Shown here piece after piece: positions 1-64,000 of a stretch of DNA of 64,000 bases. Position 1 is the first letter of the stretch, and every line of letters begins with the position of its first letter. Location: NCBI RefSeq assembly GCF_003854935.1, contig NZ_CP033969.1:3569790-3633789 (forward strand). Reading direction: 5' to 3'. The notes below the pieces were generated by a model. It did not search any database, was not told the DNA's origin, and worked only from the letters and a program-made list of their open reading frames with translations. The translations under genes and the position numbers were made by a program. The DNA comes from Cupriavidus pauculus. GTDB taxonomy: Bacteria; Pseudomonadota; Gammaproteobacteria; Burkholderiales; Burkholderiaceae.

Positions 1-285
1 GAATTCCATACCGCGCTGGCCGACCTGTCCGGCAACGCGCTGCTGGTGACGATGATGCGGCGGCTGGTGTCGCGCACCACGCTGATGATCGCCAGCGTGG
101 AGGCCCCCGGCCACAACGCGTGCTCGTTCGACGAGCACGACGACATTCTTGACGCACTGGAACAGGGCGACGCCGCCCTGGCGCAGTCGCGCATGGCGCA
201 CCACCTTGGCGCCTGCGCGGACCGCGTGCAGCCGGACGAGCCCGGCAACTTCGATCTTCGCAGCGTGCTGGGCCGCTCCACCTAG
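1..285 (+). CDS. GntR-family regulator, C-terminal FCD domain (partial, 5' end outside window)
   Basis: The reading frame is open from base 1, so only the last 94 residues are visible. It begins EFHTALADLSGNALL, the usual FCD (FadR C-terminal) helix containing an EFH metal/ligand motif, and continues with an EHDDILDALEQGDAALA segment, the second FCD hallmark with its conserved His. The DNA-binding winged helix lies upstream of the window. It sits 210 bp before, and in the same direction as, a purine permease and allantoin-catabolic genes, so it is probably the local regulator of urate/allantoin use; that role is inferred from position only. FCD regulators normally respond to small carboxylates. 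Confidence 0.85.
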   Translation, partial: EFHTALADLSGNALLVTMMRRLVSRTTLMIASVEAPGHNACSFDEHDDILDALEQGDAALAQSRMAHHLGACADRVQPDEPGNFDLRSVLGRST

Positions 286-495
286 CACGGTGTTCCCGCC
301 GCCGGGCAACAGCACACCCCTGTTGCCGATGCAGGCCCACCCGCTGCCCACCGCATCCACGCCCGCCAGAGGCGCGGCAGGCAGCCGGACAAGAACCGCC
401 AACAATCGCCCGTCACAAGAGGCATCGACAAAAGCGGTCACGGGCAAAACCCGGCGCGCGTTCCCATCGAAACCAATCGGAGAGGAGACACACCC

Positions 496-1902
496 ATGAA
501 TTCCGCAAGCACCACGGTCCCCACGGACCAGACAAACGAGCGGCTGCCCTCCGGGCGGTTGCTGGCGCTGGGCCTGCAGCACGTGCTGGTGATGTATGCC
601 GGTACCGTTGCCGTTCCGCTCATCGTCGGCGGGGCGCTCAAGCTGCCGAAGGACCAGCTCGCGTTCCTGATCAATGCCGACCTGTTCGCGGCCGGCCTGG
701 CCACGCTGATCCAGGCCATCGGCTTCTGGAAGTTCGGCATCCGCATGCCCGTGATGATGGGCGTGACGTTCGCGTCGGTGGCGCCGATGATCGCCATCGG
801 CACCGACCCCAACGTGGGCCTGCTGGGCATCTATGGCGCGGTGATCGCGTCCGGGCTCTTCGGCATCCTGATCGCGCCGATGATGGGGCGCATGCTGGGG
901 CTGTTCCCGCCCGTGGTGACCGGCACCGTGATCACGCTGATCGGGGTGTCGCTGATGCGCGTGGGCATCAACTGGGCCGGCGGCGGCCAGCCCACCACGC
1001 GGGCGGTCATCGACGGCGTGGTCAAGGACGTGCCGAACCTGGCCTACGGCGACCTGGGCAACCTGGCCATCGCCGGCCTGACGCTGCTGGTGATCCTGCT
1101 GCTGACGCGCTACGGGCGCGGCCTGGTGGCCAACTGCGCGGTGCTGCTGGGCATCATCATCGGCACGTTCGTGGCAATGGCGTTCGGCAAGGTGTCGTTC
1201 GAGGGCCTGCACGAAGCCAGCTTCGTGGCCGTCATCACGCCGCTGCACTTCGGCATGCCGACGTTCCAGCTCACCGCGATCCTGTCGATGTGCATCGTGA
1301 TGCTGATCACGCTGGTCGAGTCCACCGGCATGTTCCTGGCGCTGTCCGACATCACCGGCCGCCGGCTGAGCCCGAAGGACCTGACCGCCGGCCTGCGCGC
1401 CGACGGCCTGGGCACGGTCATCGGCGGCGTGTTCAACACGTTCCCGTACACGTCGTTCTCGCAGAACGTGGGGCTGGTCACCGTGACCGGCGTGCGCTCG
1501 CGCTACGTGGCGGCCGCCGGCGGCCTGATCCTGATCGCGTTCGGCCTGTTCCCGAAGATGGCCCACGTGGTGGCGTCGGTGCCGCAGTTCGTGCTGGGCG
1601 GCGCCGGCATCGTGATGTTCGGCATGGTCGCGGCCACCGGCATCCGCATCCTGGGCAGCTGCGATTTCAACCGCAACCGCCACAACCTGTTCATCGTGGC
1701 GATCTCCATCGGCTTCGGCATGATCCCCACGCTGGCGCCCACGCTGTTCCAGTACCTGCCCAAGTGGACCGACCCGTTCACGCACAGCGGCATCGTGCTG
1801 GGCACCATCGTGGCCGTGGTGCTGAACCTGTTCTTCAACGGCATGCAGTCGGCCGAGGAAGCCATGCGCAACGCCGCCGCGAACAGCCATGGCACGGAGT
1901 AA
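496..1902 (+). CDS. NCS2-family purine permease (urate/xanthine:cation symporter)
   Basis: A 468-residue inner-membrane protein with repeated hydrophobic helices and the NCS2 signature QNVGLVTVTGVRSRYV at about residues 323-338, so it belongs to the nucleobase:cation symporter-2 family (UacT, XanP, PucJ/PucK relatives). An AGGAG ribosome-binding site at 483-487 sits 8 bases before the ATG. Length is typical of the family. The next genes encode allantoinase and OHCU decarboxylase, so urate or xanthine is the most likely substrate, but family members with different purine preferences look alike at this level. Probable first gene of a purine-degradation operon running rightward. Confidence 0.9.
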   Translation: MNSASTTVPTDQTNERLPSGRLLALGLQHVLVMYAGTVAVPLIVGGALKLPKDQLAFLINADLFAAGLATLIQAIGFWKFGIRMPVMMGVTFASVAPMIAIGTDPNVGLLGIYGAVIASGLFGILIAPMMGRMLGLFPPVVTGTVITLIGVSLMRVGINWAGGGQPTTRAVIDGVVKDVPNLAYGDLGNLAIAGLTLLVILLLTRYGRGLVANCAVLLGIIIGTFVAMAFGKVSFEGLHEASFVAVITPLHFGMPTFQLTAILSMCIVMLITLVESTGMFLALSDITGRRLSPKDLTAGLRADGLGTVIGGVFNTFPYTSFSQNVGLVTVTGVRSRYVAAAGGLILIAFGLFPKMAHVVASVPQFVLGGAGIVMFGMVAATGIRILGSCDFNRNRHNLFIVAISIGFGMIPTLAPTLFQYLPKWTDPFTHSGIVLGTIVAVVLNLFFNGMQSAEEAMRNAAANSHGTE

Positions 1903-2094
1903 CCCCGCCGACCATTGACCCCTGACAATCGCACGCGACAATCGGGCGCGGACAATCCGCTGCGTTCCGCTCCGCCTGCCGCGTACGTTGCCGCCTGCAC
2001 CGGGCGGCCTCTGGCACGCGCTTTGCGTCATGCAGCGCGCTCCGGGACCGACCCCTGCAGGCTGCAGATTTCTCTCCTGAAGCAGACACAACAG

Positions 2095-3039
2095 ATGACA
2101 CACGATAACTATCCACGCGATCTCATCGGCTACGGCGCCCGCCCGCCGCACGCCCGCTGGCCGGGCGGCGCGCGTATCGCGCTGCAGTTCGTGCTCAATT
2201 ACGAGGAAGGCGGCGAGAACTGCGTGCTGCACGGCGACGCCGCGTCCGAGCAGTTCCTGTCCGAGATCGTCGGTGCCGCGGCCTACCCCGCCCGGCACAT
2301 GAGCATGGAAGGCATCTACGAATACGGGTCGCGCGCGGGCGTCTGGCGCATCCTGCGCGAGTTCGAGCAGCGCAAGCTGCCGCTGACGATCTTCGGCGTG
2401 TCGATGGCACTGCAGCGCCATCCGGAACTGACGCGCGCCTTCGTCGAGCTGGGCCACGAGATCGCCTGCCACGGCTGGCGCTGGATCCACTACCAGGGCA
2501 TCGACGAGGCCACCGAGCGCGAGCACATGCGCATCGGCATGCAGATCATCAAGGACCTGACCGGCGAGATGCCGCTGGGCTGGTACACCGGCCGCGACAG
2601 CCCCAACACGCGCCGGCTGGTGGTGGAGCACGGCGGCCTGCTGTACGACTCGGACTACTACGGCGACGACCTGCCCTTCTGGACCGAGGTGGAAGTCGCC
2701 GGCGGCGAGAAGAAGCCCCACCTGGTGGTGCCCTACACGCTGGACTCCAACGACATGCGCTTTGCCACGCCGCAGGGCTTCAACACGGGCGAGCAGTTCT
2801 TCCAGTACCTGAAGGATGCGTTCGACGTGCTGTACGCCGAGGGCGACCCCAGCGGGCTGGACCAGCCCAAGATGCTGTCGATCGGCATGCACTGCCGCCT
2901 GCTGGGCCGGCCGGGCCGGTTCCGCGCGCTGCAGCGGTTCCTGGACTACGTCCAGTCGCACGACAAGGTCTGGATCACGCGGCGCGTGGACATCGCCCGC
3001 CACTGGATCGACACCCACCCGTACCGGAGCCAGGCATGA
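2095..3039 (+). CDS. puuE: PuuE-type allantoinase (polysaccharide-deacetylase fold)
   Basis: A 314-residue cytosolic enzyme, start chosen at the ATG giving MTHDNYPRDLIGYG, which matches the usual PuuE N-terminus; the frame stays open upstream but that part is not protein-like. Motifs include GHEIACHGWRW and TGRDSPNTRRLV, typical of the PuuE branch of the NodB/polysaccharide deacetylase fold. PuuE hydrolyses allantoin to allantoate without the metal centre of classical AllB allantoinases. It overlaps uraD by 4 bases (ATGA), indicating translational coupling, and lies 192 bp after the NCS2 permease. There is no strong Shine-Dalgarno sequence in front of the ATG. Confidence 0.93.
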   Translation: MTHDNYPRDLIGYGARPPHARWPGGARIALQFVLNYEEGGENCVLHGDAASEQFLSEIVGAAAYPARHMSMEGIYEYGSRAGVWRILREFEQRKLPLTIFGVSMALQRHPELTRAFVELGHEIACHGWRWIHYQGIDEATEREHMRIGMQIIKDLTGEMPLGWYTGRDSPNTRRLVVEHGGLLYDSDYYGDDLPFWTEVEVAGGEKKPHLVVPYTLDSNDMRFATPQGFNTGEQFFQYLKDAFDVLYAEGDPSGLDQPKMLSIGMHCRLLGRPGRFRALQRFLDYVQSHDKVWITRRVDIARHWIDTHPYRSQA

Positions 3040-3557
3040 GCCAGACGCGCTACACGATTACCCAGCTGAACGCGATGCCCGAGCCCGAGTTCGTCAAGGT
3101 GCTGGGCGGTATCTACGAACATTCGCCCTGGTTCGCCGACGCCGCGGCGCGGCAGCGTCCGTTCGCCAACACGGCGGAACTGGCCGGCGCGCTGCGCGCC
3201 GCGGTGGATGCAGCGGGCCAGGACGCCCAGCTCAAGCTGGTGCGCGCCCACCCGGAGCTGGCGGGCAAGGCGGCCGTGCGCGGCGAGCTGACGGCCGAAT
3301 CGACGCGGGAGCAGGCCGGCGCCGGGCTGGACCAGTGCACGCCGGAGGAATTCCAGCGCCTGCAGGACCTGAACGCGGCCTACAACCGCAAGTTCGGCTT
3401 CCCGTTCATCCTGGCCGTGCGCGGCTACGACCGCCACGGGATCATCGACGCTTTTGCAAGGCGCCTCGACAACGAGCCCCCGGTCGAGTTGCAAACTTGC
3501 ATCAACCAGATCCACCGCATTGCGCAGTTCCGCCTGAACGACTTAGTATCCGCCTGA
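3036..3557 (+). CDS. uraD: OHCU decarboxylase (2-oxo-4-hydroxy-4-carboxy-5-ureidoimidazoline decarboxylase)
   Basis: A 173-residue protein with the UraD-family pattern: IYEHSPWFADAAA near residue 30, AHPELAGKAA with the catalytic-region His around residue 70, and FGFPFILAVRG near residue 130. It converts OHCU, formed from 5-hydroxyisourate, to S-(+)-allantoin, the substrate of the upstream PuuE. The start codon overlaps the puuE stop (ATGA). Urate oxidase/HpxO-type hydroxylase and HIU hydrolase, which act before it, are not visible in the window and must lie elsewhere. Confidence 0.93.
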   Translation: MSQTRYTITQLNAMPEPEFVKVLGGIYEHSPWFADAAARQRPFANTAELAGALRAAVDAAGQDAQLKLVRAHPELAGKAAVRGELTAESTREQAGAGLDQCTPEEFQRLQDLNAAYNRKFGFPFILAVRGYDRHGIIDAFARRLDNEPPVELQTCINQIHRIAQFRLNDLVSA

Positions 3558-3763
3558 AAAAAAATCCACGGCAGTCAAGAGAGAGAAATTCAGGAACGTT
3601 CGGCGACCCGCGTCGCCGTCCAACAAAGTCCCGGCCGCGCCGGTCCCCACTGCACCGTCAGACTTCCGTGCGCGGCCAAGGGACAAAGCAGAAGAAGCCC
3701 AGTCAAGGGTTCCGGCACACAACGAAAACGTTCTGAGCAGCATCACAACCACGGAGGTCTTAC

Positions 3764-4840
3764 ATGACAAAGCAGTACAAGCCGGCCATCAAGCTGGCGG
3801 CAATCGCGGCCACCCTCTTCTCCGGCGCGGCCCTGGCCCAGTCCAGCGTCACGCTGTACGGCCAGGCCGACATGTTCGTCGGCGGCATCAAGAGCCCGGG
3901 CACGGGCGAGCGCGCCTACGTGGCCAACTCGGGCGGCATGCAGACGTCGTACTGGGGCATCAAGGGTACCGAGGACCTGGGCATGGGCACCAAGGCCATC
4001 TTCGACCTGAACGGCTTCTTCCGTACCGATTCGGGCAGCTCGGGCCGCTTCAACGGCGACTCGCTGTTCAGCCGCAACGCCTACGTCGGCCTGCAGAACG
4101 ACCGCTACGGCGCGCTGAAGCTGGGCCGCAACACCACGCCGTACTTTGTCTCGACGATCCTGTTCAACCCGCTGATCGACTCGTACGTCTTCAGCCCGAT
4201 GATCTTCCACACGTACTTCGGCACGCCGGGTACGGGCCTCTACGATCCGGGCATCATCGGCGATTCGGGCTGGAACAACTCGATCGTCTACTCCACGCCC
4301 ACGTTCGGGGGCCTGACCGCCAACCTGATCTACGGCGCGGGCGAGGCGGCGGGCAGCAACAGCAAGAACAAGTGGGGCGGCAACATGACCTACTTCTCGG
4401 GCAACCTGGCTGCCACCGTGGCGTTCCAGCAGGTCAAGTTCGACGTGGCGCCGTTCGACCCGCAGAACCCGGCCCTGGCCAACCTGGACAAGCAGTCGGC
4501 CGTGCAGGCTGGCCTGTCGTACGACTTCAAGTTCGTGAAGGCCTTCCTGCAGGGCCAGTACATCAAGACGGACTTCACGACCAGCGCCACCGGCGACATC
4601 AAGCACATCGACGGCCAGGCCGGCGTCTCGGTGCCGGTGGGCGCGGGCAACGTGCTGGCGTCGTACACATTCGGCCGCGTGCTGAACGAAGTCACCAGCA
4701 TCAAGCGCAACACGTTCGCGGTGGCCTACGACTACAACCTGTCGAAGCGCACCGACGTCTACGCGGCCTACTTCTACGACAAGGTCACGGGCGTGGAACA
4801 CGGCGACAGCTTCGGCGTGGGCGTGCGCCACAAGTTCTGA
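3764..4840 (+). CDS. Outer-membrane porin (Burkholderiales OmpC/Omp32 type)
   Basis: A 358-residue outer-membrane protein. It has a signal peptide with probable cleavage after ALA at residue 25, a mature start of QSSVTLYGQAD that is characteristic of the Burkholderiales porin family, alternating beta-strand sequence, and a C-terminal Phe (RHKF) that serves as the BAM recognition residue. A GGAGG site at about 3753-3757 precedes the ATG. The gene has its own 206-bp upstream region and a strong terminator immediately downstream, so it is probably a separate transcription unit although it follows the allantoin genes. Substrate selectivity cannot be read from the sequence. Confidence 0.93.
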   Translation: MTKQYKPAIKLAAIAATLFSGAALAQSSVTLYGQADMFVGGIKSPGTGERAYVANSGGMQTSYWGIKGTEDLGMGTKAIFDLNGFFRTDSGSSGRFNGDSLFSRNAYVGLQNDRYGALKLGRNTTPYFVSTILFNPLIDSYVFSPMIFHTYFGTPGTGLYDPGIIGDSGWNNSIVYSTPTFGGLTANLIYGAGEAAGSNSKNKWGGNMTYFSGNLAATVAFQQVKFDVAPFDPQNPALANLDKQSAVQAGLSYDFKFVKAFLQGQYIKTDFTTSATGDIKHIDGQAGVSVPVGAGNVLASYTFGRVLNEVTSIKRNTFAVAYDYNLSKRTDVYAAYFYDKVTGVEHGDSFGVGVRHKF

Positions 4841-4870
4841 CGCCTGCCGCCAGTCTCGGCGCCGTCACAA

Positions 4871-4899
4871 AAGCCTGCCCGCGCGGCAGGCTTTTTCTT
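4871..4899 (+). terminator. Rho-independent terminator of porin gene
   Basis: A 9-bp perfect stem (AAGCCTGCC / GGCAGGCTT) with a 5-base loop, followed by a T-tract, 30 bases after the porin stop codon. Confidence 0.9.
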
Positions 4900-5080
4900 G
4901 CGCGCAACCCGGCCCGATCCGCCACAATGCTGCGCCGCAGCGCAAATTCGCGCGACTGCAGCAGGATCGGAAGCCCCCGCTTCATAGGCCGATTCAATTG
5001 GCGACCGCCCCCTCTTCTACCTAGATTGGTCTTCCGGACTGTGTGCCGGACCACGTAAACCAGGACGAGTGAGGTGACGC

Positions 5081-5326
5081 ATGCGGCGCTATGTGAAATC
5101 CCGATCGGAACTGATGGCCATCCTGAGCCAGTGCCTGGACAACAACCCGGAATGCGGCGAGGTGGAGCTGCACGCCATGCGCGTGCACCAGCCCGACCAT
5201 ACCGGTTGCAACTGGAGCGCTGAGGTCGATTTTCGCCAGGACACCTTCGACGATCTGGCACAGCAGATGGCCGCGGCCCGCTCGATCATCGTGGTGATGC
5301 GGGAGCAGTACAACGTGCTGCAATAG
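5081..5326 (+). CDS. Small conserved-looking hypothetical protein (81 aa)
   Basis: I do not recognise a family. The protein is soluble, acidic, without signal peptide or membrane segment, and begins MRRYVKSRSELMAILSQCLDN. A helix-rich N-terminus is followed by a strand-like centre (EVELHAMRV) and a helical C-terminus ending REQYNVLQ. A GTGAGG-type ribosome-binding site lies just before the ATG (around 5069-5074). It lies alone between two terminators and converges on maeB. Codon use resembles its neighbours, which supports it as real; the complementary frame is also open but less protein-like. Confidence 0.65.
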   Translation: MRRYVKSRSELMAILSQCLDNNPECGEVELHAMRVHQPDHTGCNWSAEVDFRQDTFDDLAQQMAAARSIIVVMREQYNVLQ

Positions 5327-5412
5327 CGGCAATGCACCGGCTAGGGCGCACGACCCGTGCGTACTGACCCGCCGACGCGCTGACACCCCGGCAGACGTGC
5401 CAGCGCACCGAC

Positions 5413-5460
5413 AAAAAAACCGGGCCGCGAGGATTGCCCCTCGCGGCCCGGTTTCCTTTT
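5413..5460. terminator. Bidirectional terminator between convergent genes
   Basis: A 15-bp stem (AACCGGGCCGCGAGG paired with CCTCGCGGCCCGGTT) flanked by seven As on the left and a T-rich run on the right. It therefore terminates the small + strand gene and, on the minus strand with a perfect T-tract, maeB. Confidence 0.92.
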
Positions 5461-5506
5461 GCGACCATCAGACCTGCACGCCGTGCAGATCAGACCCGGC
5501 GCGGCC

Positions 5507-7828
5507 TTAGCGGATCGCGCCCGCCTCGGCCACGGCCACGGCCGTCATGTTGACGATGCGGCGCGTGGTGGCCTGCGGATTCAGGATGTGCACCGGCTTG
5601 GCCGCGCCCAGCAGGATCGGGCCCACGGTCACGCCCTGGCCGCCCGTCATCTTGAGCAGGTTGAACGCGATGTTGGCCGCGTCCAGCGTCGGCATGACCA
5701 GCAGGTTGGCGCTGCCCACGAGCTTGGTGTTGGGCAGGAAGTGGCGGCGCACGTCCTCGTCCAGCGCGGCGTCGCCCTGCATCTCGCCTTCCACTTCCAG
5801 CTCCGGCGCCACGCGCGCCAGGATGGCCGCTGCCTCGCGCATCTTGCGCGCCGACGGACGCGTCGACGAGCCGAACATCGAGTGCGACATCATCGCCAGC
5901 TTCGGATGCAGGCCGAAGCGCGCAATCTCCTTGGCGGCAAGCTGCGCGATGGCGGCCAGTTCCTCGGCGCTCGGGTCGTCGTTCACGAACGTGTCGGTGA
6001 TGAACAGCGTGTGCTTTTCCAGCATCAGCGCGTTCATGGCGGCGAACACCTTGGCGTCCGGCGCCAGGCCGATCACGTCGCGCACGTGCTCCAGATGGGC
6101 CTCGAAGCGGCCCACGGTGCCGCACAGCAGCGCGTCGGCATCGCCCATGTGCATCAGCATCGTGCCGATCAGCGTGTTCGAGCGGCGCAGCGCCACCTTG
6201 GCCATGTCCGGCGTCACGCCGTCGCGGCCGCGCAGCGCGTGGTATTCCTCGTGATAGGCGCGGTAGCGCGGATCGTCTTCCGGATTGATCAGCTCGAAGT
6301 CGACACCGGGACGCAGGCGCAGGCCGGCCTTCTCGATGCGCATCTGGATCACGTGCGGGCGGCCGATCAGGATCGGACGCGCCAGGCCCTCGTCCACCAC
6401 GCCCTGCACGGCGCGCAGCACGCGCTCTTCCTCGCCCTCGGCATAGGCCACGCGCTTGGGCGCGGCCTTGGCGGCCGAGAACACCGGCTTCATGATCAGG
6501 CCGGTGTGGTAGACGTAGCTCGACAGTTGCTGGCGGTAGGCTTCCAGGTCCTTGATCGGACGCGTGGCCACGCCGGACTCCTCGGCGGCCTTGGCCACGG
6601 CCGGCGCGATCTTCTCGATCAGGCGCTGGTCGAACGGCGTCGGGATGATGTAGTCGGGCCCGAACTTCAGCTCGCGGCCACCGTAGGCGGCGGCCACGGC
6701 ATCGTTCAGCTCGGCCTCGGCCAGCTCGGCGATGGCCTTCACGCATGCCAGCTTCATTTCCTCGGTGATCTTCGTCGCGCCGCAATCGAGCGCGCCACGG
6801 AAGATGTACGGGAAGCACAGCACGTTGTTCACCTGGTTCGGATAGTCCGAACGGCCGGTGGCGATGATGCAGTCCGGGCGCGCGGCCTTGGCCACTTCCG
6901 GGCGGATTTCCGGCTCCGGGTTGGCCAGCGCCAGGATGATCGGCCGGTCGGCCATGGTCTTCACCATGTCGCCGGTCAGCACGCCTGCCGTGGAGCAGCC
7001 CAGGAATACGTCGGCGCCCTTGACGATATCGGCCAGCGTGCGGTCCGACGTGTCCTGCGCGTAGCGGGCCTTGTTGGCTTCCATATTGGCGTCGCGGCCC
7101 TGGAAGATCACGCCCTTCGAATCGACCACGTAGACGTTCTCGCGCTTCACGCCCAGGCTGACCATGGTGTCCAGGCAGGCAATGGCGGCGGCGCCGGCGC
7201 CCGAGACGGCCAGCTTGACCTTGCCGATTTCCTTGCCCACGACCTTCAGGCCGTTCAGCAGCGCGGCGGCCGAGATGATCGCCGTGCCGTGCTGGTCATC
7301 GTGGAAGACCGGAATGTTCATGCGCTCGCGCAGTTGCTTCTCGATGTAGAAGCACTCGGGCGCCTTGATGTCCTCCAGGTTCACGCCACCCAGCGTGGGC
7401 TCCAGCGCGGCCACGATCTCGACGATCTTGTCCGGGTCGCGGGCATCCAGCTCGATGTCGAACACGTCGATGCCGGCAAACTTCTTGAACAGGCAGCCCT
7501 TGCCTTCCATCACCGGCTTGCCGGCCAGCGGGCCGATGTCGCCCAGGCCCAGCACGGCGGTACCGTTGGTGATGACCGCCACGAGGTTGCCGCGCGAGGT
7601 GTACTCGGCGGCCATCGACGGGTCCTTGTGGATTTCCTCGCAGGCATACGCCACGCCCGGCGAATAGGCCAGCGACAGGTCGCGCTGGTTGGACAGCGCC
7701 TTCGTGGCCGTTACCTGGATCTTCCCCTTGGTCGGGCTGCGGTGGTATTCCAGCGCGGCCAGGCGCAGTTGCGCTTCGGGGCTGTTGGGGGCGTGTTGCG
7801 GTGCATCACCGCTGGTCTTGCTGCTCAT
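5507..7828 (-). CDS. maeB: NADP-dependent malic enzyme with C-terminal phosphotransacetylase-like domain
   Basis: A 773-residue cytosolic enzyme, start chosen at the ATG giving [11 protein letters not shown]; an upstream in-frame ATG would add an unlikely hydrophobic 19-residue lead. The N-terminal half has malic-enzyme motifs ([43 protein letters not shown]) and a Rossmann NAD(P)-binding segment ([12 protein letters not shown]). From about residue 440 a phosphate acetyl/butyryl transferase-like domain follows, giving the MaeB architecture of about 760 residues. It oxidatively decarboxylates malate to pyruvate, linking the TCA cycle with gluconeogenesis/NADPH supply. The PTA-like part is usually regulatory (acetyl-CoA sensing) rather than catalytic. 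Monocistronic by position. Confidence 0.95.
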
Positions 7829-8072
7829 TCTGCTTGTCCGGAAGAGAAGGCCAAAAAAATCGAGCAGCCATTCTAGCCCAGCCATTCCGCGCTGGCGGGG
7901 CTTTGCAGCGGTCCGGCGCGTGTTTTTGCCGTGCGGCGTTGAAAAACACCTTTTACCGCACGGCAGGGTTCAGGTACGTCTCACCGGTGGACCAAACCGG
8001 TGGACGAATGTCGACGAATGCATGCGGGCCGAATGCTGCGGCGCGCCCGCGCCGACTGCCTTGCCTGCCGGC

Positions 8073-8735
8073 TTATTTCGCCTCCTTCTCGACCTCCAGC
8101 GTCACGCGCCGCGGGCGGCCGCTGTCCCCCGGAAAGCCGGCAAACGCGCTGCGGATCATGTATGGCATCACGGCGGTCAGGTTGCCGCCCTCGGTGGTGT
8201 TGCGGGCCGTCACCTGGTACACGCGCTTGCCGCTGGCGGCGTCCTTGAAGAACACGCGCAGGTTCGAGAATGTCACCGGCACGTCGCGCACCACGGTCTG
8301 CGGCGGCCAGTAGCCAGGCCCCCAACCGTAAGGGCCCCATGGACGGTAGTAGCCATACGGGCCCCAGTAGGGACCCCACGGGCCGTACCACGGGTCGGGA
8401 TAGACCGTCTCGGCCACGCGGACAAAGCCGGGCGCGGCGTCATAGTCCATCGTCACCAGGTAGCGCGCCTGCCGGGCCGGCACCTGTTCGAAGCCGATGC
8501 CGCCCAGCGTCTGCGCCAGCCACGCTTCGTAGGTCTGCCGATCGAGCTGGCCTTCCTGCTGCGGGGTGCGCTCGAAGGCGTAGGTATGCGGCGGGTCGTT
8601 GTTCCAGCCGGCATCGCGGAACGCCGTCACCTCGGTGGTGACGGTGCTGGCGCAGCCCGACAGCCACAAGGCGCCCAGCGCCACCAGCAACCCCATCCCG
8701 CCCCGTCTTCCCATGCTTGCCACGGCTTGCCACAT
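8073..8735 (-). CDS. DUF4136-family lipoprotein with Trp/Tyr/Gly/Pro-rich centre
   Basis: A 220-residue protein, start set at MWQAVASMG so that a normal lipoprotein signal peptide results: hydrophobic stretch then LSGC with lipidated Cys at about residue 28. The body matches DUF4136 lipoproteins: TYAFERTPQQEG, YEAWLAQTLGGIGFEQVP, and a C-terminal part on drug/lipid-like stress lipoproteins (VYQVTARNTTEGGNLTAVMPYMIRSAF). In the middle, around residues 120-150, lies a run dominated by Trp, Tyr, Gly and Pro (PWYGPWGPYWGP and similar). Function unknown; periplasmic face of the outer membrane is likely. It is divergent from pepN. Confidence 0.85.
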   Translation of the reverse strand: MWQAVASMGRRGGMGLLVALGALWLSGCASTVTTEVTAFRDAGWNNDPPHTYAFERTPQQEGQLDRQTYEAWLAQTLGGIGFEQVPARQARYLVTMDYDAAPGFVRVAETVYPDPWYGPWGPYWGPYGYYRPWGPYGWGPGYWPPQTVVRDVPVTFSNLRVFFKDAASGKRVYQVTARNTTEGGNLTAVMPYMIRSAFAGFPGDSGRPRRVTLEVEKEAK

Positions 8736-8917
8736 CGCGATACCTCTTCTTATTGGTCCGGTCACGTTTCCTGAGACAGGGACGGACGCGCCAAATTCCC
8801 TGGGCCGCTGCCGGCCCGACGCAGGCCGCAGGCCCCTTGGCTACAATGGGGGCTTCAGGGCCCGGCTCCGGCCGCCACGGCCCGCCGCCCCCGGTCACCC
8901 GACGACAGGATCTCCCC

Positions 8918-11611
8918 ATGCTGCGTACCGACACGCCCGTTACCGTCTATCGCAAGGACTATACTCCGCCCGCGTTTGCCATCGACCACGTCGACCTCGT
9001 GCTCGACCTCGATCCGCAGCGCACCATCGTCACCAGCACGCTGAAGCTGCAGCGCACCGGCGCCGCCGACGCGCCGCTGACACTGGCGGGCGAGGCGCTG
9101 GAACTGCTGGGCGTGCGGCTCGACGGGCAGCCGTTCACGGCCTACCGCGCCGACGCCGGCACGCTGACGCTGACCGGCCTGCCCGCGCAGGGCACGCTGG
9201 AGATCACCGTCGCCATCGACCCGTCGGCCAATACCACGCTGTCCGGCCTGTACGTCTCCAACGGCAACTTCTTCACCCAGTGCGAGGCCGAGGGCTTTCG
9301 TCGCATCACGTACTTCCTGGATCGCCCGGACGTGATGACCACCTACCGCGTGACGCTGCGCGCCGACCGCGCGGCTTACCCGGTGCTGCTGTCCAACGGC
9401 AACCTGCTGTCGCAGCGCGACTTGCCCGACGGCCGCCACGAGGCGGTGTGGGAAGACCCGTTCCGCAAGCCGTCGTACCTGTTCGCGCTGGTGGCGGGCA
9501 AGCTGGAGCGGATCGAGGAGACGATCGTCTCGGCCTCGGGCAAGGAAAAGCTGCTGCAGGTCTGGGTGGAGCCGCAGGACCTGGACAAGACCCGCCACGC
9601 GATGGATTCGCTGATCCACTCGATCCGCTGGGACGAGCGTCGCTTCGGGCTGGAGCTGGACCTGGACCGCTTCATGATCGTCGCCGTGGGCGACTTCAAC
9701 ATGGGCGCGATGGAGAACAAGGGCCTCAACATCTTCAATACCAAGTACGTGCTGGCCAACGCGCAGACGGCCACCGACGTCGACTTTGCCAATATCGAGT
9801 CGGTCGTGGCGCACGAGTACTTCCACAACTGGACCGGCAACCGCGTGACCTGCCGCGACTGGTTCCAGTTGTCGCTCAAGGAGGGCCTGACCGTCTTCCG
9901 CGACCAGGAGTTCTCGGCCGACATGATGGGGTCCGAATCGGGCCGCGCCGTCAAGCGCATCGAGGACGTCCGCGTGCTGCGCCAGGTGCAGTTTCCCGAG
10001 GACGCCGGCCCGATGGCCCACCCGGTGCGCCCGGACAGCTACGAGGAAATCAACAACTTCTACACGGTCACGGTCTACGAGAAAGGCGCCGAGGTGGTGC
10101 GGATGTACCAGACCCTGCTGGGCCGCGACGGCTTCCGCAAGGGCATGGACCTGTACTTCCAGCGCCACGACGGCCAGGCCGTGACCTGCGACGACTTCCG
10201 CGCGGCCATGGCCGACGCCAACGGCCGCGACCTGAAGCAGTTCGGCCTGTGGTACAGCCAGGCCGGCACGCCGGTGGTGATGGCCCGGACCCAGTGGGAT
10301 GCCGCCGCCGGCGCGCTCACGCTGACGCTGACGCAGCGCTGCCCGAAGGTCGGCATCGAGACCCGCGCCGGCAGCCCGGACAAGCAGCCGTTCCACATCC
10401 CGTTCGCGCTGGGCCTGATCGACGCCGAGGGCAACGACCTGCCGCTGCAGCTCGACGGCGAGCCGCAGCCGGCCGGCACCACGCGCGTGCTCGATCTCAC
10501 GCAGGCCGAGCAGACCTTCCGCTTCGTCGGCCTGCCCAAGGGCGGCCGCGCGCCGCTGCCGTCGCTGCTGCGCAATTTCTCGGCGCCGGTCATCGTCGAC
10601 TACGAATACAGCGATGCCGAGCTGACGTTCCTGCTGGCCCACGACAGCGACGCCTTCAACCGCTGGGAAGCCGGCCAGCGGCTGGCCACGCGCGCGCTGC
10701 TGCAACTGGTGGCCGACGTCCAGGCCCGGCGCGAACTGAAGCTCGACACCGGGCTGGTGGCCGCCTTCCGCACCGTGCTGACCGATGGCACGCTGAATCC
10801 GGCCTTCCGCGAACAGGCGCTGATGCTGCCGGCCGAGGCGTACCTGGCCGAGCGCATGGGCGTGGCCGACCCGGCCGCCATCCACCGCGCCCGGCTGTTC
10901 CTGCGCGAGGGCCTGGCCCGCGCGCTCAAGGCCGAATGGCTGGCCGCCTATCACGCCAACGCCACGCCTGGCACCTACAGCCCCGACGCCGAATCCATGG
11001 CCAGGCGCGCGCTGCGCAACCTGGCGCTGGGCTACCTGGCCGACACCGGCGACGCCGACATGCAGGCGCTGGCCGACCAGCACTACCAGCAGAGCGACAA
11101 CATGACGGACCGCTTCGCGGCGCTGTCGGCGCTGGTCAACAGCTTCGCGCCGGGCCGCGAGCACGCGCTGGCGGACTTCTACAGCCGCTTCGAGGGCGAC
11201 GCGCTGGTGATCGACAAGTGGTTCTCGCTCCAGGGCATGCAGCGTGGCGACGTGGGCCCGCACGCCGGCAAGCGCACCATCGACACCGTGCGCGCGCTGA
11301 TGGCGCACCCGGCGTTCAACCTGCGCAACCCGAACCGCGCCCGCTCGCTGATCTTCAGCTTCTGCTCGGGCAACCCGGCCCAGTTCCATGCCGAGGACGG
11401 CTCCGGCTACGCGTTCTGGGCCGAGCAGGTGCTGGCGCTGGACGCGATCAACCCGCAGGTGGCCGCGCGGCTGGCCCGGGTGATGGACCGCTGGCAGAAG
11501 TACGAGATCCCGCTGCGCGACCGCATGCGCGCGGCGCTGGAGCAGGTGGCGGCCGCGCCCACGCTGTCACGCGACGTGCGCGAGATCGTCGGCAAGGCGC
11601 TGGCGAGCTGA
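8918..11611 (+). CDS. pepN: Aminopeptidase N (M1 zinc metallopeptidase)
   Basis: An 897-residue cytosolic aminopeptidase, start chosen at MLRTDTPVTVYRKDY, the standard N-terminus for the proteobacterial enzyme (E. coli PepN is 870). The exopeptidase motif GAMEN is at residues 263-267 and the zinc site HEYFH at 299-303 followed by the downstream Glu helix (LTVFRDQEFS region). It removes N-terminal residues from peptides in cytoplasmic protein turnover. All four M1 domains appear to be present through the alpha-helical C-terminal domain. It lies 122 bp before fbp on the same strand, but fbp has its own good ribosome-binding site and may have its own promoter. Confidence 0.97.
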   Translation: MLRTDTPVTVYRKDYTPPAFAIDHVDLVLDLDPQRTIVTSTLKLQRTGAADAPLTLAGEALELLGVRLDGQPFTAYRADAGTLTLTGLPAQGTLEITVAIDPSANTTLSGLYVSNGNFFTQCEAEGFRRITYFLDRPDVMTTYRVTLRADRAAYPVLLSNGNLLSQRDLPDGRHEAVWEDPFRKPSYLFALVAGKLERIEETIVSASGKEKLLQVWVEPQDLDKTRHAMDSLIHSIRWDERRFGLELDLDRFMIVAVGDFNMGAMENKGLNIFNTKYVLANAQTATDVDFANIESVVAHEYFHNWTGNRVTCRDWFQLSLKEGLTVFRDQEFSADMMGSESGRAVKRIEDVRVLRQVQFPEDAGPMAHPVRPDSYEEINNFYTVTVYEKGAEVVRMYQTLLGRDGFRKGMDLYFQRHDGQAVTCDDFRAAMADANGRDLKQFGLWYSQAGTPVVMARTQWDAAAGALTLTLTQRCPKVGIETRAGSPDKQPFHIPFALGLIDAEGNDLPLQLDGEPQPAGTTRVLDLTQAEQTFRFVGLPKGGRAPLPSLLRNFSAPVIVDYEYSDAELTFLLAHDSDAFNRWEAGQRLATRALLQLVADVQARRELKLDTGLVAAFRTVLTDGTLNPAFREQALMLPAEAYLAERMGVADPAAIHRARLFLREGLARALKAEWLAAYHANATPGTYSPDAESMARRALRNLALGYLADTGDADMQALADQHYQQSDNMTDRFAALSALVNSFAPGREHALADFYSRFEGDALVIDKWFSLQGMQRGDVGPHAGKRTIDTVRALMAHPAFNLRNPNRARSLIFSFCSGNPAQFHAEDGSGYAFWAEQVLALDAINPQVAARLARVMDRWQKYEIPLRDRMRAALEQVAAAPTLSRDVREIVGKALAS

Positions 11612-11733
11612 CCGTTCCCCCTTCGGTGCGCCGCCGCACCAGGACATGGGCCGATTAAGGCGCGCGGCAGGCCAAAACGGCCTGTCCGCAGCGCTGGCCC
11701 TGTAGAATGGCGGCCATCCAAGGAGAACCCACC

Positions 11734-12747
11734 ATGACACGCATCAGCCTCACCCGCTATCTGGTCGAGGAGCAGCGCAAGCACAACACGATCCAGCCCG
11801 AGCTACGGCTGCTGATCGAGGTGGTTGCCCGCGCCTGCAAGGCCATTTCCAACGCCGTCAGCAAGGGCGCCCTCGCGGGCGTGCTGGGGTCGGCCGGCAC
11901 CGGCAACGTCCAGGGCGAGACCCAGCAGAAGCTCGACGTGATCGCCAACGAGGTGCTGCTGGACGCCAACGAATGGGGCGGCCACCTGGCGGCCATGGCG
12001 TCCGAGGAAATGGACTCGTTCTACGAGATCCCGAACCGCTACCCGAAGGGCGAGTACCTGCTGCTGTTCGATCCGCTGGACGGCTCGTCGAACATCGACG
12101 TTAACGTGTCGATCGGCACGATCTTCTCGGTGCTGCACATGCACAAGCCGGGCGAAACCGTGACCGAGAGCGATTTCCTGCAGCCCGGCACGCACCAGGT
12201 GGCCGCCGGCTACGCGGTGTACGGCCCGCAGACCACGCTGGTGCTGACCGTGGGCAATGGCGTGCACATGTTCACGCTGGACCGCGAGGCCGGCAGCTTC
12301 GTGCTGACGCAGTCGGACGTGAAGATCCCGGAGGACACCAAGGAATTCGCGATCAACATGTCCAACATGCGCCACTGGGCCCCGCCGGTGCGCCAGTACA
12401 TCGACGAATGCCTGGCGGGCGAAGACGGCCCGCGCGGCAAGAACTTCAACATGCGCTGGATTGCGTCGATGGTGGCGGACGTGCACCGCATCCTCACGCG
12501 CGGCGGCATCTTCATGTACCCGTGGGACAAGCGCGAGCCCGAGAAGCCGGGCAAGCTGCGCCTGATGTACGAAGCCAACCCGATGGCGTTCCTGGTCGAG
12601 CAGGCCGGCGGCGCGGCCACCAATGGCCAGGAGCGCATCCTGGACGTGACGCCGACCAAGCTGCACCAGCGCGTATCGGTGATCCTGGGCTCGAAGAACG
12701 AGGTGGACCGCGTGACGCGCTACCACCGCGAGGCCGACAAGGGCTGA
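11734..12747 (+). CDS. fbp: Fructose-1,6-bisphosphatase class I
   Basis: A 337-residue enzyme that dephosphorylates fructose-1,6-bisphosphate in gluconeogenesis. Start [15 protein letters not shown] with AAGGAG about 10 bases upstream. Diagnostic class I metal-binding motif [19 protein letters not shown] around residues 110-128 and the downstream GGIFMYPWD and [17 protein letters not shown] segments. Length agrees with the family. It is followed by a TTCG-loop terminator. Together with maeB in the same region this gives a small gluconeogenic neighbourhood, but the genes are not an operon. Confidence 0.97.
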
Positions 12748-12773
12748 CTGGCGGCCATCCCGGCAGCACGACA

Positions 12774-12797
12774 CAGGGCGCTTCGGCGCCCTGTTTT
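12774..12797 (+). terminator. Rho-independent terminator of fbp
   Basis: 8-bp stem CAGGGCGC / GCGCCCTG closed by a stable TTCG tetraloop and followed by TTTT, 27 bases after the fbp stop. Confidence 0.9.
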
Positions 12798-12816
12798 CAT
12801 TGGCGGCTCAGGCCCG

Positions 12817-13731
12817 TCAGGCGGCCAGCAGCCACTGCATCCGCCAGCGCGCGGTGTCACCCGGCGCCAGCGTGCGCAACCCCGTGCCTTCCCAGCCGCG
12901 CGCCGCCAGGTTGACGGCATCGGCCACGTGCGACACCGGCTCCAGGCAGAAGAACGCGCAGCCGGCCGGCGCGTGCAGCACCAGGTGGTCCAGCCCCTCG
13001 CCGGCGCGGATCGTCAGCGTGGCGCCGTCCGGCCGCTTGACCGTCGCCGTACGCTTCCAGCCGCCGTAGTAACGGCTGAAATCGCCCTCGGGCAGGTCGC
13101 GCTCGCGCAGAAAGCGCTCGCCATCGGCCACGGCCGTGCGCCCCGTGGCCACGCCGCCCGCATCGGCCGGCCAGACGTACGCGGCATCGAACTGCACGCG
13201 CAGCCCCGGCACGCGCGCCAGGAACGGATGGAAGCCGCCGCCCACGGGCATGTCGGTGTCGCCATCGTTGCGGATGGCCAGCTCGGCGTCGAGCCCCGTG
13301 GCCGACAGCCGCAGCGTCTGCCACGCCGTGAGCGCCCACGGCCAGCCACCATCGCGCCCGGCATGGGCCAGCGTCATGACGAGCTGGTCGGCGCCGGCTT
13401 CAGCCACGGTCCACGGCCGCGCGTGGCCAAGGCCGTGCATCGCATGGGCCTGCCCCGGATGGGCCGGCACCACGATGTCGCGCCCCTGCCAGCGAAAGCG
13501 CCCCTCGCGGATCCGGTTCGAGAACGGCAGCAGCGGATAGCTGCCCGCCTTGGGCCACTGATGCGCGTCGAACCCCTGCGTGGCATCGAGCGGCGCCAGC
13601 CAGTCGATCACCGTGCCATCGGCCCGGGCCGTACGCAGGGTGGCCATGCGGCCGCCGAGGGACGGGGCGATGGTGAGGGTGTGGGGGGCGGCGGTGAGGG
13701 TGTGGGTGGGGCCTGGAACGAGGTTGGGCAT
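12817..13731 (-). CDS. Aldose 1-epimerase (mutarotase) family protein
   Basis: A 304-residue protein, start set at MPNLVPGPTHTL; the open frame upstream runs through a repeat element and is not protein-like. Mutarotase landmarks are FSNRIREGRF, HGLGHARPW with a catalytic-type His, GGGFHPF with the second His, and LEPVSHVADAVN containing the Glu. It would interconvert alpha and beta forms of a free sugar or sugar acid. It lies downstream of, and codirectional with, the uronate dehydrogenase/TRAP genes, separated by 204 bp containing a repeat, so a role as hexuronate mutarotase supplying the anomer used by the dehydrogenase is an attractive inference. A role with ordinary hexoses is the alternative. 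Confidence 0.85.
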   Translation of the reverse strand: MPNLVPGPTHTLTAAPHTLTIAPSLGGRMATLRTARADGTVIDWLAPLDATQGFDAHQWPKAGSYPLLPFSNRIREGRFRWQGRDIVVPAHPGQAHAMHGLGHARPWTVAEAGADQLVMTLAHAGRDGGWPWALTAWQTLRLSATGLDAELAIRNDGDTDMPVGGGFHPFLARVPGLRVQFDAAYVWPADAGGVATGRTAVADGERFLRERDLPEGDFSRYYGGWKRTATVKRPDGATLTIRAGEGLDHLVLHAPAGCAFFCLEPVSHVADAVNLAARGWEGTGLRTLAPGDTARWRMQWLLAA

Positions 13732-13786
13732 GGTCGTGTGGTGAATCGCGGCGCGGCTTACCCAATATCGGATCGAACGTCGACGG

Positions 13787-13916
13787 GTTGCTCCCCTCTC
13801 CCTCCGGGAGAGGGGTTGGGGGAGAGGGCGTGGCGGTTCCATCCACGACATGTCGCGATCTGATCCGCTGGCCCTCTCCCCCGCCCCTCTCCCGCAAGCG
13901 GGAGAGGGGAGACAAC
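13787..13916. repeat. REPIN-like inverted pair of palindromic repeats
   Basis: Two hairpins in mirror orientation. The first is CCCCTCTCCC / GGGAGAGGGG at 13793-13815; the second is CCCCTCTCCCGC / GCGGGAGAGGGG at 13884-13909. Their inner flanks GGGGGAGAGGGC (13818-13829) and GCCCTCTCCCCC (13871-13882) are a perfect 12-bp inverted repeat, and the outer flanks GTTGCTCCCC and GGGGAGACAAC also match. The whole 130 bp can therefore fold as one large cruciform. It lies between dctM and the mutarotase gene. A third copy is at 53105-53142. Confidence 0.85.
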
Positions 13917-13935
13917 AATGGGAACGCGTACGTTC

Positions 13936-15219
13936 CTACTTCAGCAACGTCTCCGGCAGCCACAGCGAGAACGCCGGCACGTACGTCACCAGCAGCAGCG
14001 CCGCCAGCAGCGCGCCGTAGAACGGCCAGATCGTGCGCATGACCTGCCCCACCGAGACGCCGCCGATGGCGCAGCCGACGAACTGGGTGGTGCCCACGGG
14101 CGGGGTGTTCAGGCCCAGCGCGCAGTTGATCAGCATCAGCATGCCGAACTGGACCGGGCTCATGCCGTAGTGCATGCAGATCGGCAGGAAGATCGGCGTG
14201 CAGATCAGGATCGTGGCGGCCATGTCCAGGAAGGTGCCGAGGATGAACAGCATCACGTTCACCATCAGGAAGATCACCCACGGGCTGGTGGACACCGAGC
14301 TCAGGAACTGCCCGGTCAGCTCGGCCACGCCATAGAGGCTGATCATGTAGCCGAACGTCGCCGAGATGCCGATCAGCAGCAGCACCACGCCGGTCGTCTT
14401 GACCGCCTTGGCCGCGGCCTTGATGAACTGCTCGCGGGTCAGCGAGCGGTACAGGAACACGGTCAGCGTCAGCGCGTACAGCACGGCCACGGCGGCCGAT
14501 TCGGTGGCCGTGAACACGCCCGACAGGATGCCGGCCAGGATCAGCACCACCACGAACAGCCCCGGGAGCGCGGCGGCCAGCGAGTGGCCCACGATCTGCC
14601 AGCCCGGGAACGTGCCCGACGGGTAGCCGCGGCTGCGCGCCACGAAGTACGCGGCGGCCAGGTTGCAGATCGTCAGGATCAGCGCCGGCAGCACGCCCGC
14701 CAGGATCAGCGCGGCGATGGACACCTTGCCGCCCGCCGCCAGCGTGTAGATGATCATGTTGTGGCTGGTCGGCATCAGCGCGCCCACCAGGGCCGCGTGG
14801 GTGGTCACGTTGACCGCGTAGTCGGCGTGGTAGCCCTCGCGCTTCATCATCGGGATCATCACCGCGCCCATTGCCGACACATCCGCCACGGGCGACCCCG
14901 ACACGCCGCCGAACAGCGTGCACGCCACCACGTTGGACATGCCCAGCCCGCCGCGCACATGGCCGGCCATCGACTTGGCAAAGTTGACGATGCGGTCCGC
15001 GATGCCGCCGTACAGCATCAGTTCGCCCGCGAAGATGAAGAACGGGATGGCCAGGAACGAGAACGCGTTCATGCCCGACGTCATCTGCTGGAACACCACG
15101 GCCAGCGGCAGGCCCTCGTAGAGGATCGTGGCCACGGCCGACAGCCCGATGGCGAACGCGACCGGCACTCCGAGGATCAGGAAGCCGAAGAAGCAGACGG
15201 TGAGGATGATCAGTGCCAT
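13936..15219 (-). CDS. dctM: TRAP transporter large permease subunit (DctM family)
   Basis: A 427-residue inner-membrane protein with about 12 hydrophobic helices; start at MALIILTVCFFGFLILGVPVAF, the usual DctM N-terminus. Conserved features include MTSGMNAFSFLAIPFFIFAGE, GLGMSNVVACTLFGGVSGSPVADVSA and LNTPPVGTTQFVGCAIGGVS. It forms the ion-coupled translocation channel with the small subunit encoded just upstream (10-bp overlap). In this operon it most likely imports hexuronates such as galacturonate or glucuronate, inferred from the uronate dehydrogenase and lactonase in the same operon. Confidence 0.95.
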   Translation of the reverse strand: MALIILTVCFFGFLILGVPVAFAIGLSAVATILYEGLPLAVVFQQMTSGMNAFSFLAIPFFIFAGELMLYGGIADRIVNFAKSMAGHVRGGLGMSNVVACTLFGGVSGSPVADVSAMGAVMIPMMKREGYHADYAVNVTTHAALVGALMPTSHNMIIYTLAAGGKVSIAALILAGVLPALILTICNLAAAYFVARSRGYPSGTFPGWQIVGHSLAAALPGLFVVVLILAGILSGVFTATESAAVAVLYALTLTVFLYRSLTREQFIKAAAKAVKTTGVVLLLIGISATFGYMISLYGVAELTGQFLSSVSTSPWVIFLMVNVMLFILGTFLDMAATILICTPIFLPICMHYGMSPVQFGMLMLINCALGLNTPPVGTTQFVGCAIGGVSVGQVMRTIWPFYGALLAALLLVTYVPAFSLWLPETLLK

Positions 15220-15782
15220 GCCGGCTCCACTTCCGTGCCTTTCAGCACTGCAATGATGTGTTCGATCGAGAACAGCACGATCAGCACGCCGGCGATGACC
15301 GGCGGCAGGTAGCGCCACCCTTCGGAAATGCCCAGCGTGGGCAGCTTGTAGTCGGCCACGGACATCGCCAGGATCGCGCAGTTCCAGGCCATGACCGCGC
15401 CAAACGTGCCGACCAGCGTGTGGATCAGCAGCTCAAGCTTGATGCGCAGGCGCTCGGACAGCAGCACCAGCAGCGACTCCAGGCCGATGTGGCCCGCGTC
15501 GCGCACGCCCACCGCCGTGCCCAGCATGGTCACGTACAGCACCAGCAGCATCGCGATGGACTCGGCCCAGGTGGGCGTGTCGTTGAGCACGTAGCGCCCG
15601 AAGACCTGGTAGAGCACCGCGATCACGAGCAGCACCAGGCCGAAGACGCCCAGGCCCAGGCAGGCCCGGGCCAGCGCGGCACAGAAGCGGGTATAGGGAT
15701 GGGCGTGCGCGGCCACCGCCGGGTCGGCGGGGCCATGCGCGCCCTCCGCCGGCGCGGCCGGCGTGGGGGATGGCGAAAGCAT
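15210..15782 (-). CDS. dctQ: TRAP transporter small permease subunit (DctQ family)
   Basis: A 190-residue membrane protein with four hydrophobic segments, the DctQ layout. The second helix region holds YQVFGRYVLNDTPTWAESIAMLLVLY, containing the conserved RY and W-x-E pattern of the family. The first 30 residues are a Pro/Ala-rich cytoplasmic tail. It bridges the substrate-binding protein and DctM. The gene starts 28 bases after the dctP stop and overlaps dctM by 10 bases, so the three subunits are co-transcribed. Confidence 0.93.
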   Translation of the reverse strand: MLSPSPTPAAPAEGAHGPADPAVAAHAHPYTRFCAALARACLGLGVFGLVLLVIAVLYQVFGRYVLNDTPTWAESIAMLLVLYVTMLGTAVGVRDAGHIGLESLLVLLSERLRIKLELLIHTLVGTFGAVMAWNCAILAMSVADYKLPTLGISEGWRYLPPVIAGVLIVLFSIEHIIAVLKGTEVEPAWH

Positions 15783-15810
15783 GATGGATTCCCTGCTGCG
15801 GGTACGTCGG

Positions 15811-16803
15811 TTACTTCGTCTCTTGCGCGCGGCGCACGAGGTCCTTCATCTGCGCGCTGGTAATGAAGCGGTCGTACACGGGCTTCATCGCGGCCTGGAA
15901 CGACGCCTTGTCCACCTGGATGATCTGCACGCCCGACGCCTCCACCAGCTTGCGCGACTTCTGCTCGCGCTCATCCCACAGCTTGCGCATGTACGGCACC
16001 GAATCCTTGGCGGCCTGGCGCACCATCGCCTGGTCTTCCTTCGACAGGCGGTCCCACGCGACCTTCGAGAACAGCAGCATTTCCGGGGCCATCGAGTGCT
16101 CGGTCAGCGAGTAGTACTTGGCCACCTCGAACTGGCGCGAGCTCTCGTAGCTGGGCCAGTTGTTCTCGGCGCCGTCGACCAGGCCGGTCTTCAGCGCGGT
16201 GTAGACCTCGCCCCAGGGCATCGGCGTGGCGTTGGCGTGCATGGCTTCCAGCAGCGACACCCAGAGGTCCGACTGCTGCACGCGGATCTTCATGCCCTTG
16301 GCGTCGGCCAGCGACTTGATCGGGCGCTTGGTGGTGTACATCGAGCGCGAGCCGCTGTCGTACCAGGCCAGGCCGATGAAGCCGTTTTTCTCGCACGACT
16401 TCAGGATGTCGTCGCCCACCGGGCCGTCCAGCACGTGCCGCATGTGCTCGGTGGAGCGGAACAGGAACGGCATCGTCGGGACGATGGTCGCCTCGCAAAT
16501 GTTGTTCATCGCGGCCGAGTTCACGCGCACCATCGACAGCGCGCCGATCTTGGTCTGCTCGATGGCGTCCTTCTCGCTGCCCAGCGAGCCCTGCGCGAAC
16601 ACCTTGACCGACATCTTGCCGTTGGAGCGCTGCTTGAGCAGGTCGCCCAGGTGGCGCACGGCCTGGACGGTCGGGTAGTCGTCGGGATGGATGTCGGCCG
16701 AGCGGAATTCCACGGCGTGCACGGCCGTGGGCAGCGCCACGGCGGCGAGCAGCGCGGCCATCAGGGTACCCAGGCGGGTACGCGGGGAGCGGTGTTGGAA
16801 CAT
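15811..16803 (-). CDS. dctP: TRAP transporter periplasmic substrate-binding protein (DctP family)
   Basis: A 330-residue periplasmic protein. The signal peptide ends near AVHA (about residue 30) and the mature start is [16 protein letters not shown], as in the DctP/TeaA fold. Family features include [23 protein letters not shown] and the conserved Arg/Asn region [36 protein letters not shown]. It binds a carboxylate ligand and hands it to DctQM. The position directly after a gluconolactonase-like gene and uronate dehydrogenase points to a hexuronate or aldarate ligand. Homologs near uronate dehydrogenases have been shown to bind uronates. Confidence 0.93.
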
Positions 16804-16894
16804 GTGTATTGCCTCCAGAGTTATTCGTTATCAGTCGACACAGGTTCGGCCCCCTGGCCCGGCGCGGGCCCGGAGGGCGCGATGCGAAATCGGG

Positions 16895-17782
16895 TCAGTC
16901 GCGCAGCACGGGCTCCGCGGTGCCGCGCACGCCGGGGCGCAGCGCCACCACGGCGCCGGACAGCGGGTCGCTGTCGTCGGTGCGGATCGACGTGACGTAG
17001 AGCGTGTCCAGCCCGCTGCCACCGAACGCACACATGGCCGGCTTGGCGAACGGCACGGCCAGGCTGCGGTCCAGGCGGCCATCCGGCGTGAAGCGGTGCA
17101 CCTGGCCGGCGTCGTTGCCGCAGATCCAGTAGCCGCCGTCCTGGTCCACCGCGGCGCCGTCGGGGCGGCCCGGGTAGCGGTTCATGTCGATGAACACGCG
17201 CCCGTTGGCCGGCGTGCCGGTATCGACGTCGTAGTCGAAGGCCCAGACCGCCTGCCGCGCCGGGTGCGAATCGGACAGGTACATCGTGCGCCCGTCGGGG
17301 CTGAAGGCCAGGCCGTTGGGCGTGATCAGGTCCTCGCGGACCACGTCCAGCGCGCCGCTGCGCGCGTCGTAGCGATAGAGCTTGCCGTCGGTGGCGGCCA
17401 GCGACATGTCCATCACCATCGTGCCGGCCCAGAAGCGGCCCTGGCGGTCGCAGCGGCCATCGTTGAAGCGCATGCCGCCGCGCGCGTGCTGCACGGCCGC
17501 CACGGGCTGCGGCGTCGGCGCCGGTTGTCCCGCCACCAGCTTGCCGATGCGGAACAGGCCGGTCTCCATCGCCAGCAGCCAGCCGCCGTCGGCCGTCATC
17601 GCCATGCAGCCCGCCATCTCGGGGATGGCCCAGTGCCTGGTGTCGCCGCTGGCCGGGTCAAAGCGCCACAGCGTGCGATTGGGGATATCGGTCCAGTACA
17701 GCGCCGCCTCGCCCGCGTGCCAGACGGGGCTTTCGCCCACGCCGCAGCGCATGTCGCCGATCCGTTCGTAGGTGCCGGCCAT
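16895..17782 (-). CDS. SMP-30/gluconolactonase-family lactonase (aldarolactonase)
   Basis: A 295-residue six-bladed beta-propeller hydrolase, start MAGTYERIGDMRCG. Metal-site and propeller motifs: GVGESPVWHAGEAALYWTDI with the first Glu ligand, CDRQGRFWAGTM, TPNGLAFSPDGRTMYLSDS containing the Asn ligand, and NRYPGRPDGAAVDQDGGYWIC with the Asp. Family members open sugar-acid lactones. It starts 5 bases after the uronate dehydrogenase stop, so its natural substrate is most likely the galactaro- or glucarolactone made by that enzyme. An open frame continues upstream over the dehydrogenase gene in another phase, but that is not coding. Confidence 0.9.
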   Translation of the reverse strand: MAGTYERIGDMRCGVGESPVWHAGEAALYWTDIPNRTLWRFDPASGDTRHWAIPEMAGCMAMTADGGWLLAMETGLFRIGKLVAGQPAPTPQPVAAVQHARGGMRFNDGRCDRQGRFWAGTMVMDMSLAATDGKLYRYDARSGALDVVREDLITPNGLAFSPDGRTMYLSDSHPARQAVWAFDYDVDTGTPANGRVFIDMNRYPGRPDGAAVDQDGGYWICGNDAGQVHRFTPDGRLDRSLAVPFAKPAMCAFGGSGLDTLYVTSIRTDDSDPLSGAVVALRPGVRGTAEPVLRD

Positions 17783-17787
17783 GGCGC

Positions 17788-18627
17788 TCAGTCCCCGAAC
17801 GGGCCGGCCTTGACGAAGGCCCCGCCCTGGTACCAGCCGGCCGGGTCGTCGGCCGGCAGCGGCGGCACCGATTCCACCTTGGCGCGGAACTGCTCGGACG
17901 ACTCCACGGGCCTGAAGCCCAGGCGGGCCGCCTTGCTGTTGTCCCACCAGCTGTCGCGGTTGGCCGATGCGCCGTAGACGATCAGGAAGCCCACCTTCGG
18001 CACGAAGATGGCGCGCTTGACGAGCTGTTCCAGGTCGTCGTAGCCGAGCCACGTGACCAGCATGCGGCGGTCCTTCGCTTCGGGGAACGACGAGCCGATG
18101 CGCAGCGCGACGGTGTCGATGCCGTAGCGGTCGCTGTAGAAGCTGGCCAGCTGCTCGCCGAACGCCTTGCTGACGCCGTAGTAGCCGTCGGGCCGCGCCG
18201 GCGTGTCGGCGTCCAGCACTTCGCCCTGCCGGTAGTAGCCAATGACGTGGTTCGAACTGGCGAACACGATCCGGCGCACGCCCTGGCGGCGGGCCGCCTC
18301 GTACAGGTTGTAGGTGCCCTGGATGTTGGCCGGCAGGATTTCCTCGAACGGCCGCTCCACCGATACGCCGCCCAGGTGCACGACCGCGTCGACCCCCTCC
18401 AGCAGCGCGTGCACGGCCTTTGCATCGGACAGGTCGCACGGCACGACTTCTTCCTGCTCCCGGGCCTCGCCGAGGTTGGCGATATCGGACACGCGCACCA
18501 CGTCGGCATAGCGCTTCAGCCGGTCACGCAGGACCTTGCCGAGATTGCCGGCGGCACCGGTCAGGAGAATGCGATGGCAACGGGTGGTGACGCCGTCGAG
18601 CGGGTCTTGGGAGGAGGTCTGAGACAT
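17788..18627 (-). CDS. udh: Uronate dehydrogenase (NAD-dependent, SDR fold)
   Basis: A 279-residue extended-SDR protein. The N-terminal Rossmann motif is LLTGAAGNLGK (about residues 21-31), the catalytic pair is YYGVSK (Tyr-x-x-x-Lys, about residue 149-154), and HLGGVSVERPFEEIL and FASSNHVIGYY match characterised uronate dehydrogenases of Agrobacterium and Pseudomonas. It oxidises D-galacturonate or D-glucuronate at C1 to the aldarolactone with NAD+. It is the first gene of a leftward operon udh - lactonase - dctPQM. The 702-bp divergent region to the porin contains candidate operators. Distinguishing it from other NAD-dependent epimerases rests on the motif match and the operon. Confidence 0.9.
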   Translation of the reverse strand: MSQTSSQDPLDGVTTRCHRILLTGAAGNLGKVLRDRLKRYADVVRVSDIANLGEAREQEEVVPCDLSDAKAVHALLEGVDAVVHLGGVSVERPFEEILPANIQGTYNLYEAARRQGVRRIVFASSNHVIGYYRQGEVLDADTPARPDGYYGVSKAFGEQLASFYSDRYGIDTVALRIGSSFPEAKDRRMLVTWLGYDDLEQLVKRAIFVPKVGFLIVYGASANRDSWWDNSKAARLGFRPVESSEQFRAKVESVPPLPADDPAGWYQGGAFVKAGPFGD

Positions 18628-18697
18628 GGTGTCGGGCTACAGCGGCGCGCGATCGGAAAATCGGCACACCAATGACTGGAAAGGGAGTAATTGATCT

Positions 18698-18710
18698 GTT
18701 GTCATACAAC
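18698..18710. promoter_or_regulatory. Candidate GntR/FadR-type operator upstream of udh
   Basis: GTTGTCATACAAC: 5-bp inverted arms GTTGT / ACAAC around CAT, the shape typical of FadR-subfamily operators. It lies 71-83 bp upstream of the udh start. The part GTCATACAACG is 10/11 identical to the minus-strand reading of the site at 50369-50388 (GTCATACGACG). Confidence 0.55.
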
Positions 18711-18753
18711 GCCACTGGAATCTAATCGTCTCCCCTTCTCCGGTCAAGGTGCG

Positions 18754-18775
18754 ATTCCCTAAGTAAATTCCCTAG
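18754..18775. repeat. Tandem 9-mer repeat, 13-bp period
   Basis: ATTCCCTAA at 18754-18762 and ATTCCCTAG at 18767-18775, eight of nine bases identical, start-to-start distance 13 bp. It lies about 130-150 bp upstream of udh in the divergent control region, so could be a second regulator's site; no match to a known motif is claimed. Confidence 0.45.
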
Positions 18776-19061
18776 AAGTTTTAAGATGCAGACATCCAGA
18801 CTTGGATTTCCGGCGCGTGGTTTTTCCTCACTCAAATGAGTGAGTTAGCAGGATTCCGACCGCCCAGGCCCTGCTGCGCAATGGCGCTGCAGGCCGCCCC
18901 GGGAGTCGATTTTCCATTGCTTTTAAATAACTTACGTGAAACTGACAAACGTTTGCTGCAATGCAAGCTAAGCATTTGCCTAATTCCGCAAACCCGCGTT
19001 TGAGGGCCCACGATAATGTCGATGGAATATCGGCTCTAGTGTTGTGGATCCACCCAATGTC

Positions 19062-19081
19062 TCGTCGTATGTCTTGCGACG
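19062..19081. promoter_or_regulatory. Candidate operator shared with the aldarate locus
   Basis: TCGTCGTATGTCTTGCGACG, imperfect palindrome (GTCGTA / TGCGAC), about 250 bp upstream of the porin start. It is identical at 17 of 20 positions to 50369-50388 in the gudD/regulator intergenic region, and its right part ATGTCTTGCGACG matches 51289-51301 at 12 of 13 positions. Confidence 0.6.
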
Positions 19082-19099
19082 TTATTTTTCTGTAAGGTA

Positions 19100-19117
19100 C
19101 GATGTCATAGGACATCG
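19100..19117. promoter_or_regulatory. Inverted repeat upstream of porin
   Basis: Perfect 7-bp arms CGATGTC / GACATCG around ATAG. It contains TGTCATA, a sequence also in the sites at 18698-18710 and 51281-51302, and lies 18 bp after the site at 19062-19081. Possible second binding site for the same regulator. Confidence 0.5.
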
Positions 19118-19329
19118 GATCTGTTTGCCTGCCTTTCCCAGGCCAGCCGCGCCGCATGTCCCGGCGCCGTGGAGACATCCTCGCGCGCCACCCATGCCCG
19201 CCGGTGACACATGCCCTGCCGCTTTCCAGAAGGCGGCACCCGAGGTCGACACAACAGACGCAGCACGGCATGCAGCACCGGTCTACCGCAGCAAATAACG
19301 AAACCAGAGCCAGGATGGAGACCAACATC

Positions 19330-20391
19330 ATGAAGCGAGCCCTTGCGCCCTTCGTCACCACGGCCGCGCTGGCGGCCATCGGCGCCGCGGCACCGGCCCA
19401 CGCCCAGTCGAATGTCACGCTGTACGGCATCGTCGACACCACGATCCGCTATACGACCAACGAAAGCGCCGCCGGCAACGGCAAGCTCCAGATGAGCGAC
19501 GGCGTGCTGACCGGCAGCCGCTGGGGCCTGTACGGCGTGGAAGACCTGGGGCGCGGCTACCAGGCGCTGTTCGTGCTCGAATCGGGCTTCTCGCCCGACG
19601 CCGGCCAGAGCCTGCAGGGCAACCGGCTGTTCGGCCGCAAGGCGTACGTCGGGCTGCAGGGCGAATTCGGCACCGTCACGCTGGGCCGCCAGTTCACGGT
19701 GATCCACGAGGTCATCGCCAGCTACGACGCGATGGCGCTGGCCAACCTGTCCATCGTCGGCTTCCAGGGCGGCAACTACACGGGCGGCGTGCGCCAGGAC
19801 AACATGATCAAGTACGCCGGCAAGTTCGGCGGCTTCACCGTCGCGGCCCAGCACGCGTTCGGCGAGCAGCCGGGCAGCGTGGCGCGGTCGTCGTCGACGG
19901 GCGGCAGCCTGACCTACGCCGCAGGCCCGTTCATGGTCGCGGGCGGCTACCAGATCATGAAGGACAGCACGAGCTACTACGGCGTGACCATCCCCACCAG
20001 CGACCAGAAGGTCTGGACGCTGGGCGGCACCTACACGGCCGGCCCCGCGACGATCTACCTCGGCTACACCAACAGCAACGTCGACAACGCCGGCTACAAG
20101 AACCAGGCCGGCTACCTGGGCGGCAAGTACCAGTTCAACCCGGCGTGGTCGCTGATCGCCATCGGCACGTACGACCACCTGAAGCACGGCGGCGATTCGG
20201 GCAACCGATTCACCGGCGCGCTGATGCTGGACTACGCGTTCAGCAAGCGCACCGACGTCTACCTGGAAGCCGACTACACGACGCTGACCGACGCCTGGCG
20301 CACGCTCGGCGCGCAGCCGACCTTCCAGACGCCGTTCTACGGCCACGGCAGCCGCGTGGGCGTGATGGCCGGCCTGCGCCACAAGTTCTGA
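19330..20391 (+). CDS. Outer-membrane porin, divergent from uronate operon
   Basis: A 353-residue trimeric-type porin. The start is set at MKRALAPFVTTAALAA because GGAG at 19317-19320 is spaced correctly for it; an ATG five codons earlier is the alternative. The signal peptide is cleaved after AHA (about residue 25) and the mature protein begins QSNVTLYGIVDTT. The C-terminus is LRHKF with terminal Phe. It faces the hexuronate operon across a shared control region with candidate operators, so it may be the outer-membrane entry for uronates; that is inference. It differs from the porin at 3764 in most loops. Confidence 0.92.
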   Translation: MKRALAPFVTTAALAAIGAAAPAHAQSNVTLYGIVDTTIRYTTNESAAGNGKLQMSDGVLTGSRWGLYGVEDLGRGYQALFVLESGFSPDAGQSLQGNRLFGRKAYVGLQGEFGTVTLGRQFTVIHEVIASYDAMALANLSIVGFQGGNYTGGVRQDNMIKYAGKFGGFTVAAQHAFGEQPGSVARSSSTGGSLTYAAGPFMVAGGYQIMKDSTSYYGVTIPTSDQKVWTLGGTYTAGPATIYLGYTNSNVDNAGYKNQAGYLGGKYQFNPAWSLIAIGTYDHLKHGGDSGNRFTGALMLDYAFSKRTDVYLEADYTTLTDAWRTLGAQPTFQTPFYGHGSRVGVMAGLRHKF

Positions 20392-20418
20392 CGCGGCACC
20401 ACGCGGTCAATCGGAAAC

Positions 20419-20442
20419 AGGGGGCGGCTTCGCCCCCTTTTC
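20419..20442 (+). terminator. Rho-independent terminator of porin
   Basis: 8-bp stem AGGGGGCG / CGCCCCCT with GCTT loop and trailing Ts, 28 bases after the stop. Confidence 0.88.
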
Positions 20443-20572
20443 CATCCAGGCCCGCCGCGCGGCACGTGCGATCCTTACGCCTGTTGCTGCAGCGGACACA
20501 TCGCCGCCAGCCACACCCGCAGCACCCGCCAGCCAGCCCGGCGCCGCCAGATCCATTAAAAAATCTGCGCGA

Positions 20573-20606
20573 GGGGCTTCACAAAACTGGAAGGCGCTGA
20601 TAGTAT
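20573..20606 (+). promoter_or_regulatory. tRNA-Thr promoter with conserved upstream element
   Basis: A -35 box TTCACA at 20578-20583, a 17-bp spacer, and a -10 box TAGTAT at 20601-20606, preceded by an A-tract. The 17-mer GGGGCTTCACAAAACTG at 20573-20589 occurs identically in the tRNA-Arg promoter (34384-34400, minus). The mature tRNA starts about 100 bases downstream of the expected start site. Confidence 0.65.
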
Positions 20607-20710
20607 TGCGGGCTCTATCCGATTCGTTGCAGACGCCGCAAAACACCGCAGCAGCACGGATCGCCGCGGTAAATCGCGACGATGGAACAGGTTTCGCAAG
20701 TCAAGGTTTC

Positions 20711-20786
20711 GCCGGTGTAGCTCAGTTGGTAGAGCAGCGCATTCGTAATGCGAAGGTCGTAGGTTCGACTCCTATCTCCGGCACCA
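20711..20786 (+). tRNA. tRNA-Thr(CGT)
   Basis: 76 nt including encoded CCA. Cloverleaf: acceptor GCCGGTG, D-stem GCTC/GAGC, anticodon loop TTCGTAA with anticodon CGT, T-arm GTAGG-TTCGACT-CCTAT, discriminator A. The body is nearly identical to E. coli tRNA-Thr(CGU). The acceptor stem has a U6-U67 mismatch (GCCGGTG against CTCCGGC). Confidence 0.97.
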
Positions 20787-20801
20787 TTCACTTGAAGTAG
20801 G

Positions 20802-20830
20802 AAGGGCAACCCAGGCGGGTTGCCCTTTTT
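20802..20830 (+). terminator. Terminator after tRNA-Thr
   Basis: 11-bp stem AAGGGCAACCC / GGGTTGCCCTT with AGGC loop and T-tract, 16 bases past the tRNA. Confidence 0.92.
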
Positions 20831-20906
20831 GCTTTGGGGCTTCGCAACTGGGCCGGCTGAAGTACGACGTCGAGCTGCACGCCGACGCCGCCGAGCCCCT
20901 CCCCTC

Positions 20907-21338
20907 TCAAGACATCGCGCCCGGCCGATGGTGCAGTTGCCACGCGTCGGCGGCCACGCGGCGCAGCGGCACGAGGCTGTCGGTGCCGACCATCTGCATC
21001 ACGGCCATCTCGATGCGTTCGATCGTCGCGGTCTTGGGCAGGCAATCCACCACGCCGCGCGACTCCAGCGCGGCCGGCACGCGCAGCCACATGTTGTCGG
21101 ACAGCAGCAGGATGCGCGCGTTGGGCAGCGCCTCGGTCAGGCGCCGCAGCAGGTACCAGTTGTCGTTGACGTCCCCGGCCATGCCGTAGACCACCACGGC
21201 CGGCGCGTGGCTGGGCGCGAGTGCGACGATGTCGGCCGGGTCGATGGCATGGACAGCGCCGATGCCCGGCATGCGTTCCAGCAGGCGCTGCATGCCCAGG
21301 CGGACCAGCGGCTGGTCGTCGATCACGATGGCGGTCAT
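20907..21338 (-). CDS. Stand-alone degenerate response-regulator receiver protein
   Basis: A 143-residue CheY-like protein starting MTAIVIDDQPLVRLGMQRLL, as in NarL/FixJ-type receivers. The acidic pair D7-D8, the switch Ser (about S80) and the Lys of the LPK motif (about K102) are present, but the phospho-acceptor position reads VVVYGMAG instead of VVxLDxxMPG, so the Asp is replaced (Gly at about residue 52). No helix-turn-helix output domain follows; the last 25 residues are an unrelated tail. It probably acts by protein contact independent of phosphorylation. It lies downstream of fapA on the same strand (291-bp gap); a functional link is not shown. Confidence 0.75.
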   Translation of the reverse strand: MTAIVIDDQPLVRLGMQRLLERMPGIGAVHAIDPADIVALAPSHAPAVVVYGMAGDVNDNWYLLRRLTEALPNARILLLSDNMWLRVPAALESRGVVDCLPKTATIERIEMAVMQMVGTDSLVPLRRVAADAWQLHHRPGAMS

Positions 21339-21629
21339 GGTCTATCTCCCCGTATCTTGTATGGATGCGGGGATTCTGCAAGCGTCATGCCAGACGGTTT
21401 GTGGCCGCTGCGAGCAGTCGTGGCGCGAGCCATGGCGAACCCACCAGCGCCCGCGGCCCCTTGGCCCGCCGGGGCTGGCCGGCCTTGGCCGACCGCGCCG
21501 GCGCACTGCCAGCCATGCCGGGCCGACCGCACGCGATGTTACGGCCAACGTAACGTGTCACGGGGCACCGTAACGTGAGACCGTCGGACCGGCAGACCAT
21601 CGAGGCTGGACCGGGCCGGCCCGCCGTTG

Positions 21630-23243
21630 TCAGGTCACCGTGATCCGGTCGTCGATCACGCGCACCTGCCCGCCCGTCTTGTCCTCCATGACCTTGAGCA
21701 CCTTGTGCCCCACCTGCAGCGTCACGCCGCCATGGATGCGGCGGCCCACCGCGATCACGGCATCGTCGGACGGCTTGATCTGCTCGGCCAGCCGCGCGAT
21801 CTCGGCGTCCAGTTCGAACAGGTCCTTGTTGATCTTGAACATCGTGGCGCGCGCCTTCTCGCGGACGTCGCCCTGGGCGCGCTCGGGATGCTTGGCGAAG
21901 AACGCCACCAGCTGCTGCAGCTTGGCCTGGTCGTCCAGCACCTTGCGCCGCCGCGCCTCCAGCTCGGCCTTCTGCTCGTCGGCAAACGGGTTCAGGCCCA
22001 CCTGCACGGCCGTGGCGCTGCCGGCCGGCGCGCCCAGCGTGGCCACGCTCACCGACTGCAGCGCGCGCGTGCGGCCGCCGCTGATGCTGCCCTGCCCGGT
22101 CGGCGTGCCCACCACCACGCGCTCGCCGGCCGAGACGTCGCTCTGCCGGATGCCGCTTTCCACCACCACCTCGGTGGCGGCCTCTACGATGGCGTTCTGG
22201 ATATAGCGCGCATGCACCGCACCCTTGGTGCGGACGCTGGCAATCTCGTTGGGGTCGCCGCCATGCGCGGTCTCCGCCCTGCCGATGATGCCGCCCTTGA
22301 CGATGACGTCCCCGCCGGCCTCCACGTGGGCCGCCTCGATCGTGCCCTGCACCACCACGTCGCCGGTCACGCGGACCGACATGCCGGTGAGGATGTCGCC
22401 CGAGACGCGCAGCGATCCATCGAAATTGACATTGCCCGAATGCAGGTCCACCGCGTCCACGTCGACCACGGGGCTGACGATCACGCCATTGGGCAGCACG
22501 CGCGGCGACCCGGCGATGACGGCCAGCAGCAGGTTGGGATCGTTCGGGTCCGGGGCCACGCCGGTCAGGTCCGGCGCGTAGGGGGTGTCGATGACCGGCT
22601 CGGCGGCGATCGGCTTGCCCAGCAGGTCCATGCCGTCCTTGCCGGGCCGGGCCGGCGTGCGGCGCATCAGCGCGGTGCCGGGATTCACCAGCAGCAGGCT
22701 GCCGAGGTCGCGCAGGTCCACCCGCTCGTCCTCGTTCTCCGCCTGCGCGGGCCGGCGCTGCTGCACGAGGCTGTCGAACCGGGCGGGCTCGCCCTGCACC
22801 GGCGCCACGCCGCGGGCAATCTCGCGGCCCTCGCAGCCGCCCGCTTCCAGCGCCACGCGGATGGCGGCCGAATCGAGCAGCGCCACCACGCCCATCGACG
22901 CCGCGGCGGCCGCGATGTCGGCTTCCTCGATCGGACGGCCGCCCTCGGGCGGCATCAGCGTCAGCAGCAGTTGCAGCTTGTCGCCGGTCATTTCCAGTTC
23001 GAAGGCACCGTCCAGCACATTGCCGATCACCGCGTCGATCTCGCGATCGGTGAGCTGGCACTGGGTCAGGAAGCCGGTCACGGCGCCCTGGTCCAGCCGG
23101 GCGCCTAGCCAGCCGTGCTCGGCCAGCGACGCCTCCAGCGCCGTCCGGTCCGGCGGCAGCCGCCCCGTTTCCGGCGTAAAGCAAGCCCTTACCTGATCTC
23201 CCGGCTGGTTGAGTTCCAGCCGTAATCCCACGTCCGCGTTCAT
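21630..23243 (-). CDS. FapA / DUF342 family protein
   Basis: A 537-residue protein with the DUF342 (flagellar assembly A) architecture. The N-terminal alpha/beta region contains GKDGMDLLGKPI at about residues 200-211. A central right-handed beta-helix of polar repeats follows (VNFDGSLRVSGDILTGMSVRVTGDVVVQGTIEAAHVEAGGDV and the next turns). The C-terminal coiled coil spans about residues 420-500 and ends in a short beta domain. The family is widespread, with proposed roles in cell-surface polarity or motility-related assembly in some bacteria. No flagellar genes are nearby. Confidence 0.88.
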   Translation of the reverse strand: MNADVGLRLELNQPGDQVRACFTPETGRLPPDRTALEASLAEHGWLGARLDQGAVTGFLTQCQLTDREIDAVIGNVLDGAFELEMTGDKLQLLLTLMPPEGGRPIEEADIAAAAASMGVVALLDSAAIRVALEAGGCEGREIARGVAPVQGEPARFDSLVQQRRPAQAENEDERVDLRDLGSLLLVNPGTALMRRTPARPGKDGMDLLGKPIAAEPVIDTPYAPDLTGVAPDPNDPNLLLAVIAGSPRVLPNGVIVSPVVDVDAVDLHSGNVNFDGSLRVSGDILTGMSVRVTGDVVVQGTIEAAHVEAGGDVIVKGGIIGRAETAHGGDPNEIASVRTKGAVHARYIQNAIVEAATEVVVESGIRQSDVSAGERVVVGTPTGQGSISGGRTRALQSVSVATLGAPAGSATAVQVGLNPFADEQKAELEARRRKVLDDQAKLQQLVAFFAKHPERAQGDVREKARATMFKINKDLFELDAEIARLAEQIKPSDDAVIAVGRRIHGGVTLQVGHKVLKVMEDKTGGQVRVIDDRITVT

Positions 23244-23470
23244 GGCTCCCCGCTTTCTGGTTGCAGCGTGGTGCCCGCCGGCCGGGGTTCATGCCCCGCG
23301 CGTCCTTCCGCCAGGACGTCCGTACTTGCGCCAACCCTGCTTGTCGTATCCAGTGGTCAACGGCAGAAATGCGAGTGAGCTTTAGCCCACAAAAGTAGGG
23401 GACCGGCGTTTTCGGTAAACTGACGCCCTTTCCGAAGCGCCCGGGATCCCAGAATCCCCAAAATCCCCAG

Positions 23471-24301
23471 ATGTCCAGCCCATACGAAGTCCGTCCCGGC
23501 CAGTCCGTCGAACTGCTCAAGGAACTCCATATCCTGACGCGCGACGGCAAGATGAACCAGGACAGCCGCCGCAAGCTCAAGCAGGTCTACCACCTGTTCC
23601 AGTTCATCGAGCCGCTGCTGCGCGAGGTGAAGGACGCGAAGGGGTCCGTGGCGCTGGTGGACCATGGCGCCGGCAAGTCCTACCTGGGCTTCATCCTCTA
23701 CGACCTGTTCTTCAAGGACCTGCACGACGATTCGCACATCTTCGGCATCGAGACCCGCGAGGAACTGGTGGCCAGCTCCCAGGCGCTGGCCAGCCGGCTG
23801 GGCTTTCCGGGGATGTCGTTCCTGAACCTGTCGGTGGCGGATTCGATCACCTCGCCGGCGCTGCCCGCCACCGTGGACGTGGTCACCGCGCTGCATGCCT
23901 GCAATACGGCCACCGACGACGCCATCCGCTTCGCGCTGGCCAAGCACGCCCAGCACATCGTGCTGGTGCCGTGCTGCCAGGCCGAGGTGGCCAGCGTGCT
24001 GCGCAAGCACAAGGGCCGGCTGCTGGCCGGCAATCCGATGACGGAAATCTGGCGCCACCCGCTGCATACGCGCGAGTTCGGCAGCCAGCTGACCAACGTG
24101 CTGCGCTGCCTGCAGCTCGAAGCGCATGGCTACCAGGTCAGCGTGACCGAGCTGGTCGGCTGGGAACATTCGATGAAGAACGAGCTGATCATCGCGCAGT
24201 ACAAGGACCTGCCGCGCCGGCGTCCGGCCGAGCGCCTGAAGCAGGTGCTGGAATCGGTCGGCATCGAGGAACTGGGCGAGCGCTTCTTCACGCCCGCCTG
24301 A
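23471..24301 (+). CDS. SAM-dependent methyltransferase (Methyltransf_32-like)
   Basis: A 276-residue protein starting MSSPYEVRPGQSVELLKELH. The class I SAM-binding motif is VDHGAGKSYLGFILYDLF (about residues 64-81), followed by the acidic motif II GIETREELV and a characteristic ALHACNTATDDAIRFAL and VPCCQAEV pair. The LHAC/PCC combination is typical of the Methyltransf_32 group, whose members modify RNA or small molecules. Substrate cannot be told. It is divergent from fapA and convergent with the DUF1415 gene (33-bp gap). Confidence 0.82.
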   Translation: MSSPYEVRPGQSVELLKELHILTRDGKMNQDSRRKLKQVYHLFQFIEPLLREVKDAKGSVALVDHGAGKSYLGFILYDLFFKDLHDDSHIFGIETREELVASSQALASRLGFPGMSFLNLSVADSITSPALPATVDVVTALHACNTATDDAIRFALAKHAQHIVLVPCCQAEVASVLRKHKGRLLAGNPMTEIWRHPLHTREFGSQLTNVLRCLQLEAHGYQVSVTELVGWEHSMKNELIIAQYKDLPRRRPAERLKQVLESVGIEELGERFFTPA

Positions 24302-24334
24302 CCCCGCGCCGGCCGCCGCACCGGGCTGGGGCGG

Positions 24335-24916
24335 CTACAGGTCGCTCTTGCCCGCCATCCACCTGAGCCAGCCGGCGTGGCCAAGCTGGCGCAGCGTTTC
24401 CATGTTGCGCTCGTAGATGTCCTCGGCCTCGGGAAAGGCTTCGGCCGCCCGCGCGATGCTGTCCTCGCGCAGCAGGTGCAGGATCGGGTACGGCGCGCGG
24501 TTCGTGTAGTTCTCGATGTCGTCGGGCCCGGTGCCGTCGAACTGGTACTGCGGATGGAAGCTGGCAATCTGCAGCGTACCTTCCAGCTTCAGGCTGCCGA
24601 GCAGCCGGTCCGCGAAATACAGGAAGTCGTTGTAGGCCAGGAAATCGGCCAGGCCATGCGGCACGATGAGCAGCGTGGTATCCACCTGCGCCGGATCGGC
24701 CTCGGCCAGCAGGCGCAGTTCGCGCTCCAGGTCGTCGAACACGTCCGCGTCGTCGGATGCCTGGCTGACCACGTACCGCACCTGGTCCTTCACGTACACG
24801 CTCTTGGCGAACGGGCACAGGTTCAGGCCGATCACTGCACGCGCCAGCCAGTGCCGCACGGCCGCGATGACCTCGCCGTCTTCGGGCCGCTGGCCGCCCT
24901 GCCCGGTCGCGCTCAT
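24335..24916 (-). CDS. DUF1415 family protein
   Basis: A 193-residue cytosolic protein matching DUF1415: AVRHWLARAVIGLNLCPFAKSVY near residue 20-42, VDTTLLIVPHGLADFLAYNDFL near 95, FHPQYQFDGTGPDDIENYTNRAPYPILHLLRE near 120-150. Function unknown. The start overlaps the stop of the FAD oxidoreductase gene by 4 bases (ATGA), so it is translated from the same transcript. The NLCPFAK and FHPQYQF motifs suggest a metal or redox role, but that is speculation. Confidence 0.88.
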   Translation of the reverse strand: MSATGQGGQRPEDGEVIAAVRHWLARAVIGLNLCPFAKSVYVKDQVRYVVSQASDDADVFDDLERELRLLAEADPAQVDTTLLIVPHGLADFLAYNDFLYFADRLLGSLKLEGTLQIASFHPQYQFDGTGPDDIENYTNRAPYPILHLLREDSIARAAEAFPEAEDIYERNMETLRQLGHAGWLRWMAGKSDL

Positions 24917-26535
24917 TGGCCGTTGGCGATCTGCAGCGCGACGGCTTCCGCCACCTCGATGCCGTCGATCGCCGCCGAATAGATGCCGCCCGCGTAGCCG
25001 GCGCCCTCGCCGGCCGGGTACAGGCCGCGCACGTTGATGCTCTGGTAGTCGTCGCGATTGCGCTCGATGCGCAGCGGCGACGACGTGCGCGTTTCCACGC
25101 CCGTCAGCACCGCGTCGTGCATCGCAAACCCGGCGATCTTGCGGTCGATCTGGGGCAGTGCCTCGCGGATCGCGTCGATCACGTAGTCGGGCAGCGACGT
25201 GCTCAGGTCAGTCGGCGTCACGCCGGGCTTGTAAGACGGCTCCACGCTGCCCAGCGATGTCGACGGCCGCCCCGCCAGGAAATCGCCAACCAGCTGGCCC
25301 GGCGCGCGATAGTCGCCGCCACCCAGCACGAACGCGCGCTCTTCCCACTTGCGCTGGAACGCGATGCCCGCCAGCGGGCCGCCCGGGTAGTCCTGCTCGG
25401 GCGTGATGCCCACCACGATGCCCGCGTTGGCGTTGCGCTCGGCGCGGTAGTACTGGCTCATGCCGTTGGTCACCAGCCGCCCCGGCTCGGACGCGGCCGC
25501 CACCACCGTGCCGCCCGGACACATGCAGAAGCTGTAGACCGCCCGGCCGTTGCTGGCGTGGTGCACCACCTTGTAGTCGGCCGCGCCCAGCAGCTTGTTG
25601 CCGGCAAACTTGCCAAAGCGGCTGCGGTTGATCAGGCCCTGCGGATGCTCGATCCGGAACCCCAGCGAGAACGGCTTGGCTTCCATGAACACGCCGCGCC
25701 CGTGCAGCATCTCGAACGTGTCGCGCGCGCTGTGGCCCACGGCCAGGATCACGTGGTCGCACGGCAGGTAGTCGCCGGTGGACAGCTTCAGGCCGCGCAC
25801 CTGGCCGCCGTCGATGTCGATATCGTCCACGCGGGTCTCGAAGCGGATCTCGGCCCCCAGCGCCAGCATCTCGGCGCGCATCTTCTCGACCATGCTCACG
25901 AGCCGGAACGTGCCGATGTGCGGCCGCGCCTTGAACAGGATGTCCTCGGGCGCGCCCGCGCGCACGAACTCGTCCAGCACCTTGCGCCCGTAGTGCTTCG
26001 GGTCCTTGATCTGGCTGTACAGCTTGCCGTCCGAGAACGTGCCCGCGCCGCCTTCGCCAAACTGCACGTTCGACTCCGGATTCAGCACGCTCTTGCGCCA
26101 GAGCCCGAACGTGTCCTTGGTACGCTCGCGCACTTCCTTGCCGCGTTCCAGGATGATCGGGCGGAAGCCCATCTGCGCCAGCAGCAGGCCGGCCAGCAGC
26201 CCGCACGGCCCCAGGCCGATTACCACGGGGCGGGTCTTCGGGCCGCCCTCGGGGGCGCGCGCCACGAAGCGGTACGTCATGTCCGGCGTCACGCTCCAGT
26301 TCGGCTTGCGCTCCATGCGCTGGCGCGCGGCGGCCTCGTCGCGGACTTCGATGTCGATGATGTAGGTGAGCTTGATGTCGTCGCGCTTGCGGGCGTCGTG
26401 CGCGCGGCGGAAGACCTTGAATCCGACGAGGCCGTCGCCCTTGACCCCGATCTGGGCCAGGTGGCTGCGCACGGCAGCCTCTAGATCGCCCTCGGTATGG
26501 TCGAGCGGCAGTTTGACTTCACTGAGACGTAGCAT
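24913..26535 (-). CDS. FAD-dependent oxidoreductase (COG2509-type, function unknown)
   Basis: A 540-residue protein with an N-terminal 90-residue ferredoxin-like domain (LRLSEVKLPLDHTEGDLEAAV) and then a flavin-binding Rossmann fold with VIGLGPCGLLAGLLLAQMG (about residues 106-124), ERGKEVRERT, and QFGEGGAGTFSDGKL (about 156-170). The C-terminal part has NVRGLYPAGEGAGYAGGIYSAAIDGI. This is the uncharacterised COG2509 family of large FAD-dependent dehydrogenases common in bacteria. The gene overlaps DUF2917 by 17 bp upstream and DUF1415 by 4 bp downstream, giving a compact three-gene set. Confidence 0.9.
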   Translation of the reverse strand: MLRLSEVKLPLDHTEGDLEAAVRSHLAQIGVKGDGLVGFKVFRRAHDARKRDDIKLTYIIDIEVRDEAAARQRMERKPNWSVTPDMTYRFVARAPEGGPKTRPVVIGLGPCGLLAGLLLAQMGFRPIILERGKEVRERTKDTFGLWRKSVLNPESNVQFGEGGAGTFSDGKLYSQIKDPKHYGRKVLDEFVRAGAPEDILFKARPHIGTFRLVSMVEKMRAEMLALGAEIRFETRVDDIDIDGGQVRGLKLSTGDYLPCDHVILAVGHSARDTFEMLHGRGVFMEAKPFSLGFRIEHPQGLINRSRFGKFAGNKLLGAADYKVVHHASNGRAVYSFCMCPGGTVVAAASEPGRLVTNGMSQYYRAERNANAGIVVGITPEQDYPGGPLAGIAFQRKWEERAFVLGGGDYRAPGQLVGDFLAGRPSTSLGSVEPSYKPGVTPTDLSTSLPDYVIDAIREALPQIDRKIAGFAMHDAVLTGVETRTSSPLRIERNRDDYQSINVRGLYPAGEGAGYAGGIYSAAIDGIEVAEAVALQIANGQ

Positions 26536-26911
26536 GGGGTACCGATTCTTCTGCGGCCTGGATGTCTGGTGGCCGGGAGTCGCCCAGCAGGAGGCCAGAA
26601 CGGCCGAAGCGGGATTTTATCAGCCGCCACAGCCCCGGGCGCGCCGCCGGCACCATGATGCGCAGCCGCGACGACCCCTGCGCGACGATGCGGTGCCAGC
26701 CGGCCGCGTCGATCACGCAGACGCCGCCGGCGCGCAGGTCGCAAGACCACTGGAAGACCTGCCCGCCCAGCCAGCGCGGCGCATCGGACACGGCCACGCG
26801 GCCCGACACGACGTGCACCACGGCGCCGCTGCCCAGGTGCAGATTGAGGCACTGGTCGGCTGCCAGGCTGACGTCCTGGACGTCTCCGGGAAAGTGATGC
26901 GGGCGGTTCAT
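26519..26911 (-). CDS. DUF2917 family small protein
   Basis: A 130-residue cupin-like protein, start MNRPHHFPGDVQDVSLAADQC. The centre GSGAVVHVVSGRVAVSDAPRWLGGQVFQW and CDLRAGGVCVIDAAGWHRIVAQG match the DUF2917 pattern seen next to MocR regulators in beta-proteobacteria. It has no signal peptide. It is divergent from the MocR gene across a 180-bp region containing nested inverted repeats, so it is the probable target of that regulator. Biological role unknown. The 3' end overlaps the oxidoreductase start by 17 bases. Confidence 0.78.
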   Translation of the reverse strand: MNRPHHFPGDVQDVSLAADQCLNLHLGSGAVVHVVSGRVAVSDAPRWLGGQVFQWSCDLRAGGVCVIDAAGWHRIVAQGSSRLRIMVPAARPGLWRLIKSRFGRSGLLLGDSRPPDIQAAEESVPHATSQ

Positions 26912-27000
26912 GGCGGCACTCCTTGGGCGATGGAAAATCGTGCCTCCAGCGTATCGGCCGGCCTGTTTCGCCAACAGACACAAGGGCTCGCAGCCGCAAC

Positions 27001-27063
27001 CGGAACAGATGCGAAACCCTGGCGCTGTTACGATACAGCGGCCGCCTATCTGTATCTGTTCCG
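27001..27063. promoter_or_regulatory. Nested inverted repeats between DUF2917 and MocR genes
   Basis: Outer arms CGGAACAGAT (27001-27010) and ATCTGTTCCG (27054-27063) are a perfect 10-bp inverted repeat. Inner arms GATACAG (27032-27038) and CTGTATC (27050-27056) are a perfect 7-bp inverted repeat around 11 bases. The right-hand outer and inner arms overlap by 3 bases. Placement and symmetry fit a MocR/GabR-type regulatory site acting on both divergent genes. Confidence 0.6.
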
Positions 27064-27091
27064 GATCTCGCCCGCGCGCGAAGATTGCGCC

Positions 27092-28552
27092 ATGTCCGCC
27101 ACCATGCCCGACCCGCTCCACACCGCCGCGGCCCCGCTCTACCAGCGGCTGGCCGGCCACTATCGACAGGCCATCACGTCAGGCACGCTGACGCCGGGCG
27201 ACCGCATGCCGTCGGTGCGCGCGCTGATGGGGCTGCACGACGTGAGCCTGTCCACGGCGCTGCAGGCGTGCCGCGAACTGGAAGCCGCCGGCCTGCTGGA
27301 AGCTCGCCCGCGCTCCGGCTACTTCGTCTGCGCGCCGGCCCGGCCCGCGCTGGCGCCCATCGAGGAACCGGCGCCGGGGCTGCCCGATCCCGCGCAGTAC
27401 GTGGGCATCCACCAGCGGATCTCCGCGATCCTGGCGCGCAGCAAGCACCATCGGATCAACCTGGGCGGCGCCTGCGGCGCGCCGGAGCTGTATCCGACCG
27501 ATGCGCTGCGCAACGCGGCCCAGCGCGCGCTGCGCAAGTATCCCGAGCTGTTCGGCACCTCGGTCGACGCCGACGGCCATCCGGCCTTCCGTGCCGCGCT
27601 GGCCCGGCATGCGCTGCGGTCGCACATCAACGTCTCACCCGAGGAAATCGTCGTCACCCACGGCGCCACCGAGGCACTGACGCTGGCGCTGCGCGCCGTG
27701 GCCGGCCCGGGCGACGTGATCGCGGTGGAATCGCCCACCTATTACGGTCTGTTGCAGATCCTGGAGAGCCTGGGCATGCGCGCGCTGGAAATCCCATGCA
27801 GCCCGCAGACCGGCATCTCGCTGGAGGCGCTGGAGCTGGCCGCGCAGACCTACGCCAACATCAAGGCCGTCTGCGTGGTGCCGAACCTGCAGAACCCGCT
27901 GGGCTGCGTGATGCCCGACGCGCACAAGCAGCGGCTGGTGGCGTGGTGCGCGGCGCGGGGCATCGCCATGATCGAGGACGACTGCTGCTCGGCCACCATC
28001 GACGACGACACGCCGCTGCCGGCCGCCAAGTCGTGGGACACCACCGGCACCGTGATCCATTGCGCGTCGCTGCACAAGGTGCTGGCGCCCGGCATGCGGC
28101 TGGGCTGGATCACCGCCGGCCGCTGGCAGGCGCGCGTGGAAATGCTCAAGTTCGGGCTGTCGCGCCCGAACGAGATGCTGACCCAGATTGCCGTGGCCGA
28201 GTACATGGGCACCGGCGCCTTCGACCGCCACCTGCGGCGCCTGCGCACGCAGCTACGCGTGCAGCGCGAATGGGTGGCGCAGAAGGTGGCGGCCACGTTC
28301 CCGGCCGGCACGCGGCTGACGCTGCCGCGCGGCGGGCTGCACCTCTGGGTGGAAATGCCGGGCAACGTGTCGTCCGAAACCGTGTTCGAACAGGTGCTGG
28401 GCGACGGCATCCGCGTGATGCCCGGCGCGATGTTCTCGAACTCGAACCGCTTCAACCATTTCCTGCGGCTCAACTGCGGCAACCTCCGCACGCCCGCGCT
28501 GGAACAGGCGCTTGATACCGTGGCCGCCGCCGCGCGCCGCCTGGCGGGCTAA
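27092..28552 (+). CDS. MocR-type transcription factor (GntR winged helix fused to aminotransferase-like domain)
   Basis: A 486-residue protein, start MSATMPDPLHTAAAPLYQRLAG (ATG at 27092; ATG 27104 is an alternative). Winged helix around residues 14-80 (GDRMPSVRALMGLHDVSLSTALQACRELEAAGLLEARPRSGYFV), then a fold-type I PLP domain with VTHGATEALTLAL, NLQNPLGCVMP, IEDD and the PLP-lysine K329 in SLHKVLAPGMRLGW. MocR proteins sense PLP-bound amines or amino acids and usually regulate a divergent neighbour, here the DUF2917 gene. The open frame extends far upstream but through the divergent gene, and is not coding there. Confidence 0.93.
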   Translation: MSATMPDPLHTAAAPLYQRLAGHYRQAITSGTLTPGDRMPSVRALMGLHDVSLSTALQACRELEAAGLLEARPRSGYFVCAPARPALAPIEEPAPGLPDPAQYVGIHQRISAILARSKHHRINLGGACGAPELYPTDALRNAAQRALRKYPELFGTSVDADGHPAFRAALARHALRSHINVSPEEIVVTHGATEALTLALRAVAGPGDVIAVESPTYYGLLQILESLGMRALEIPCSPQTGISLEALELAAQTYANIKAVCVVPNLQNPLGCVMPDAHKQRLVAWCAARGIAMIEDDCCSATIDDDTPLPAAKSWDTTGTVIHCASLHKVLAPGMRLGWITAGRWQARVEMLKFGLSRPNEMLTQIAVAEYMGTGAFDRHLRRLRTQLRVQREWVAQKVAATFPAGTRLTLPRGGLHLWVEMPGNVSSETVFEQVLGDGIRVMPGAMFSNSNRFNHFLRLNCGNLRTPALEQALDTVAAAARRLAG

Positions 28553-28668
28553 GGCCCGCGCGGGCGCATCGTTTTTCCCTTATTTTTCCCAAATCGGCAC
28601 GGCGCTCGCCTAGCCTATTGGCCTATTGCGCGGTACGCCATCCGTCACAAGAACAGGGGAGAACGACT

Positions 28669-30150
28669 TTGGGGCACGCACCCGCGGCATCGCCGCTCGT
28701 CAACGACTATCAGACGCTGTTCCAGCTGGCGCCGGTGTCGCTGTGGCTGGAGGACTTCAGCGCGGTGCGCCTGGCGTTCGAACAGCTACGGGCCGACGGC
28801 GTGACCGACCTGCGCCGCCATCTGCGCGACCACCCGGCCGAAGTGGCACGCTGCTCGGCGCTGATCCGCGTGCTCGACGTCAACCAGCGCACGCTGGACC
28901 TGTTCCGCGCGCGGGACGTCGACCATCTGGTCGGCAACCTCGACAGCGTGTTCCGCGACGACATGTTCGACCAGCACGTGGAGGAACTGGGCCAGCTTTG
29001 GGACGGCGGCCGGCACTTCACCAGCCAGACCGTGAACTACACGCTCGACGGCGAGCGGCTGGACATCCGGCTCGACGCCAGCATCATGCCGGGCCACGAG
29101 GACGACTGGTCGCGCGTGCTGCTGTCCATCGAGGACATCACCGCGCGCATGCGCACTGAGCGCGAACTGCGCCGCGCGCAGCAGTACGCGGTGGGATTGT
29201 TCGAGCATTCGCCGGTGTCGCTGTGGGTGGAAGACTTCAGCGCCGTGAAGATGCTGCTGGACGAGGTGCGCGCCGCCGGCATCACCGATTTCCGCACGTT
29301 CCTGAACGTCCATCCAGACTTTGTGTCGCGCTGCATGCAGGAGATTCGCGTGCTCGACGTCAACCAGCAGACGCTGACGATGTTCGGCGCGCCGAGCAAG
29401 GAGATCCTGCTGTCGCGCCTGGGCGACGTCTTTCGCGACGACATGCGCATCCACTTCGCCGAACAACTCGTGGACCTGTGGCACGAGAAGCTGTGGCAGC
29501 AGCGCGAAGTCATCAACTACGCGCTGGACGGCCGCTCGGTCGACGTCTTCATGCAGTGGTCGGTGTTCCCGGGGCGCGAGGCCGACTGGGACCAGGTGCT
29601 GGTGTCGCTGACCGACATCACGGCCCGCAAGAAGGCCGAAGCGTACGTGGAATTCCTGGGCAAGCACGACGTGCTGACCAAGCTCTACAACCGCGCCTAC
29701 TACGAGGATGAACTGGCCCGGCTGGGCCGCAAGGGCCCGTGGCCCGTGAGCGTGGTGGCGCTGGACCTGAACGGCCTGAAGGTCGTCAACGACCAGTTCG
29801 GCCACGGCGACGGCGACGCGCTGCTGCGCCGCACCGGCGAAGTCCTGAAGAAGGCCGTGGGCGAACAGGCCTGCGTCGCCCGCATCGGCGGCGACGAATT
29901 CATGGTCCTGCTACCGGGCCGCGACGAACGCGGCGCCGCCACCGTCGTCGAGCAGATCGAGGAAGTGGTCGGCCTGAACAACCAGTTCTACCCGGGCGCC
30001 CGCCTGTCATTCTCGATCGGCGCCGCCACGTGCACCCAGGGCGACCGCCTGACCGACACAGTCAAGCTGGCCGACCATCGGATGTACGCGGCCAAGCGGG
30101 CGCATTACGAGGCGCTGGGGAATGAGAGGCGGCGGGGGGAGCAGGTGTAG
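28669..30150 (+). CDS. Diguanylate cyclase with two tandem PAS-like sensor domains
   Basis: A 493-residue soluble protein if read from TTG at 28669, which has a GGGGAG ribosome-binding site at 28656-28661; the only in-frame ATG is at 28618 and would add 17 residues with no such site. Two related PAS-type modules follow one another (about 14-150 and 168-310). Both hold the motif SPVSLW/APVSLW-EDFSAV, a DLNQ-like RVLDVNQ segment and VFRDDM. The GGDEF domain has intact GGDEF at residues 407-411, but no RxxD inhibitory I-site at the expected position. It should make cyclic di-GMP in response to a cytoplasmic signal bound by the PAS pair. Confidence 0.9.
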   Translation: MGHAPAASPLVNDYQTLFQLAPVSLWLEDFSAVRLAFEQLRADGVTDLRRHLRDHPAEVARCSALIRVLDVNQRTLDLFRARDVDHLVGNLDSVFRDDMFDQHVEELGQLWDGGRHFTSQTVNYTLDGERLDIRLDASIMPGHEDDWSRVLLSIEDITARMRTERELRRAQQYAVGLFEHSPVSLWVEDFSAVKMLLDEVRAAGITDFRTFLNVHPDFVSRCMQEIRVLDVNQQTLTMFGAPSKEILLSRLGDVFRDDMRIHFAEQLVDLWHEKLWQQREVINYALDGRSVDVFMQWSVFPGREADWDQVLVSLTDITARKKAEAYVEFLGKHDVLTKLYNRAYYEDELARLGRKGPWPVSVVALDLNGLKVVNDQFGHGDGDALLRRTGEVLKKAVGEQACVARIGGDEFMVLLPGRDERGAATVVEQIEEVVGLNNQFYPGARLSFSIGAATCTQGDRLTDTVKLADHRMYAAKRAHYEALGNERRRGEQV

Positions 30151-30165
30151 GGTTGGCGAGCCGTC

Positions 30166-30621
30166 TTAGCCCGCTGCGGATACACCGTTGAGGCGGCGCC
30201 AAGACCAGTCGCATCTGGCGTCGGGCTGCGGCTCATATTGTTGAGCTTGGAGGAAGTCCACCGTCTTACCATTACTCAGTTGGGTGTAGGCAAAAGAATA
30301 CACAACGGCACCTTGCGACATCAGTTCGTATTTTCCAATGAGTTTCCCGGCCCCCACCTCCAACCATGTCTCGGTCACCTGGTAGGGTCGAGCCGGATCG
30401 AGAACATCGATCCGCCTATCGCCAAGGATTAGCGGAACCGCATTCGCCGCGCTTTGATACCTTGCGGCGCCGCCTTCCCAACCTATCGTCCTATCGTGAT
30501 ACCGCCGAAACTCCAGGTTCTCAAATCCAGCGTCGACAGGGTTCAGACACAGGATGTTGGTCTCGACACTCGCCTGAGGAAGCGCGCAATACAAGAACAA
30601 CACTAGGGAGAGATATCTCAT
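30166..30621 (-). CDS. Secreted hypothetical protein (surface-adhesin-like)
   Basis: A 151-residue protein, start set at MRYLSLVLFLYCALPQAS because this gives a clean signal peptide; the frame remains open upstream. The mature part has NILCLNPVDAGFENLEFRRYHDRTIGWEGGAARYQSAANAVPLIL and ends CDWSWRRLNGVSAAG, with two Cys that could pair in the periplasm. I do not recognise a named family with confidence. Base composition is visibly less GC-rich than its neighbours and it ends 15 bp from the convergent diguanylate cyclase. This may indicate later acquisition. Confidence 0.6.
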   Translation of the reverse strand: MRYLSLVLFLYCALPQASVETNILCLNPVDAGFENLEFRRYHDRTIGWEGGAARYQSAANAVPLILGDRRIDVLDPARPYQVTETWLEVGAGKLIGKYELMSQGAVVYSFAYTQLSNGKTVDFLQAQQYEPQPDARCDWSWRRLNGVSAAG

Positions 30622-30800
30622 GGTGTCGGCGGTCGAACGCGATGGGATACGCGCCGTGGTCAGATGGCGAGCGAAGACGCCATACCGTAGCTGCGCGCGG
30701 GGCGGGAGGGAATCCCACCGCGATGCACGTTTGCCAAGGCGCAAGCGCCGATCAGTTCTGAACGTTAATCGCCGAACTACGATGGACAGCCCAGAGGACT

Positions 30801-30832
30801 AAAAAGCAAAAAGCCGGCACTCGGCCGGCTTT
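30801..30832 (-). terminator. Terminator of lpxO-like gene
   Basis: On the minus strand the hairpin AAGCCGGCC / GGCACGGCTT-type stem (AGCCGGC with GCCGGCT) is followed by TTTTTGCTTTTT. It lies 24 bases after the stop of the hydroxylase gene. Confidence 0.85.
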
Positions 30833-30855
30833 CCGCTACACAGGACTGCAAACGA

Positions 30856-31782
30856 TCAGAGAAACACAATCAGCGCCACGCCGCCGATGATCAGCCCGAA
30901 CTTGGTCACGTAGTACACGCTCTTGTTCCACGCCTTGAAGCGGCGGCGGTACTGGCCGCCGAGCCATACGAAGCGGAACAGCTTGTTGATGGCGCCGGTC
31001 TGGTCGTTGTCGTCGTTGGGCGAGCTGGCGGCCGTCATGACCTTGCGGCCCATCCAGTGGTTGAAGGCGGCGGCCCAGCGATAGCGCATCGGGCGTTCGA
31101 TGTCGCAGAACAGGATCAGCCGGTCGGTCTCGCTGCGGTTTTCGGCCCAGTGCAGGTAGGTCTCGTCGAAGACCACGCCCTGGCCGTCGCGCCAGCTATG
31201 GCGCTCGCCGTCCACCTCGATGAAACAGCGGTCGTCGTTCGGCGTGGACAGGCCCAGGTGGTAGCGCAGCGAACCGGCAAACGGATCGCGGTGCGGGTTC
31301 AGCTTGCCGCCGGGCGGCAGTTCCGCGAACATCGCCGCCTTGACCGACGGCATGTCGCGCAGCAGTGCCACGGTGTTGGGACACAGCACTTCGGCCGATG
31401 GGTGCTGCGCTTCGTACCATTTCAGGTAGAAACGCTTCCAGCCGTATTTGAAGAACGAGTTGAAACCGGCGTCGTCGTTCTTGTCGGCGGCCTTGATCTT
31501 GCGCATCGCGATTAGCGCGAGGCCCTCGTCGCGGATCTGCGGCCACGCGGCGCGCAGTTTTTCCAGTTCAGGAAAGCGGTCGACGGGGATGTACGGCGTG
31601 CGCGGTACGCCGGAGAACATGTACATGAAGCAGTTGACCGGGGCGACCAGTGCCGAGTGGTCCAGCATCTGGCGCATCAAGGGCAGCCTCACCTTGCCGC
31701 GGAAGTGCACATACAGGATGGCACCCAGGTAGGCCGCGACGATTATCCATTTGATCACCCGAAATCCCTCCAGGACAAACAC
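30856..31782 (-). CDS. lpxO: Aspartyl/asparaginyl beta-hydroxylase-fold enzyme, probable lipid A hydroxylase LpxO
   Basis: A 308-residue protein with a membrane helix at each end (VIKWIIVAAYLGAILYVHF and FGLIIGGVALIVFL) and a cytosolic Fe(II)/2-oxoglutarate dioxygenase core. The iron ligands are visible in KLNPHRDPF (His-x-Asp) and the distal His in DETYLHWAENRSETDR, whose Arg binds 2-oxoglutarate. The size and terminal helices match LpxO, which adds a 2-hydroxyl to the secondary acyl chain of lipid A. It has its own terminator and stands alone. A protein-hydroxylating relative is the alternative. Confidence 0.87.
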   Translation of the reverse strand: MFVLEGFRVIKWIIVAAYLGAILYVHFRGKVRLPLMRQMLDHSALVAPVNCFMYMFSGVPRTPYIPVDRFPELEKLRAAWPQIRDEGLALIAMRKIKAADKNDDAGFNSFFKYGWKRFYLKWYEAQHPSAEVLCPNTVALLRDMPSVKAAMFAELPPGGKLNPHRDPFAGSLRYHLGLSTPNDDRCFIEVDGERHSWRDGQGVVFDETYLHWAENRSETDRLILFCDIERPMRYRWAAAFNHWMGRKVMTAASSPNDDNDQTGAINKLFRFVWLGGQYRRRFKAWNKSVYYVTKFGLIIGGVALIVFL

Positions 31783-31855
31783 CGCCCCGAAAGTGACCGG
31801 TACTCTCGTCGAGTGATGGGGGCGGAAAACGCGATATTTTAGCTAATCAGCGATA

Positions 31856-31880
31856 CCCCTGCATCGTGTGATGCATGGGG
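31856..31880. other. Intergenic hairpin flanked by direct repeats
   Basis: CCCCTGCATC / GATGCATGGGG (one bulged T) around GTGT. It is flanked by near-identical ATCAGCGATAC (left) and ATTAGCGATAC (right). It lies between lpxO and the small gene at 31900; it lacks a T-tract on either strand, so is not a standard terminator. Confidence 0.4.
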
Positions 31881-31899
31881 CGCTTATTAGCGATACGCG

Positions 31900-32211
31900 T
31901 CATGCTCCGCCGCGGGATTGGCGTGCAATGCGGTCGATCAGGACCCGCGCATCTTCCGGTTTGCCTTGGAGGGTCAGCAGCCGGGCGTTGAGGACGATGT
32001 TTTCGAGCACCAGCTTGGCGGTGGAAGCCCACAGCGTGGCAAGCAGCGCCTCCTTCGACATGCCCGAGGTTTCAAGCTCGGTCGAACGCTCGGCGATCAG
32101 CTTGCAGGCCAGGGCGCGGAGTTTGTCGTCGTCGAACGGCAGATTCGCATAGTCGATGGGATCGGCCTTCTCCACTTCCACCATCAGTTGCAGCAGCATG
32201 TCTTCGGTCAT
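31900..32211 (-). CDS. Small hypothetical protein (103 aa), helical
   Basis: Start MTEDMLLQLMVEVEKADPID (ATG at 32211). Almost entirely alpha-helical by composition, acidic N-terminus, no signal peptide or membrane segment; the centre KLRALACKLIAERSTELETSGMS and the tail NARLLTLQGKPEDARVLIDRIARQ look like a two- or three-helix bundle. No family recognised. Divergent from the small gene at 32482, with a 270-bp shared upstream region where I see no clear motif. Confidence 0.62.
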   Translation of the reverse strand: MTEDMLLQLMVEVEKADPIDYANLPFDDDKLRALACKLIAERSTELETSGMSKEALLATLWASTAKLVLENIVLNARLLTLQGKPEDARVLIDRIARQSRGGA

Positions 32212-32481
32212 CGGCGCTCCCCAAGGTTGCATCCCGTACGCGGAAATCTGCGGCTATGCTGGCACGATGTGCGGCATATGAAACCACGCTAAGGCAAGTA
32301 CAACAGCTTGTCAATTTAGGGTCGCACATAGGGCGTGGCGACCCGCGTTGCGTCGTCAAATTGCGGGGGCATCACATCCCGGATTCTCAACGGAAAATCA
32401 GACGCGAGCCTACAAAACGGTCACAACTATCCGTGTAAGCTGTGGTCTCAGTTTTGCAATGCCATCGAGAAGAGCAGATCA

Positions 32482-32772
32482 ATGACCAAAGGATTTCTTG
32501 CCGCCATGCGTCAGTACGTATGGTTCAGGGGGGTGAAGCACCATGTCGTCCAGGGCGTCGAAGCGCTGGGCGAACTGCTGAAGTCCCCGTCTGTCGCCGC
32601 GCGTGCCGTGGCGGCGATCGTGTCCGAGACCGAACACGGTGTGCAGGTGTGGGTGTCCTACTTCGGCAAGCCGATGGACCCGCATACCAACTACGTCCTG
32701 TGGCCGACCCGCGCGCTGAAACCGGCGCGGCGCGGCGTAGCCGCCCTGCCCCAACTGCCCGGGCAGCGATAA
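32482..32772 (+). CDS. Small hypothetical protein (96 aa)
   Basis: Start MTKGFLAAMRQYVWFRGVKHH, chosen over an upstream in-frame start that gives non-protein-like sequence. A basic amphipathic N-terminus is followed by a helix (LGELLKSPSVAARAVAAIV) and a strand-rich C-terminal part (GVQVWVSYFGKPMDPHTNYVLWP). No recognised family. It precedes the 87-residue protein at 32832 by 59 bases in the same direction and may share its transcript. Confidence 0.55.
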   Translation: MTKGFLAAMRQYVWFRGVKHHVVQGVEALGELLKSPSVAARAVAAIVSETEHGVQVWVSYFGKPMDPHTNYVLWPTRALKPARRGVAALPQLPGQR

Positions 32773-32831
32773 CCGTTTCGCCAGTCCTTTCTCACTTTCA
32801 CAGTGTTCTTATCGTTCGACAAGGAGCCACC

Positions 32832-33095
32832 ATGCCCGAACCGCAACATGATGAAGCACTGGTCAACAGCTTTCTGGAACGCGTGTCGGCCCTGTCCGTC
32901 AGCGCCTTCGATGGCGCCGACGTCAACCAGGAACTGACGCAGTTGATGAACGAGGCCGCGCGGGCTTGCGGCAACGGTGGAAATCTGGAAGTGCTGGCGT
33001 CGCGCTTGAAGGCGCGCGCCGAGGCCGCCGAGAAAGAGGAACAGCCGCAGGTGCGTGACACCTTCACGCGGGCCGCGTCGCTGATCAAGGGCTGA
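32832..33095 (+). CDS. Small hypothetical protein (87 aa)
   Basis: Perfect AAGGAG ribosome-binding site at 32821-32826 and ATG at 32832 giving MPEPQHDEALVNSFLERVSA. Acidic, soluble, all-helical, with a Glu/Ala/Lys-rich third helix (LASRLKARAEAAEKEEQ). No cysteines of a metal site and no family recognised. The strong ribosome-binding site and a conserved-looking length support it as real. Confidence 0.65.
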   Translation: MPEPQHDEALVNSFLERVSALSVSAFDGADVNQELTQLMNEAARACGNGGNLEVLASRLKARAEAAEKEEQPQVRDTFTRAASLIKG

Positions 33096-33146
33096 GGCGC
33101 AGTTCGTCGCGTAGTTCTTGTACCCGCAACTCTGCCGAAGCACCCA

Positions 33147-33178
33147 AACAAAAAGGCCGCACGAATGATCGTGCGGCC
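33147..33178 (-). terminator. Terminator after tRNA-fMet
   Basis: Perfect 10-bp stem GGCCGCACGA / TCGTGCGGCC with ATGA loop; the T-tract is on the minus strand, 14 bases past the tRNA 3' end. It may also stop the + strand gene at 32832. Confidence 0.9.
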
Positions 33179-33191
33179 CTTCTTACGTATC

Positions 33192-33268
<77 letters not shown>

Positions 33269-33281
33269 TCTGAAGAAAGAG

Positions 33282-33310
33282 ATTATGCCGCAGTCTGGCG
33301 CACGTGGCAA
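33282..33310 (-). promoter_or_regulatory. tRNA-fMet promoter
   Basis: On the minus strand -35 TTGCCA (33305-33310), 17-bp spacer, -10 CATAAT (33282-33287). The sequence after the -10, ATAATCTCTTTCT, resembles the tRNA-Arg promoter (ATAATCTCTTTTCT). Confidence 0.65.
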
Positions 33311-33341
33311 GCACTTCTTGCACCATTCCGGAGAATGGCCG

Positions 33342-33587
33342 CTATGCGCAGCGCCGCTTCTTCTGCATGGCATCGCGGTCGAGGTTCTTGACCACATCCG
33401 CGACGTAGCGATTCACGTGATCCAGCGCCTCCAGCTTGGTGTCGAACGGCTGGCGCGGAAACGGGTTGTGGCGCGACATCAGCACGGCGCCGTCCTCGCG
33501 TCGGAGGATTTCAATCATGATGGCCCATTTGTCCTTGGGCAGGACGACCACTTCGTAGACGATCTTGATACCGTCGTACTCGGGCAT
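33342..33587 (-). CDS. Small hypothetical protein (81 aa)
   Basis: Start MPEYDGIKIVYEVVVLPKDKW with AAGGAG seven bases upstream on the minus strand. The N-terminal half is strand-rich and looks like an antiparallel sheet (IVYEVVVLPKDKWAIMIEILRREDG), followed by a helix (TKLEALDHVNRYVADVVKNLDRDAM) and a basic tail. No signal peptide. No named family recognised. It lies immediately upstream of tRNA-fMet on the same strand but is not part of it. Confidence 0.65.
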   Translation of the reverse strand: MPEYDGIKIVYEVVVLPKDKWAIMIEILRREDGAVLMSRHNPFPRQPFDTKLEALDHVNRYVADVVKNLDRDAMQKKRRCA

Positions 33588-33784
33588 GGTGTACTCCTTG
33601 TTCTGCTGCAGGCGCGCACGACGGCGCGCACAACACCAGCCTAGGAGCGGGAAGCCGATCCAAAAATGATCCTGGTCAAGTGGGGAACGATCAGGCCGGA
33701 AGCGGCCTGTGATATGCCATTGCGCGTCAAGCCATTGCGCGTCCCGCAATGAACCAATACGGCGACGCGCAAGGGCATGCCGTG

Positions 33785-34063
33785 TCAGCGCGCCGGCCCG
33801 ACGAGCTTGTCGATCAACGCGTAAGCCGCCGCGAATGCCGCCACTTCAGCGGCATGGCGCGTGGCAAAGACATGGGTGCCACTGCCCACGCGCTCGGTAT
33901 CGCCGGCGTCGGACGGGTCCATGCCCTCCTGCGCCACGCGCACCTCGTAGCCCCAGGTCTGGGTATCGCCCACGCTGCCGGCAGTCGTGTCGTGGTGCGA
34001 AGTCACGAGTACGTAGGCATCCATCCCGCGATAGCCTTCGGTGCGCCAGTCTTCCTGCTCCAT
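33785..34063 (-). CDS. Small hypothetical protein (92 aa)
   Basis: Start MEQEDWRTEGYRGMDAYVLVT; GGAGGCAACTC supplies a ribosome-binding site. The protein pairs a strand segment (AYVLVTSHHDTT, WGYEVRVAQEG) with an Ala-rich helix at the C-terminus (AAEVAAFAAAYALIDKLV). Acidic, soluble, no cysteine. No family recognised; its fold could resemble that of the neighbouring 81-residue protein (strands then helix), though sequence similarity is not evident. Confidence 0.58.
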   Translation of the reverse strand: MEQEDWRTEGYRGMDAYVLVTSHHDTTAGSVGDTQTWGYEVRVAQEGMDPSDAGDTERVGSGTHVFATRHAAEVAAFAAAYALIDKLVGPAR

Positions 34064-34230
34064 GAGTTGCCTCCGTCGATCAGGTTGCCGATGCAGGTTG
34101 GAACAGGCCGGGCCGCCCGCGTTCCGCACCCCCATGCAAACAGGATAGACACCGACAGCGCAACCAGACCAGGCGTACGACACTGGGCGCAGAACAGGAA
34201 GGAAAGGCAGAAGGAAGGCGGGAGCGCGAA

Positions 34231-34264
34231 TGCAAAAAGGGCTTCCATTTCTGGAAGCCCTTTT
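34231..34264 (-). terminator. Terminator after tRNA-Arg
   Basis: 13-bp stem AAAAGGGCTTCCA / TGGAAGCCCTTTT with a TTTC loop; U-rich on the minus strand, 13 bases after the tRNA 3' end. Confidence 0.92.
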
Positions 34265-34276
34265 CACGTATTGGGT

Positions 34277-34353
34277 TGGCGCGGCTGGCAGGATTCGAAC
34301 CCACGACCCCTTGGTTCGTAGCCAAGTACTCTATCCAACTGAGCTACAGCCGC
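34277..34353 (-). tRNA. tRNA-Arg(ACG)
   Basis: 77 nt with encoded CCA. Acceptor GCGGCTG / CAGCCGC, D-arm GCTCAGTTGGATAGAGT, anticodon loop CTACGAA with anticodon ACG (A34 expected to be deaminated to inosine), T-arm GTGGGTTCGAATCCTGC. Confidence 0.97.
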
Positions 34354-34367
34354 AACCGAGAAAAGAG

Positions 34368-34400
34368 ATTATATAGAAGTTTTCAGTTTTGTGAAGCCCC
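34368..34400 (-). promoter_or_regulatory. tRNA-Arg promoter with conserved upstream element
   Basis: Minus strand: -35 TTCACA (34390-34395), 16-bp spacer, perfect -10 TATAAT (34368-34373). The 17-mer GGGGCTTCACAAAACTG (34384-34400) is identical to the tRNA-Thr promoter, and both are preceded by GCGCG-rich sequence and an A-tract. Confidence 0.75.
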
Positions 34401-34477
34401 CGCGCGCATTTTTTTCGGCCAGCGCGATGGCGGGGCGCAACTTCCTATAATTGAAGCCTCATGAAGTGATCCGGAAC

Positions 34478-35050
34478 ATGAACAAGGCTTTTGTCAAAGA
34501 GTCGTCCAACGATGACGACGACGACCTTCCCGAAGGCGCCACGCCGCTCCCCGCAGGAACCAAGAACTACATCACCGCCACCGGCTACCAGCGCCTGCGC
34601 GACGAGCTGATGCACCTGATCGACGTGGAGCGGCCCGATATCGTGCAGATCGTGTCGTGGGCGGCGTCCAATGGCGACCGCTCGGAGAATGGCGACTACC
34701 TCTATGGCAAGAAGCGCCTGCGCGAGATCGACCGCCGCATCCGCTTCCTGACCCGCCGGCTGGACAAGGCCGAGGTCGTCGACCCCTCGCTGCAGGGCGA
34801 CAACGACCAGATCTTCTTCGGCGCCACGGTCACTTACGCCAACCAGGCCGGCGAGGAAACCACGATCACGATCGTCGGCATGGACGAGGTGGACCTCGAC
34901 AGCAATCACGTGAGCTGGATTTCGCCGATCGCCAAGGCGCTGATCAAGGCGCGGGAAGGCGACACCGTGCCGCTGCGCACGCCGGCCGGCGTGGAACAGA
35001 TTGACATCCTGGAAGTCCGGTATCCGCCGAAGGGGTCAACGGCGCCCTAG
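34478..35050 (+). CDS. greB: Transcription elongation factor GreB
   Basis: A 190-residue protein, start MNKAFVKESSNDDDDDLP; the first ATG in frame at 34451 lacks a better context. After an acidic 30-residue lead come the GreA/GreB coiled coil (YQRLRDELMHLIDVERPDIVQIVSWAASNGDRSENGDYLYGKKRLREID) with the tip acidic motif D-x-x-E-N in NGDRSENGDY, and the C-terminal FKBP-like domain. The longer, basic KKRLREIDRR segment favours GreB over GreA. It reactivates backtracked RNA polymerase by stimulating cleavage. Its 3' end overlaps the convergent spoT stop by 4 bases. Confidence 0.94.
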   Translation: MNKAFVKESSNDDDDDLPEGATPLPAGTKNYITATGYQRLRDELMHLIDVERPDIVQIVSWAASNGDRSENGDYLYGKKRLREIDRRIRFLTRRLDKAEVVDPSLQGDNDQIFFGATVTYANQAGEETTITIVGMDEVDLDSNHVSWISPIAKALIKAREGDTVPLRTPAGVEQIDILEVRYPPKGSTAP

Positions 35051-37707
35051 CCGTCGTTGCGGTCGCGGAAGATCCGGATCACGTCCGGATTGCGCCGCAG
35101 CGCCCGCATGACGTTGGCCAGGTGCAGGCGGTTCTGTACCTGGATCACGAACTGCATGTACGTGGCTTCCTGATGGCCGGCCTGTTGCTGCTGCTCCATC
35201 GCCACGTGCGCCACGTTGGCGTCGGCGGCGGTCAGGTCGGCCGCCACGCGCGCCACGATACCCTTGACGTTGCGCACCATGACCTTGATCGACACGTCGA
35301 ACGCCCGCGTCGTCTTCTTGGCCCACATGACCTCGATCCAGTGCTCGGGGTCCTTGCTGTGCAGGCGCTTGGCCACCTTGCAATCCTGCACGTGGATTTG
35401 CAGCCCTTCGCCCTTCCCCAGGTAGCCGACGATCGAATCGCCCGGGATCGGCCGGCAGCACGCCGAGAAGATCATCGACATGCCCTCGTCGCCGGTGATC
35501 GGCACGGCCGGCGCTTCCTCTCCGGCGAACGTCTGCACCGCGGCCAGCAGCGCGCTGTCCACGTCGCCGGACAGCTCCTGCAGCAGGATCTCCATGCGGC
35601 GCGCCACCACGGCCGGCACGCGCCGGCCAAGCGCCAGGTCCGCGAAGATGTCTTCCTTGAGCTTGTTGCCCGTCCACTGGATCATCCGCTCCCACACCGA
35701 CTGCGGCACCGCCTTCAGTTCGATGCCGAGCTGGCGCGCGGCCTGGTCCAGCAGGCGCTCGCCGAGCTGGATGGCCTCGTCGAGCTTGGTGGTCTTGAGG
35801 TAGTGGCGGATCGCCGCGCGCGCCTTGCCCGTGCGCACGAACGCCAGCCACGCGGGATTGGGCTTCGAGTACGGCGCCGTCACCACCTCGACGATGTCGC
35901 CGCTCTTCAGCTCGGTCCGCAGCGGCAGCAGTTCGTTATTGATCTTGACCGCCACGCACTGGTTGCCCAGGTCGCTGTGCACGGCATAGGCAAAGTCGAG
36001 CGCCGTGGCGCCGCGCGGCAGCGCGCGGATATGGCCCTTGGGCGTGAACACGTAGACGGCATCCGGAAACAGGTCGATCTTGACGTGCTCCAGGAACTCC
36101 TGCGAATCGCCGGTCTGGCTCTGGATGTCCAGCAGCGACTGCAGCCACTGGTGCGCCTGCTGCTGGATATCGTTGGCATGGTCGGCCTGGTGCTTGTACA
36201 TCCAGTGCGCCGCCACGCCGGCCTCGGCAATCTGGTGCATGCCGCGCGTGCGGATCTGGAACTCCACCGGCGTGCCGAACGGGCCCACCAGCGTCGTGTG
36301 CAGCGACTGGTAGCCGTTGATCTTCGGGATCGCGATGTAGTCCTTGAACTTGCCCGGCATGGGCTTGTACAGACTGTGCAGCGCGCCCATCGCCATGTAG
36401 CAGTGCATCTGCGTTTCCACCACCACGCGGAAACCGTAGACGTCCAGCACCTGCGAGAACGACAACTGCTTGTCGTGCATCTTGCGATAGATGCTGTACA
36501 ACGTCTTCTCGCGGCCGGACAGCTCGGCCACGATGCCGGCGTCGGCCAGCGCCGCCTGCGCCGCCTCCAGGATGCGCCGCACCACCTCACGCCGGTTGCC
36601 GCGCGCGGCCTTGACGGCCTTTTCCAGCGTGGCGTACCGGAATGGCGAGCCGACCTTGAACGACAGGTCCTGCAGCTCGCGGTAAATCGTGTTGAGACCC
36701 AGCCGGTGCGCGATCGGCGCGTAGATCTCCATGGTTTCCAGCGCGATCCGGCGCCGCTTCTCGGGCGGCACGAAATCGAGCGTGCGCATGTTGTGCGTGC
36801 GATCGGCCAGCTTGACCAGAATCACCCGCACGTCGCGCGCCATCGCCAGCAGCATCTTGCGGAAGCTTTCCGCCTGCGCCTGCTCGCGGCTCTGGAATTC
36901 GAGCTTGTCCAGCTTGGTCAGGCCATCGACGAGTTCGGCAACCTTGGGGCCGAATTTCTCGGCCAGCTCGCTCTTCGTGATGCCCTGGTCCTCCATCACG
37001 TCGTGCAGCAGCGCCGCCATGATGGACTGCACGTCAAGCTTCCAGTCCGCGCACAGCTCGGCCACCGCCACCGGGTGAGTGATGTAAGGCTCACCGCTCT
37101 GGCGGTACTGGCCCAGGTGGGCTTCGTCCGAGAACTGGAATGCCTCGCGCACCAGCGTCTGGTCGGCCGGCTTCAGGTAGGCCAGCTTCTCCATCAGCCG
37201 CGCAATCGAGATGACCTGCTGCCGCGGCGGCACCGCGGGCTGCGACGTCGGCCCGAAAAAGTGGCGATAGGACTGCGCCAGCACGGCGTCGATAAACAGG
37301 TCGCCGCCCGGCGTGGCCGGCACGGTACCGGCCACCGGCTCGGCTACCAGCTCGTTGGCCAGCGCCGCGCGGCCCTTGGCCTGCTGGATCGGCGGCACGA
37401 CGGCCCGCTCGCCGACGACGTTGTCGCCGAGCGGGTCGGGAAGATTGGGAGCACCGGTACGGGCGGTCAATGGAAGCGGTCCGGGACGCCTACGCCCGGC
37501 CGGCGCGACAGGCACCGGCGGCAGGGATGTGGAAACCGGCACGACGCCCGGCAGTGGTGCACCAGGCGCCACAGACGAAGCTGCCGCACCAACCGGTGCG
37601 GCAGTCGCCACAGCGCCAGGCAGCTTGGCCGCCGTCGGTGCGCGCGACGCCCCGGTCCCGGGGTTGCCCGGGGGAGCGACGGCGGGATCGGACGGCGACG
37701 AAGGCAT
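35047..37707 (-). CDS. spoT: Bifunctional (p)ppGpp synthetase/hydrolase SpoT with long N-terminal extension
   Basis: An 886-residue RSH protein. The hydrolase HD motif is intact (ALLHDVMED, H235-D236), followed by the synthetase domain (YGFRVVVETQMHCYMAMGALHSLYKPMPGKFKDYIAIPKINGYQSLHT), TGS, helical and ACT domains. An intact HD site argues against RelA. The first roughly 160 residues before the conserved domain are Pro/Ala/Val-rich and probably disordered. It controls the stringent response. It lies in a leftward cluster yicC-gmk-rpoZ-spoT, the same order seen widely in proteobacteria. Confidence 0.96.
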   Translation of the reverse strand: MPSSPSDPAVAPPGNPGTGASRAPTAAKLPGAVATAAPVGAAASSVAPGAPLPGVVPVSTSLPPVPVAPAGRRRPGPLPLTARTGAPNLPDPLGDNVVGERAVVPPIQQAKGRAALANELVAEPVAGTVPATPGGDLFIDAVLAQSYRHFFGPTSQPAVPPRQQVISIARLMEKLAYLKPADQTLVREAFQFSDEAHLGQYRQSGEPYITHPVAVAELCADWKLDVQSIMAALLHDVMEDQGITKSELAEKFGPKVAELVDGLTKLDKLEFQSREQAQAESFRKMLLAMARDVRVILVKLADRTHNMRTLDFVPPEKRRRIALETMEIYAPIAHRLGLNTIYRELQDLSFKVGSPFRYATLEKAVKAARGNRREVVRRILEAAQAALADAGIVAELSGREKTLYSIYRKMHDKQLSFSQVLDVYGFRVVVETQMHCYMAMGALHSLYKPMPGKFKDYIAIPKINGYQSLHTTLVGPFGTPVEFQIRTRGMHQIAEAGVAAHWMYKHQADHANDIQQQAHQWLQSLLDIQSQTGDSQEFLEHVKIDLFPDAVYVFTPKGHIRALPRGATALDFAYAVHSDLGNQCVAVKINNELLPLRTELKSGDIVEVVTAPYSKPNPAWLAFVRTGKARAAIRHYLKTTKLDEAIQLGERLLDQAARQLGIELKAVPQSVWERMIQWTGNKLKEDIFADLALGRRVPAVVARRMEILLQELSGDVDSALLAAVQTFAGEEAPAVPITGDEGMSMIFSACCRPIPGDSIVGYLGKGEGLQIHVQDCKVAKRLHSKDPEHWIEVMWAKKTTRAFDVSIKVMVRNVKGIVARVAADLTAADANVAHVAMEQQQQAGHQEATYMQFVIQVQNRLHLANVMRALRRNPDVIRIFRDRNDG

Positions 37708-37792
37708 GGCGGCGGCCCCTGGAATTCAACTGGATGCGCGGCTGGTTGCGTACGCACGCGAAGCATGAATGAACCACGGGCCGCCTGGGAAA

Positions 37793-37996
37793 TCAGGTCG
37801 GAACCTTCTTCAGCATCTCGATGCCGACCTGCCCCGACGCAATCTCGCGCAGCGCCACCACGGTGGGCTTGTCCTTGGCCTCGACCTTGGGCGTGTGGCC
37901 CTGCACCAGCTGGCGTGCACGGTAGGTCGCGGCGAGGGCGAGCTCGAAGCGGTTCGGGATGTGTTTCAGACAATCTTCGACGGTAATACGCGCCAT
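37793..37996 (-). CDS. rpoZ: RNA polymerase omega subunit
   Basis: 67 residues, [28 protein letters not shown], containing the omega signature for binding the beta' C-terminus. It helps assemble RNA polymerase and forms one ppGpp-binding site, which fits its place directly upstream of spoT in the same operon. Length matches short beta-proteobacterial omega proteins. The gap to spoT is 85 bp. Confidence 0.97.
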
Positions 37997-38081
37997 ATCA
38001 AATCCACCTTGGGATAAAACCTGTTCGACAGGCCGGTATTTTACAGCACGTCGCCAGAACCTTCCGGCGACGCCCTGCGCT

Positions 38082-38732
38082 TCAGTGAATGCCGAGCTCG
38101 ATGAACAGCTCGGCGTGACGGGCCTTTTGCGACGAAAAGCGCAAACGGGTCGCGTGAACGACGTTCTGGAGCTGCCGCAGCGCGTCCTCGAACACCTCGT
38201 TGATGATCACGTAGTCCGACTCCGACGCATGGGCCATTTCGCTACCCGCGGCCAGCAGCCGGCGCACGATCACGTTCTGCTCGTCCTGGCCGCGCTTCTT
38301 GAGCCGTTCCTCCAGCGCCGTCAGCGACGGCGGCAGGATGAAGATCTCAACCGCGTTCGAAAAGCGCTTGTGCACCTGCTGGGCGCCCTGCCAGTCGATC
38401 TCCAGCAGCACGTCGTTGCCCTGGGCCATCTGCTGCTCGATCCAGACGCGCGACGTGGCGTAGTAGTTGCCGTGCACCTCGGCCCATTCCAGGAACTCGC
38501 CGCGGTCGCGGGCGGCCCGGAACTCGTCGACCGTGGTGAAGTGGTACTCGCGCCCGTTCTGCTCGCCCGGACGCGGCTTGCGCGTGGTGTGCGAGATCGA
38601 CAGGCGGATGGACTGGTCCTGCGCCAGCAGCGCGTTGACCAGCGTGGACTTGCCGGCCCCGGACGGTGCCACCACCATGAACAGGTTGCCGGGATAGGCG
38701 GTATCGATGGCGGTGTGGGTCGTTTCGCTCAT
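38082..38732 (-). CDS. gmk: Guanylate kinase
   Basis: A 216-residue cytosolic kinase converting GMP to GDP. Walker [17 protein letters not shown] (about residues 20-35), GMP-binding [21 protein letters not shown], and the lid [30 protein letters not shown]. The downstream rpoZ and spoT genes tie it to guanine-nucleotide homeostasis. The start lies 4 bases from the yicC stop, so the two are co-translated. Confidence 0.97.
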
Positions 38733-38736
38733 GATC

Positions 38737-39672
38737 TTATTCGAGGTTTTGAATCTGTTCGCGCATCTGCTCGATCAGGAGCTTGAGCTCCATCGACGCA
38801 TCGGCGAGTTCCTTGGCGGCGGCCTTCGAGCCCAGCGTGTTGGCCTCGCGGTTGAGCTCCTGCATCATGAAGTCCAGGCGCTTGCCCACCTGGCCGCCCT
38901 TCTTCAGGATATGCCGCGTTTCGTTCAGGTGGGCCTGCAGCCGCGACAGTTCCTCGGCAATGTCGATGCGGATGCCGTAGACGGTGGCTTCCTGGCGGAT
39001 GCGCTCGGCCACTTCCTCGCGGCTCATCGACGGCATGCCGTTGGGCGCGGCCAGGTTGAATGCCTCCTGCAGGCGCTCGGTCAGCTTTTCCTGGTGATGG
39101 GCGATCAGCTGCGGGATCATCGGCGTCAGGCGCTCGACGATGGCCAGCATGGCGTCGATGCGCTCCTCCAGCGTGGCCTTGAGCGCGGCACCCTCGCGGC
39201 TGCGCGCTTCCAGCAGTTGCTTCAGCGCCTCGCGGGCGGCGCCGGTCACGGCCTCGCGCAGCGCTTCCTGCGACAGCTCGGGCTCCACCAGCACGCCGGG
39301 CCAGCGCAGCAGCTCGCCCATGCGCATGGTGCCGGCGCTGGGGAACGTGGCGCCCACGGTCGACTCCAGCGCGCGGATCTGGTCCAGCAGCGACTGGTTC
39401 AGCGCCAGCGTGGCGCCGCCGGTGTCGGTGCGCTGCAGGTTGATGCGGCATTCGAGCTTGCCGCGCGACAGCTCGCCCATCAGCATTTCGCGCAGCGCCG
39501 GCTCGAACGCGCGGCACTCTTCGGGCGCGCGGAACAACAGGTCGAGAAAACGCGAATTGACAGTCCGGAACTCCACGGAAACCGATGCCGTGCGGCCGCT
39601 GGGTTCGCCCTGGGCGTTGGTCAGCGGTGCCTGGCGGGTGGCCAGGCCATAGCCTGTCATGCTGTGGATCAT
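38737..39672 (-). CDS. yicC: YicC-family endoribonuclease
   Basis: A 311-residue protein, start [14 protein letters not shown] chosen because MTGYG is the conserved YicC N-terminus; upstream in-frame codons are not conserved-looking. [21 protein letters not shown] follows and the C-terminal DUF1732 region holds [20 protein letters not shown]. YicC is reported to be an RNase that promotes small-RNA decay in E. coli. It starts the leftward operon yicC-gmk-rpoZ-spoT and is divergent from the kinase gene. Confidence 0.93.
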
Positions 39673-39893
39673 CGTCGTTAATCTCGCGAAAGAGTCGAAA
39701 ATTGAAGAATTGGTACGGGGCGCGGGGCCGGGGCCCGTCGGCGGCACCGCGGCGGCGGCAAAAACGCCAGCAAAATCAAGGGAAAACCGGCAGCCGGGGG
39801 GCGCGGAGTTTTGGCAACAGTCCCTGCCAAGGATTTCTTTACAAGTGACCGATTAGACCGGAGAATCCGGGAGCAAATGAGGTCCCGAATCCT

Positions 39894-40985
39894 ATGACAG
39901 AGTCCAAGGGCGCCAACCCACCCAAGAGCGCGCCGCTCCCGATCGGCACGCTGCTTGCCAACTACCGTATTGTAAAGAAGTTGGCCAGCGGGGGGTTCAG
40001 TTTCGTCTACCTTGCCACGGACGAAACCGGCGCCCCGGTTGCCATCAAGGAATACCTGCCGTCGTCGCTGGCGCGCCGCAGCCCGGGCGAGCTGATTCCC
40101 GTCGTGCCCGACGAAAACGCCGCCTCGTTCCGGCTGGGCCTGAAGTATTTCTTCGAGGAAGGCCGGTCGCTGGCGCGCATTTCGCACCCGAGCGTGGTCC
40201 GCGTGGTGAATTTCTTCCGCGAGAACGCCACGGTCTACATGGTCATGAACTACGAGCTGGGCAAGACGCTGCAGGAACACATCCTGCAGGCCCGGCAGCA
40301 GGGCAAGGCCAAGGTGCTGCGCGAGCGCTTCATCCGCAAGGTGTTCCACGACCTGATGAGCGGCCTGCGCGAGGTGCACATCCACAAGCTGCTGCACCTG
40401 GACATCAAGCCCGGCAACATCTACCTGCGCGAGGACGAATCGCCGATCCTGCTCGACTTCGGCGCCGCCCGGCAGATCCTGACGATGGAAAACGCGCGCT
40501 TCCAGCCCATGTACACGCCGGGCTTCGCGGCGCCGGAGCTGTACGGCAAGCATTCCGACCTGGGCCCCTGGACCGACATCTACAGCCTGGGCGCCACGCT
40601 CTACGCCTGCATGGCCGGCATGCCGCCGCAGGAGGCCAATCAGCGCGAGAAGGACGACCGCATGGCCGATTCCTTCGCGCGGCTGCGCGCCACGTACACG
40701 AACGGCCTGGTCGACCTGGTCGAATGGTGCCTGCGGCTGACGCCGTCCGAGCGCCCGCAGAGCGTGTTCCGGCTGCAGAAAGAGCTGCGCGACCAGAGCA
40801 ACGCCCTGGGCGAGCAGTCGGCCGCGGCCGCCGCCAGCAGCACGCCGGCCGGCCCGGTGACCGAGCGCATGAACGCCACCAGCCGCTTCATGACGTTGCT
40901 GCGCCGCCGCGAGGACAAGAGCCCGGACAAGCCCGACGCCGCCAATCCCGTGCACGCCGCGCAAGCCGGCCGACGCGGCAACTAA
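39894..40985 (+). CDS. Eukaryotic-like Ser/Thr protein kinase, cytosolic
   Basis: A 363-residue protein starting MTESKGANPPKSAPLPIGTLL. Kinase motifs in order: glycine loop LASGGFSFVYLA (30-41), ATP Lys in VAIKEY (K52), Glu helix FFEEGRSLARI, catalytic HLDIKPGN (D170, N175), DFG at 188-190, APE at 213-215. The catalytic loop has HLD in place of HRD, so activation-loop phosphorylation may not be needed. A 50-residue Ala/Ser-rich tail follows; there is no membrane helix or PASTA domain. A PP2C phosphatase gene starts 27 bases downstream, forming an obvious kinase/phosphatase pair. Targets unknown. Confidence 0.92.
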   Translation: MTESKGANPPKSAPLPIGTLLANYRIVKKLASGGFSFVYLATDETGAPVAIKEYLPSSLARRSPGELIPVVPDENAASFRLGLKYFFEEGRSLARISHPSVVRVVNFFRENATVYMVMNYELGKTLQEHILQARQQGKAKVLRERFIRKVFHDLMSGLREVHIHKLLHLDIKPGNIYLREDESPILLDFGAARQILTMENARFQPMYTPGFAAPELYGKHSDLGPWTDIYSLGATLYACMAGMPPQEANQREKDDRMADSFARLRATYTNGLVDLVEWCLRLTPSERPQSVFRLQKELRDQSNALGEQSAAAAASSTPAGPVTERMNATSRFMTLLRRREDKSPDKPDAANPVHAAQAGRRGN

Positions 40986-41012
40986 CGCACGAACCCGACA
41001 CGAATTCCCGCA

Positions 41013-41927
41013 ATGCGATTCTCCGTCTACCAGGAAAGCCGTAAGGGCGGCCGCCGGATCAACCAGGACCGCATGGGCTACTGCTTCACCCGCGACGCCC
41101 TGCTCATGGTCCTGGCCGACGGCCTGGGCGGCCATGCCTTTGGCGAAGTGGCCGCGCAACAGGCGCTGCAGACGCTGGCCCGCCAGTTCCAGACCCAGGC
41201 CCGCCCGGCCATCCGCAATCCTGCCGATTTCCTGCAGGACACGGTCATGCTGGCGCACCGCGAGATTCACCGGTACGCCGAGGCCAACAAGCTGGCCGAC
41301 GTGCCGCGCACCACGGTGGTCTGCTGCCTGATCCAGAACGGCCAGATCCACTGGGCGCACGCCGGCGACTCGCGCTTCTACCTGATGCGCAAGGGCGCGC
41401 TGCTCACCCGCACGCGCGACCACTCGAAGATCGAGAACCTGCTGCAGCAGGAGCGCGTGCTGCCGATGGAGGTGGCCAACCATCCGGAACGCAACAAGCT
41501 CTACAACTGCCTGGGGTCGCCCAACCTGCCGCTGATCGACATCGGCGGCCCGGTGCGGCTGGAGCCGGGCGACGTGGCGCTGCTGTGCTCGGACGGGCTC
41601 TGGGGCGCGCTGGAGGAAAAGGTCATCGTCGACAAGGTGACGCACCTGTCGGTCGTCCACGCGATTCCCGACCTGATCGAGCAGTCGCTGGCCAACGCCG
41701 GCGAAGGTGCCGACAACACCACAGCGATCGCGATGATGTGGGAAGCCGACGCCACCGTGACCAACGAGGAGGCGGTGCTGACCGACACGCTGCCGCTGAA
41801 CGCGTTCACCACGTCGATCCTGGAGCGCACGGGCTCGGACACCGACCTGCTGTCCGAGGAAGAGATCGAACGCTCGATTGCCGAGATCCGCGCGGCCATC
41901 GACAAGACCTCGAACCTGATGCGCTGA
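41013..41927 (+). CDS. PP2C-type Ser/Thr protein phosphatase
   Basis: A 304-residue PPM phosphatase starting MRFSVYQESRKGGRRINQDRMGY. Metal motifs are intact: NQDRMG (D19), VLADGLGGHAFGE (D36, G37), HAGDSRFYL, CSDGLWG and GADNTTAIAM. The last 60 residues are a non-catalytic tail including EEEIERSIAEIRAAIDKT. It should reverse phosphorylation by the kinase encoded just upstream, with which it is co-transcribed (27-bp gap). It precedes rph by 84 bp. Confidence 0.93.
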   Translation: MRFSVYQESRKGGRRINQDRMGYCFTRDALLMVLADGLGGHAFGEVAAQQALQTLARQFQTQARPAIRNPADFLQDTVMLAHREIHRYAEANKLADVPRTTVVCCLIQNGQIHWAHAGDSRFYLMRKGALLTRTRDHSKIENLLQQERVLPMEVANHPERNKLYNCLGSPNLPLIDIGGPVRLEPGDVALLCSDGLWGALEEKVIVDKVTHLSVVHAIPDLIEQSLANAGEGADNTTAIAMMWEADATVTNEEAVLTDTLPLNAFTTSILERTGSDTDLLSEEEIERSIAEIRAAIDKTSNLMR

Positions 41928-42011
41928 CCGGCGCTTGGGGCCGCGGCCGGCGCACGACCGGCCCGGCGGCGTTAGAATCGCGGTCTCATCCGATTCCGAC
42001 GAAAGATCCCC

Positions 42012-42728
42012 ATGCGACCCAGCGGACGCGCGGCCGACGCGCTGCGACCCATCAGCCTGACCCGCCACTACACGCGCCACGCCGAAGGCGCGGTGCTGAG
42101 TGCCTTTGGCGACACCAAGGTGCTGTGCACGGCCAGCGTGCTGGCAAAGGTGCCGCCGCACAAGAAAGGCAGCGGCGAAGGCTGGGTCACGGCCGAATAC
42201 GGCATGCTGCCGCGCGCCACGCACACGCGCTCCGACCGCGAGGCGGCGCGGGGCAAGCAGACCGGCCGCACGCAGGAAATCCAGCGCCTGATCGGCCGGG
42301 CCATGCGCTCGGTCTTCGACCTCTCCGCGCTGGGCGAATACACGATCCACCTCGATTGCGACGTGCTGCAGGCCGACGGCGGCACCCGCACGGCCGCCAT
42401 CACCGGCGCCTTCGTGGCCGCGCACGATGCCATCGGCACCATGCTGCGCGACGGCCTGATCGCCGCCAGCCCGATCCGCGACTTCGTGGCGGCCGTGTCG
42501 GTGGGCATGGTCGACGGCGTGCCCGTGCTGGACCTGGACTACGCCGAGGACAGCAACTGCGACACCGACATGAACGTGGTGATGACCGGCAGCGGCCGCT
42601 TCGTGGAAGTCCAGGGCACCGCCGAGGGCGCCCCGTTCAGCCGCGCCGACCTGGACGCCATGACGCGCCTGGCCGAAGCCGGCATCGCCGAACTGGTGCG
42701 CCACCAGAAGCAGGCGCTCGGCGTCTGA
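42012..42728 (+). CDS. rph: Ribonuclease PH
   Basis: A 238-residue phosphorolytic 3'-5' exoribonuclease that trims tRNA 3' ends. Starts [26 protein letters not shown]; conserved [44 protein letters not shown] with the phosphate-binding Arg cluster, and [21 protein letters not shown]. Full length (E. coli K-12 has a frameshift; this one is intact). Followed by rdgB at 19 bp. Confidence 0.97.
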
Positions 42729-42747
42729 CGCGCAGGAGGGATTGACG

Positions 42748-43362
42748 ATGCAACGCCTGGTCCTGGCCTCCAACAACGCCGGCAAGGTGCGCGAATTCGG
42801 CGCGCTGCTGTCCCCGCTCGGCTTCGACGTCGTGCCGCAGGGCGAGCTGGGCATCCCCGAGGCCGAGGAGCCGTTTGCCACCTTCGTCGAGAACGCGCTG
42901 GCCAAGGCCCGCCACGCCAGCCGGCTCGCCGGCATGCCCGCGCTGGCCGACGACTCGGGCATCTGCGTCGACGCCCTGGACGGCGCACCGGGCGTCTATT
43001 CGGCCCGGTATGCGCAGATGGTTGGCAAGCCCAAGACCGACGCCGCCAACAACGCGCACCTGATCTCGCAACTGGCCGGCAAGCTGAACCGCCACGCGCA
43101 CTACTACTGCGTGCTGGTGCTGGTGCGCCATGCCGACGACCCGCGTCCGATCATCGCCGAGGGCACGTGGGCCGGCGAGGTCGTGGATGCCCCGCGCGGC
43201 ACGGGCGGCTTCGGCTACGACCCCCATTTCCTGCTGCCCGAGATCGGCAAGACGGCGGCGGAGCTGACGGCCGAGGAAAAGAACGGCATCAGCCATCGCG
43301 CGCTGGCGCTGCAGGGCCTGGTGGCCCGGCTGCAGGCCGCGAGTCTCAAGGTCGGCGCGTAG
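42748..43362 (+). CDS. rdgB: XTP/dITP diphosphatase (RdgB/HAM1)
   Basis: A 204-residue house-cleaning pyrophosphatase that removes dITP, ITP and XTP. Motifs LASNNAGKVREF (about 5-16), ADDSGICVDALDGAPGVYSARYA (about 68-90) and GTGGFGYDPHFLLPE (about 149-163). The start is the ATG at 42748 because AGGAGG at 42734-42739 is 8 bases away; a TTG at 42742 would be too close. It lies between rph and hemW, a common order. Confidence 0.97.
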   Translation: MQRLVLASNNAGKVREFGALLSPLGFDVVPQGELGIPEAEEPFATFVENALAKARHASRLAGMPALADDSGICVDALDGAPGVYSARYAQMVGKPKTDAANNAHLISQLAGKLNRHAHYYCVLVLVRHADDPRPIIAEGTWAGEVVDAPRGTGGFGYDPHFLLPEIGKTAAELTAEEKNGISHRALALQGLVARLQAASLKVGA

Positions 43363-43378
43363 CGCCCAAGGTTTCTGC

Positions 43379-44629
43379 ATGATCCCCATCATTCCCGCCG
43401 GCAGCGGCAAGCCGGCCGAGCCGGCATCGACCGGCAACCCGCAGCTCTGGCTCAAGCCGGGCCAGATCGCCCTGCCCGGTTCGCCGCCGCTGTCGCTCTA
43501 CGTCCATATCCCGTGGTGCGTGCGCAAGTGCCCGTATTGCGATTTCAACTCGCACGCGGCGCCCGGCGGGCAGGACAGCCACGACATCCCCGAAGACCGC
43601 TACCTGGACGCGCTGCGCGCGGACCTGGAACAGTCGCTGCCGCTGGTCTGGGGCCGGCCAGTACACACGGTGTTCCTGGGCGGCGGCACGCCGAGCCTGC
43701 TGTCGGCGGCCGGCATGGACCGGCTGCTGTCGGATATCCGCGCGCTGCTGCCGCTGGACGCCGACGCCGAGATCACGATGGAAGCCAACCCCGGCACCTT
43801 CGAGGCTGAACGGTTTGCCAGCTACCGCGCCAGCGGCATCAACCGGCTGTCGATCGGCATCCAGAGCTTCAACGACGCCCACCTGCAGGCGCTGGGCCGC
43901 ATCCACGGCGAGAAGGAAGCGCGCGCGGCGATCGACATCGCGCTGCGGCACTTCGACAACGTCAACCTGGACCTGATGTACGCGCTGCCGGGCCAGACCA
44001 TCGACGAGTGCGTGCGCGACCTGGAGTCGGCGCTGTCGTACGGCACCGCGCACCTGTCGCTTTACCACCTGACGCTCGAACCGAACACGCTGTTCGCCAA
44101 ATTCCCGCCGGCGCTGCCCGACGAGGACCTGGCCTACGAGATGCAGGACATCATCGAGGCCCGCACGGCCCAGGCCGGCTACCGCCACTATGAGACGTCG
44201 GCCTACGCCCGGCCGCATCGCGAGGCGCGGCACAACCTTAATTACTGGCGTTTCGGCGATTACCTGGGTATCGGTGCCGGGGCGCACGGCAAGCTGTCGT
44301 TCCCGAACCGCATCCTGCGCCAGATGCGCCACAAGCATCCGGCCACGTACATGGATCAGGCCATGGCCGGCAACGCCGTGCAGGAGGCGCGCGAGGTTGG
44401 CGCCGATGAACTGCCGTTCGAGTTCATGCTCAACGCGCTGCGGCTGACCGATGGCGTGCCGGCGTCGAGCTTCCACGACTACACCGGCCTGCCGCTGCAT
44501 GCCATCGGCAAGATGCTGGCCGCCGCCGAGCAGAAAGGGCTGCTGGAAGCCGACCCGACGACCATCAAGCCGACCGAACTGGGCCGGCGCTTCCTCAACG
44601 ACCTGCAGGAGATGTTCCTGAAGGATTGA
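43379..44629 (+). CDS. hemW: HemW, radical-SAM heme chaperone
   Basis: A 416-residue protein; radical-SAM cluster motif C47-x3-C51-x2-C54 in WCVRKCPYCDFN, followed by FLGGGTPSLL and the GIQSFN motif. The C-terminal HemW domain is present. It lacks the extra N-terminal Cys-containing features of oxygen-independent coproporphyrinogen oxidase HemN, so annotation as HemW, which inserts heme into respiratory enzymes, is preferred. It starts 16 bases after rdgB and ends at a terminator. Confidence 0.94.
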   Translation: MIPIIPAGSGKPAEPASTGNPQLWLKPGQIALPGSPPLSLYVHIPWCVRKCPYCDFNSHAAPGGQDSHDIPEDRYLDALRADLEQSLPLVWGRPVHTVFLGGGTPSLLSAAGMDRLLSDIRALLPLDADAEITMEANPGTFEAERFASYRASGINRLSIGIQSFNDAHLQALGRIHGEKEARAAIDIALRHFDNVNLDLMYALPGQTIDECVRDLESALSYGTAHLSLYHLTLEPNTLFAKFPPALPDEDLAYEMQDIIEARTAQAGYRHYETSAYARPHREARHNLNYWRFGDYLGIGAGAHGKLSFPNRILRQMRHKHPATYMDQAMAGNAVQEAREVGADELPFEFMLNALRLTDGVPASSFHDYTGLPLHAIGKMLAAAEQKGLLEADPTTIKPTELGRRFLNDLQEMFLKD

Positions 44630-44665
44630 CGACGGGCCGCCGCGACAAAGCAAAAAGCAAAAAGC

Positions 44666-44704
44666 AAAACGCCACACGCGAATCACGTGTGGCGTTTTTG
44701 CTTT
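44666..44704. terminator. Bidirectional terminator (hemW / glycine-zipper gene)
   Basis: 13-bp stem AAAACGCCACACG / CGTGTGGCGTTTT, loop CGAATCA, T-tract to the right; the left side is A-rich so it also works for the convergent minus-strand gene. Confidence 0.9.
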
Positions 44705-44730
44705 CCCGGTCGTCAGTCGACGGGGGTTGG

Positions 44731-45261
44731 TCAGTACGGCGTCGCCATGTCGTTGGCCACGCGGGCGCGGTCACCCACGCGCAGGTTGCCGATATTGCTC
44801 TGCGTCACGGTGGCCACGCGGCCATCGTCGAGCCGCACGTTGACGCGGTACACGGTCGACGTATTGCTGCCGGTCCGCTTCTCGATCTGGTTGCCTGCCA
44901 CGGCACCGCCCACGGCGCCGACGATCGTCGCGGCCGTCTGGCCACGCCCGCCGCCAATCTGGTGGCCCAGCAGGCCGCCAGCCGCACCGCCGATCACGGT
45001 GCCCAGGATGCCCGAGCTGCCCTGCGTGGTCTGGATCGGCTCGATCGACTCGACGCGGCCCGTGAACACCGAGCCGGCCGGTGCCTGGTAGGTCGAGTTA
45101 TTGGGTTGCTGATAGCCGGTCGGCGGCGGCGCGGTGTTGTAGTTGCCGTAACCGCCGTAGCCCGGCTGCGCGCAGCCGGCCAGTCCGGCCGCCAGTGCCA
45201 GTGCGCCGAGCCCGCCAAGGGCCAGCCACGGCCTTGCTTGATCCTTGCGTTGTTCCTGCAT
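44731..45261 (-). CDS. Glycine-zipper 2TM lipoprotein (SlyB/PcoB-like)
   Basis: A 176-residue lipoprotein: signal peptide then LAGC with lipidated Cys at about residue 30, a Tyr/Gly/Asn-rich linker (QPGYGGYGNYNTAPPPTGYQQ), SVFTGRVESIEPIQTTQ, and a double glycine-zipper helix pair (GILGTVIGGAAGGLLGHQIGGGRGQTAATIVGAVGGAVAGNQIE) typical of SlyB. It is an outer-membrane protein with a role in envelope integrity by family. Convergent with hemW. Confidence 0.9.
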   Translation of the reverse strand: MQEQRKDQARPWLALGGLGALALAAGLAGCAQPGYGGYGNYNTAPPPTGYQQPNNSTYQAPAGSVFTGRVESIEPIQTTQGSSGILGTVIGGAAGGLLGHQIGGGRGQTAATIVGAVGGAVAGNQIEKRTGSNTSTVYRVNVRLDDGRVATVTQSNIGNLRVGDRARVANDMATPY

Positions 45262-45466
45262 CGAATTCTCCTCAATTGCCTGTTTGAAAGCGCCAGCGTG
45301 CTGCGCGATGGCGGCACGCCGTCCCTTTTAGGAACCTTACCGCGCCCACATGGTTCCGCGCTGTCCGACAAACACCGACAAATGCGTCCGACGAGTCAGC
45401 ATCCGCAGCCGGCCGGACCCGTCCCACTGCATCAGGAACATCACACTGTGGCCTGCCGCGTCCCTG

Positions 45467-45472
45467 TATAAT
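45467..45472 (+). promoter_or_regulatory. -10 box of tRNA-Ser promoter
   Basis: Consensus TATAAT 53 bases before the tRNA. The -35 region at the right distance is poor (CACTGT), and the GGGGCTTCAC element of the Thr and Arg tRNA promoters is absent. Confidence 0.55.
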
Positions 45473-45524
45473 GCGCGGCCGGGCAGCATGGATGACAACG
45501 CCAGCCTGCCCGGCACATCCCGAA

Positions 45525-45614
45525 GGAAGCGTGGCCGAGTGGTTTAAGGCAGCAGTCTTGAAAACTGCCGATGGGGTGACCCATCCGTGAGTTCGAATCT
45601 CACCGCTTCCGCCA
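45525..45614 (+). tRNA. tRNA-Ser(TGA)
   Basis: 90-nt class II tRNA with encoded CCA. Acceptor GGAAGCG / CGCTTCC, long variable arm CGATGGGGTGACCCATCCG, anticodon loop CTTGAAA with anticodon TGA, T-arm GAGTTCGAATCTC. Confidence 0.97.
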
Positions 45615-45617
45615 GAC

Positions 45618-45672
45618 AAAAAAATGCCGCAACACCGCTCCGGAACCGGAGGCCGTGTTGCGGCATTTTTGC
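45618..45672. terminator. Long bidirectional terminator (tRNA-Ser / lipoprotein operon)
   Basis: 15-bp outer stem AAAATGCCGCAACAC / GTGTTGCGGCATTTT with an inner CTCCGG-AA-CCGGAG stem; As to the left and Ts to the right, so it serves both convergent units. Confidence 0.93.
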
Positions 45673-45708
45673 TATCCGGCCGCCGGAACGCAGCGGCCAG
45701 GCCAGGGG

Positions 45709-46365
45709 TCAGTCCGCCTGGTACTTCGGCGAACGCGGCCCGTACAGGATGCCGTTCGGCGTGCCGGCCGACAGCAGGCGGTAGCTCGCCGTGCCAGCCA
45801 CCGGGTAGGCGGCATCGGTCATGTGGTTCACGGCCTGGTTGATGGCCGCGGTAATCAGCATGCCGATCAGGCCGCCGCCGCTGTTGCCGCTGTCGTTGGC
45901 CGCGACGGCGGTGCCGCTCCACAGTTCGTCGCCGGTCTTCAGGTCCACCAGCTTGGCGTTCGCGGCCACGCGCGTCACGCTGCTGAGCACCTGGTAACGC
46001 GAGCCGTAGTCGGTCACGGTCACGTACAGGGCGGCGTCGGCGCCAAAGATCTCGCGCAGCTTCTTGACCGGCACGGCGTGGATGTCGCCGGGCACGGTCA
46101 GGCCGTTCTGGCGGAAGGTCTCGTCGACCAGCGCCACCGGCATCACGTAGTAGCCCGATTCCGCCAACGGGAAGGTGGCCTGCGACAGCATCGCGTAGGT
46201 CGCCTTGATGTCCGGCGACTCGTTCAGCGGCGGCAGCACCACGATCGAACGCGGCTTGGCGGCCTTGAACGCGGCGTAGTCCACCTGCTTCTGCGGCACG
46301 GCGCAGCCGGCGAACAGCATCACGGCGCCCAGGGTGGCGACATAGGTCAGGATACGGCGGATCAT
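45709..46365 (-). CDS. DUF799 / GNA1162-family lipoprotein
   Basis: A 218-residue lipoprotein (LFAGC, Cys about residue 21). It has RSIVVLPPLNESPDIKATY near residue 38, LREIFGADAALYVTVTDYGSRYQVL near 108 and the Gly-rich GNSGGGLIGMLITAAINQAVNHMTD near 165, matching GNA1162/DUF799, a surface-exposed meningococcal antigen family. It is the third gene of a leftward operon and its start overlaps the DUF4810 stop by 4 bases. Function of the family is not established; its structure resembles TolB/LpoA-type N-terminal domains. Confidence 0.9.
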   Translation of the reverse strand: MIRRILTYVATLGAVMLFAGCAVPQKQVDYAAFKAAKPRSIVVLPPLNESPDIKATYAMLSQATFPLAESGYYVMPVALVDETFRQNGLTVPGDIHAVPVKKLREIFGADAALYVTVTDYGSRYQVLSSVTRVAANAKLVDLKTGDELWSGTAVAANDSGNSGGGLIGMLITAAINQAVNHMTDAAYPVAGTASYRLLSAGTPNGILYGPRSPKYQAD

Positions 46366-46808
46366 TTGGCGCTCCCGGCGGTCGATTCGGTCTTGGCGGC
46401 CGCCGTGGTGTCGGCCTTGGCCTGCGGCGTGGCGCCGGCGGTTACGTCCGGGCGCGCGTCGGTCTTGACGTTACGCATCAGGAAGTCCATGTACGGCGTG
46501 GACTCCGGGAACAGCGTCTTCTCGGTCTGGAATTCCTTGACCATCTGGTCGCCCTTGCCCACGTTCAGGTAGAGCATGCCCAGTTGGGCGTGGTAGCCCG
46601 GCGGCACACTGCCGCCCTTGGCCTTGATCTTCTCCAGCCCGCTTTCCAGCGCGGTGATCTGCGCCTCCTTGGACTCGCCCTTGAAGTACTCGTAGACCTG
46701 GGCCTGGTAGCCCTCCCACTGGTACATCGGCTGCGGACCCGCACAGCCGGCCAGCAGGCCGGCCGCCGACAGAAACGCCGCGCTGCGCAGCGTAACCCAT
46801 TGCGTCAT
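46362..46808 (-). CDS. DUF4810 lipoprotein
   Basis: A 148-residue lipoprotein (LLAGC, Cys about residue 22) with PMYQWEGYQAQVYEYFKGE and the TPR-like PPGYHAQLGMLYLNVGKGDQMVKEFQTEKTLFPESTPYMDFLM, the signature of DUF4810. The last 30 residues are Ala/Thr/Lys-rich, probably disordered. It lies between the CsgG-like gene (39-bp gap) and the DUF799 gene (4-bp overlap); these three families are regularly found together. Function unknown. Confidence 0.9.
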   Translation of the reverse strand: MTQWVTLRSAAFLSAAGLLAGCAGPQPMYQWEGYQAQVYEYFKGESKEAQITALESGLEKIKAKGGSVPPGYHAQLGMLYLNVGKGDQMVKEFQTEKTLFPESTPYMDFLMRNVKTDARPDVTAGATPQAKADTTAAAKTESTAGSAK

Positions 46809-46847
46809 GATTTTTCTCGCTTTTTTATGATGGAAGATGGAGCCGGA

Positions 46848-47522
46848 TTACTGCGCCGGCTTCCAGGCACCGCTTTCGATCGCGCTGACCAGGTTGTTCA
46901 CGGCCTCGCGCATGGCCAGGTCCATCACCTTGCCGTTCAGCGTCGAGTCGTAGCTGGCCGTGCCGCCAAAGCCGATGACCTCGCGGTTCGACAGCTTGTA
47001 CTCGCCGGCGCCCTGCGTGGCGTAGACCACTTCGGAGGTGGTGATGTTGACCACGTTCAGGTTGACCTTGGCGTACGCCACCTGCTCGCGGCCACGGCCC
47101 AGGATGCCGAAGAGCTGCACGTCGCCCACTTCCTTGCGGCCGAACTCGGTGATGTCGCCGGTGACCACGAAGTCCGCGCCCTTGAGCTTCTGGGTCTGGT
47201 TCTTGATGGCGGCTTCGCGCTTGATCTCGTCGAGATTCTCGCGTTCCAGCACGTTGAAGCGGTTGGTCTGCTGCAGGTGCGTCACCAGGCTGGTCTTGGC
47301 CTGGCCGCTCAGGCGGTCGATGCCGTCCGAGAACACGCCGCGCATGTAGTTGGAACGGTTGTCGAACTTGCCCACCGCGATCGGCGTGCGCACGCCGTGG
47401 TACGGCCGGCTGGCGCTTTCCACCTTCTGCACCGGCAGCGCGGTCGACGATTCGGTCGCGCAGCCGGCCAGACCCATGGCAGCAACGGCGCCGATCAGGC
47501 AGCAGCTCTTGAGACTCTTCAA
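46848..47522 (-). CDS. CsgG/HfaB-family lipoprotein
   Basis: A 224-residue lipoprotein (GLAGC, Cys about residue 21). The CsgG-fold region contains KFDNRSNYMRGVFSDG, SLVTHLQQTNRFNVLERENLDEIKREA, ADFVVTGDITEFGRKEVGD and AYAKVNLNVVNITTSEVVYATQGAGEY. It lacks any neighbouring curli subunit gene (CsgA/B/E/F), so it is unlikely to be a curli pore as such. Shorter than E. coli CsgG (277 residues). First gene of the leftward three-lipoprotein operon. Confidence 0.88.
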   Translation of the reverse strand: MKSLKSCCLIGAVAAMGLAGCATESSTALPVQKVESASRPYHGVRTPIAVGKFDNRSNYMRGVFSDGIDRLSGQAKTSLVTHLQQTNRFNVLERENLDEIKREAAIKNQTQKLKGADFVVTGDITEFGRKEVGDVQLFGILGRGREQVAYAKVNLNVVNITTSEVVYATQGAGEYKLSNREVIGFGGTASYDSTLNGKVMDLAMREAVNNLVSAIESGAWKPAQ

Positions 47523-47687
47523 TTCATTCTCCAGACAAAAGACAAAACGGGCACATTTATCACGCCGTGACCCAGCTCGGATTGATCCAGTTCAACCCTC
47601 TACGGTATCGGCGGCCGCAAGTCTGTCTGAAGACCTAATTGGGGGGGCCCCACGCTGGTGGGGTCGATGGGAAACGCCGGGGGGGAG

Positions 47688-47720
47688 AAAAAAAGGCCGG
47701 CCCGGCCGAGGCGGCCGGGC
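47688..47720 (-). terminator. Terminator after Bug-protein gene
   Basis: On the minus strand GCCCGGCCG / CGGCCGGGC (9 bp) with a 3-base loop, then GGCC and seven Ts. 22 bases past the stop. Confidence 0.85.
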
Positions 47721-47742
47721 GGAGATTGATGCAGTCCGAAAC

Positions 47743-48804
47743 TTACTCGGCCGTGATCTTGCCCTGCTCGATCACGGTCTTCCAGCGCTTCAGCTCCTGG
47801 TTTTCGAACTCGGCGAACTGCTCGGGCGTGTTGGCGACCACTTCGAAGCCCTGCTCGTTGAGCTTCTTCTGCATGCCGGCGTCCTTGAGCGCGCCGACAA
47901 TGGCGCCATGCAAGCGGGTCTTCACATCGGCCGGCAGGCCCTTGGGCGCGGCCACGCCCTGCCACGAGTAGACCTCGACGTCCTTGACGCCGCCCTCGGC
48001 CATGGTGGGCACGTTGGGCAGCACGGCCGAGCGCTTGTCAGACGTCACGGCCAGCGCCTTGAGCTTGCCCGTGCGGATGTGCTGCAGCACCGCGTTGACG
48101 TTCTGGAACGACACGTCGACCTGCCCGGCCAGCAGGTCCGAGATGGCCGGCGCGCCGCCCTTGTACGGCACGTGCAGGCCCTCGGTGCCGCTCTTCTGCC
48201 AGAACAGCGCGGCCGTCAGGTGGTCCGACGACCCCGCGCCCGAGCTGGCGAACGTGACCTTGCCCGGATTCTTCTTCATGTAGGCCACCAGTTCCGGCAG
48301 CGACTTGACCGGGAAGTTCGGGTTGGCCACCAGCACGTTCGGCGCCCGCACCGCCACGGTCAGCAGGTCGAAGTCCTTGGCCGGGTCGTACTGCAGGTTC
48401 TTCTGCAGGAACGGGTTGACCGCGAACACGCCGATCGATGCCACCAGCATCGTGTAGCCGTCGGCCGGCGCGCGCTTGACGTAGGTGGCGCCGATGGCCC
48501 CGGTGGCGCCCGGCTTGTTGTCGATCACGAACGGCTGGCCGAGTTTCTCGTTGAGCGGCGCGGCCAGGTAGCGGGCGATGGTGTCGGTCGAGCCGCCGGC
48601 CGGGAACGGCACGACGACCGAGACCGGCTTCTGCGGCCACGCCGCGGTGGACGCCATGGCGGCGCCGCAGACGGTCACGCCGGCGGCCAGTGCCAGGGCC
48701 ACGCCGGCCAGGCGGCGCAGCAGCGCGTTGTGGCGGGACGCGCGCGGGGCGGCGGGGGCGAAGGTGCGGGCCGCCTGCGTGGCGGCCGTGGAAGTACGGA
48801 TCAT
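47743..48804 (-). CDS. Bug-family periplasmic binding protein (TctC-type)
   Basis: A 353-residue protein. After an unusually long N-terminal lead (about 50 residues, Ala/Arg-rich, signal peptide near LAGVALALAAGVTVCGAAMA) come the Bug signatures WPQKPVSVVVPFPAGGSTDTIARYLA, DNKPGATGAIGATYVKRAPADGYTML and FASSGAGSSDHLT. The family binds small carboxylates, usually for TctAB transporters, though many are orphans; no tctA/tctB is near. It lies 43 bases downstream of gudD on the same strand, so a D-glucarate-type ligand is inferred. Confidence 0.92.
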   Translation of the reverse strand: MIRTSTAATQAARTFAPAAPRASRHNALLRRLAGVALALAAGVTVCGAAMASTAAWPQKPVSVVVPFPAGGSTDTIARYLAAPLNEKLGQPFVIDNKPGATGAIGATYVKRAPADGYTMLVASIGVFAVNPFLQKNLQYDPAKDFDLLTVAVRAPNVLVANPNFPVKSLPELVAYMKKNPGKVTFASSGAGSSDHLTAALFWQKSGTEGLHVPYKGGAPAISDLLAGQVDVSFQNVNAVLQHIRTGKLKALAVTSDKRSAVLPNVPTMAEGGVKDVEVYSWQGVAAPKGLPADVKTRLHGAIVGALKDAGMQKKLNEQGFEVVANTPEQFAEFENQELKRWKTVIEQGKITAE

Positions 48805-48847
48805 GGGCTGTCTCCTGCTTGGGTTTTTGAAGCTTTTACGACGGTGC

Positions 48848-50197
48848 TCAGCGCACCATGCACGGCATCTTGTTGTTGAACTTCCAGTTCGGGATCAGGA
48901 ACTGCATGGCGATGGCGTCGTCGCGCGCGCCCAGGCCCTTTTCCTGGTAGAGACGATTGGCCCGCGCCAGCGCGTCCATGTCCAGCTCCACGCCCAGGCC
49001 CGGCGTCTTCGGCACCTGCACCAGCCCGCCCTCGATCTTCAGCGGGTTGCGCGTCAGGTGCTCGCCGTCCTGCCAGATCCAGTGCGTGTCGATGGCCGTG
49101 ACGCGGCCCGGCGCGGCGGCGGCCACGTGCGTGAACATCGCCAGCGAGATATCGAAATGGTTGTTCGAATGCGAGCCCCACGTCAGGCCCCATTCCGAGC
49201 ACATCTGCGCCACCCGCACCGACCCCTGCATGGTCCAGAAGTGCGGGTCGGCCAGCGGGATGTCGACCGATTGCAGGCGCACCGCGTGGCCCATCTGCCG
49301 CCAGTCGGTGGCGACCATGTTGGTGGCCGTCGGCAGGCCGGTGGCGGTGCGGAATTCGGCCATGATCTCGCGGCCCGAGTAGCCGTCCTCCGCGCCGCAG
49401 GGGTCCTCGGCGTAGGCCAGGATGCCGTGCTTGTCGCGGCACAGGCGGATCGCCTCCTTCAGCAGCCAGCCGCCGTTGGGGTCCAGGGTGACGCGCGCCT
49501 TCGGAAAACGCTCGTGCAGCGCGATGATCGCTTCCATCTCCTCGTCGCCGCGCAGCACGCCGCCCTTGAGCTTGAAGTCGTTGAAGCCGTAGCGCTCATA
49601 GGCCGCCTCGGCCAGCCGCACCACGCCCTGGGCATCCATCGCCACTTCATTGCGGATGCGGAACCATTCGTTGTCCGCGCCGGGCTCGGTGCGGTAGTCG
49701 AGCGTGGTCTTGTTGCGGTCGCCGACGTAGAACAGGTAGCCCAGCATTTCCACGGCATCGCGCTGCTGGCCTTCGCCCAGCAGCGCCGCCACGGGCACCT
49801 GCAGGTGCTGGCCCAGCAGGTCCAGCAGCGCCGCTTCCAGCGCGGTCACGGCGTGGATGGTGATACGCAGGTCAAATGTCTGCAGGCCGCGCCCGCCGGC
49901 GTCGCGGCTGGCAAACTGCGCGCGCACGCGGTTCAGGATCGACAGGTACTGGCCGATGCCCTGCCCCACCACCAGCGGGCGGGCGTCTTCCAGCGTCTGG
50001 CGGATGCCCTCGCCGCCGGGCACCTCGCCCACGCCGGTGTTGCCGGCGCTGTCCTTGAGGATGACGATGTTGCGGGTGAAGTACGGGCCATGTGCGCCCG
50101 ACAGGTTCATCAGCATGCTGTCGTGGCCCGCCACGGGCACGACGGTCAGTTCGGTCACGACGGGCGTCGCGCCCACGGGTTGGGTGTTGGCGTTCAT
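48848..50197 (-). CDS. gudD: D-glucarate dehydratase
   Basis: A 449-residue enolase-superfamily enzyme, start [28 protein letters not shown]. Motifs agree with characterised Gud[33 protein letters not shown] (the K-x-K base), [10 protein letters not shown] and AYAEDPCG (metal ligands), [12 protein letters not shown], and [21 protein letters not shown] (catalytic His). It dehydrates D-glucarate (and L-idarate) to 5-keto-4-deoxy-D-glucarate. The regulator gene is divergent, and the Bug protein is downstream. The next pathway enzyme KdgD is not seen in the window. Confidence 0.96.
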
Positions 50198-50285
50198 GTG
50201 GATGGTCTCCGAGTCCTGTTGACGAGGCCGCCGGGATCGCGCTCCCCATGTCGTGGAAATGCGCCCTGCTGTCTTCTGCTCATAC

Positions 50286-50299
50286 GCTAATATATTAGC
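50286..50299. promoter_or_regulatory. AT-rich palindrome upstream of gudD
   Basis: GCTAATATATTAGC, perfect 14-bp palindrome about 90 bp upstream of the gudD start. It may include the gudD -10 region or be an operator. The neighbouring CGTATGA (minus strand, 50279-50285) matches part of the candidate regulator motif. Confidence 0.45.
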
Positions 50300-50368
50300 T
50301 GGCCGATGCGAACGCGCTGTCGCGCTGCCACAACGATCCCACGGCTGCAAGATCCTGTGCGTTATCGG

Positions 50369-50388
50369 TCGTCGTATGACTTATGACG
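50369..50388. promoter_or_regulatory. Candidate operator in gudD/regulator intergenic region
   Basis: TCGTCGTATGACTTATGACG, imperfect inverted repeat GTCGTA-N5-TATGAC. It is 17/20 identical to 19062-19081 and its first 12 bases match the minus-strand site at 51281-51302 at 11 of 12. It lies 82-101 bp upstream of the regulator gene and 172-191 bp upstream of gudD. Confidence 0.65.
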
Positions 50389-50469
50389 CAGTATAATGAG
50401 CGCGTACCTGCGCGGTCAACAATGCCGCCGTCAGGGTCATCCCCACATTGTTCCTACCCCTGCACGCCC

Positions 50470-51219
50470 ATGTCCAACGTTACGATGACTTCGCCCGCTC
50501 CCCTGCGCCGCCGTGGCCGCACGCTTGCCGAAGAAGTGGTCGGCAACCTGACCGACAGCATCCAGCAGGGCCAGATCAAGCCGGGCGACAAGCTGCCCAC
50601 CGAGTCCGAAATCATGGCCACGCTGGGCGTGAGCCGTACCGTGGTGCGCGAGGCGCTGTCGCGGCTGCAGGCCAGCGGGCTGGTGGAAACGCGCCACGGT
50701 ATCGGCACCTTCGTGCTGAACCGGCCGCCCGAGACGCAGTCGCCGTTCCGCATCGACCCGTCGGCGATGGTCACCGCCATGGACGTGCTGGCGATGCTCG
50801 AATTCCGCGTCAGCCTGGAAGCCGAGGCGGCCAGCCTGGCGGCCACGCGCCGCAGCGACGACCAGCTCCGCGCCATGCGCCGCGCGCTGGACGACATGAA
50901 GCGCAATGCGGCCGAGGGCAACGACGCGGTGGCGTCCGATTTCGAGTTCCATCTGTCGATCGCCCGCGCCACGGGCAACCGCTATTTCACGGACATCATG
51001 GGTCACCTGGGTACGATGGTGATCCCGCGCAGCCGGCTGCAGGTGAGCCAGCCCGAGCGCGAGCAGTACCTGGAGCGCGTCAGCTTCGAGCACGAGAGCA
51101 TCTTCGACGCGATCGAACGGCGCGACCCGGAAGCCGCCAAGGCGGCCATGCGGATGCACCTGACCAACAGCCGCGAGCGCCTGCGCAAGGCGTCCGCGAT
51201 GGCGGCATCGCCGGCCTGA
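50470..51219 (+). CDS. GntR/FadR-family (FCD) regulator of aldarate genes
   Basis: A 249-residue repressor-type protein, start MSNVTMTSPAPLRRRGRTLAE (upstream in-frame ATG gives non-conserved sequence). Winged helix around residues 14-80 with GDKLPTESEIMATLGVSRTVVREALSRLQASGLVETRHGIGTFVL; FCD domain from about 100 with DFEFHLSIARATGNRYF and SFEHESIFDAIERRDPEAAKAAMRMHL. FCD regulators bind sugar acids or other carboxylates at a metal site (the His residues in EFH and EHE). It is divergent from gudD and followed by the semialdehyde dehydrogenase. It probably represses both, and by shared motifs also the uronate locus. Confidence 0.92.
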   Translation: MSNVTMTSPAPLRRRGRTLAEEVVGNLTDSIQQGQIKPGDKLPTESEIMATLGVSRTVVREALSRLQASGLVETRHGIGTFVLNRPPETQSPFRIDPSAMVTAMDVLAMLEFRVSLEAEAASLAATRRSDDQLRAMRRALDDMKRNAAEGNDAVASDFEFHLSIARATGNRYFTDIMGHLGTMVIPRSRLQVSQPEREQYLERVSFEHESIFDAIERRDPEAAKAAMRMHLTNSRERLRKASAMAASPA

Positions 51220-51280
51220 CGGCCTTGCATCGCCCGCCGGATCACGTGACGGGCGATGCGGTTGCGGCCTGGCCGTCGAT

Positions 51281-51302
51281 GTCATATGATGTCTTACGAC
51301 GA
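51281..51302. promoter_or_regulatory. Candidate operator upstream of semialdehyde dehydrogenase
   Basis: Minus strand begins TCGTCGTAAGACATCATATG, sharing TCGTCGTA(A/T)GAC with the 50369 site and, on the plus strand, ATGTCTTACGACG with the 19062 site (12 of 13). Spacing between half sites is 2 to 3 bases longer. It lies 112-133 bp upstream of the dehydrogenase start. Confidence 0.58.
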
Positions 51303-51413
51303 GTTTTCCGCCCCTGCCGGGGTGCGCCACGCCATGGCGCCCGCCCCGGCTGCCGACGCCTTGCGTGACGGCGATCCGGCCCTCCTTTCCACCTTCCCGC
51401 AGGACCCAAGATC

Positions 51414-52991
51414 ATGACGATGACTGGCGAAATGCTGATCGGCGCCACCGCCGTTCGCGGCACCGAAGACACCTTTTACGGCATCAACCCGGCCACCGGC
51501 GACAAGCTGGAGCCGGCCTACCAGACCGGCACGACGGCCGACGTGGACCGTGCCTGCGCGCTGGCCGAAGCCGCGTTCGACACCTATCGCGCCACTTCGC
51601 CCGAGCAGCGCGCGACGTTCCTGGAATCGATCGCCGCCGGCCTGGAAGCGCTGGGTGACGAGTTGATCCAGCGCGCCCATCTGGAAACCGCGCTGCCGAT
51701 CGCCCGCCTGCAGGGCGAGCGCGGCCGCACCGCCGGCCAGCTGCGCCTGTTCGCGCGCGTGCTGCGCGATGGCCGCTGGCAAGGCGCCACGCTGGACAGC
51801 GCGCTGCCCGAGCGCACCCCGCCGCGGCCGGACCTGCGCATGCAGCGCATCGCCGTGGGGCCCGTGGCCGTGTTCGGCGCCAGCAACTTCCCGCTGGCGT
51901 TCTCGGTGGCCGGTGGCGATACCGCGTCGGCCCTGGCCGCCGGCTGCCCGGTTGTCGCCAAGGCCCACCCGGCCCATCCGGGTACGTCGGAACTGGTCGG
52001 CCGCGTGATCCAGAAGGCCGTGGCGGACGCCGGCCTGCCGGCAGGCGTGTTCTCGATGGTCCAGGGCGTCGGCAATGCCATCGGCACGGCGCTGGTGGCC
52101 CATCCGGCCATCCAGGCCGTCGGCTTCACCGGGTCCCGCGCGGGCGGCCTGGCCCTGATGAACGTGGCGAACAGCCGCCCGGTGCCGATTCCCGTCTACG
52201 CCGAAATGAGCAGCATCAACCCGGTCTACCTGCTGCCCGAGGCGCTGAACGCGCGCGGCGAGCAGATCGCCCGCGAGCTGATCGATTCGCTGGTGCTGGG
52301 CGTGGGCCAGTTCTGCACCAACCCCGGCCTGCTGCTGGCCATCGAAGGCCCGGCGCTCGATAAATTCCGCGCCACGGCCCACACCGCGCTGACCGGCAAG
52401 CCGGCCGGCACGATGCTGACGCCGGGCATCCACGCCGCGTTCGAGCGGGGCGTGGCCCAGTTGTCGGAAATCTCGGGCCTGACCCGCGCCGCCTGCGGCG
52501 TGGACACCACGGGCCCGAACCAGGCCCGCCCGGTGTTCTTCGAAACGTCGGCCGACAAGTTCGTGGCCGACCACCGCATGCACGCCGAAGTGTTCGGCCC
52601 GTCGACGGTGCTGGTGGTCTGCAAGGACGCCGACGCGCTGGTCGAAGTCACGCGCCTGCTGGAAGGCCAGCTCACCGCCACCGTGCAGGCCGACGCCGGC
52701 GACCACGCCGTGGCCGCCAAGCTGCTGCCCGCGCTGGAGCGCAAGGTCGGCCGCATCCTGTTCAACGGCTTCCCGACCGGCGTGGAAGTCTGCTTCGCAA
52801 TGGTCCACGGCGGCCCGTTCCCGGCCACGTCCGACACCCGCACGACCTCGGTGGGCACCACGGCGCTGGATCGTTTCCTGCGCCCGGTCTGCTACCAGAA
52901 CCTGCCGGCCGACCTGCTGCCCGAGGCGCTCAAGGACGGCAACCCGCTGAAGCTCTGGCGCCTGAAGGACGGCGAGCTGGGCCACGCTTGA
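51414..52991 (+). CDS. Alpha-ketoglutarate semialdehyde dehydrogenase (2,5-dioxovalerate dehydrogenase)
   Basis: A 525-residue aldehyde dehydrogenase starting MTMTGEMLIGATAVRGTED. Coenzyme segment VAVFGASNFPLAFSVAGGDTASALAAGCPVVAKAHPAHPGTSE, catalytic Glu in VYAEMSSINP (E264) and catalytic Cys in GQFCTNPG (C301). The ASNFPLAFSVAGGD and GFTGSRAGG signatures are those of the KGSADH type III branch, which oxidises 2,5-dioxopentanoate to 2-oxoglutarate, the last step of glucarate, galactarate and pentose-acid pathways. It follows the regulator by 194 bp, with a candidate operator in between. Confidence 0.94.
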   Translation: MTMTGEMLIGATAVRGTEDTFYGINPATGDKLEPAYQTGTTADVDRACALAEAAFDTYRATSPEQRATFLESIAAGLEALGDELIQRAHLETALPIARLQGERGRTAGQLRLFARVLRDGRWQGATLDSALPERTPPRPDLRMQRIAVGPVAVFGASNFPLAFSVAGGDTASALAAGCPVVAKAHPAHPGTSELVGRVIQKAVADAGLPAGVFSMVQGVGNAIGTALVAHPAIQAVGFTGSRAGGLALMNVANSRPVPIPVYAEMSSINPVYLLPEALNARGEQIARELIDSLVLGVGQFCTNPGLLLAIEGPALDKFRATAHTALTGKPAGTMLTPGIHAAFERGVAQLSEISGLTRAACGVDTTGPNQARPVFFETSADKFVADHRMHAEVFGPSTVLVVCKDADALVEVTRLLEGQLTATVQADAGDHAVAAKLLPALERKVGRILFNGFPTGVEVCFAMVHGGPFPATSDTRTTSVGTTALDRFLRPVCYQNLPADLLPEALKDGNPLKLWRLKDGELGHA

Positions 52992-53010
52992 CCGTGGGAT
53001 TGCTGGGATG

Positions 53011-53040
53011 AAAAAACGGCCACTGATGTGGCCGTTTTTG
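53011..53040 (+). terminator. Terminator after semialdehyde dehydrogenase
   Basis: 12-bp stem AAAAACGGCCAC / GTGGCCGTTTTT with TGAT loop. Confidence 0.92.
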
Positions 53041-53104
53041 TTGGGGGGTGAAGTCCGGGGGCGACATTACATCGCAAGATGATGCAATCGGCGTCGGCGG
53101 GAGG

Positions 53105-53142
53105 TTTGCTCCCCTCTCCCGCGGGCGGGAGAGGGGAGCAAA
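53105..53142. repeat. REP-like hairpin, third copy
   Basis: Perfect 18-bp inverted repeat (left arm TTTGCTCCCCTCTCCCGC, right arm its complement) with a two-base loop. The core CTCCCCTCTCCCGC is shared with 13787-13916. It lies 8 bp from the stop of the ABC ATPase gene and may also act as its terminator. Confidence 0.85.
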
Positions 53143-53149
53143 ACCCGCC

Positions 53150-54367
53150 TCAAGCCGCCTCGCGCTCCTTCGCCGGAGTCGGTGCCGCTGCCGGGCCGAT
53201 CGTTGCCAGCGGCGAACTGGCCGGGGGCTGGATCACCGGTGCCGTGCCGCGCGAGCGGCCCGAGCTCAGGTAGTCGGCGATCGACTCCTGCGTGACTTCG
53301 CCCAGGTAGATGCCGTCGCCGTCGATCACGGGCAGCCAGCTCGTGTTGTGCTGGTACATGCGCGACAGCACGATGCGCAGGTGTTCGTCGAACGCGGCCG
53401 TGGTGGTGAACTGGCGCATCACGTCGGCGCAGTTGCCGCCGCGGGCCAGCGCCGCGCGCACGTCGCGGCGCGTGACGTAGCCGATGGCACGCTGGTCCTG
53501 CACCACGGGCAGGTGGCGCACGTCGGCGTCGTCCATCACGCCGAACGCGTCGGCCAGCGTCATGTCCGGGCGGGCCGTCGGCGGCATCGTGGCCGCGTCG
53601 CCCGCGCGCACCAGCAGCAGGCGCTTGAGCGTGTTGTCGTGGCCGACAAAGGCCTGGACGAAGTCGTCGGCCGGGTGGGCCAGCAGCGCGTCCGGGTGGT
53701 CGAACTGCACCAGCCGGCCGCCGCGGAACACCGCCACCTTGTCGCCCAGCTTGATCGCCTCGTCGATGTCGTGCGACACCATGATCACGGTCTTGCCAAG
53801 CTGGCGCTGCATCTGGAAGAACTCGTTCTGGATGCTCTCGCGGTTGATCGGGTCCACCGCGCCGAACGGCTCGTCCATCAGCAGCACGGGCGCGTCGGCC
53901 GCCAGCGCGCGGATCACGCCGATGCGCTGCTGCTGGCCGCCCGACAGCTCGCGCGGATAGCGCTTGAGCATCTTGTCCGGGTCCAGCTGCACCATGCGGA
54001 CCAGCTCGCGCGCGCGTTCGCGGCACTGCTTCTTGTCCCACCCCAGCAGCCGGGGCACGACCATGATGTTTTCCTCGATGGTCATGTTCGGGAACAGGCC
54101 GATCTGCTGGATCACGTAGCCGATCTTGCGCCGCAGCGTCACGCCGTCGATGCCGGCCGTGTCCTCGCCGTCGATGCGCACGGTGCCGCTGGTCGGCTGG
54201 ATCAGCCGGTTGATCATCTTGAGCGTGGTGGTCTTGCCGCAGCCCGACGGGCCCAGGAACACGCAGATTTCCCCGCGCGGCACGGTCATGCTGACCTCGT
54301 TCACGGCACGCACTTCGGTGCCATCCTTCTGCGGGAAAGCCTTGGTGAGTTTGTCGAGTTCGATCAT
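53150..54367 (-). CDS. Osmoprotectant ABC transporter ATPase with CBS domains (OpuCA/ProV type)
   Basis: A 405-residue ATPase starting MIELDKLTKAFPQKDGTEVRA. Walker A GPSGCGKTT (about 38-46), signature LSGGQQQRIGVIRAL, Walker B PVLLMDEPFGAVDP, and His-switch MVSHDIDEA. From about residue 265 two CBS domains follow (LTLADAFGVMDDADVRHLPVVQD and NTSWLPVIDGDGIYLGEV), which in OpuA-type systems sense ionic strength or c-di-AMP. It overlaps the permease gene by 4 bases. It energises uptake of glycine betaine, choline or a related quaternary amine. Confidence 0.93.
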   Translation of the reverse strand: MIELDKLTKAFPQKDGTEVRAVNEVSMTVPRGEICVFLGPSGCGKTTTLKMINRLIQPTSGTVRIDGEDTAGIDGVTLRRKIGYVIQQIGLFPNMTIEENIMVVPRLLGWDKKQCRERARELVRMVQLDPDKMLKRYPRELSGGQQQRIGVIRALAADAPVLLMDEPFGAVDPINRESIQNEFFQMQRQLGKTVIMVSHDIDEAIKLGDKVAVFRGGRLVQFDHPDALLAHPADDFVQAFVGHDNTLKRLLLVRAGDAATMPPTARPDMTLADAFGVMDDADVRHLPVVQDQRAIGYVTRRDVRAALARGGNCADVMRQFTTTAAFDEHLRIVLSRMYQHNTSWLPVIDGDGIYLGEVTQESIADYLSSGRSRGTAPVIQPPASSPLATIGPAAAPTPAKEREAA

Positions 54368-55014
54368 AGTCGGATTCCTTTCGGTGTCAGCGCGCGTTGC
54401 AGGGCCTGCAGCGCCACGTCGGCCAGGATGGCGAGCAGGCTGACCAGCACAGCGCCCACGGCCAGCTTGCTCATGTTGCTCTGGCTGATCGCCTGCAGGA
54501 TCAGCACGCCCAGGCCGCCGGCGCCGATGATGGCGGCAATGGTGGCCACGCCGATGTTCATGACCACGGCGGTACGCACCCCGCCCAGGATCACGGGCAC
54601 GGCCAGCGGCAGGTCCACCAGCCGCATGCGCTGCCAGGTGGTCATGCCGATGCCGCGCCCGGCCTCCTGGATGCCGGGGTCGACGTTGGTCAGCGCGGTG
54701 TACGTGTTGCGCATGATCGGCAGCAGCGAGTACAGGAACACGGCGGTCACGGCCGGCACGTAGCCCAGCGCGTGGCCGAAGCGCGCGAAGATCGGGATCA
54801 TCAGCCCGAACAGCGCGATGGACGGCAGCGTCAGCACCACCGTGGCCAGCGCCAGCAGCGGCGTGGCCAGGAAGCGGTGGCGCGTGATCAGGATGCCCAG
54901 CGGCACGCCGATGACGATGGCCATGCCCACGGCCGAGCCCACGAGCGCAAGATGCTCGCCGGTCAGCCGCAGCAGCGTCGGCCAGCTATGGTGAAGGTAG
55001 GTCAGCAGATCCAT
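54364..55014 (-). CDS. Osmoprotectant ABC transporter permease (OpuCB/OsmW type)
   Basis: A 216-residue membrane protein with about six helices; starts MDLLTYLHHSWPTLLRLTGEHLALV. The EAA loop for contact with the ATPase is GIQEAGRGIGMTTWQRMRLVDLPLAVPVILGG. One of two permeases in this four-gene operon; the second is at 55975. The 10-bp gap to the binding protein gene and 4-bp overlap with the ATPase gene show tight coupling. Confidence 0.93.
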   Translation of the reverse strand: MDLLTYLHHSWPTLLRLTGEHLALVGSAVGMAIVIGVPLGILITRHRFLATPLLALATVVLTLPSIALFGLMIPIFARFGHALGYVPAVTAVFLYSLLPIMRNTYTALTNVDPGIQEAGRGIGMTTWQRMRLVDLPLAVPVILGGVRTAVVMNIGVATIAAIIGAGGLGVLILQAISQSNMSKLAVGAVLVSLLAILADVALQALQRALTPKGIRL

Positions 55015-55024
55015 GCGTGGCTCC

Positions 55025-55966
55025 TCAGATCAGCCCGTGGCTACGCAGGAAGTCGCCGGCCACCTTGTCCACGGGCTGCTGGTCGATGTCGACCTTGTAG
55101 TTCATGTCGGTCATCGCCGCGTTGTCGAGCTTGGCGGCCAGCGCATTGAGCAGGCCGGCCAGTTCCGGATGGGCGTCCAGCACGGCCTTACGCACCACGG
55201 GCGCCGCGTTGTAAGGCGGGAAGTAGTGCAGGTCGTCTTCCAGCAGCACCAGGTTGAAGCCCTTGACGCGGCCGTCGGTCGTGTAGACCAGGCCCAGGTC
55301 CACCTGGTTGTTCCTGAGCGCCGTGTAGACCAGGCCCGGATCAAGCTGGATCACGTCCTTGCGCGTGAACGGCAGCTTGTAGGCCGCCTTCAGCGGCTCC
55401 AGGCCGTCCGGGCGGGCGGCGAACTCCATGTCCACGGCCAGCGGGTGCTTCACGTCCTCGCCGTCGGCGCGCATCTTCGCGGCGTAGGCCGACAGCGTGC
55501 GGATATCGCCGGCGCGCTCCTTCGGCATCGCGAACGCGTAGGTGTTGTTGACCTGCGAGGCGTCGAGCCAGACCAAACCCCGGGCGGCGTCCAGCGTCTT
55601 GACGCGGCGGTAGCTCTCGGGCCCGTCGAGCTTTTCCTGGACCTTGTTGAACACGATCAGCGCCGTGCCGGTGTAGTCCCACACCACGTCTAGCTGGCCC
55701 GATTCCAGCGCCTGGCGCATCAGCGTGCTGCCCAGGCCCGACGTCAGCGTCGCGCCCAGGCCCTTGGCCTTCAGGTACTGGGTCGTCATCGACGACAGGA
55801 TCAACTGCTCGGTGAAGTTCTTGCCGCCCACGCGGATCGGGGCGCCGGCGTCCTGCGCGCGCGCCGGGGCCGTCGACAGCAGCAGCGCCGCCAGCACGAT
55901 GCCCACGGCGGCCCAGAGCCAGAAAACGCGGCCGTCGGCCATGCGGTTTTTCGATTTCGGTTCCAT
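55025..55966 (-). CDS. Glycine betaine/osmoprotectant-binding protein (OsmF/OpuCC type)
   Basis: A 313-residue periplasmic protein, start MEPKSKNRMADGRVFWLWAAV; signal peptide ends around PARAQ (about residue 37). The mature part IRVGGKNFTEQLILSSMTTQYLKAKG is the standard OsmF/OpuCC N-terminus, and LESGQLDVVWDYTGTALI and LVWLDASQVNNTYAFAMPKE follow with the aromatic-cage residues. It binds a quaternary ammonium compound. It lies between the two permease genes, 8 and 10 bp from each. Confidence 0.92.
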   Translation of the reverse strand: MEPKSKNRMADGRVFWLWAAVGIVLAALLLSTAPARAQDAGAPIRVGGKNFTEQLILSSMTTQYLKAKGLGATLTSGLGSTLMRQALESGQLDVVWDYTGTALIVFNKVQEKLDGPESYRRVKTLDAARGLVWLDASQVNNTYAFAMPKERAGDIRTLSAYAAKMRADGEDVKHPLAVDMEFAARPDGLEPLKAAYKLPFTRKDVIQLDPGLVYTALRNNQVDLGLVYTTDGRVKGFNLVLLEDDLHYFPPYNAAPVVRKAVLDAHPELAGLLNALAAKLDNAAMTDMNYKVDIDQQPVDKVAGDFLRSHGLI

Positions 55967-55974
55967 GAAACGCC

Positions 55975-56691
55975 TCATTGCGCCAGCCCGCGCCGGCGCA
56001 GGTAGACGTGGCCGGCAGTGGCGAACAGCGCGTCCAGCGCCAGGGCCAGCAGCGCGGTGGCGGCGGCGCCCAGCAGCAGCAACGGCTGGTTGTTCAGGTA
56101 GATGCCCGGGAAGATCAGTTCGCCCAGGCTGTTCGCGCCGATCAGGAACGACAGCGGCACGGTGCCCACGTTGATGACCAGGCTGATGCGCACCCCGGCC
56201 AGGATCACGGGCAGCGCGTTGGGCAGTTCCACGCGCACCAGCCGCTGGCACGGCGTCATGCCGATGCCGCGCGCCGCTTCCTTGAGCGCCGGCGACACGG
56301 TGCGCAGCCCTTCGTACGTATTGCGCACGATCGGCAGCAGCGACGCCAGCCACAGCGCCAGGATGGCTGGCCGCTCGCCGATGCCCAGCACGGCCAGTGC
56401 CAGCGCCAGCACCGCCAGCGACGGCACGGTGTTGCCGATGTTGAACACCTGCATGAGCTTGTCGGCCCAGCGGCGCATGCACGGGCGGCTCAGCGCGATG
56501 CCGGCCGGCACGCCAGTCAGCAGCGCCAGCGTCATCGAGATTGCCACCAGGCGCAGATGGTCGGCCACGTCGTAGAGCAGGCGCTCGCGGTACTGGTAGA
56601 TGACGTCGATGCCGATCCACGCCACCAGTCCGGCCAGCGCAACGGCAACGACGCCACCCCAGGCCACGGCCTGGATGGTTCGCTTTGACAT
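55975..56691 (-). CDS. Osmoprotectant ABC transporter permease (second)
   Basis: A 238-residue membrane protein, start MSKRTIQAVAWGGVVAVALAG; long upstream open frame is non-coding. EAA-loop ALKEAARGIGMTPCQRLVRVELPNALPVILAG. First gene of the leftward operon permease - binding protein - permease - ATPase, the order of the YehZYXW/OsmF systems. No regulator is adjacent; the 661-bp upstream region has no gene. Confidence 0.92.
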   Translation of the reverse strand: MSKRTIQAVAWGGVVAVALAGLVAWIGIDVIYQYRERLLYDVADHLRLVAISMTLALLTGVPAGIALSRPCMRRWADKLMQVFNIGNTVPSLAVLALALAVLGIGERPAILALWLASLLPIVRNTYEGLRTVSPALKEAARGIGMTPCQRLVRVELPNALPVILAGVRISLVINVGTVPLSFLIGANSLGELIFPGIYLNNQPLLLLGAAATALLALALDALFATAGHVYLRRRGLAQ

Positions 56692-57352
56692 ATTTCCCCT
56701 TCCAACCCCGGCCTGCGGAAAACCATGAAAATGCCTGGTTCGCCACATCCCGGATGCGGAAAACAATAGGGCCGGCGATGAATGTCGATGGGGGTGCACG
56801 CCGGCGCCCGGTTTCAGATTGCATTGCCGCCATGACCGGCACGATTGCCGGCGGACGGACTTGTGGTTGTGGCGCCGGCCGAGTGGCTGGCGAAACAACC
56901 GGTTGATGGGACTCAGGCGCTGGGCCGGAATCCGCAGGAGCGGCGCAACCCGCAAGGGTTGGCCAGTGGCGGCGACTGATGTCGTGTCAAAACGCGCTTT
57001 CGGTATGGCGCCGCCGGTCAATCGGCCGTTGCCAGACAACGGTTCGCGGGGTTCGGAGAGCAGGCCGAGCCACCGCAACTATTGGCAACGGATGACAAAG
57101 AGACCGCTATTCTACACAACTTCTGGCATCCCGTCATCTTCACCGTTTCCGCGTCCGCAATGACCGGCTTCGGTCAGAATCTTCGGGCGATGTTGGCGTT
57201 GCGCTGGCGGCGCGGATGTCGATCCATTGTCCCAACGTTAAAACAATGTGTTGCCGCCCTGCCCTCTACCGCTTTGGCGCCAAACCCTTAAATTGGCGAG
57301 GTAGCCAGACGGCGCGACAACAAGGTTCGCAGCCGTCCAACCGGAGATTTCG
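56692..57352. other. Intergenic region between ABC operon and pirin gene
   Basis: 661 bases. Short open frames on both strands here are Arg/Pro-rich and lack ribosome-binding sites, so I call no gene. It must hold the promoters of both divergent units; I see no clear operator. Confidence 0.6.
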
Positions 57353-58261
57353 ATGACTTCCCGCATTCCGACCGTTCCGGCCACTGCCACGGAAACCGTG
57401 CAGCGCTCGCGCGCCGTGGATCGCGTGGTACGCGGCATTGCCACGTCCGACGGCGCCGGCGTCAAGCTGACCCGCGTGCTGACCCACAACCTGCAGCGGC
57501 GCCTGGACCCGTTCCTGATGCTCGACGCGTTCGGCACCGACAACAAGGACGACTACATCGGCGGCTTCCCCGATCACCCGCATCGCGGCTTCGAGACCAT
57601 CACCTACATGCTGGCCGGCCGCATGCGCCATCGCGACAGCGCCGGCCACGAGGGGCTGCTGGAAAACGGCGGCGCGCAGTGGATGGTGGCCGGCTCGGGC
57701 GTGGTGCATTCGGAATTGCCCGAGCAGGAGGATGGTCGGATGGAAGGCTTCCAGCTCTGGCTGAACCTGCCGGCGGCCGACAAGATGACCACGCCGTGGT
57801 ACCGCGACCTGCCGGCGGCGGCAATCCCGACTGTGGCGCTGCCGTCGGGCGGCACCGTGCGGGTGCTGGCCGGCGCGTCGCACGGGGTGGCCGGCGCCGT
57901 GACGCGGCCGGTCACCGAGCCGCTGTACCTGGACGTCCACCTGCCGGCGGGCCAGTCGTTCGCCCAGGTGCTGCCGGCCGGGCACAACGCGTTCGTCTAC
58001 GTCTATCGCGGCACGGTCAAGGTGGGCGACGCGGTGCTGGAAGCCCAGCGCATGGGCGTGCTCGACAACGCCGGCCAGGCCGACGGCGTGGTGGTCACGG
58101 CCGACGAGGACGCCCGCTTCCTGCTGATCGCGGGCCAGCCGCTGAACGAGCCCATCGCGCAGTACGGCCCGTTCGTGATGAACACGCAGGAGCAGATCTA
58201 CCAGACGCTGGCCGACTTCCGCGACGGCCGCTTCGCCGCGATACCTGCCAGCGCGGGCTGA
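57353..58261 (+). CDS. Pirin family protein
   Basis: A 302-residue bicupin starting MTSRIPTVPATATETVQRS. The pirin signature is GFPDHPHRGFETITYMLAGRMRHRDSAGHEGLLENGGAQWMVAGSGVVHSE (about residues 65-115), with the three His and one Glu metal ligands visible. The C-terminal cupin ends PFVMNTQEQIYQTLADFRDGRF. Some bacterial pirins have quercetinase activity or modulate pyruvate metabolism; the role here is unknown. Followed by 300 bp before the nucleoside ABC genes. Confidence 0.94.
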   Translation: MTSRIPTVPATATETVQRSRAVDRVVRGIATSDGAGVKLTRVLTHNLQRRLDPFLMLDAFGTDNKDDYIGGFPDHPHRGFETITYMLAGRMRHRDSAGHEGLLENGGAQWMVAGSGVVHSELPEQEDGRMEGFQLWLNLPAADKMTTPWYRDLPAAAIPTVALPSGGTVRVLAGASHGVAGAVTRPVTEPLYLDVHLPAGQSFAQVLPAGHNAFVYVYRGTVKVGDAVLEAQRMGVLDNAGQADGVVVTADEDARFLLIAGQPLNEPIAQYGPFVMNTQEQIYQTLADFRDGRFAAIPASAG

Positions 58262-58425
58262 ACCGCGCCCTGACCGGCGTCAACCCTGACCGCCGCCCTG
58301 CCCTGACCGGCAGCGCGGCGGTTTTGCTTTGCCGGTGTGGCCGGCACGCGACTTGCAACCCTCCCGGAACCGTTATGGGGCATGGCGGCGCGGCCAAATC
58401 GGTCCGCCGTGGCCCCATGCACTTA

Positions 58426-58431
58426 TATAAT
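58426..58431 (+). promoter_or_regulatory. Candidate -10 box before leader ORF
   Basis: TATAAT in an AT-rich patch (CTTATATAATCC), with transcription expected to start near 58438, about 23 bases before the leader ORF ATG. No good -35 box is visible. Confidence 0.45.
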
Positions 58432-58460
58432 CCACCCCAAATTCCGGGCATCACGCAATC

Positions 58461-58565
58461 ATGATGATGACAACCTGCCGCACGGCGATGCTGCGCCACG
58501 CGCCGCCGCGCGTCACGTGCGTGAACAGAACGTTGCTGCCACAACAATCCGAGCCGCTTCAGTGA
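58461..58565 (+). CDS. Upstream leader ORF (34 codons) coupled to ABC ATPase gene
   Basis: The short frame begins with three ATG codons (MMMTTCRTAMLRH...) and stops at TGA 58563-58565, which overlaps the GTG start of the ATPase gene (GTGA). Neither this ORF nor the GTG has a convincing Shine-Dalgarno sequence. The overlap suggests that ribosomes finishing the leader re-initiate at the GTG. Alternatively the leader may be untranslated and the ATPase may start elsewhere. Composition is Arg/Thr/Pro-rich, so I do not propose a peptide function. Confidence 0.4.
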   Translation: MMMTTCRTAMLRHAPPRVTCVNRTLLPQQSEPLQ

Positions 58566-60130
58566 CATCACAACTCCCTCCCAGGCTGGCGCTTGCGCAT
58601 ATCACCAAGCGCTATCCCGGCGTGACCGCCAATGACGACGTCAGCCTGACCGTCGGCCCCGGCGAGATCCACGCCGTCCTCGGCGAAAATGGCGCCGGCA
58701 AATCCACCTTGATGAAGATCATCTTCGGCGCGGTCCGACCCGACGCCGGCGAGATGCACTTCAACGGGGCGCCGGTATCGATCGCCAGCCCGCACGACGC
58801 CCGCAACCTGGGCATCGCGATGGTGTTCCAGCATTTCTCGCTGTTCGACACGCTGACCGTGGCCGAGAACATCGCGCTTGGCCTGCCGCCGCGGGACGCC
58901 GGCAACCTGCGCCAGCTATCCGAGCGCATCCGCGCCACGGCCGAGCGCTACGGCCTGCCGCTGGAGCCGCAGCGCCACGTCCACACGCTGTCCGTGGGCG
59001 AGCGCCAGCGCGTGGAGATCGTCCGCGCGCTGCTGGCCGCGCCGCAACTGCTGATCCTGGACGAGCCCACGTCGGTGCTGACGCCGCAGGCCGTGGAGAC
59101 GCTGTTCGTGACGCTGCGCCAGTTGGCCGCCGAAGGCACGAGCATCCTCTACATCAGCCACAAGCTCGACGAGATCCGCGCGCTGTGCCACCACGCCACC
59201 GTGATGCGGATGGGCCGCGTGACCGGCACCTGCGACCCGCGCCAGCAGAGCGCGGCCGAGCTGTCGCGGATGATGATCGGCGGCGAGCCGCCGCGCGAGG
59301 CCCGCGTGCAGACCGTCCGGGGGCCGGTGAAGCTGTCGGTGCGCGACCTGTCGATCCCGCGCGCGCACCAGTTCGCCACCGAGCTGCAGCGCGTGGCGCT
59401 GGACGTCCACGCGGGCGAGATCGTCGGCATCGCCGGCGTGTCCGGCAACGGCCAGCAGGAATTGCTGGCCGCGCTGTCGGGCGAGGACCCGCGCGCCAGC
59501 GGCGCCGCCATCCAGCTCGAAGGCCGGCCGGTGGGCCGGCTCGACGCACGCGGCCGGCGCCGCGCCGGGCTGGCGTTCGTGCCCGAGGAACGGCTGGGGC
59601 GCGGCGCCGTGCCCGCCATGAGCCTGTCCAGCAACGTGCTGCTGTCGCACCAGGCGCCGCCGTACGTGCGCGCCGGCATGGTGTCGCCCACGGCGGCCGA
59701 GGGGCTGGCCGCCGGCATCATCAACCGCTTCCGCGTCAAGGCCAGCGGCCCGGCCGCGCTGGCGCGCAGCCTGTCGGGCGGCAACCTGCAGAAATTCATC
59801 GTCGGCCGCGAGATCGAGGCCGGCCCGAAGGTGCTGATCGTGGCGCAGCCGACGTGGGGCGTCGACGTCGGCGCCGCCGCGCAGATCCACAACGAGATCC
59901 TGGCGCTCAAGGCCACCGGCTGCGCGATCCTCGTGGTGTCGGAGGAACTCGACGAACTGTTCGCCATCTGCGACCGCCTGCACGTGATCGCCAAGGGCCA
60001 TCTGTCGCCGTCGATCCCGGTCGAATCGGCCACGCGCGAGCAGGTGGGCCTGTGGATGAGCGGCCTGTGGGACGGCGGCCCGGCCAGCCGGCATGATGAC
60101 GCCACCGCGGAGGTGCCCGGCCATGCCTAA
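58562..60130 (+). CDS. Nucleoside/purine ABC transporter ATPase (BmpB/NupA-type, double ATPase)
   Basis: A 522-residue protein with two ATPase halves. First half: Walker A LGENGAGKSTLMKII (about 38-52), VFQHFSLFDTLTVAENIALG, LSVGERQRVEIVRAL, LLILDEPTSVLTP. Second half: GIAGVSGNGQQELLAAL and LSGGNLQKFIVGREIE, with the degenerate Walker A common in sugar/nucleoside importers. No ATG lies at the expected start; the GTG at 58562 gives VTSQLPPRLALAHITKRYPG, which aligns with the family N-terminus. It is followed by two permeases and a BMP binding protein (8-bp overlap with the first permease). Nucleosides or purines are the likely cargo. Confidence 0.92.
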   Translation: MTSQLPPRLALAHITKRYPGVTANDDVSLTVGPGEIHAVLGENGAGKSTLMKIIFGAVRPDAGEMHFNGAPVSIASPHDARNLGIAMVFQHFSLFDTLTVAENIALGLPPRDAGNLRQLSERIRATAERYGLPLEPQRHVHTLSVGERQRVEIVRALLAAPQLLILDEPTSVLTPQAVETLFVTLRQLAAEGTSILYISHKLDEIRALCHHATVMRMGRVTGTCDPRQQSAAELSRMMIGGEPPREARVQTVRGPVKLSVRDLSIPRAHQFATELQRVALDVHAGEIVGIAGVSGNGQQELLAALSGEDPRASGAAIQLEGRPVGRLDARGRRRAGLAFVPEERLGRGAVPAMSLSSNVLLSHQAPPYVRAGMVSPTAAEGLAAGIINRFRVKASGPAALARSLSGGNLQKFIVGREIEAGPKVLIVAQPTWGVDVGAAAQIHNEILALKATGCAILVVSEELDELFAICDRLHVIAKGHLSPSIPVESATREQVGLWMSGLWDGGPASRHDDATAEVPGHA

Positions 60131-61217
60131 GCTGACTTCCCCGGTCGTGATGGCCCCGCGCGGCGTGCCGTCGCGGCCCATGGCCTACGCGTCGCCCGTG
60201 TTCGCCATCGTGCTGACGCTGCTGTTCGGCGCGCTGCTGTTCCTGGCGCTGGGCAAGGACCCCGTGGCGGGGCTCAAGGTGTTCCTTGTCGATCCGCTCA
60301 AGGACCAGCGCGCCATCGGCGAGGTGCTGCTCAAGACCGTGCCGCTGGTGCTGTGCGCGCTGGGGCTTTCGGTCTGCTATCGCGCCAACGTCTGGAACAT
60401 CGGCGCCGACGGGCAGCTGATCGTCGGCGGCATCTTTGCCGGCGCCACGGTGCTCTGGTTCGACACGCCGGGCACCACCGCCAGCGGCTTCACGGTGCTG
60501 GTGCTGGCGTCGCTGGCCGGCTGCGTCGGCGGCATGGCGTGGGCGTCGCTGACGGCGCTGCTCAAGGACCGCTTCAACGCCAACGAGATCCTGGTGTCGC
60601 TGATGCTGACCTATATCGCGCAGCAGTTGCTGCTGTGGGTGGTCAACGGCCCGCTCAAGGACCCCAACGGGATGAACTTCCCGCAATCCAAGGTGTTCGC
60701 GTCGGCGTTCCTGCTGCCCAACCTGCTGCCCGGGTCGCGGCTGCACGTCGGCTTTGCCGTGATGCTGGTGCTGGTGGCCATCATGACGGTGTTCGTGTTC
60801 CGCAGCTTTGCCGGCTACCGGCTGCAGGTGGGCGGCACCGCGCCGCTGGCCGCGCGCTATGCGGGGTTCTCGTCGCGCAGCGCGCTGTGGACGGCGCTGC
60901 TGATCTCGGGCGCCTTCGCCGGCCTGGCCGGCGCGTTCGAGGTGGCCGGCCCGATCGGCCAGTTGCTGCCGTCGATCTCGCCCGGCTATGGCTTCACCGC
61001 GATCATCGTCGCGTTCGTGGGCCGGCTGCATCCGGTGGGCGCCGTGTTCGGCGGCATCGTGATGTCGCTGTTCTATATCGGCGGCGAGATGGCGCAGTCG
61101 CGCCTGGGCCTGCCGTCGGCGCTGGGCTGGGTGTTCCAGGGCATGCTGCTGTTCTTCCTGCTGGCCTGCGACACGCTGATCGACAACCGCCTGCGCTGGC
61201 GCGCGCGCACCGCCTGA
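60123..61217 (+). CDS. Nucleoside/purine ABC transporter permease 1
   Basis: A 364-residue membrane protein with about ten helices, start MPKLTSPVVMAPRGVPSRP. RANVWNIGADGQLIVGGIFAG is the hallmark of the branched-chain/RbsC-like permease of BMP-type systems, followed by ALLKDRFNANEILVSLMLTYIAQQLL. The gene overlaps the ATPase gene by 8 bases and ends 17 bases before the second permease. Acts in the inner membrane as half of the channel. Confidence 0.94.
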   Translation: MPKLTSPVVMAPRGVPSRPMAYASPVFAIVLTLLFGALLFLALGKDPVAGLKVFLVDPLKDQRAIGEVLLKTVPLVLCALGLSVCYRANVWNIGADGQLIVGGIFAGATVLWFDTPGTTASGFTVLVLASLAGCVGGMAWASLTALLKDRFNANEILVSLMLTYIAQQLLLWVVNGPLKDPNGMNFPQSKVFASAFLLPNLLPGSRLHVGFAVMLVLVAIMTVFVFRSFAGYRLQVGGTAPLAARYAGFSSRSALWTALLISGAFAGLAGAFEVAGPIGQLLPSISPGYGFTAIIVAFVGRLHPVGAVFGGIVMSLFYIGGEMAQSRLGLPSALGWVFQGMLLFFLLACDTLIDNRLRWRARTA

Positions 61218-61234
61218 CCGGAGCCCAACAGAAC

Positions 61235-62155
61235 ATGGAACAACTCGCTCCCCTGATCGCCACCGCGATCAACGCCGGCACCCCGCTGCTGCTGGCCGCG
61301 CTGGGCCTGCTCGTCAACGAGCGCGCCGGCGTGCTGAACCTGGGCGCCGAAGGCATGATGCTGGTGGCCGCGGCCTTCGGCTTCATGGTTGGCTATCAGA
61401 CGCAATCGCCGCTGCTGGGCTTCGTGGCCGGCGCCGGTGCCGGCATGCTGATGGCCACGCTGTTTGCGTGGCTGGCGCTGGTGCTGGCTACCAACCAGGT
61501 GGCCACCGGGCTGGCGCTGTCGATCTTCGGCACCGGCCTGTCGGCGTTCATGGCCCAGCGCTTCGTGGGCTACGCGATGCCGGCCAAATCCAGCGCCATC
61601 CCGGTGCTGGGCGACCTGCCGTTCGTGGGGCCGGCCTTCTTCCAGCATCACTGGATGGTCTATTTCAGCTTGCTGCTGTGCCTAGCGATCATGGCGTTCC
61701 TGTTCCGCACGCGGGCCGGGCTGACGCTGCGCGCCATTGGCGAATCGCCCGAGTCGGCGCACGCGCTGGGCTACCCGGTGCGCTGGATCCGCTTCGGCGC
61801 GCTGCTGTTCGGCGGCGCCTGCTGCGGGCTGGCCGGGGCCTACCTGTCGCTGGTCTATACGCCGATGTGGGTCGAGAACCTGGTGGCCGGCCGGGGCTGG
61901 ATCGCGCTGGCGCTGACCACCTTCGCCACGTGGCGACCGGGCCGCGTGCTGATCGGCGCGTGGCTGTTCGGCGGCGTGACGATCCTGCAGTTCTACCTGC
62001 AGGGCGTGGGCGTGTCGGTGCCGTCGCAGTTCCTGTCGATGCTGCCGTACGCGGCCACCATCGTCGTGCTGGCGCTGATCTCGCGCAACCCGGCGTGGAT
62101 CCGGCTGAACATGCCCGCGAGCCTGGGCAAGCCGTTCCGGCCCGGCAGCGCCTGA
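61235..62155 (+). CDS. Nucleoside/purine ABC transporter permease 2
   Basis: A 306-residue membrane protein starting [47 protein letters not shown] is the corresponding signature of the second BMP-system permease. It pairs with the permease upstream to form the channel. The 76-bp gap to the binding-protein gene holds a 10-bp palindrome and an AAGGAG site. Confidence 0.94.
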
Positions 62156-62206
62156 GCGCCGCCTACCAGTTACCACGCAGTATCCAGAAGTCAAACCACA
62201 TCACAA

Positions 62207-62216
62207 AAGACGTCTT
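62207..62216. promoter_or_regulatory. 10-bp palindrome before binding-protein gene
   Basis: AAGACGTCTT, perfect palindrome 15-24 bases before the ATG of the BMP-family gene. It could be a regulatory site or an mRNA-processing feature; function unknown. Confidence 0.3.
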
Positions 62217-62231
62217 ATCAAGGAGAGATCG

Positions 62232-63371
62232 ATGATCGTGACACGCAGGACCACGCTGGCGGCCCTGGCCGCCACCGCCGTGCTGGCCCTGGCCGGCTGC
62301 GGCAAGAAGGACGCCGACAAGCCCGCCGAGACCGGCGCCGCCTCGGCCCCGGCCGCCGCCGCCAGCGAGCCGCTGAAGGTGGCGTTCGTCTACATCGGCC
62401 CGGTGGGCGATGCCGGCTGGACCTACGCCCATGACACGGGCCGCAAGGCCGTGGAAGCCAAGTTCGGCGACAAGGTCAAGACCACGTACGTCGAGAACGT
62501 GCCCGAGTCCGCCGCCGACGCCGAGCGCGTGTTCCGCGACCTCGCCAGCCAGGGCAACAAGCTGATCTTCGGCACCACGTTCGGCTACATGGAATCGATG
62601 CTGAAGGTGGCCAAGGAATTCCCGGACGTGAAGTTCGAGCACGCCACGGGCTTCAAGACCGCCGACAACCTGGCCCAGTACGACGTGCGCACCTATGAAG
62701 GCGCGTACCTGGCCGGCGTGGTGGCCGGCAAGATGAGCAAGAGCGGCAAGATGGGCGTGGTGGCATCGGTGCCCATTCCCGAGGTGATCCGCAACATCGA
62801 CTCGTTCACGCTGGGCGCCCGCTCGGTCAACCCCAAGGCCACGGTCAAGGTGGTGTGGGTCAACAAGTGGTTCGATCCGGGCAAGGAACGCGAGGCCGCC
62901 ACGACGCTGATCGGCCAGGGCGTGGACATGCTGATGCAGAACACCGACTCCGCCGCCGTGGTGCAGACCGCGCAGGAAAAAGGCGTCTACGCGTTCGGCT
63001 GGGACAGCGACATGAGCAAGTTCGGCGACAAGGCCCACCTGGCGGCGTCGGTGATCTCGTGGGGCGTCTACTACAACAAGGTGGTGGAGGACGTGCTGAA
63101 CAAGCAGTGGAAGAACAGCACAATCTGGTGGGGCCTGAAGGAAGGCATGATCGACCTGAAGAGCTTCAACGCCGCCGTGCCTGACGACGTCAAGGCGCTG
63201 GTCGAGGAACGCAAGAAGGGCATCGTCGACGGCAGCGCCCCGATCTGGAAGGGTCCGATCAAGGACAACGCCGGCAAGGAACAGGTAGCCGCGGGCCAGG
63301 TGGCCGACGACGCCTTCCTGCACAACGTGAAGTTCTACGTCGAAGGCGTGGAAGGCAACGTGCCGGGCTGA
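62232..63371 (+). CDS. BMP-family lipoprotein, nucleoside/purine-binding
   Basis: A 379-residue lipoprotein (LALAGC, Cys about residue 23) with an Ala-rich linker, then VAFVYIGPVGDAGWTYAHDTGRKAVEAKFG, the BMP/Med family start. GTTFGYMESMLKVAKEFPDVKFEHATG and YDVRTYEGAYLAGVVAG follow. It captures nucleoside or purine ligand for the upstream ATPase and permeases. Many Burkholderiales have this operon beside purine-catabolic genes; here the purine genes at 0.5-3.5 kb are 60 kb away. Clear AAGGAG ribosome-binding site at 62220-62225. Confidence 0.94.
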   Translation: MIVTRRTTLAALAATAVLALAGCGKKDADKPAETGAASAPAAAASEPLKVAFVYIGPVGDAGWTYAHDTGRKAVEAKFGDKVKTTYVENVPESAADAERVFRDLASQGNKLIFGTTFGYMESMLKVAKEFPDVKFEHATGFKTADNLAQYDVRTYEGAYLAGVVAGKMSKSGKMGVVASVPIPEVIRNIDSFTLGARSVNPKATVKVVWVNKWFDPGKEREAATTLIGQGVDMLMQNTDSAAVVQTAQEKGVYAFGWDSDMSKFGDKAHLAASVISWGVYYNKVVEDVLNKQWKNSTIWWGLKEGMIDLKSFNAAVPDDVKALVEERKKGIVDGSAPIWKGPIKDNAGKEQVAAGQVADDAFLHNVKFYVEGVEGNVPG

Positions 63372-63536
63372 AGCCGGCGTGGCGCGCAGGCCGCCCTGCC
63401 GCCGCCCCCTCCCGCCGGCACCCCGCCGCGCGGGAGCGGGGAAAACCCCGGCCGGCGGGCCGGGAACTTGAATCGGCCGGTACCGGCCCAAGCTTCTTGT
63501 TCATGCCCACTGCACGTGTGACCAAGGAGGCCCATC

Positions 63537-63830
63537 ATGTGGAAGCGATTCTCTGCCCTCTGGACGCTGGTGCGGCGCGATGGCCGTCTGTTCTGGTACG
63601 CGCTGCGCCACCCCGATGCGCCGCCCTGGCTCAAGCCCGCGGCGTTCGGCCTGCTGTTCTACGCGCTCTCGCCGATCGACCTCGTGCCTGACATCGTGGC
63701 CGGGCTCGGCATCGTCGACGACATGGTGATCATCCCGCTGGCGGTGCACTTCATCCTGAAGCGGCTGCCACCTCACATCCTGCGGCAGGCCCAGGTCCGG
63801 GCCACGGCCACCACGGTGCGGCCACGCTGA
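63537..63830 (+). CDS. DUF1232 (YkvA) membrane protein
   Basis: A 97-residue protein with one clear hydrophobic segment and the DUF1232 signature LLFYALSPIDLVPDIVAGLGIVDDMVIIPLAVHF (about residues 40-73). Start MWKRFSALWTLVRRDGRLFWYALRHPDAPPWLKPAA with AAGGAGG upstream. The family is small and uncharacterised. It stands alone between the ABC operon and a terminator. Confidence 0.9.
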   Translation: MWKRFSALWTLVRRDGRLFWYALRHPDAPPWLKPAAFGLLFYALSPIDLVPDIVAGLGIVDDMVIIPLAVHFILKRLPPHILRQAQVRATATTVRPR

Positions 63831-63843
63831 CGCCGTCCCAAAC

Positions 63844-63873
63844 AAAAAACCGCTGCCCTGGCAGCGGTTTTTT
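63844..63873. terminator. Bidirectional terminator (DUF1232 / mgsA)
   Basis: 14-bp arms AAAAAACCGCTGCC / GGCAGCGGTTTTTT, convergent genes on both sides. Confidence 0.92.
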
Positions 63874-63898
63874 CTTGCGCGAAGCGGACGGCCAGCGC

Positions 63899-64000
63899 CT
63901 ATTGCGGGTCGAAGCAGTGGCGCGCCAGTTCCACGACCAGCAGCTCGGCCGTGGCCAGGTTCGTCGCGCACGGCACGTTGTGCACGTCGCAGGCACGTAC
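63899..64000 (-). CDS. mgsA: Methylglyoxal synthase, C-terminal end (partial)
   Basis: The last 33 codons of a minus-strand gene running off the window: VRACDVHNVPCATNLATAELL...HCFDPQ and TAG at 63899-63901. The pattern V-x-x-C/N-V-P-x-ATN-x-ATA-E/D matches the C-terminal part of MgsA, which makes methylglyoxal from dihydroxyacetone phosphate. Only the end is visible, so the active-site Asp region cannot be checked. Confidence 0.75.
   Translation of the reverse strand, partial: VRACDVHNVPCATNLATAELLVVELARHCFDPQ

Follow-up and report, generated by a model that had tools for sequence, protein, structure and literature searches.

The window, a 64,000-nucleotide stretch of the Cupriavidus pauculus genome, holds two groups of sugar-acid genes about 31 kb apart (Table 1). 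One group runs from the uronate dehydrogenase gene udh through a lactonase-like gene, a TRAP transporter and an epimerase-like gene, with a porin gene on the other strand; in the other, gudD and an adjoining receptor gene are divergent from a GntR/FCD regulator gene, which precedes an aldehyde dehydrogenase gene. No NCBIfam model reached its cut-off for the udh product, nor did any displayed NCBIfam model for the aldehyde dehydrogenase, whose position makes it a probable 2-ketoglutarate semialdehyde dehydrogenase. We take UxuL to belong to the SMP-30/gluconolactonase family, and the domain match and position of the lactonase make it a candidate UxuL-type enzyme, which would open aldaro-1,5-lactone. 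The epimerase-like product is a candidate uronate mutarotase, a role likewise assigned by inference.

Table 1. Genes and putative control elements in the window and on the second contig (C3)
Feature	Position	Strand	Evidence or remark
Aldose 1-epimerase-like	12817..13851	-	PF01263
TRAP DctM	13936..15216	-	PF06808
TRAP DctQ	15210..15782	-	PF04290
TRAP receptor DctP	15811..16803	-	PF03480, NF037995
SMP-30/gluconolactonase-like lactonase	16895..17782	-	PF08450, 279.7 bits; start adjoins udh stop
udh, uronate dehydrogenase (SDR family)	17788..18627	-	PF01370; named by context
Putative udh operator GTTGTATGACAAC	18698..18710	-	21.2 bits, top match in window; just 3' of udh -10 box
udh promoter TTGACC-17-TAGATT	18719..18747	-	12 aligned loci: TTGACC invariant, TAGATT within conserved block
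Porin site P1	19061..19081		Upstream of probable porin -35; weak or doubtful
Putative porin operator P2, inverted repeat GATGTC-ATAG-GACATC	19101..19116		14.2 bits; at probable -10/start region
Porin (Porin_4)	19330..20391	+	PF13609
TctC-type solute receptor	47743..48804	-	PF03401; adjoins gudD
gudD, glucarate dehydratase	48848..50197	-	TIGR03247, 859 bits (cut-off 828.7; scanned with seven extra upstream codons)
Putative regulator-promoter operator GTCGTCGTATGAC	50368..50388	+	Further half-site TTATGAC; 18.9 bits; 30/30 loci examined
GntR/FCD regulator, GguR-type (best reading)	50470..51219	+	Pfam GntR and FCD
Putative operator before aldehyde dehydrogenase	51278..51302	+	GTCATATGATGTC at 51281-51293, overlapping half-site TTACGAC; 20.1 bits
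Aldehyde dehydrogenase	51414..52991	+	PF00171
kdgD	C3		TIGR03249, 447 bits (cut-off 373.95); motif site at promoter
garD	C3, 15 bp behind MFS gene		TIGR03248, 958 bits (cut-off 730.85); site at MFS promoter
talrD, galactarate dehydratase	C3		NF047820, 697 bits (cut-off 500); motif site

A profile search placed both domains of the regulator, PF00392 and PF07729, above their cut-offs. Every genome of the genus examined (36 of 36) has an ortholog, and the regulator shares 59% identity with a relative in Polaromonas sp. OV174. We take GguR to be of the FCD type of the GntR family, and the best reading of the regulator is GguR-type, as suggested by its domains, by the match of its putative operator to a quoted GguR site and by its gene linkage. 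ExuR and UxuR of enterobacteria, which serve the isomerase pathway, are likewise GntR-family regulators of hexuronate genes, but the regulator here falls far under both NCBIfam cut-offs (91 of 396 bits and 94.7 of 442 bits, respectively), and we rejected these names; NanR and LldR were ruled out by score.

Comparison with relatives yielded a putative operator, the 13-bp near-palindrome GTYRT-AYG-AYGAC, whose top matches in the window lie at 18698 (udh), 51281 and 50368; the sites sit on or beside promoters. The regulator site overlies the -35/spacer region, with TATAAT at 50392-50397 (promoter boxes were read by eye), and probably also serves the divergent gudD gene. A DNA hairpin at about 50287-50298 was unremarkable (z 0.49). 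The motif is conserved in the control regions of the regulator (30/30 loci examined), on the aldehyde dehydrogenase side (30/30, each with a site of at least 18.6 bits downstream of the regulator gene), at kdgD (30/30) and at udh (12/13), where the operator forms a conserved block across 12 aligned loci; the one udh copy lacking a site has 80% identity. These samples comprised 30 of 36 regulator matches, 30 of 38 kdgD matches and those 13 of 25 udh-like matches with at least 80% identity. In one genome (G001), kdgD follows the regulator, and its single site was counted on both the aldehyde dehydrogenase side and the kdgD side. The main matrix was built from the same regulator, aldehyde dehydrogenase-side, kdgD and udh regions that were then scored with it. 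The GguR site of Polaromonas JS666, as quoted in PMC8376909, scored 18.9 bits with a Cupriavidus-only matrix (about 2.5e-7 per position) and just 13.3 bits with a regulator-promoter-only matrix.

An initial annotation of this DNA had proposed that one FCD regulator controls four promoters through a motif shared by the two loci. The four sites and the FCD gene lie where it placed them, and the related site that it noted before the dehydrogenase (51281-51302) holds. At 18698-18710, the supposed half site proved to be a complete near-palindrome of 13 bp, and nothing else in the window matches the motif better. The link between udh and gudD appears well supported at the level of sequence, but the fourth site, at 19062, lies at background. 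The genome-wide motif search that the initial annotation called for had a mixed outcome: the 20-bp motif was unique, but the 13-bp core was not enriched, with 23 matches in the whole genome versus 28 in the control, and a narrower form of the core with 2 mismatches gave 605 matches versus 1,701. Because core counts fail to separate sites from background, we assigned sites by their position, pathway and conservation. Six of the 23 exact matches lie at the promoters of udh, the regulator, the aldehyde dehydrogenase, kdgD, the MFS gene and talrD; the other 17 (some with gene names assigned from sequence) were dropped as targets for want of a clear link to the pathway. With kdgD, the MFS-garD pair and talrD also carrying the motif, the regulon looks larger than first proposed. 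The contig that holds these genes is probably a second replicon. On the side divergent from kdgD, 28 of 30 regions had a site of at least 16.7 bits and 2 had none.

Genes for breaking down plant sugar acids, though scattered over distant places, seem to answer to a single control protein of the GguR family, a family already described. Our preferred reading, to which we assign a probability of roughly 0.87, is that a GguR-type GntR/FCD local repressor runs oxidative hexuronate/aldarate breakdown from four loci on two contigs. We directly observed the sites, their conservation, the gene families and the linkage in relatives, from which we infer the following scheme. A regulator dimer would bind the near-palindrome, placed at the promoter or shortly past it, and block transcription, and a pathway aldarate, lactone or keto-deoxy acid binding the FCD domain would release it. 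Its targets would include its own gene, probably gudD-tctC and the adjacent aldehyde dehydrogenase gene; a predicted udh-lactonase-TRAP-epimerase operon; the porin gene, through a weaker site; and, on the other contig, kdgD, the divergent MFS-garD pair and talrD. This would provide a map, open to experiment, of how a Cupriavidus-type genome controls its use of plant uronic acids, one that includes parts on another contig, invisible in a single window, and that corrects which sites are worth testing.

In what PMC5507952 reports of the GguR regulon of Halomonas HL-93, GguR is given as a GntR-family protein, udh shares an operon with a TRAP transporter, and the galactarate/glucarate genes share another with TctABC. 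The arrangement here is similar, with a GntR-family regulator and galactarate/glucarate genes plus a TctABC-type transporter apart from udh plus TRAP, and the Cupriavidus motif matches the JS666 site. The system here departs from that account: it is spread over four loci and two contigs, its udh region includes a porin and an SMP-30 lactonase, garD and talrD both have sites nearby, and there is no gli or gci among the scanned udh-operon genes. Similar to the oxidative uronate pathway with UxuL/UxuF lactonases, as outlined in PMC6353982, udh adjoins a lactonase-like gene and the genome has aldarate dehydratases, KdgD and an aldehyde dehydrogenase, although the lactonase here is assigned by PF08450 and position only. 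For the GguR regulon, PMC8376909, PMC6353982 and PMC9007349 refer to Bouvier et al. (J Bacteriol, 2019).

Alternatively, two regulators could divide the work, with the FCD protein serving only gudD and the aldehyde dehydrogenase (perhaps also kdgD), and udh and the porin obeying a paralogous FCD protein or another regulator with a similar motif. The genome encodes six paralogs with 30-39% identity to the regulator, and an L-arabinonate dehydratase gene and a different GntR-family regulator gene flank a strong, near-identical 13-mer, so paralogs may share the motif. We nevertheless consider this division unlikely. Among loci from the best 80 of 88 relatives of the regulator, 9 of 80 have udh adjoining the regulator gene and divergent from it (Polaromonas, Rhodoferax and Rubrivivax), with gudD downstream in 7 of the 9 and a TRAP receptor in 7 of the 9; none of the searched pathway genes was near the regulator in the Caballeronia/Burkholderia loci. 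Moreover, a matrix made only from non-Cupriavidus regulator promoters (41 regions from the same best 80 of 88 relatives, including Caballeronia/Burkholderia promoters) gave its highest score in the window, 20.2 bits, to the udh site; its score for the regulator's own site was just 13.6 bits, fourth in the window.

The porin is a weaker member of the single-repressor scheme, and a minority reading that deserves serious weight is that it is under other control, P1 and P2 belonging to another protein and the udh side alone to the regulon. P1, the 19062 site that had been taken as key, is the weakest member of the operator family, its 8.8 bits falling within background (95th percentile 9.2), although it reaches 13.7 bits with the regulator-promoter-only matrix. 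P2, which the initial annotation overlooked, is evenly spaced about a 4-bp centre, in contrast to the 5-3-5 core. The non-Cupriavidus matrix gives it just 11.3 bits, and the regulator-promoter-only matrix 10.9. Against separate control, P2 shares its subtype with the aldehyde dehydrogenase and talrD sites: a pattern derived from it had 10 genomic matches at 8 places, versus 1 in the control, and also picked those two sites, the 5 remaining places being within long ORFs. Both 6-bp arms are conserved in 10/10 loci, and the porin promoter occurs in 10 of 40 genomes, each time with udh beside it. As for the 20-bp similarity itself, the 17/20 match between 19062-19081 and 50369-50388 is exact, and the consensus with at most 3 mismatches had 2 matches in the window versus a mean of 0.02 in 100 shuffles. 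On its own the pair is marginal, because a free comparison of three control regions gave some pair of at least 17/20 in 6 of 200 mononucleotide shuffles; the whole genome held 9 consensus matches (2 exact, 7 with 3 mismatches) versus 15 in a reversed control. Across the 10 genomes with this porin promoter, the porin site agreed with the regulator's own site at 17 (this genome), 16, 15, 15, 15, 15, 15, 14, 13 and 13 of 20 positions, and its terminal GCGACG was retained in 2. We rejected the 20-mer as a true motif because relatives differ at the 3' end of the 19062 copy and what they conserve is the 13-bp near-palindrome. That the similarity is a coincidence of two unrelated promoters is nonetheless very improbable; it could at most be true of the 19062 stretch taken alone, since the remaining sites belong to a conserved family.

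The talrD promoter may record a change of regulator. In 29 of 37 talrD-like matches (those with at least 71% identity), a LacI-type palindrome, TGACAACGTTGTCA, lies upstream in 10 rows, including G018 and G061; the same place reads TGACAACGATGTCATACGATGTC, with an overlapping GguR-type site, in 8 rows, and 11 have neither. G061 retains the palindrome and has a separate site of 21.2 bits, so that, together with the 8 TGACAACGATGTCATACGATGTC rows, 9 of the 10 genomes with a porin-udh locus have a talrD site (at least 18.9 bits), whereas none of the 18 rows from genomes outside this set has one (the best reaches 13.1). One tentative explanation, which we hold with less than even confidence, is that the GguR regulon drew in talrD by operator conversion in Cupriavidus genomes with the porin-udh locus. 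If so, acquisition of the pathway's first step was matched by rewiring of a later one, and this promoter would be a compact, manageable example of the possible turning of one regulator's operator into another's. Separately, two strong motif sites, at C2:3479789 and 3479958, precede a gene for a TctC receptor.

The initial annotation read its sites correctly, in both letters and coordinates, and its two 20-mers 31 kb apart, at 19062 on the porin side and at 50369-50388, are identical at 17 of 20 bases. A consensus derived from this very pair, with up to three mismatches, has two matches in the window versus 0.02 expected, and 6 of 200 shuffles of three control regions hold some pair matching at 17/20 or better. 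On its own, the pair is therefore no more than suggestive.

We built a motif matrix from the control regions of the GguR-type GntR/FCD regulator (50470-51219), the aldehyde dehydrogenase gene (ALDH), udh and kdgD, the side divergent from kdgD, all of them from Cupriavidus genomes, and regulator promoters of other genera. The consensus operator is a 13-bp near-palindrome, approximately GTYRT-AYG-AYGAC. The matrix was started from nine chosen seeds and scored on the same regions that built it; strong sites were found at the regulator (30/30), kdgD (30/30) and udh (12/13), and after the regulator gene (30/30, counting sites rather than genes because kdgD or another gene replaces ALDH there in some species). 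The side divergent from kdgD carries a site of at least 16.7 bits in 28 of 30 and scores below 3 bits in the other two. The best window matches lie at 18698 (21.2 bits), 51281 (20.1), 50368 (18.9) and 19104 (14.2), followed by the opposite strand of the same porin site (12.9) and lower scores; across 365 background segments, each 335 bp long and outside the sites, the 95th percentile was 9.2 bits and the maximum 12.4. The related sites that the initial annotation placed at 51281 and 18698 are strong, and the common motif at the regulator, ALDH and udh supports control by one GntR/FCD protein, which had been proposed for all four promoters; the proposal falters at 19062, whose 8.8 bits lie below the background 95th percentile.

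Control regions and pathway genes (window coordinates unless contig C3 is named)
Feature	Position	Description
udh operator	18698-18710	shortly downstream of TAGATT in the promoter TTGACC-17-TAGATT
udh side gene order		udh, SMP-30 lactonase (16895-17782), TRAP P, Q, M, aldose epimerase
Probable porin operator P2	19101-19116	inverted repeat GATGTC-ATAG-GACATC
Regulator operator	50368-50388	overlies the -35 element and spacer of a promoter whose TATAAT box is at 50392-50397
kdgD	C3:1672165-1673070	own motif site
talrD candidate site	C3:1864424-1864436	about 52 bp 5' of assumed start 1864489

In the genome-wide motif search suggested initially, the 20-mer consensus has nine matches (two exact and seven with three mismatches) versus 15 for its reversed control. 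The 13-bp core was not enriched genome-wide, either as exact pattern matches (23 versus 28 in the control) or in a narrower form with two mismatches (605 versus 1701). One strong match, GTTGTACGACGAC at C3:1227214, lies between L-arabinonate dehydratase and another GntR-family regulator, so paralogous regulators may share the motif; six paralogs of the regulator, at 30-39% identity, are present in the genome.

With a matrix of 11 distinct non-Cupriavidus sites, the udh site ranked first in the window (20.2 bits), ALDH second (16.2) and the regulator's own site only fourth (13.6). A matrix of 21 distinct Cupriavidus sites scored the Polaromonas JS666 GguR site at 18.9 bits (approximately 2.5e-7 per position), and a six-site regulator-promoter matrix scored it at 13.3 bits. 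PMC8376909 uses that site as negative-control DNA and credits it to Bouvier et al. 2019, which PMC6353982 and PMC9007349 cite together with its UxuL/UxuF lactonases. PMC5507952 gives the Halomonas GguR regulon as a gal/glucarate operon plus TctABC and, in strain HL-93, a second operon that combines udh, gli and gci with a TRAP transporter. No description of this Cupriavidus regulon appears among the literature matches listed; Bouvier et al. 2019 may contain one.

Placement on the -35 and spacer, or just past the -10 box, would suit a repressor at the regulator and udh promoters. The regulator's FCD domain can be aligned to solved repressors of the FCD type; Asp and His positions, which have a metal role, match by eye in these alignments. 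The udh operator and its promoter are the main conserved stretches across 12 aligned loci. No separate gudD promoter was identified. A perfect 12-bp palindrome, CTAATATATTAG, lies between gudD and the regulator at 50287-50298; it is shared by loci L010-L013, has one change in L014 and L015, and was not found among the remaining upstream sequences compared. It is possibly a gudD promoter element or another operator. Downstream of the regulator in L018 (G012) and L020 (G027), the ALDH-side operator is partly tandem-repeated (ATGTCATATGATGTCATATGATGTC and similar), suggesting that this site has grown through short duplication.

The porin probably belongs to the regulon, at odds of roughly two to one, through P2 rather than 19062. 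Both arms of P2 are kept in 10/10 loci, and its pattern with two mismatches has 10 matches at eight places, versus one in the control; among them are P2 itself and the sites at ALDH and talrD, the remaining five lying inside long ORFs. A regulator-promoter-only matrix favours 19062 (13.7 bits, fifth in the window and below ALDH and udh) over P2 (10.9). The porin promoter occurs in 10 of 40 genomes, with udh adjoining in each.

The genome comprises four contigs (6.18 Mb), with the window on C2 (3.6 Mb); C3 (1.9 Mb) we infer to be a second replicon. There, the MFS gene divergent from kdgD has its own motif site, with garD 15 bp behind it. For each step from uronate to 2-ketoglutarate there is a candidate gene close to or behind a motif site, the ALDH and lactonase roles being putative. 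At talrD, which is divergent from a LacI-family gene, the candidate site contains an ATG that might serve as an earlier start. Upstream of talrD, TGACAACGATGTCATACGATGTC occurs in 8 of 29 rows, TGACAACGTTGTCA in 10 and neither in 11; G061 has palindrome TGACAACGTTGTCA plus a separate 21.2-bit site. A strong GguR-type talrD site is present in nine of the ten genomes with the porin-udh locus, the exception being G018 (two talrD rows), and in 0/18 rows from other genomes (best 13.1), three of which carry udh elsewhere. Because the porin-udh genomes look closely related (regulators 93-96% identical in the seven listed), this association may reflect few events and is not strong proof of coupling.

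The regulator is present in 36/36 genus genomes and kdgD in 38/40, and udh at 80% identity or more in 13/40. Among the best 80 of 88 relatives of the regulator, the closest named (95-96% identical) come from C. pauculus, a Cupriavidus sp. and a record filed as Ralstonia sp. The distance between udh and the regulator, on one contig, is approximately 33-54 kb in seven Cupriavidus relatives; the two genes are 1.7 Mb apart in G028 and on different contigs in G005. In nine loci from the same 80 (Polaromonas, Rhodoferax and Rubrivivax), udh is beside and divergent from the regulator relative, with gudD downstream in 7/9 and a TRAP receptor in 7/9. The split arrangement resembles a dispersed form of one contiguous cluster. 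At the Caballeronia and Burkholderia loci in L172-L206, the regulator relatives are approximately 58-62% identical and most have GTCATCGTACAAG as a site in the promoter; no gudD, kdgD, udh or ALDH was found in flanks of up to 6 kb. Elsewhere on C2, at 3479789-3479970 (L216, L064, L274), a TctC-type receptor gene is preceded by a pair of strong sites of the GguR type (20.2 and 20.9 bits), approximately 169 bp apart, and is a putative target of the regulator or of another FCD protein.
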